DNA from: Stramenopiles sp. TOSAG23-2
Lineage: Eukaryota; Sar
Direction of reading: 5' to 3'
Assembly (NCBI GenBank): GCA_900128395.1
Contig: LT649483.1
Span: forward strand, 1 to 23,579
Length of the DNA: 23,579 nucleotides
Part shown: piece by piece, positions 1 to 23,579 of the stretch
Layout of the letters: each line of letters begins with the position of its first letter
Numbering within the stretch: the first letter of the stretch is position 1
Translations under genes and position numbers: made by a program
Notes under the pieces: generated by a model
The model's database searches: none
What the model was told of the DNA's origin: nothing
What the model saw: only the letters and a program-made list of their open reading frames with translations

Positions 1-368
1 TTTTGTTTCGTGGCAGAAGAAAGTGTAAACTTTCTGTTGGCCATTTGTTTCAAAGTTAAAATTGCTAAATCACAAAACCCCCCCTGCGTGTTCATATATA
101 TATATTAATAAAACAATATACTTAATAATTAGTATATAAATAGTCTATATCTAGACCAAAGTTTACCAAAGTGATGATGACGTTTGTTGAATTCACAACT
201 ACAATTTCTTTTAATTTGGGAAATATTAATGGAATAATAAAGAATGTGACTATGTGACTCTTGTTATTTGAGCAACTGAGCAACAGTACTCATTACTCTC
301 TCTCCTCTCTCCAAATCTCCAATCTCTCTCCAAACTCTCAACATTTTCAAGCATACCTCTTCGTCACG
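1..368. other. AT-rich flank with no gene seen
   Basis: No convincing reading frame. It holds a CT-rich stretch around 288-345 and lies downstream of the minus-strand hydrolase gene, so it is probably 3' flank. A short C-run lies near 79-85. Confidence 0.5.
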
Positions 369-582
369 TTCACTCCATATCCTTTCTCCATACCACCCCC
401 ATAAATCATATTCCAACAATTGCTTTTCTCATCACCACCTTGCTGTCCATATAATTTTGCAAAGGTCAATACCCATTCACTCCATATCCTTTCTCCATAC
501 CACCCCCATAAATCATATTCCAACAATTGCTTTTCTCATCACCACCTTGCTGTCCATATAATTTTGCAAAGGTCAATACCCA
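369..582. repeat. Perfect 107-bp tandem duplication
   Basis: Bases 369-475 are repeated exactly as 476-582. The second copy holds the C-terminal codons and stop of the hydrolase gene (minus strand); the first copy lies beyond the stop. The junction changes the last residues of the predicted protein. Confidence 0.95.
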
Positions 583-1761
583 CGGTGTTTCAACGCCAGT
601 TTTAAATGCGCAATTGTGACCGCTTAAATAAGTTGTTATGTATGTTAGCGAGGTTTTCAACAAGTATAATATATAGAAATAGAGGATATAATTATCATAC
701 TTACCTATCATCAAATGGTGGTCTCGCATCGTCTTTATCACATGCTTCACTTGAAAATTCAACAAATGTTGCAGGCTGATTTGTTGATGGTCGTGATTCA
801 AACGCACCATTAAAACATCCTAATTCATGTTTAGCTGTTAAAGGTGCCTGGAAGCGTAGAGTAATATGAACGATTGATGTGTTAGAGAAGATCCGTTTTT
901 TTGTTGGTTTTTAGGGGAATAGAATTGTATACCTACTGGCCAAAATGCTCCATCATTTGTTGCTGTAGTAAATAAAATTGGAAATTTCGTATTAACTTGT
1001 AATAAATCTGATTTTAACCAAGTTGACGGCCATGGTGCTGTGGACCGTAACGTAATATGAATGAATGGTATGTTAGAGGATATATTTTTTTTTTAGGATT
1101 AGGGAAATAGAATAATTTACGTACGTGGACCAAATGGACCACATATACCTGGATGTTGTGTAACAACTGCTTTAATCGATGTGGTATTGATAATTTTATT
1201 ATCTGCTTTTGATAATCTTAATCCAGCTTCAATAGAACATGTTGCACCCATCGAATGCCCAGCTACGATAATATTATCCAAATCTACAGTATTATACAGT
1301 AATGAATTTGGATCATCATTTGCTAATTTTAAATATGAAATACCATGTAAAATAAATTCCCCATTTGTATTTGTCGTTAGTGGATTGGTATCCTTCTTTG
1401 GACCTTTTACATATGGAAATACCACAACAAAACCATGGGAAGCATAATTCCGTAAATTGGGTAAATACATTTCAATCTTAGCGGTACTACCATGCATAAA
1501 TACTATTACAGGATATTTCTGTGGTTGTGAAAACGTTGGTACAAATGCTACTAATGGTATTTTGTCATATGTTGCATTTACTTGCAGAGGTATAAACGTA
1601 CCGCCAGGTGAACTAGTATTATATGGATAATGATTATCATTTTTTAAGGAGCAATCTTCAAATTTCGTCGACATTGTTGCAGCATTAGTCGTACATATTG
1701 TTGAACATAATAATGTTATTAATATGCTTGCAGATATGATAGATGCCTTCATCTTTTTCAA
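466..1761 (-). CDS. Secreted alpha/beta hydrolase (chlorophyllase/PET-hydrolase-like), 4 exons
   Basis: The model is complement(466..622, 705..847, 937..1037, 1125..1761), 345 aa. The three introns (82, 89 and 87 nt) have donors GTAAGT, GTAGGT and GTACGT, and all acceptors are AG. Residues 1-28 look like a signal peptide (basic start, hydrophobic core, then TTNAA). The alpha/beta-hydrolase fold shows VIVFMHG (oxyanion loop, about 85-91), the nucleophile elbow GHSMGA (Ser170), HPGICGPFGPPPWPSTW, the acid in TTATND (Asp241) and the base in SGHNC (His296). Cysteines in the last two exons could form disulfides. Frame continuity across every junction and the resulting family motifs support the splice model. 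Known relatives hydrolyse ester bonds; the substrate here cannot be told. The C-terminus (GVNGY then TGA) comes from a tandem-duplication junction; without the duplication it would end with a different tail of six residues. Confidence 0.88.
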
Positions 1762-2194
1762 TATATTATTATTATTATTTTTATTATTGTCTATTAAATT
1801 TTTGATTTAATTATTATATATCCAATGTTTGATTGAATTATAGATTTTTCAAGACATAGGAAAGGCAATTTAATATCTATATTTATTCTATTCGAACACC
1901 ACCCTACTAATTACTACTATTATTACGTTATTATTAATATAATGAAATTATATATAGACTTTTATAATATCATTTACACGCACACGTACAATCACCGATG
2001 ACCGCGGATTGGCAAAAACAAACAGAAAGATGAACCCAGTCTCGTTCCGCTCTCTTTGAAATCTCTCTCGCATATATATATAGCTATTAATCAACTCGTA
2101 AGCCTAACTCTTTTAAAACAATTCTCTATTGTCTTCGTCTTATATATCAACAACCCCGATTAAAAGATGATAATATACTGCGATATGATATTAA
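1762..2194. other. Intergenic region: hydrolase upstream, 3' flank of the next gene
   Basis: Both neighbours run on the minus strand, so this should hold the hydrolase promoter and the 3' end of the 1003-aa gene. It is AT-rich, with a less AT-rich patch near 1981-2060. I see no RNA gene. Confidence 0.4.
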
Positions 2195-5100
2195 CTAATA
2201 ATTCCATTTGCGTGTTGATGCACTCGCTTTTTCACTAACATTTTCCATTAAATTAACAGTATTTGCTAACGTTTTATCTTGTTCCGTCATTTTTAAACCT
2301 TTCAATGAAAATCTAGGTTTAATATTGATAGCACTTTGACTTTTTGATAACCGCATGGAAGAACTATTACCACCAAGTAATATATTTGGACCACTAATAC
2401 TATGTTTATTTTTCTGTTGCATTTTTTGTCGTCGTTTTAATAAATTATTTGATGGATAATCCAATGGTAATATATGCATATTACGTAAATATTTCGATGG
2501 TTTACCGGCACTTGTACCACGGCGTTTGTATTTCTTTTTTGAAGAACTTCTATTACTTCTTGGTCGTATGTATCTACTTGCACTTTTTGATCGACGTAAT
2601 GGTGTACGTTTTTTCATACGTGAAGAAGACTGATTATTATTACGCTGTTTATTAAAATTAGAATGATCTTGATGAAATAAACCTGCTGCAGCAGATACTG
2701 GACGTTTTGTAAAATCATCAATACTATACATTGTTGGTGAGCCAATTGCTGATTTTGGACGTATGGTATTATTGTTATTATTACTATTATTATTATTATA
2801 GCTACGACCTAATGTACGTGGCATTGCATATCCACGTTCTAATAATAATTTCTTTTCTCTTCTATTATCACGTAATATTGCTTGATCTAATTCATCATTT
2901 AAAGGTGTATTACTCATACTAAATTGATCTTGTAATTTCTTCACAGATTCAATAGTTGCCATAACTTTTTCATTTGTTTGTGCAACCCGTTTAGCAGATT
3001 GTGCTCTTTTCATACGATATTGTTTAGATAATTTGTTATTATATGGCATGGATGATGAGCCAAATGCATTACGTCGTGGGACAACACGTGCATTTGCAGT
3101 TTGTGGTCGTTGTTTACGTCGTTGTTTAATATTTTTAATGGATGTCGATTGATTATCATAATATACTTGACGTTTATCACTATATTTTTCTTCTTCTAAA
3201 TTATTATCATCAACAAAATCTTGTGTAATAACAGTACGTTTTGGTGTGGCAGATGATGGGTATTTTCTTCTATCGTTATTCTTATCGTATGTAATACCAG
3301 CTGTTGGTGCAGCAGATGATGGACGTTGTTTTTTATATTTATCTATACTTTGTAAATGTTCTTTTGTAAATGTAGCTGTATGTGGATTGTAATTTTCATC
3401 ACCAATAACAACAGATGTTGTTAGGAACGTATTATCACTATTATTATTATTATTATTATGTTCTTGATCTAATGCAGAAAAGACTTCTACATCTTGTCTT
3501 TCTAATCGAACTTTCCATCGTTTACGTATCCAATTACGTGTAGCACGTTGCAATACAATAACCGCACGTTGTAATTCCTCTGCTTCTTCTTTTTCTTGTA
3601 ATCGTTGTTGTACAGATATTTCAGCCCATACAGATGATTTTACCAATGCTTGTAATCTAGCAGCTTCTGCAAGTGCATTTGCTTTTTCTAATTTTGTTAA
3701 TGTTTTTAAAGGGAATGGATGTGTATTTAATGTCGTTTCATGTTGTGTAATTGAACTGTGTTCCGATGTACGATCGTCATCATCTCCATCTTCCATCGTC
3801 AACAATGCTACTTTACTACTATTACGCCGTTTTGGTTGTGTTGATAATTCATCACTAAATAATGATGCATTCGAAATATCTTTATATAAACGATCTTTTA
3901 ATTTAATAGTAGCAATTTGATTTTCAGCTTTTGCATATGCAATTTTCATACTATTATCAATTTTCATAACAAAATCATCCCCACGTATTTCTCTACGTTT
4001 TCTAGATGCAAATACTTGTTCTTGTGCACGTAATAATGTTCGTTCATTTGCTTTATTTTCAGCAGTGGTTTCACCACCATCTTTTGATGTTGCTAACATT
4101 GCTAAATGTACATTCCATCTCATATTTGCTGCTGCAGTTAATCCACTAACTGTTTTTTTCTTTTTCATTGTTGTATGGTTATTGCTATTGTTATTATTAT
4201 TTTGATTGGATCTCTCTTCGTGTTGTTGTTGTTGTTCTTTACGTAATTTACCTTCTTTTGTTTTTAATTTTACTTCTTGGCGTTCCAATGCACCTTGTGG
4301 TTCATGTAATGCTACTGATACATTGTTATCTTCTGCACGTCCAATCGATGCTAATCGTAACCAATCCGTTTCCAATGATACATTTCCTAAATGTGTCACT
4401 GCAACCTTTTTACATTTACGTCTATAACCTTTGGTTGGATGTACTAATGTCCAACGTGCTTTTGCACTTTTTTTACCACCAAAATATGGTACTCTTGATG
4501 GTAATACTTGTGGCGTGGCTTGATCCATCCGTGTACGTGTTATATTGTTTAAATCTATTGCCATGCGACTACCTAATGCAAATTCAAACACATCACCTTC
4601 TTCACTAATAAATTCTTGATCTTGTATCATTAAACGTACACTATCACCAAAGGATACTGGTCCGAAATTTTTATCACCATCTTGATTTAATATTTTAAAT
4701 GTAGTTGCATTGTTTAATCCTTCTACACATGTACCTAATCCATTTTTTCGATTTATTCGCAAATACCATCCTTGCGATGATTTAAAATTGATATATGAAC
4801 CATAGACAACTTTTGTGCCAGGTTGAAATTCTATCATCATAGCAGCATTACGTGTAGATTGTTGTAATGATGATTTTAATTTTTTCGTCGAAGTAATATT
4901 TTTGTTGTTATTGTGTTTGGATGTGGTGGTGGTAGAATTATTTTTTTTGGAACGTGCTTGTCGTGATGATGGTATTGGCTTTTGTTTTTTTAATTGTACA
5001 TGTATATGGTGGTGGTCATCGTCGTCGTCATCATCATCTTCTGGTTTACGTAAATATTTGGATATATCTGTATGTTTAAACGGTAATTGATTTGGATTTT

Positions 5101-5206
5101 TTTCTTTTAATATAGTATTAATGGAATGTCCCCATTTTGCTCTTGTTTTCATATAATTTGACGCTTTTACAGCTTTCATGACATTGCTTTTACGTAGGCT
5201 TGACAT
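2195..5206 (-). CDS. Large basic protein, putative beta-trefoil plus IQ motif and RPxSA repeats
   Basis: A single 1003-aa open exon from ATG at 5206 to TAG. The order is: basic N-terminus (1-55), Asp/His run (about 57-68), Ser/Thr/Asn/Lys linker, then a beta-rich domain of about 124-300 whose GSYINFKSSQGWYL, FGDSVRL and LGNVSLETDWLRL segments look like beta-trefoil strands (inference). A Lys/Glu helical region follows, then an IQ-like calmodulin-binding motif (LQRATRNWIRKRW, about 553-565). The C-terminal third is disordered and basic, with scattered RPxSA-type motifs (RPSSA, RPQTA, RPKSA, RPVSA). Such motifs are frequent in ciliary and microtubule-associated proteins, so a flagellar or cytoskeletal role is possible. 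I do not recognise a named family. The long uninterrupted frame makes the gene secure. Confidence 0.85.
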   Translation of the reverse strand: MSSLRKSNVMKAVKASNYMKTRAKWGHSINTILKEKNPNQLPFKHTDISKYLRKPEDDDDDDDDHHHIHVQLKKQKPIPSSRQARSKKNNSTTTTSKHNNNKNITSTKKLKSSLQQSTRNAAMMIEFQPGTKVVYGSYINFKSSQGWYLRINRKNGLGTCVEGLNNATTFKILNQDGDKNFGPVSFGDSVRLMIQDQEFISEEGDVFEFALGSRMAIDLNNITRTRMDQATPQVLPSRVPYFGGKKSAKARWTLVHPTKGYRRKCKKVAVTHLGNVSLETDWLRLASIGRAEDNNVSVALHEPQGALERQEVKLKTKEGKLRKEQQQQHEERSNQNNNNNSNNHTTMKKKKTVSGLTAAANMRWNVHLAMLATSKDGGETTAENKANERTLLRAQEQVFASRKRREIRGDDFVMKIDNSMKIAYAKAENQIATIKLKDRLYKDISNASLFSDELSTQPKRRNSSKVALLTMEDGDDDDRTSEHSSITQHETTLNTHPFPLKTLTKLEKANALAEAARLQALVKSSVWAEISVQQRLQEKEEAEELQRAVIVLQRATRNWIRKRWKVRLERQDVEVFSALDQEHNNNNNNSDNTFLTTSVVIGDENYNPHTATFTKEHLQSIDKYKKQRPSSAAPTAGITYDKNNDRRKYPSSATPKRTVITQDFVDDNNLEEEKYSDKRQVYYDNQSTSIKNIKQRRKQRPQTANARVVPRRNAFGSSSMPYNNKLSKQYRMKRAQSAKRVAQTNEKVMATIESVKKLQDQFSMSNTPLNDELDQAILRDNRREKKLLLERGYAMPRTLGRSYNNNNSNNNNNTIRPKSAIGSPTMYSIDDFTKRPVSAAAGLFHQDHSNFNKQRNNNQSSSRMKKRTPLRRSKSASRYIRPRSNRSSSKKKYKRRGTSAGKPSKYLRNMHILPLDYPSNNLLKRRQKMQQKNKHSISGPNILLGGNSSSMRLSKSQSAINIKPRFSLKGLKMTEQDKTLANTVNLMENVSEKASASTRKWNY

Positions 5207-5885
5207 GATTTTTGAATGTGTATGTGTTCTTTCTTTAATTTTATTGAGACTGTTATTCTTCTTTTGATTCTATGTATGTAATATTTATGTATGTAATATT
5301 TTTTTTGTGAGGTGTGCAAATAATATCGTTTGAAGGAGGGGTCGGTATTGGATATTGGATGGATAACGTAATAATAAAAACAAATTAATAATAATGATGA
5401 GGATGAAGATGTCAACCAAAAAAAAAAAAAATAATAATAATAATTTTTTCAATCTTCAAAAAAAAAAGCAACCTTTTCCACGTCTATACAAAAAGTATTC
5501 TAACGGTTGTTGGATATGTATCGCTACAAACTCTTACAAATCGTAATATATATGTATCGCATAAGCATTATGCATCACTATTAATTAATGAGGCTTTTTT
5601 CAACGAAATTCCAATTTTCGCAACGGTTTTGAAGAGGAGAGAGAGGCTTATTTCCCCATTGTTATACGTTGTAATTTATTATATAGGCACAGAGCATTGC
5701 TGTTTGTTCCCATAAAAGTGATGCGCCTACACAGCACTGGTTATTTGTCCATTACCGAATAATCAGGCTTGTGTACCTGCTAATCTAGAAGTCGCTAGGA
5801 AAATATCATATATAATTAAGTACAGTAATTAGTAGGCTCAATAAGAATCGTGTGTTAATTTATTTTCTTAACTTTTCCCTTTTCC

Positions 5886-6111
5886 CTTTTAGGGCATTGT
5901 TATACGTGTTATTTTATTTATTAATTGTGTATTGTCCTTAATTCTAGATTAATAGTTATCAATAATTCTAGAAAATATATGATGCTATGTAGTGCTACTT
6001 TTAGGGCATTGTTATACGTGTTATTTTATTTATTAATTGTGTATTGTCCTTAATTCTAGATTAATAGTTATCAATAATTCTAGAAAATATATGATGCTAT
6101 GTAGTGCTACT
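5886..6111. repeat. Perfect 112-bp tandem duplication
   Basis: Bases 5886-5997 recur at 5998-6109, with two further matching bases at the edge. Intergenic. The unit contains two TTCTAGA-like palindromic stretches. Confidence 0.95.
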
Positions 6112-6299
6112 GTTGTAGTAATCTGTATTTTTAGATTTTAGGATTTTACATGAGAGCGAATAATATGTTTTTGGTATTCTAATTTACCTTTAAGTATACC
6201 GTTTATCCTATGTTTGATAGGAGGTAAAAACTTTCATTTTCGGATTTTTTTCGACTTTTTTTAAAAAAACAAAAAAAAACAAAAATAAAATTGATGGAA

Positions 6300-6523
6300 G
6301 AGGAGATGGAAGAGGTAGATGGACGGACAAACCAAACAATTTTTATGATTATAGGTAATTTTCTACTCTTTGTGCATATTTGTTTCGATATTTTGACCCA
6401 GGGAATTGTTGGAGGAGATGGAAGAGGTAGATGGACGGACAAACCAAACAATTTTTATGATTATAGGTAATTTTCTACTCTTTGTGCATATTTGTTTCGA
6501 TATTTTGACCCAGGGAATTGTTG
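6300..6523. repeat. Perfect 112-bp tandem duplication
   Basis: Bases 6300-6411 are repeated exactly at 6412-6523. Intergenic, upstream of the 91-aa gene. The unit length equals that of the neighbouring duplication, but the sequence is unrelated. Confidence 0.95.
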
Positions 6524-6679
6524 TTTATATATAGTTGTAGAAAGTTTTTTTTTTTACGTGTAGTGATATATATGTTATTATTTGTGTATATTTTTAATTT
6601 GAAAGATTTGCATTATCACACACATTTTTAGTAATTTTTAGAGTGAAATTTAAGTAAATAATTGTTTTCATATTAACAA

Positions 6680-6955
6680 ATGAATGATACACAACAAAAA
6701 TTAGATCGTGCGGAACAATTAATCATACAAGTACTATTGAATATATCCAAATCAACAGAAATATTATCCAATAATTTAGATGAAGTAAATAGTAGCAATA
6801 ATAATAATAACATGAATAATAATGTAAATAATATTAATCAACTAACTTTACAAATTATCAATAATATGAATGAAGTTGGTACGATATTAAAAGAAAATAA
6901 ACAAGTATTGTTTCCATTAGAAGATTATACGAATAGAAAAAATGTGAAGAGTTAA
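6680..6955 (+). CDS. Small helical Asn-rich protein, weakly MED11-like
   Basis: A 91-aa protein from ATG at 6680 to TAA. Residues 1-38 form an amphipathic helix (KLDRAEQLIIQVLLNISKS). An Asn-rich linker follows (about 39-52), then a second helix (INQLTLQIINNMNEVGTIL) and a tail with FPLEDYTNR. Two short helices, an N-terminal LDxAE pattern and a late DY motif recall Mediator subunit 11. The resemblance is weak and other small coiled-coil subunits are possible. The last 109 bases, including the stop, lie in a tandem duplication whose second copy falls after the stop, so the protein is not altered. Short length and low complexity keep confidence moderate. Confidence 0.55.
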   Translation: MNDTQQKLDRAEQLIIQVLLNISKSTEILSNNLDEVNSSNNNNNMNNNVNNINQLTLQIINNMNEVGTILKENKQVLFPLEDYTNRKNVKS

Positions 6956-7066
6956 GTTTACAAATTATCAATAATATGAATGAAGTTGGTACGATATTAA
7001 AAGAAAATAAACAAGTATTGTTTCCATTAGAAGATTATACGAATAGAAAAAATGTGAAGAGTTAAG
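6847..7066. repeat. Perfect 110-bp tandem duplication of a gene's 3' end
   Basis: Bases 6847-6956 recur exactly at 6957-7066. The first copy is the last third of the 91-aa reading frame with its TAA; the second is an untranslated duplicate just downstream. Confidence 0.95.
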
Positions 7067-7250
7067 GAAGGTGTGTAATAATTTTAAAAAGTGTAATAAA
7101 AGTGTGTAAAAGTGTGTAATATATTTTGTTTTTACGTTTTTACTTTTTTTTTATTTCGTACACGATTCGTACGATACACAATGATACGAAGTTGTTGTGT
7201 TTTTTTAAATTTTTCTTTTGTTTTTTTTAAATTATGGTTTTCTTTATATT

Positions 7251-7360
7251 ATTGGTTAAAATCTAAGTTATAATAATTTTACACTTCTCGTGTTAAAGTA
7301 ATATGCTCAATACTCAATCGCAAGAATAATATGCTATCCTACTATAATAAAGCTCTCCTG
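7251..7360 (+). repeat. Dispersed intergenic repeat, copy 1
   Basis: It starts with ATTGGTTAAAATCTAAG and contains TAATATGCTCAATACTCAATC and CTATCCTACT. It aligns with the reverse complement of 13425-13528 over about 105 bases. Its first 27 bases also occur at 17784-17810. No reading frame, and no terminal repeats seen. Confidence 0.8.
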
Positions 7361-7402
7361 ACTTCGTCGCAAGCTCTCATGCGCCAGTTTTCTTTATATA
7401 TA

Positions 7403-7480
7403 TTACAAATTACTATTCGTAAACACGATGATACGAGTAATTGAAATTGTTCTGGTGACATAGTATTTTTACTATTACAT
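7403..7480 (-). pseudogene. Relic resembling the 3' end of the beta-helix gene
   Basis: The stretch aligns with 7701-7787, sharing CAAATTACTAT / CACGATGAT / TTGAAATTGTT / GACATAGTATTT blocks with several substitutions and small indels. On the minus strand one frame still reads TMSPEQFQLLV, against TMSTISMIIV in the neighbouring copy. It is probably a decayed fragment of another member of the same surface-protein family. Confidence 0.45.
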
Positions 7481-7730
7481 TATACCATTATACCACTCTT
7501 GCCTCTTGCCTCTTGTATATTCATAATTCACAAAAAAATCATGCCATTAGACCGTGGTGAACATTTTTCCTTTCACGGCGGTATTGCCAGGAATGCTGCA
7601 TTCTTAAAAAAACACATTAGCGCAATGCCTATTAAATATTATGGCAGACGGTGTAAATTTTTGGGCTTTGGGCTTCTCTCTTCCTTTTTTTATAAAAATT
7701 ATAAATTATAAATTACTATCATAAATACGA

Positions 7731-7965
7731 TGATCATTGAAATTGTTGACATAGTATTTACGATACTATTTGATAACTCCTCCTCTTCATCATTCCCATT
7801 GCCTGTGTTTGAATCTTTTTTTCTTGGCGAATTTGTAGTTGTCGTTGATCATTGAAATTGTTGACATAGTATTTACGATACTATTTGATAACTCCTCCTC
7901 CTCTTCATCATTCCCATCGGCTGTGTTTGAAGAGCGTGATTTTGGAGAACTTGTAGTTGTCGTTG
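7731..7965. repeat. Diverged tandem duplication (115-118 bp) at the 3' end of a gene
   Basis: Bases from 7731 match those from 7846, with a 3-base length difference (one fewer CTC) and several substitutions. Both copies encode SNSIVNTMSTISMI on the minus strand, but in different frames. The divergence shows this duplication is not a trivial overlap error. Confidence 0.85.
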
Positions 7966-9520
7966 CTGTGAATGTTGCCGCAACTGTTGTGATCCCTGCA
8001 GGAGGTGATGGTGCAGCCGATGTCGTATTACCTAATGATACTGGCGCAGCTGATGTAGTAGTTGTTACCGCTACTGGCGACGATGTTGTTATTACTCTTT
8101 TTGTTGTAGTACTACCTAACGATGTAGCCGTTGTAGTTGTTGGTGCAGCTGTTGTTGTTGTTGGTGCAGCTGTTGTAGTTGTTTGTTTTAATATACAAAC
8201 ACGATCAGATGTACGATTGCCATTAAATGAAATGTATTCATTATTATTGCATTGCTTCCAATTTGTACAATTCGTTTCATTAAATTGATTTAAAGGTTGA
8301 AATTGTCCTTGACTACATTGTACACAGTTAGCATCAAATGTTGCATGCCCGTTTATACGTTTATACCCAGCATTGCACTTAACATCTTGCCATAGTTGAC
8401 AAGCTGTACCATTAAATTGATTTAAAGGTTGAAATTGTCCTTGACTACATTGTACACAGTTAGCATCAAATGTTGCGTTCCCGTTTACACGTTTATACCC
8501 AGCATTGCACTTAACATCTTGCCATAGTTGACACGCTGTACCATTAAATTGACTTAAAGGTTGAAATTGTCCTTGATCGCATTGTACACATGTTGCATCA
8601 GATGTTGCATTGCCATTTATACGTTTGTATCCAGCATCACATTTTTGCCAAGGTTTGCATGTATTCCGAAGTGATGGGGCTGATATTGCTACTGAAACTA
8701 TATTCGTTGGATCTGCATTAAATAGGTTCGCCGAGCAATTCAAATTGCATAATACTCCTAATTTTGAATTACCATTGTTTACTGCATTGCATGTGCCAGT
8801 AAATGGTTCTTCCGTGCATAAATTATCTAAACATGTTTTCCATGTTGGTGTACCATCATCTTCATAAAAATTATCATTATTATTTGTATTGTTGAAATAT
8901 GTATTTATTAATGATATGGTTGGTGATTGATATGTAAATATTTCATCACCATTACTAGTTGCATCATTATTGATAAATGATGATTGACGGAGGGTGGTGA
9001 CTGTAGTGCTATCACCTTGTATATAGAGGCCGCCTCCATTATAAGCATCATTATTTGATATGATTGTATTCTTCATTGTTACATCACTGCCATATATACG
9101 CATACCACCACCAGTACCATACTGCCAACTAGCTTGATTATTGTCTATCGTAGTATTGTATATAGTACAAACAGCGCTATACATATAAATACCACCACCA
9201 CCACTACCAGTAGCTTCATTATTCTGAATAATACTATTATATGTATTCATAATCGCATTCTTATTCGTACTACTAGCACCTCTTGCATATATTCCACCAC
9301 CATTATATGCTTTATTATTAAATACAATAGATGAATACAAATTTAATTCACCACCGTTTGTAAAAATTAATATGGATCCACCATTAAAATCAGGATAACT
9401 ATAACTACTAACATCCCCACCAACTAATTTTAAATAACGTAATATTAATTTAGCATTTGCATTATTTAAATAAAAATGACGTTTATTTGTCGTTGCTGTT
9501 ATCGTAATTAAATTATTCAT
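7790..9520 (-). CDS. Surface-type protein: right-handed beta-helix plus 44-aa Cys-rich repeats
   Basis: 576 aa. Residues 1-220 are a run of beta-helix coils with NGGxIY/NNxA signatures (NNKAYNGGGIYA, NNEATGSGGGGIYM, NNDAYNGGGLYI), as in polymorphic-outer-membrane-like repeats. Residues about 230-430 are Cys-rich modules of 44 aa (CNAGYKR..GNAT..A.CVQC.QGQFQPL), TNFR/GCC2-like. A Thr/Ala/Pro-rich stalk follows, then an acidic patch and a basic tail. Such proteins are usually secreted or surface-anchored. No signal peptide is visible: the frame opens inside what looks like a helix coil, with a stop two codons upstream, so the true N-terminus is missing or lies in an unseen exon. The ATG overlaps the stop of the upstream gene (ATGA). 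The C-terminus is altered by a diverged duplication. Confidence 0.75.
   Translation of the reverse strand: MNNLITITATTNKRHFYLNNANAKLILRYLKLVGGDVSSYSYPDFNGGSILIFTNGGELNLYSSIVFNNKAYNGGGIYARGASSTNKNAIMNTYNSIIQNNEATGSGGGGIYMYSAVCTIYNTTIDNNQASWQYGTGGGMRIYGSDVTMKNTIISNNDAYNGGGLYIQGDSTTVTTLRQSSFINNDATSNGDEIFTYQSPTISLINTYFNNTNNNDNFYEDDGTPTWKTCLDNLCTEEPFTGTCNAVNNGNSKLGVLCNLNCSANLFNADPTNIVSVAISAPSLRNTCKPWQKCDAGYKRINGNATSDATCVQCDQGQFQPLSQFNGTACQLWQDVKCNAGYKRVNGNATFDANCVQCSQGQFQPLNQFNGTACQLWQDVKCNAGYKRINGHATFDANCVQCSQGQFQPLNQFNETNCTNWKQCNNNEYISFNGNRTSDRVCILKQTTTTAAPTTTTAAPTTTTATSLGSTTTKRVITTSSPVAVTTTTSAAPVSLGNTTSAAPSPPAGITTVAATFTATTTTSSPKSRSSNTADGNDEEEEELSNSIVNTMSTISMINDNYKFAKKKRFKHRQWE
8279..8670 (-). 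repeat. 132-bp (44-aa) coding repeat, about three copies
   Basis: Copies begin at 8279, 8411 and 8543 with a period of 132 bases, so the frame is kept. The first two are nearly identical (only a few substitutions); the third is more diverged. They encode the CNAGYKR / QGQFQPL / CQLW Cys-rich module. Confidence 0.9.
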
Positions 9521-10119
9521 GTACCTTCACCATTATGAATAATCTCATTGTTATTTGCTTCTTCGATTAATTTTGCTTGGCGTAATTCTTTCTCTTCTTT
9601 TTTCTTCTCTTCTTTTTCTTTAGTACCTTCACCATTATGAATAATCTCATTGTTATTTGCTTCTTCGATTAATTTTGCTTGGCGTAATTCTTTCTCTTCT
9701 TTTTTCTTCTCTTCTTTTTCTTTACGGTTTCGTTCTCTTAATAATTGTATTTGGAACATTCGTGCACGACGTGCTTGATCAATATGACGCCGTTCACGTG
9801 CACCTTTCACATTACGTACATGAAATTTAGCATATATTAAATCTGCTTTTAAATTTTGCGTATATGAACGAAATGTTGGTGGTAATCCACTTTTTCGTTT
9901 GTTGTTGTTGCTGTTGTTCTTGTTGTTGGTTATGATGGAATCATCTCTTGTTTTTCTGCTACTGATTTTACGATTCGATTTAAATGGTTTAATCGTTGAT
10001 GATGTAGTAGATGGACGTTTTGTTGTGATGGATCGTCGTAATGATGGTGTTGATTTGTAATTACGTTGATGTAATTTATTATTATTATTATTATTTGATA
10101 TTAAATGTCGTTTATTCAT
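9517..10119 (-). CDS. Basic coiled-coil protein of unknown function with a duplicated C-terminal 34-aa unit
   Basis: 200 aa from ATG at 10119. The N-terminal 75 residues are Asn/Ser/Thr/Arg-rich and disordered. Residues about 78-130 (GLPPTFRSYTQNLKADLIYA, then RERRHIDQARRARMFQIQLL) look conserved and helical. A highly charged Lys/Glu coiled coil follows. The last 68 residues are two identical 34-residue units (KEKEEKKKEEKELRQAKLIE to HNGEGT) from a perfect 102-bp in-frame duplication. The stop TGA overlaps the ATG of the beta-helix frame. I do not recognise the family; the composition suggests a cytoskeletal or nuclear protein. Confidence 0.65.
   Translation of the reverse strand: MNKRHLISNNNNNNKLHQRNYKSTPSLRRSITTKRPSTTSSTIKPFKSNRKISSRKTRDDSIITNNKNNSNNNKRKSGLPPTFRSYTQNLKADLIYAKFHVRNVKGARERRHIDQARRARMFQIQLLRERNRKEKEEKKKEEKELRQAKLIEEANNNEIIHNGEGTKEKEEKKKEEKELRQAKLIEEANNNEIIHNGEGT
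9521..9724. repeat. Perfect 102-bp in-frame tandem duplication
   Basis: Bases 9521-9622 are repeated exactly at 9623-9724. The length is 34 codons, so the C-terminus of the 200-aa protein is lengthened, not broken. The left edge coincides with the end of that gene and the first base of unrelated beta-helix sequence. Confidence 0.95.
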
Positions 10120-10231
10120 TTGTTTTTTTATATTTATTTATTATATATATATATATTGCAATGTAAATATATAGTGGTGGTGGTTTGCACAAAATCGAAA
10201 TATGTAAAAAGGTGGAGTGGATATGAAGAGA

Positions 10232-10512
10232 ATGGTTTTATATTCTAGTTTTGTATATATTTTTCCTGTTTACATCTTATATTTTTATATTTTTTTTTCC
10301 TTTTGTATTACATGTGTGAAATGTGTTCAAACGTGAATATATATGCATCAAATCAAACGGTAATCCCATTTATGGTTTTATATTCTAGTTTTGTATATAT
10401 TTTTCCTGTTTACATCTTATATTTTTATATTTTTTTTTCCTTTTGTATTACATGTGTGAAATGTGTTCAAACGTGAATATATATGCATCAAATCAAACGG
10501 TAATCCCATTTA
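10232..10512. repeat. Perfect 140-bp tandem duplication
   Basis: Bases 10232-10371 recur at 10372-10511, with one further matching base. Intergenic and AT-rich, with poly-T tracts. Confidence 0.95.
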
Positions 10513-10669
10513 AAATTACAAAGTCGTTTTTATATGTAGTTTTAAAAGAAAAAACATTGTTCCTGTGTAAACTTTCTAGAGAAACAGGTTATTAAATTGT
10601 AATTTGTTTTAATGAACAACACTCCTCTTCCCACATTTTAAAACCACAATCAAAATATGCTTTTCCCAA

Positions 10670-10891
10670 TTCTCTTTCACCCACTTTTACACTCCACTTC
10701 ACTCTTCCAAATCACACAATTTGTCACAATCAATCTACAAAGAGACTGATATATTTGTTAAATTCATATTCGATATTGTTTCTCTTTCACCCACTTTTAC
10801 ACTCCACTTCACTCTTCCAAATCACACAATTTGTCACAATCAATCTACAAAGAGACTGACATATACTAATTGAATTCATATTCGATATTGT
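10670..10891. repeat. Partly diverged tandem duplication of about 110 bp
   Basis: Bases 10670-10779 match 10780-10891. The first 79 or so bases are identical; the last 30 differ by several substitutions and a small indel before ending in the same TTCATATTCGATATTGT. This suggests an older event, or one partly homogenised. Confidence 0.9.
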
Positions 10892-10943
10892 ATATATTGC
10901 ATTTTTGATTCAACAGATGAATACCTCATGGCCACCACTACGT

Positions 10944-11789
10944 TTAATGATGGCGTTTCATATCATTACCACCACTAACAACACGTTGTTGTTGATATTG
11001 TAATTGTTCAAACATGGAAATTTCAGTACGTACATTTAATAATTCTTTTTGCAATTGATGTGTTCGTGCACATGTTCGTGTATATTTCATTTTCATGTCT
11101 TCTAAACGTTTTGCTAATAACAAATTAGTACGAAAGAATTCTTTATATACTTTAGATACATCGTTTTGTTCAATGACTGGGGAGATTGGACGCGCTAATA
11201 ATGAAAATGGTGCACTACGACGGAAACGACGGCGACGACGGCGACGTGTTTCTGGCGTGATATCTGTTGTTGCTGTTGTAGTAGTCGTCAATTGAAGAAT
11301 GTTATTCGATGTATTATTATTTCTCATTTGATTATTTTTCATCATTGTTCTTGGTGTTGTTGTAATTGGAATATCAACTGCAGTAGATGCTTTTTTTGTT
11401 GATTTGACATTACTTTTTAACTTTGAAATCGTCTTTGTCGTTGATGGGGTACGTGTATTGTTAATCATCATTCTTGCAGTCGTAGACGTTGTCGTCTTCT
11501 TCTTTGTTACATTATTTTTCATCTTGTTGTTTTTATCATGAGTTGCATTTGTTGTTGAATTTTTTACTATGATTTCATCGACATTATTATCACTATTTTT
11601 TGTTTTTTTTCTTAAATTACGTAAGGGTGATGATGGTAAAAACAAACTAGTTGATTTTGAATTCTCACGATGTAATATAGAATGTGCTCTTGATTTACTT
11701 TTTGGCCGTGGTGTTGTTTTATACATGATGATACTGGATCGTGTTTTCAAAGCTTGATAATATCTACAATTAATAAAATCTAATTTCAA
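10944..11789 (-). CDS. Basic Thr/Asn-rich protein with C-terminal coiled coil, unknown function
   Basis: 281 aa from ATG at 11789. A second ATG at 11726 (MYKTTPRPKSKS) is an attractive alternative start, because the first 21 residues look unlike the rest. The N-terminal two thirds are disordered and rich in Thr, Asn, Lys and Arg, with an RPKSKSRAHS motif and an Arg run (RRRRRRFRR, about 187-195). Then comes ARPISPVIEQNDVSKVYKEF and a helical region to the end (LAKRLEDMKMKY, LQKELLNVRTEISMFEQL) that should form a coiled coil. RPxS motifs like those of the 1003-aa protein may mean a shared cytoskeletal role, but that is inference. No known family recognised. Confidence 0.65.
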   Translation of the reverse strand: MKLDFINCRYYQALKTRSSIIMYKTTPRPKSKSRAHSILHRENSKSTSLFLPSSPLRNLRKKTKNSDNNVDEIIVKNSTTNATHDKNNKMKNNVTKKKTTTSTTARMMINNTRTPSTTKTISKLKSNVKSTKKASTAVDIPITTTPRTMMKNNQMRNNNTSNNILQLTTTTTATTDITPETRRRRRRRFRRSAPFSLLARPISPVIEQNDVSKVYKEFFRTNLLLAKRLEDMKMKYTRTCARTHQLQKELLNVRTEISMFEQLQYQQQRVVSGGNDMKRHH

Positions 11790-12568
11790 AAAAATGTTTT
11801 ATTTTTTTTACAATTGTTTTACAAAATTTACAAAATGTTTTTAAAATAATAAATGATGAAAGTTATTATACACAACAAAAAAAAAAATACTATTATATGT
11901 TACAAAAGAAAATAAAGAATATCTATAACTAAACACAAATATATAGGTGATAATGCAAATCGTTGATAATATGGATATATATATACTATGATGTATTCAA
12001 ACTTGTTTTCTTTTCGAAAATCAATTTTTTTCATTTTTCCACTTTACAATACTACTATATATGCACAATCTAAATCAAAAAACGAGTTTCTTTTTTTCTT
12101 CTTCGATAAATTTTCTTTTCGAAAATCAATTTTTTTCATTTTTCCACTTTACAATACTACTATATATGCACAATCTAAATCAAAAAACGAGTTTCTTTTT
12201 TTCTTCTTCGATAAAAAGGGGGGGGTCGCTGTTAATTAATAGTATTAGTATTAAAATTTACAGACTTTATTTACATGTAAACAGAAGATATACACGCATA
12301 CATTGTCTATATTGTTGTCATTTTTTCTACATATACGTGTTAACATTGCTAGACATTGAGAACAGAAAATCATTTGGTACGTATACTATAAGAAAAGTAA
12401 ACGTTGTTGTGTTTGATATTTTTTTTTGAAGAGTTATAATAAATTTAATTACTTCTTTTTCCGACCATTTTACTTCAGAAATTAACAGTTTTTTTAATAA
12501 TTAATAATATTACTATAGAAAAAAATACATAAAACGACAAATTTTTGTAAACAAAAAAGTATTCCATC
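11790..12568. other. Intergenic region between divergent genes
   Basis: It should contain promoters for the 281-aa gene (minus) and the secreted 12-Cys gene (plus). No gene seen. It carries a perfect 105-bp duplication, a G-run near 12219-12226, and very AT-rich flanks. Confidence 0.5.
12006..12215. repeat. Perfect 105-bp tandem duplication
   Basis: Bases 12006-12110 are repeated exactly at 12111-12215. Intergenic. Being a multiple of three, it creates an apparent repeated reading frame that I do not regard as coding. Confidence 0.95.
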
Positions 12569-13162
12569 ATGTATCAAAAACGTCTTTTCATTCTTAATAT
12601 CATTCTATCATCACTTATAATATGTATAATATCGATATTGTTAACAACTACTGATGCTATTAATGTAAATATAAAAAAACAGCAAAATACAAAATTATTA
12701 TTATCTAATAATCGACAAGGAAGTGTTGGAGGAGGAGAAGGGGAAAAAAAAGAAGACGAAGATAAAGAAAGTGATGATAAAGATAATATGAATGAGTCTC
12801 CTAGCACAGAAAATAGTAATGATAAAACATCGAAATTATGTGCATCAAGTTGTGTCGCGGAATGTAATTCAAAATGGTATACATTAACTTCGTGTTTTGA
12901 TACGAAATGGGGTTGCTTCCAAGGTTGTGAAAAAGGTTGTAAAGGTGATGTAGCATGTCCAAATTTATGTACAGCACAATTGGATTGGGAAAGATGCAAC
13001 AAAGAGTCATGTAAATTAGGTTGTTCCATTGGTTCATCGCTTCAATCACGTTATCCATCGAAAGTTGAGGAAAATGATGATGATGGAAATGATGATAGTA
13101 ATATAGATGATGATACTGAGGATGATGGTAATAAGAAGAAGGAAGAGACGACAAATAAATAA
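12569..13162 (+). CDS. Secreted Cys-rich protein with twelve cysteines
   Basis: 197 aa. Residues 1-30 are a signal peptide or anchor (basic start, long hydrophobic stretch LFILNIILSSLIICIISILL, then TTTDA). An acidic Gly/Glu/Asp/Lys linker follows to about residue 88. The domain at 91-152 has twelve Cys at 91, 95, 99, 109, 116, 120, 124, 130, 134, 143, 148 and 152, mostly in CxxxC pairs, as expected for small disulfide-stapled helices. The C-terminus is a very acidic Asp/Glu/Asn tail. No family recognised; it could be a lumenal or extracellular protein. Antisense frames over the same stretch are shadows of the repetitive coding sequence. Start choice is clear: this is the ATG directly before the signal peptide. 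Confidence 0.8.
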   Translation: MYQKRLFILNIILSSLIICIISILLTTTDAINVNIKKQQNTKLLLSNNRQGSVGGGEGEKKEDEDKESDDKDNMNESPSTENSNDKTSKLCASSCVAECNSKWYTLTSCFDTKWGCFQGCEKGCKGDVACPNLCTAQLDWERCNKESCKLGCSIGSSLQSRYPSKVEENDDDGNDDSNIDDDTEDDGNKKKEETTNK

Positions 13163-13602
13163 ATAATTAATTAAAATAGTATAGATTTTGAGGTCAAAGA
13201 CGACACCAATATAAAGAATGAATGACAAAGCAATAACATTTTTCCGACTCTCAGTCGGTGCCAGCCACTTGTATAAAAATTTTATATCAAAAAAAGAAAT
13301 AATATATAAATATAACTCGTCGTTTCCAAGTGAACCCGACGTCCAGCCCGTTCAACGAGTGCAGGAAGGATAGAAACCTACTCGTGCTTGTGGAGTATTA
13401 GTTTGCAGACGTGCATTAGAGCTTCACTGTTAGTAGGATATAGAATATTTATTCTCGAGATTGAGTATTGAGCATATTATTTACCATGAGAAGTAAAAAC
13501 TACTATATAACTTTAGATTTTAACCAATATTATATAAAAATATATTAATCTTGTCAACCTCCTTTTTAGGTTTCTCCCCTCTCTCCACAAAGCACACACG
13601 CA
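13163..13602. other. Intergenic region with a structured, less AT-rich island
   Basis: It lies between convergent genes. From about 13240 to 13450 the composition is clearly richer in G and C than its surroundings. It contains a perfect hairpin (CCGACT at 13244-13249 with AGTCGG at 13253-13258) and an ACTCGT/ACGAGT pair (13315-13320 and 13355-13360). A non-coding RNA is possible but I cannot assign a class. Confidence 0.4.
13425..13528 (-). repeat. Dispersed intergenic repeat, copy 2 (inverted)
   Basis: On the minus strand it begins ATTGGTTAAAATCTAAAG and shares TAATATGCTCAATACTCAATC and ATCCTACT, then AAGCTCT, with the copy at 7251-7360, with scattered changes. Confidence 0.8.
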
Positions 13603-13904
13603 ACTCAAAAACTTTCTAAACCAGCAAGACGTCTTAATTGTTCAAATGATAAGAAAAATGTTAAACTCCATGGTGCCATACGCATCCATGTAGGTAACCA
13701 ACCTTTATACAATGCACTGAACCCTTCATTTTTTACAGTTTTTTGAAAACAATACTCAAAAACTTTCTAAACCAGCAAGACGTCTTAATTGTTCAAATGA
13801 TAAGAAAAATGTTAAACTCCATGGTGCCATACGCATCCATGTAGGTAACCAACCTTTATACAATGCACTGAACCCTTCATTTTTTACAGTTTTTTGAAAA
13901 CAAT
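13603..13904. repeat. Perfect 151-bp tandem duplication of the last carrier exon
   Basis: Bases 13603-13753 are repeated exactly at 13754-13904. The right copy is most of the final exon of the UCP4-like gene with its stop; the left copy lies downstream of that stop, so the protein is unaffected. Confidence 0.95.
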
Positions 13905-14818
13905 CAATGGTACCATTATATAATGTTCCACGTCCCGTTGCACTGTGAGATGTATAATATTATAAGAGGTTAGTGTTATACATTTATGTGTATGTAAAGA
14001 AGATTTTATATATTTGTATATATATATATATATATATATATACGAAAAGAGATTTATACATACGGATCAAGTGGTTGATTCATAATACGTGTTTTCACAA
14101 CATCTGCAGGTGCACCTAATGTTGCAGCAACTAAACCTGCTACTGCACTACTTAAACCATGTAATATTGGACCATCTTGTACTTCAAATGGTTGACGTTG
14201 AAACATTTGTTTTGCTTGATCATATGTTGTTAAATCACCAATTTGTACTAACATCGCACGCTGTACAGCTGGACCCCAACCAGTATATAAACCACGTATA
14301 CCACCTGTACGATAAATACTTCGAAATGCATCTGGGAAACCACCTGGATAACGTGGTAATTTACCTTTTGCAATACGTTTACCTTCAATTTGCATTTGTA
14401 CTTTTACTAAATCAGTTGGTGTTGCGATAAATTGTCCAAAACCACCTGCTAACATACCAGCTGCAATACCTTTATATAATGAAAATGAACCATCTTGATT
14501 TTTTTGAAAAACATTTTCACGTAATATCTCATATGACGTAACACGTGTACCAGAATATACTAAATGACGAAGACATGCAGGTGCTAAACCACGATATAAT
14601 TGTAGAAAACCTTCTTCCCGTATAATACCAACCATGGTACCAACTAAACCACGTCGTATCATCGTTGTATTCGCATTAGTATTATTATTTGCAATTTGTA
14701 AACGTGTTTTTGTTATATCAAATGGATACGTAATAGATTCTGCTATACATGATGCCGCTGCCGATAAGATATAGGTCGATGCAAAGGATAAATTTGATTT
14801 ATCTGGTCCACCACCCAT
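13756..14818 (-). CDS. UCP4: Mitochondrial carrier, UCP4-like (SLC25 family), 2 exons
   Basis: The model is complement(13756..13942, 14064..14818), 313 aa. The 121-nt intron (GTATGT...CACAG) contains a long TA run and a CTAAC branch motif. Three tandem carrier repeats are visible, each with Px[DE]xx[KR]: PFDITKTR (Pro32), PTDLVKV (Pro134) and PADVVKTR (Pro237). Repeat halves end in GLY-type helices (LYRGLAPACLRH, LYTGWGPAVQRA, LYKGWLPTWMRM). The C-terminal exon (MRMAPWSLTFFLSFEQLRRL) closely follows uncoupling protein 4 rather than other SLC25 members. Such proteins sit in the inner mitochondrial membrane; UCP4 relatives are linked to proton leak or metabolite exchange. The length of about 310 aa is normal. 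The last exon is duplicated downstream. The subfamily call is less sure than the family call. Confidence 0.9.
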
Positions 14819-15086
14819 TGTAATTTATTTATTTTTTAATTTTATTTAAATTTCTTGAATTATTTATTGATTAATGATGATGTATGATGAAAAATTGATT
14901 TTGAAAAAAAATAAAATATTTTTTTTCCGACAATCTATTGAATTAAAGGAAGGGAATTAGATATATAAATGATGATGATGATCGATGTGCAAATTGATAT
15001 GATTCATAAAGAATTTGTATCTATCCCTTTTTCTACAAGTTTCTATTATTCTATATAGTACTATTATAATTATTATATTATTATTT

Positions 15087-15254
15087 TCAATAATCGCAAT
15101 TTCAACACTTAAACAAATTGTCTTCTCTTTAAGGATAATGCATGAGAGGGAAACATCGAAAAAAAACAGCTCAATAATCGCAATTTCAACACTTAAACAA
15201 ATTGTCTTCTCTTTAAGGATAATGCATGAGAGGGAAACATCGAAAAAAAACAGC
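15087..15254. repeat. Perfect 84-bp tandem duplication
   Basis: Bases 15087-15170 recur exactly at 15171-15254. Intergenic. Length divisible by three, which produces mirror-image repeated frames on both strands; I take neither as coding. Confidence 0.95.
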
Positions 15255-15581
15255 GGCTTTTCCATAGTGTATAGTGCCATATGCTTTCATAAACAGTGCA
15301 ACACAGAATTTCCTGAAACTATTTGGTTTATATTTTGAATTTCCTGATATTAGAATCTGGTATCAAGTAATTACAATCAACATAACATTATGATATCAAG
15401 ATTATGAAAACAAAAAGTATCCATAAGTTTTCCTGATACACGCATGTAGATTTCTTGGCACACAGTATACACAGGGCACTAAAATTTTAGTATAGGAATA
15501 GCATTATTACAGAGTTGCAGAGTAGGGTTCACATGGTCCAAAACTATGTTCCGAAATTCATCCAAATAGATATAAAATAAT

Positions 15582-15734
15582 ATAATATTTTGTATCCTTT
15601 ATGGAATAATTCGTTGGAGTTTGCACCTACCACGCACACAGCACTAATTTGGCAACAATAATATTTTGTATCCTTTATGGAATAATTCGTTGGAGTTTGC
15701 ACCTACCACGCACACAGCACTAATTTGGCAACAA
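15582..15734. repeat. Perfect 76-bp tandem duplication
   Basis: Bases 15582-15657 are repeated at 15658-15733, with one further matching base. Intergenic. Confidence 0.95.
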
Positions 15735-16110
15735 AAAATATTCGATGGAACAACAAAATCCAAAAGATCATCAAATAAATAAGATATATTAATGGATGAA
15801 TTGGGAGTGGGGTGGATATATATATATATATATATATTAAAACATATAACTGATAATACAATTTATACATATATATATATATATCGTATATCAATTGTAT
15901 ATTGTTATCGTTAGTTTGTTTTAATTTTAACAAAAAAAGTATTATTTTTTTATTTTTTTTTTACAAAATTAGAATCAAAATTTATACCACATCATTTTTA
16001 TTACATTATATATATACTGAGAGGATACACATAATATAATATATACATTGGAATAAACTTATTCATACATACTCACAACAAACAATAAGAATCTCGAGAA
16101 AAAAAACACA

Positions 16111-17596
16111 ATGCCTGGTCTTGGATTTACATTGATTACCGTTCCATCTGCTACATATTCTGCAGCAAAATTAAACAATGCGATAGGTAAATATACAATG
16201 GATATACGTGAATTTAATGTTCCACAACTACGTGTTGGTACATTAAATGTACTTATTTCATTATCAGATACGTTAACTAAATTAGATCTGTCATGCATGT
16301 CTGTTGTTGGCCAAGTGGAAAAATTAGGACGTGAAATACATTTGCAACGTTTCAATTCCTCCGCGGACGATTGGAGTGATATCGATGGTAAAGATAAAAT
16401 TGATTTTGTTAAAACTTTTGATTGGAAAGAAGTGAAATATCCAACTAGTCGTAGTTTAGAAGATTTAACCAAATTATTACAAATGAATGTAGGAAAAATG
16501 GAAGAAGAATTACGTAAATTTCAAGCATTATCCAACTAGTCGTAGTTTAGAAGATTTAACCAAATTATTACAAATGAATGTAGGAAAAATGGAAGAAGAA
16601 TTACGTAAATTTCAAGCATCCTATTCAGAAAAGAAACAATTGAAAATTAGTGCAGAACGTGGTACAAAAGTCAATTTAATGGCAATTGATCTGAATACGG
16701 TATTACGAATCAAAGGTGTTAGTTATGATGGTACACCAATTAAACCATTAATTGTTGAAGCAACAAATAAAGAATTGACAGTACAAAATTTTCAAGAGAC
16801 GAATTTTTTAAAAACAGTTGTTATTGTCGTACCATCAAATCAAGTGAAAGAATTTGAAAAAACATATCATACGTTAGATGATGGCACTAGTAGTGGTAAT
16901 AATAATAATAACAACAACGAGACGAAGAACAACAACAACAACAACGAAGATGAATCATCTATTTCCTTATTAGATGATGATGGTAACAATAGCAATAATA
17001 GTAATAATAGTAATAATAATGATTTAGGTGTTTCCCCTGTTGTACCAAATTCATTAGTACGTATAACTTCAGATAAAGAATGTGTTTTATATACAATAGT
17101 TGTATTAAAATCGCAACGTAAAGTATCACCAATTGGTGATATACAAGAATGGGAAATTGCGGATAGTTTTCGTACCGCATGTCGTAAAAAACGATATGTT
17201 TTACGTGATAAATTTAAATTGGATTTGGAAGCAACGAAAAAAGCAATGCATTACCAAGCACAATTGGATTCCGATTACAATTTATATGAAGGTAAAACAT
17301 TAGAATGGTGCAAAGTGCATTTTGGTGAAACAATGATAGCATGGGCACATGTGAAAGCTATACGTGTATTTATTGAAAGTGTTTTACGTTATGGTTTACC
17401 GCCTGATTTTGATTGCGTATTGATTGAACCGAAAGAGGGACGTGGTATTGATATACGTAGAGAATTAAATACATTGTATAAAGATTTATTAGCGGATGAT
17501 GATGGTATGTTTGGAGGTGGTACAGATGGTGGTGATGGTGGTGAAGGTGGTACCGAGGATGGTAACATTTATCCATATGTCAGTTTGGAAATGTAA
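16111..17596 (+). CDS. ATP6V1C: V-ATPase subunit C, frame broken by a 91-bp tandem duplication
   Basis: V-ATPase C is the peripheral-stalk subunit that links V1 to V0 and is involved in their reversible assembly. The first frame (16111-16539) encodes the N-terminal 139 residues and then runs into TAG; the second (ending 17596) carries the rest, through RKVSPIGDIQEWEIADSFR and FGETMIAWAHVKAIRVFIES to the family-typical ending YPYVSLEM. Bases 16438-16528 are repeated exactly at 16529-16619. As 91 is not a multiple of three, the frame is lost. Ignoring one copy gives a continuous 464-residue frame. The family is usually near 380 aa; the excess is an Asn/Asp-rich insert (about 16890-17023). The break could be an assembly error, a true pseudogenising event, or removed by splicing. 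Confidence 0.9.
16438..16619. repeat. Perfect 91-bp tandem duplication inside a conserved gene
   Basis: Bases 16438-16528 recur at 16529-16619. It is the only perfect duplication here that interrupts a conserved coding region internally. Confidence 0.97.
16890..17023 (+). repeat. Asn-coding trinucleotide tracts within V-ATPase subunit C
   Basis: Interrupted AAT/AAC/AGT runs encode poly-Asn and Asn-Ser stretches between two conserved strands of the subunit. Mixed codons show it is not a simple recent triplet expansion. Confidence 0.85.
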
Positions 17597-18946
17597 ATTA
17601 TATTTGTGTGCGTGTGTGGTTGTGTCCGGGTAAATATAGTGTTTGATACGACCATGCTTGAAACTAGGTGTTGGGTTTAATAGGTTATAAATTTACACGT
17701 CGTAAAAAATGTTATCATACGAGTCGTACGAGTTCGTAGGAATAATTAATGAAGAGATTATAAAATTATTTTGGTTAAAAGATATTGGTTAAAATCTAAG
17801 TTATAATAATAAAAGATATAAAATTTAAAAAAAATATTCGTATAAAATAAAAAATATTTTTTAGTATATAAAAAAAAATACCGAAGTGTAAATGGGATTT
17901 TAAAATTACCACACACTCTTCTTAAAAATTGTGCACTCTCTCCAAATTCCCCCCACATGCATCGAGATAGAATGCCTAGTTTTGATGTACAATCATCCAT
18001 TACAAATATTTCTTTGTGTATTGTTATACGGAATGGCTTTTCTGTTAAATCCAGCCTATTTGCATGAGACTAATGCTGTGTCTATGTATTTTAATATAAA
18101 ATAAGGTATTTTACAGAACAGGTTTTTGGCGTATATGTGCCTGTTAGTCCATGTATTTTAACATAAAATAAGGTATTTTACCGGCCAAGTTTTTGGCGTA
18201 TGGAAATTACATGGGCTTACCATTAAGAGTCGTCGCCTCTTTTCTCTTTGCATTGGTACGGATTATCATTTTTAGATATGTACTTAAAACGCTGTAATCG
18301 TATACAAAACCTTGTCAATCTCCCTATTAAAATACAATTAGCATGCACACAGGATTATAAAAACCTAAATCTGATCGAAATTTTGGATCCAAAAAACAAA
18401 CAAACGTAATTAGATTAACGATGAATTCCCCAAAAATATCGATTTATTATCTTAATATCCGTATAATATATTCCATATTAAAACTATTCATATATTAAAT
18501 TGTTTTTTCCCTTTATCCTCCAAAATTCCATATTATTTCATCCCCAATGAAAAAACTACCTGTTAAAACCACCCACCTGAATAATAAATGAAACAAACAA
18601 AAGCTAAGAATACATTTTGTCAGGAGATCATTTTATTAAGTACAAATTATATTCACAATTAACATACACACAACCTCTAATATCTTAGTATACGATAAAA
18701 TACACCTATCAACTTTCTTCCTATCAAATGACCTAGTATTTATACTTGAAAGCGATGTTAGAATACCAAAAACCAATTATATTTACATGAAAAATAATAA
18801 AAATGAATAAAAAATCATCAAAAAACCGAGGAAAAGTGGATAGAAAGTGTACACCAGAAAGACAGGTTGATTGAAAATGCAATTGTACTTTCCTCAGAAC
18901 ATTGTACAATTTATACCATTAACATCAGAAACAACGTTACTGATAT
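17597..18946. other. Long intergenic region without a supported gene
   Basis: It lies between two plus-strand genes. It holds a 27-base match to the dispersed repeat (17784-17810), a diverged direct repeat at 18080-18203, and a less AT-rich stretch at about 18010-18330. I find no tRNA, rRNA or reading frame worth calling. Confidence 0.45.
18080..18203. repeat. Diverged 67-bp direct repeat
   Basis: Bases from 18080 match those from 18147 with several substitutions. Shared blocks are ATGTATTTTAA, ATAAAATAAGGTATTTTAC and TTTTTGGCGTAT. An older duplication than the perfect ones. Confidence 0.8.
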
Positions 18947-19231
18947 ATATATATATATAAGATACATTTACAACAACTACAATATTCTATTTTTTTTTTT
19001 TATTAAACATCATCATTACATTTTTATAAAAAAAAATCATGGAAACAGCCAAAAAAAACAAACCGTCGAATAGTGCTTTTAAACAACAATATATATATAT
19101 AAGATACATTTACAACAACTACAATATTCTATTTTTTTTTTTTATTAAACATCATCATTACATTTTTATAAAAAAAAATCATGGAAACAGCCAAAAAAAA
19201 CAAACCGTCGAATAGTGCTTTTAAACAACAA
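18947..19231. repeat. Perfect 142-bp tandem duplication of the CDC50 5' end
   Basis: Bases 18947-19088 recur at 19089-19230, with one further matching base. The unit spans 5' flank, the start codon and all but the last 13 bases of exon 1. The upstream copy has an ATG at 19039 but no donor site. Confidence 0.95.
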
Positions 19232-20517
19232 AGATTAAAAGCAGTAAGTATACACATACGAATAAATACATAGTATACATTTCAAATATAAACTAACATA
19301 TACACACGCATATATAAACAGTGGCAACCAATATTAACACCAAATTGGGTTATCGGTACATTTATTGTAATAGGTATCTTATTTATACCATTAGGCATTG
19401 TATTATTAAGCGCTGCAGATTCAGTTATTGAATACCAAGCAGTTTATGAGTGAGTATATATATATATATATATACGACGATAATAATAATACAACAAACA
19501 TCTTTTTACTAACAATACAACCATCACACACACACATAACACAGTGGCGCATTAACAGAGGATCCCGCATATGTAGCCAACGCACAACATCAATCATCGC
19601 CAGTACCAGTTGGTACAAGTAAGACAATTACATTTGATATTAAAGAAAAAATGACTGGACCAGTTTACGTGTATTATGAACTTGATAATTTTTATCAAAA
19701 TCATAGACGTTATGTTAAAAGTAGAATGGATGCACAATTGCGTAATAAACTTTCAAAAACGACTCTTATCGATGATGAAAATGGTGATGGGATTGCAAGG
19801 GCAAAAGCAAAATTTGGTACGGATACCACAATTGCTGAATGGGCTAAAATATTTTCACGTTGTGAACCAATGATTGTACCACCAGGTTTAACGACAGATT
19901 GCAAATATGGTACAAATGGTACAAATGGACAGCCATGTAAAATCTTATGGCCATGTGGTTTAATTGCTGGTTCGTTTTTTAATGACGTTTTTAAATCGAA
20001 TCAAACATCATGGACGGAAAAAGGTATTGCATGGGAAAGCGATATTAAAAAGAAATTCATTAATCCAACGGGATGGAAAGATAAAATTGATAAAACTAGT
20101 ACATCGGTTTATCAATATTTACATCAACGTTATCCGAAATTTAATGAATTAACAGGTGGTTCATTGAAAGAAGAGGGTGTTGCAAATGAACATTTCATCG
20201 TATGGATGCGTACGGCTGGTTTGCCAACATTTCGTAAATTATATGCAATCGTTGAAGATGGTTTGGAAAAGGGCAAATTTGATATCGAAGTACATTCAAA
20301 TTTTAACGTGAATTCATTTGGTGGCAATAAAAAATTAATTGTTTCCACTGTTAGTTGGTTAGGTGGTAAAAATTATTTCTTAGGCGTTGCATATTTAGTA
20401 GTTGGTATTATCTCATTCTTATTAGCACTTGCATTTGGAATAAAACATAGAATGAATCCACGTAAATTAGGTGATTCCGAATATTTAGTATGGAGTGATA
20501 AAGATAAACAAAGTTAA
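19181..20517 (+). CDS. CDC50: CDC50/LEM3 family protein, P4-ATPase beta subunit, 3 exons
   Basis: The model is join(19181..19243, 19322..19449, 19545..20517), 387 aa. Introns of 78 nt (GTAAGT...ACAG) and 95 nt (GTGAGT...ACAG) both carry ACTAAC. CDC50 proteins partner P4-type lipid flippases for exit from the ER and activity. Family hallmarks in order: FKQQRLKAWQPILTP before TM1 (about 32-54), the lumenal PVYVYYELDNFYQNHRRYVK, a Cys-bearing central loop (Cys in SRCEP, TDCKY, QPCKI, WPCGL), NPTGW, FIVWMRTAGLPTFRKLY, SFGGNKKLIVSTVSWLGGKN and TM2 (FLGVAYLVVGIISFLLALAF). Length and topology are normal. The start is the second of two ATGs in a tandem-duplicated first exon; only this copy leads into a donor site. 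Confidence 0.93.
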
Positions 20518-21090
20518 ACATATAATGTATAATCAGGATGATATTATATACGTGTTATGTTTATTCAGTGTTTGTCTGGTATAACAAATGGAAAACGAGG
20601 AAGATTGTTTCCTATTAATATATATATTTCCTATTAATATATATTGTGTACGATAACTTCTTGAAATATGAGAGTTGAGAGATGAGATAAAATATTTGTG
20701 CGAGAAAATTAAAAATTAAAATCAGAAAGTAAAACAGAGGCGAGGGAATAAAATATACTCGAGTAAAAAAACAATTTTTTAATGTACGCGCCGAACAGTT
20801 GAGAGTTTTAGAAGAGAAAGAGTGTGAAAAAGCGGGCCATATATCGACTGTCGCCAGTCGCCAGTCGCCAGTGTGTGTATAAAAACTTTTTTTTTATTTA
20901 TTTTAAATCTGTGTTTAGCTTTACGTATGATATTTAAATTTGATTTTTACTCTTTAAATATGATGGATATATCATATGCATACCTTCGGTGCCACTTTTT
21001 TTATGATGCCATATATATATTTTAAACAAAATTCTTATATACGATATACGCGCGTAATATATACAAAACCACGCACACCCCTCGCTCGGA
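20518..21090. other. Convergent intergenic region
   Basis: It is the 3' flank of CDC50 (plus) and of the kinase gene (minus). No gene seen. It contains a short tandem TTTCCTATTAATATATAT repeat at about 20609-20645 and a 7-base tandem repeat. Confidence 0.5.
20850..20872. repeat. GTCGCCA heptamer repeated three times
   Basis: Three perfect copies of a GC-rich 7-base unit in otherwise AT-rich intergenic DNA; a short minisatellite. Confidence 0.9.
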
Positions 21091-23379
21091 TCAACCAACC
21101 TCCTCCATCAAATACAATAACAAACTATTTGCATTCTCACGTTTTGATGGATCTCGTTGCAACATACGTTCTAATAAATTTGTAATGATTGAACTATATC
21201 CTCTATTTCTCACTTCATCTAATACGTTTGATAATGATGTCATGGCAAAATCAGGTCTTTTTAACGAACACATTTCGTATAAAATACAGCCCAAGGACCA
21301 AATGTCTGCTGATTTTCCATAACCACCTTCAACAATTTCTGGTGCCATATAATGTGGTGTACCAACAATAGTATTTGCACTATGTGATAAAGCAGTAGCA
21401 ACGCCGAAATCACAAATTTTAATTAAATTTACATTATTACTTCCATTATTATTATTATTATTACTATTATTACTATCATCACATAATAATAAATTTGCTG
21501 GTTTCAAATCACGATGTACTAACCCATTGTTATGTATGACAATCAATCCATTTAATAATTGTTGGATTAAATTAATAATTTTCGTTTCATCTAAAAAGAA
21601 TGGGTTTGTATTTGCTTTTAATTTTGCAGCTAAATCACCACCTGATACATATTCCATTACTAAACATACGGATAAAATATTATTATCACGTATGTCTAAG
21701 AAAAAATCATGCACTTCAACAACATGTTCCGATTTGGATCTCAAATTCGACATTAATCTTGCCTCATCTAATGCCTCATTTGCTTGTTCAACACTTTCAC
21801 ATATAATACGTTTTAAAACATACAATTCATTGTTACGCTCGTCCATAACTAATGTTGTAGTTCCAAATGCACCTTTTCCTAATTCTCCTAATATTGTATA
21901 TGGTCGATCACCACCTAATGGTTCTTTTGAAGGGGATGTTGTTGCCGATGTAGTTGGTGATGAATGATGTGGTGATAAAAATGTTTGTTCTTGTTGTTGT
22001 TGTTTCATTTTATTATTAATTTGATTTTCATCATCATCCCCTAGCGTTGGTGGATTATAATGTTCTTGTAAAAATGGATTTGTTGCTGTTGTCTTATTAA
22101 TTTCATTTGTTTTAATGATTATGCTTTTATTTTCATTTTGATCATCGCTATCTGATGTTATTGTTGAAGCTGAAATAGCCGATGGTCTATTTCCAATAAA
22201 TAAATTATTATTATTCGTAGTACTACTATTACTACTAGTAGTAGTAGTAGTAATAGTAGTAGTAGTAGCATCATTTCCATTATCATCACTACTCATATCA
22301 CCCTCTGATTTACTAGTCACAATTATGTTGGGGGATCGTTTATGTGTTGGTTTTTCTGAATTCTCAACTACTACAATAACATCTTCAATTTCTTGATCTT
22401 GTACCAATAACTCCCCATCACTTTTTGATTTTATATTTAATGTTGAAGATGGTAATGGTGATGATGATGGTGATGACGTTGCTGCTGTTGTTGTTGTTGT
22501 TAATGTTGGTGCACTTTTTGTATGTTTTGTTGTTGTATTTGTTTTTTTCATTGTTGTATCATTATTAGTAGTAGTAGTAGTACTAGCAGTAGTAGTAATA
22601 TTATTATTATTATCATTATCATCGTCTAAACATGAACCTAATTCATCAAATGCACCAGCAACACTCCTATAATATGTAACCAGCCATAATATCATCTGTT
22701 TAAAACATGGTTGAAAAAATTCACCACATAATGCCAATGTAGCTGCGATGTCTTGAGCATTTCGTTCTGAAATAGTATCATATCGACGTGTTGCGTATTT
22801 CAATTTGATTTCGTTTCTAGCTATTTTCTTTTCATAATGTTTATGTGTAACAATTGGGAAAAGAGATGAATGCGATGATGATGGTAGTAAAGATCTCTTC
22901 AAGATAAACTTTTGTCTCATTCTTCTAACTTTTCTACGATAATATTCTTTCCTTTCGCGTTCTGCATTTATTTTCTTCAATGACTTTCTATTTATAAATG
23001 TAATTCTTTTCAACAGTTCATCCATACCACCGAAAAGGCTGTCTTGTTTTCCATCACCTTTGCTTTGGAAATGTTTTCCAATAAGACCAGTCAATCTATT
23101 TGACAATTCGATCAAAGCTGCGTTGGTATGATGCATCATATTATCTTCTAGCTCTGAATTGTTATTGTTGTTGTTGTTGTTACTATTTGTTTTGACATTC
23201 ACTTGTGCCATGATATTATTTAAATCAGTAATAGATGTACTAAGGTTACAAAGCGCATTATTAGATAATTTTAATGTTTCCAACCATGCTCTAGATGCAG
23301 CACGAACTGCACGTACACGAATTTCCACTGCATCTATATATGTTGTTTCAAAGATTGGTGTACTACTTTGTGCATACAT
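21091..23379 (-). CDS. BAR-domain protein fused to a NEK-like Ser/Thr kinase
   Basis: 762 aa, single exon. Residues about 14-252 look like a BAR domain: helix 1 (IDAVEIRVRAVRAASRAWLE), a basic middle helix (RERKEYYRRKVRRMRQK) and helix 3 (ARNEIKLKYATRRYDTISER, then FFQPCFKQMILWLVTYYRSV). Residues 255-485 are a Thr/Ser/Asn-rich linker with repeated KSAPT/KSDGE/KSEGD motifs. Residues about 492-760 are a complete kinase: GELGKGAFG (Gly498 start), VLKRI lysine, HRDLKPAN (His622), DFG (Asp657), GTPHYMAPE, DIWSLGCILYEM. An Asn-rich insert sits between the catalytic loop and DFG. BAR domains bind curved membranes; the kinase resembles the NEK group. All catalytic residues are present, so it should be active. 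The membrane-targeting role is inferred from the fold resemblance. Confidence 0.85.
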   Translation of the reverse strand: MYAQSSTPIFETTYIDAVEIRVRAVRAASRAWLETLKLSNNALCNLSTSITDLNNIMAQVNVKTNSNNNNNNNNSELEDNMMHHTNAALIELSNRLTGLIGKHFQSKGDGKQDSLFGGMDELLKRITFINRKSLKKINAERERKEYYRRKVRRMRQKFILKRSLLPSSSHSSLFPIVTHKHYEKKIARNEIKLKYATRRYDTISERNAQDIAATLALCGEFFQPCFKQMILWLVTYYRSVAGAFDELGSCLDDDNDNNNNITTTASTTTTTNNDTTMKKTNTTTKHTKSAPTLTTTTTAATSSPSSSPLPSSTLNIKSKSDGELLVQDQEIEDVIVVVENSEKPTHKRSPNIIVTSKSEGDMSSDDNGNDATTTTITTTTTSSNSSTTNNNNLFIGNRPSAISASTITSDSDDQNENKSIIIKTNEINKTTATNPFLQEHYNPPTLGDDDENQINNKMKQQQQEQTFLSPHHSSPTTSATTSPSKEPLGGDRPYTILGELGKGAFGTTTLVMDERNNELYVLKRIICESVEQANEALDEARLMSNLRSKSEHVVEVHDFFLDIRDNNILSVCLVMEYVSGGDLAAKLKANTNPFFLDETKIINLIQQLLNGLIVIHNNGLVHRDLKPANLLLCDDSNNSNNNNNNGSNNVNLIKICDFGVATALSHSANTIVGTPHYMAPEIVEGGYGKSADIWSLGCILYEMCSLKRPDFAMTSLSNVLDEVRNRGYSSIITNLLERMLQRDPSKRENANSLLLYLMEEVG

Positions 23380-23437
23380 GTTTTTCGTTTTTTTTGTTGT
23401 ATTTGTTTAGTTCTTAATTTATTAAAATGCTTGTTAA

Positions 23438-23527
23438 CAACAAATGTTATAATTGCACGATGTTTCTTACTTTATTAAAATGCAACAAATGTTATAATTG
23501 CACGATGTTTCTTACTTTATTAAAATG
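23438..23527. repeat. Perfect 45-bp tandem duplication
   Basis: Bases 23438-23482 recur at 23483-23527, just upstream of the kinase start codon (minus strand), so probably within its promoter or 5' UTR. Confidence 0.95.
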
Positions 23528-23573
23528 CTTGAAATTTACGTAATTCTTCTTCCATTTTTCCTACATTCATTTG
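23524..23573 (-). pseudogene. Inverted 50-bp fragment of V-ATPase subunit C
   Basis: The reverse complement of 23524-23573 is identical to 16480-16529, which encodes MNVGKMEEELRKFQA. Nothing else of the gene is attached. It ends six bases before the window end and overlaps a short TTATTAAAATGCTTG stretch repeated at 23419-23433. It may be a micro-duplication or a chimeric sequence end. Confidence 0.9.
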
Positions 23574-23579
23574 AACTAA

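Follow-up and report, generated by a model that had tools for sequence, protein, structure and literature searches.

Exact tandem duplications clustered in a single contig are probably unmerged assembly overlaps

The window analysed here, a whole stretch of 23,579 bases from one contig, carries a series of short head-to-tail duplications, raising the question of whether they arose in the chromosome or during assembly. The initial annotation had left two readings side by side, real duplications filtered by selection and unmerged assembly overlaps. The second is the better supported because the copies are identical, no unit exceeds 151 bp, the junctions are at chance level, the duplications are concentrated in one contig, chimeric or missing sequence lies at two edges, and relatives at two sites are single-copy. 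We place a probability of roughly 80% on the tandem duplications being assembly joins, at which overlapping fragments were concatenated without being merged.

A scan of the window re-found all 13 exact two-copy tandem duplications of the initial annotation at the sizes given there (units of 45-151 bp) and added a fourteenth, near-exact pair at 10670-10779 and 10780-10891, the mismatches of which are bunched in ~15 bp. No exact duplication with a period of 40-160 appeared in five order-3 Markov simulations of the window, and the window contains no N bases. The pairs are distributed as follows.

369..582: exact, unit 107 bp, starting at 369, in the final exon of a hydrolase-like gene on the minus strand
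5886..6111: exact, unit 112 bp, 2 nt of junction homology, in no recognised gene
6300..6523: exact, unit 112 bp, in no recognised gene
6847..7066: exact, unit 110 bp, spanning the 3' end, stop codon included, of a small ORF on the plus strand (~6680-6955)
9521..9724: exact, unit 102 bp, lying at the 3' end of the minus-strand ORF 9517-10119 without shifting its frame, and with a sequence discontinuity at the low edge of the duplication
10232..10512: exact, unit 140 bp, in no recognised gene
10670..10891: near-exact, 110/112 bp, copies unlike only in the ~15 bp cluster
12006..12215: exact, unit 105 bp, in no recognised gene
13603..13904: exact, unit 151 bp (the longest), copy 2 overlapping the end of a minus-strand mitochondrial carrier gene (final codons plus stop)
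15087..15254: exact, unit 84 bp, without a supported gene
15582..15734: exact, unit 76 bp, without a supported gene
16438..16619: exact, unit 91 bp, putting the plus-strand V-ATPase subunit C gene (16111-17596) out of frame
18947..19231: exact, unit 142 bp, overlapping the leader of a plus-strand CDC50/LEM3 gene and its first codons (first exon read by eye)
23438..23528: exact, unit 45 bp, upstream of a protein kinase gene

Thirteen of the 14 pairs are thus identical, and the only inexact pairs of such kind in the window are the one at 10670-10891 and repeats within one gene. The bunched mismatches of the near-exact pair are what alleles might show, as if adjoining fragments from two haplotypes or two cells had stayed unmerged because they differed. 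As an account of the window this is highly improbable, since the other 13 pairs are identical, leaving no mismatch in the unit that could have prevented merging at those sites.

For comparison, we sampled 242,513 bases in 25 stretches of 17 further contigs in this assembly and found three isolated exact duplications, two-copy and comparable in size, against 13 in the 23,579 bases of the window, making this contig ~45-fold richer per kb than the sample (binomial P ~9e-12). Excluded from these three are an 84-bp multi-copy array that accounts for two entries, exact repeats whose periods are 26, 27 and 30 bp, and cases of 36, 63, 66, 70, 89 and 128 bp that are inexact or short-run. A genome-wide count had been proposed in the initial annotation, together with relevance for the whole genome; run on the sample, the count reveals no genome-wide field and lends the wider claim no support, the high density being confined to this contig. 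The concentration weighs against real recent tandem duplications in a chromosome region, formed free of microhomology when staggered breaks underwent end-joining, or by some comparable process, and then thinned by selection, a reading that we consider unlikely. Elsewhere in the assembly, both exact and diverged tandem duplications are present at a low rate. This speaks for real duplications, and because of it some units in the window may be real.

Junction homology is at chance level in the 13 exact duplications, amounting to 0, 1 and 2 nt in eight, four and one of them (random expectation 6.5, 3.7 and 1.7). Microhomology-mediated tandem duplications are short, direct and of about this size, and they need several bases of homology at the junction; the 13 exact units differ from them in having 0-2 nt, with no homology above chance. 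A 94% match to ~6974-7161 on C121 runs across a unit/flank boundary, and that boundary is therefore native. Among the candidates scored from this assembly (40 of 301 for query 5700-9200, 40 of 272 for 10200-16050 and 40 of 126 for 17650-23579), no contig stopped at an edge of a duplication; the scored matches to these three segments were dispersed repeats.

At two sites among the 13 exact duplications, an edge coincides with a break: the end of the V-ATPase unit and position 9520/9521, which borders the following gene.

7790..9520, minus strand: repeat-protein gene (TNFR-like match below the Pfam cut-off; beta-helix is our own label)

This gene starts mid-frame, right at the duplication edge. 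Five of 12 non-self matches end exactly at 9520, and all four of the paralog stretches inspected run on upstream past the equivalent of 9520 with the frame open. On the other side, ORF 9517-10119 includes an in-frame copy of the 102 bp unit and then runs into unrelated sequence. P0043, 95% identical to this ORF, has a single copy of the unit and diverges at the unit edge, and P0044 and P0045 diverge elsewhere; we count all three as weak because their source contigs are only 538-644 bases long.

The conserved V-ATPase subunit C gene is thrown out of frame by the unit at 16438, and an environmental relative, P0001, carries that unit once and is 100% and 98% identical on its two sides. P0001 could derive from other individuals in a polymorphic population. 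A second V-ATPase C contig was searched for in the same assembly and not found, and a pattern-based search of two further collections with P0001 returned no relative. Judged from its V-ATPase C, the host is probably a stramenopile related to MAST-4. In the hydrolase-like gene, the final few codons are replaced at the unit starting at 369, and a relative 65% identical to it, P0050, is single-copy across the unit and reads on. Independent single-copy sequence thus bears on two of the 13 sites. Against real duplications stand the single-copy relatives at both sites tested, the breaking of a conserved gene for which the assembly yielded no second copy, and the coincidence of unrelated joins with two edges. 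However, the outer flanks of the V-ATPase C and CDC50 duplications do belong next to each other, an arrangement that a real duplication would produce as well, and several units lie at the ends of genes or away from any recognised gene. The statement in the initial annotation that only one gene is broken internally was an undercount: besides the frameshifted V-ATPase C, the hydrolase end and ORF 9517-10119 are affected. Intron gain through tandem duplication, the exact form of which requires AGGT inside the unit, was considered for the V-ATPase unit and rejected, as no AGGT was seen on reading it.

Support for the proposed filtering by selection depends on the null and on the gene set. With each unit classed as coding or noncoding by whichever copy overlaps more strongly, three of the 13 lie fully within coding sequence. 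The deficit in coding interiors is not significant with homology-backed genes alone (P 0.19-0.29, depending on the null), which argues against real duplications under selection, but when long ORFs are added, three units compare with 6.9 or 7.7 expected (P 0.028 or 0.010), in favour of that reading. Noncoding DNA has a G+C content of 27-29%, compared with 33-34% for coding DNA, and we would expect assembly breaks more often in low-G+C noncoding DNA. A local, recent burst of microhomology-free tandem duplications of 45-151 bp in a marine stramenopile genome region, for example where widely staggered nicks were filled in and their ends joined, with deletion or inverted insertion in places as in a replication-based rearrangement burst, seems to us quite unlikely; if the duplications are real, the process would be a striking local one.

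A further feature lies at the contig's 3' end.

23524..23579, minus strand: inverted piece of the V-ATPase unit, matching 16474-16529 at 96%

This piece departs from the native continuation exactly where the V-ATPase unit ends, and the join is inverted, ~7 kb apart, with at least 3 nt shared. The contig end is a chimeric join and has the form expected of a chimera from multiple displacement amplification (MDA), an inverted join across less than 10 kb with short complementarity. Looked for as a general mark of amplification, an inverted copy at the 5' end was present in one of nine other contigs tested (C150), and is possibly a repeat. Template switching in whole-genome amplification might have made the duplications too, leaving them in the amplified DNA and absent from the cell. 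Such inverted joins are the commonest amplification chimera in the excerpted text of PMC1855051, and for MAST protists, to which the organism is probably related, the published genomes were obtained from single cells whose DNA had been amplified, according to the portions of PMC8163842, PMC5269757 and PMC5778133 at hand. All 13 joins here are direct, however, whereas direct chimeras less than 10 kb apart make up 11 of 475 in the same excerpt of PMC1855051, and ~91% of those 11 have complementary bases, compared with the chance-level homology in the window. As a source of the duplications, we therefore regard amplification as improbable.

Under the preferred reading of assembly joins, a fragment P-U would have been set beside a fragment U-S with the common U left unmerged, giving P-U-U-S. 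Fragments would end at U where the assembly branched, at a read that was chimeric or discordant in another way, and U would represent the reach of the next fragment back over the branch, up to about the read length. We infer the joining step, the branch points at the remaining sites, and the program and data type. Against assembly joins stand the lack of an N gap in the window, the true-neighbour flanks at V-ATPase C and CDC50, the coding deficit if long ORFs count, the low-rate tandem duplications elsewhere in the assembly, the possible origin of P0001 in other individuals, and the fact that breaks are shown at the edges of two of the 13 exact duplications. If the duplications are artefacts, the gene models of this contig falsely show V-ATPase C as frameshifted and include one truncated gene as well as a chimeric end, and tandem-duplication counts from this assembly would mislead. 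We suggest a simple check of draft genomes, for perfect two-copy repeats no longer than about one read that are clustered in few contigs.

Among known systems, homotype false duplications are, in the available part of PMC9516828, second copies without allelic differences that stem from uncollapsed sequence, sometimes joined by wrong gap filling; they are recognised there through read depth, gaps and discordant pairs, with unsupported filled joins also allowed. The duplications in the window resemble them in lacking allelic differences in 13 of 14 pairs and in the absence of the second copy from independent sequence at two of 13 sites, but differ in having no N gap between the copies and in their very short, exact units. 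False segmental duplications from mis-assembly, as presented in the part of PMC2864568 considered here, are likewise second copies made by the assembler that resemble recent duplications, although that account concerns divergent haplotypes, unlike the identical pairs here. MDA chimeras, in the excerpt from PMC1855051, are mostly inverted with complementary bases; they are matched by the V-ATPase piece at the contig end in orientation, distance and short shared bases, in contrast to the 13 tandem duplications, which are direct and have 0-2 nt of homology.

The 13 exact two-copy tandem duplications (units of 45–151 bp) reported in the initial annotation were all found in the window, which is contig C250 (C-numbers denote contigs of the same assembly).

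Unit starts and sizes (forward-strand coordinates)
369, 107 bp
5886, 112 bp
6300, 112 bp
6847, 110 bp; spans the stop codon of a small ORF
9521, 102 bp
10232, 140 bp
12006, 105 bp
13603, 151 bp; spans the stop codon of a mitochondrial carrier gene
15087, 84 bp
15582, 76 bp
16438, 91 bp; splits V-ATPase subunit C (16111–17596) into two frames
18947, 142 bp; spans the CDC50 leader and first codons, with the other exons after the second copy (exons by eye)
23438, 45 bp

Five order-3 Markov simulations yielded no exact duplication of period 40–160, and the 13 are not chance. Every site has the arrangement P-U-U-S (low-side flank, unit, unit, following flank). Homology beyond the unit is 0 nt at eight sites, 1 nt at four and 2 nt at one, where random positions in the window predict 6.5, 3.7 and 1.7, respectively; the longest unit is 151 bp, and four of the 13 lengths are divisible by three. 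Unit edges 6956 and 13754 lie 1–2 bp past stop codons, a spacing that is possibly coincidental. A fourteenth, near-exact pair absent from the original list occupies 10670–10891 (copies of 110 and 112 bp), its mismatches confined to one ~15-bp cluster that might fit two alleles. The diverged repeats within the gene at 7790–9520 (92–94% identity between neighboring copies over the best part at period 132, and 83% at spacing 118) are part of a repeat protein with TNFR-like cysteine motifs (under Pfam's cut-off), whose multi-copy family has paralogs on at least four contigs (C440, C518, C561 and C32).

This density is not genome-wide in our sample, which drew 25 10-kb stretches (242,513 N-free bases) from 17 further contigs between C1 and C500. 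Of isolated, exact two-copy tandem pairs in a comparable size range it holds three (73 and 95 bp, both on C10, and one of 100 bp on C20), against 13 in the window. This corresponds to 0.012 versus 0.55 per kb (binomial P ~9e-12, post hoc, since the window was chosen for its richness). The count of three excludes an 84-bp multi-copy array on C1 (two entries), exact repeats of shorter period (26, 27 and 30 bp), and inexact or short-run cases (128 and 89 bp on C1; 63, 66 and 36 bp on C500; 70 bp, 98.5%, on C120). Low-rate tandem duplications, some diverged, are thus present elsewhere in the assembly.

Protein relatives show a single-copy state at two of the 13 sites; a third relative, P0043, is too weak to count. 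The environmental protein P0001 (466 aa; the representative of 37 sequences, on which the comparison rests) carries the V-ATPase unit once, matching the gene at 100% before the unit and 98% after it. In a minus-strand hydrolase-like gene the 107-bp unit at 369 sits within the last exon; the 65% identical P0050 has it once and runs a few residues beyond.

Breaks are shown at two unit edges, 9520/9521 and the end of the V-ATPase unit. At the former, gene 7790–9520 starts at 9520, abutting the unit. Of the 12 non-self matches to a query of 9000–10250, five stop exactly at position 9520, one each stops at 9531 and 9505, and the remaining five lie elsewhere. The upstream open frame continues in all four paralog stretches examined (on the four contigs named), indicating that sequence was lost, or unrelated sequence attached, at the duplication edge.

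With single-copy relatives and edge breaks each shown at two sites, we consider an assembly artefact, in which fragments were concatenated unmerged, the simplest account of the duplications (probability roughly 80%). Fragments would have ended at branch points, the next fragment would have overlapped back past the branch by up to about one read length, and a joining step would then have concatenated both with the overlap left in place. Joining steps do occur in pipelines for related organisms: the available part of a MAST study describes SPAdes contigs re-scaffolded with SSPACE and gap-filled with GapCloser (PMC5778133). As far as the excerpted sources go, false duplications arise in other assemblies beside gaps or through wrong gap filling (PMC9516828), and gap closers may miscount tandem copies (PMC10265787). 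A narrow literature search found no description of exactly this pattern.

Real duplications in the genome are, on the same evidence, unlikely. Units were scored as coding only if wholly within an exon, using the copy with the stronger overlap. With homology-backed exons, three are wholly coding, two partly and eight outside (4.5–5.1 wholly coding expected; P 0.29–0.19, hand-set exons); with long ORFs added, three, three and seven (6.9–7.7 expected; P 0.028–0.010, hand-set exons). For units outside genes, P is 0.43–0.35 and 0.10–0.05, respectively. If only the low-coordinate copy is scored, a scheme that places the carrier and CDC50 units outside genes by construction, the outside counts become 10 (P 0.09) with homology-backed exons and 9 (P 0.008) with long ORFs added. 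Noncoding sequence is lower in G+C than coding (27–29% versus 33–34%), so any deficit in genes could also reflect where assemblies break.

The assembly (17,453,882 bases, 793 contigs) is eukaryotic, judging from the genes and introns of C250. P0001 shares 98% identity with the V-ATPase subunit C, whose top organism-named match is a MAST-4 stramenopile protein (P0004, 52%); a marine stramenopile close to MAST-4 is the probable source. Positions 1–95 match C32 and C23 at 99% and further contigs at 83–98%, placing the contig's 5' end in a repeat. Stretches 7244–7386 and about 13316–13558 (mutually inverted, 81%) are copies of a short dispersed repeat of roughly 100–240 bp, with at least dozens of copies in the assembly among the matches listed (78–99%, both strands).

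At the 3' end, the final 56 bases are an inverted copy (96%) of 16474–16529, following the second 45-bp copy with at least 3 nt common to both. This piece leaves the native V-ATPase continuation precisely where the V-ATPase unit ends; the rough chance of one such coincidence, taking 13 unit ends over the 23,579 positions of the window, is ~0.0006 (post hoc). Just upstream of the 45-bp duplication, 23411–23433 resembles the end of the 45-bp unit plus the first bases of the inverted piece, which makes the precise join position uncertain. The 5' end of C150 (L020:1-62) is likewise an inverted copy (98%) of a stretch ~5.5 kb inside that contig, maybe a repeat. That the duplications themselves are amplification products seems slightly less probable still than real duplication. 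The contig end, being inverted, ~7 kb apart and sharing short bases, is like the usual amplification chimera as portrayed in the accessible portion of PMC1855051, where 406 of 475 chimeras were inverted, 337 of those <10 kb apart.
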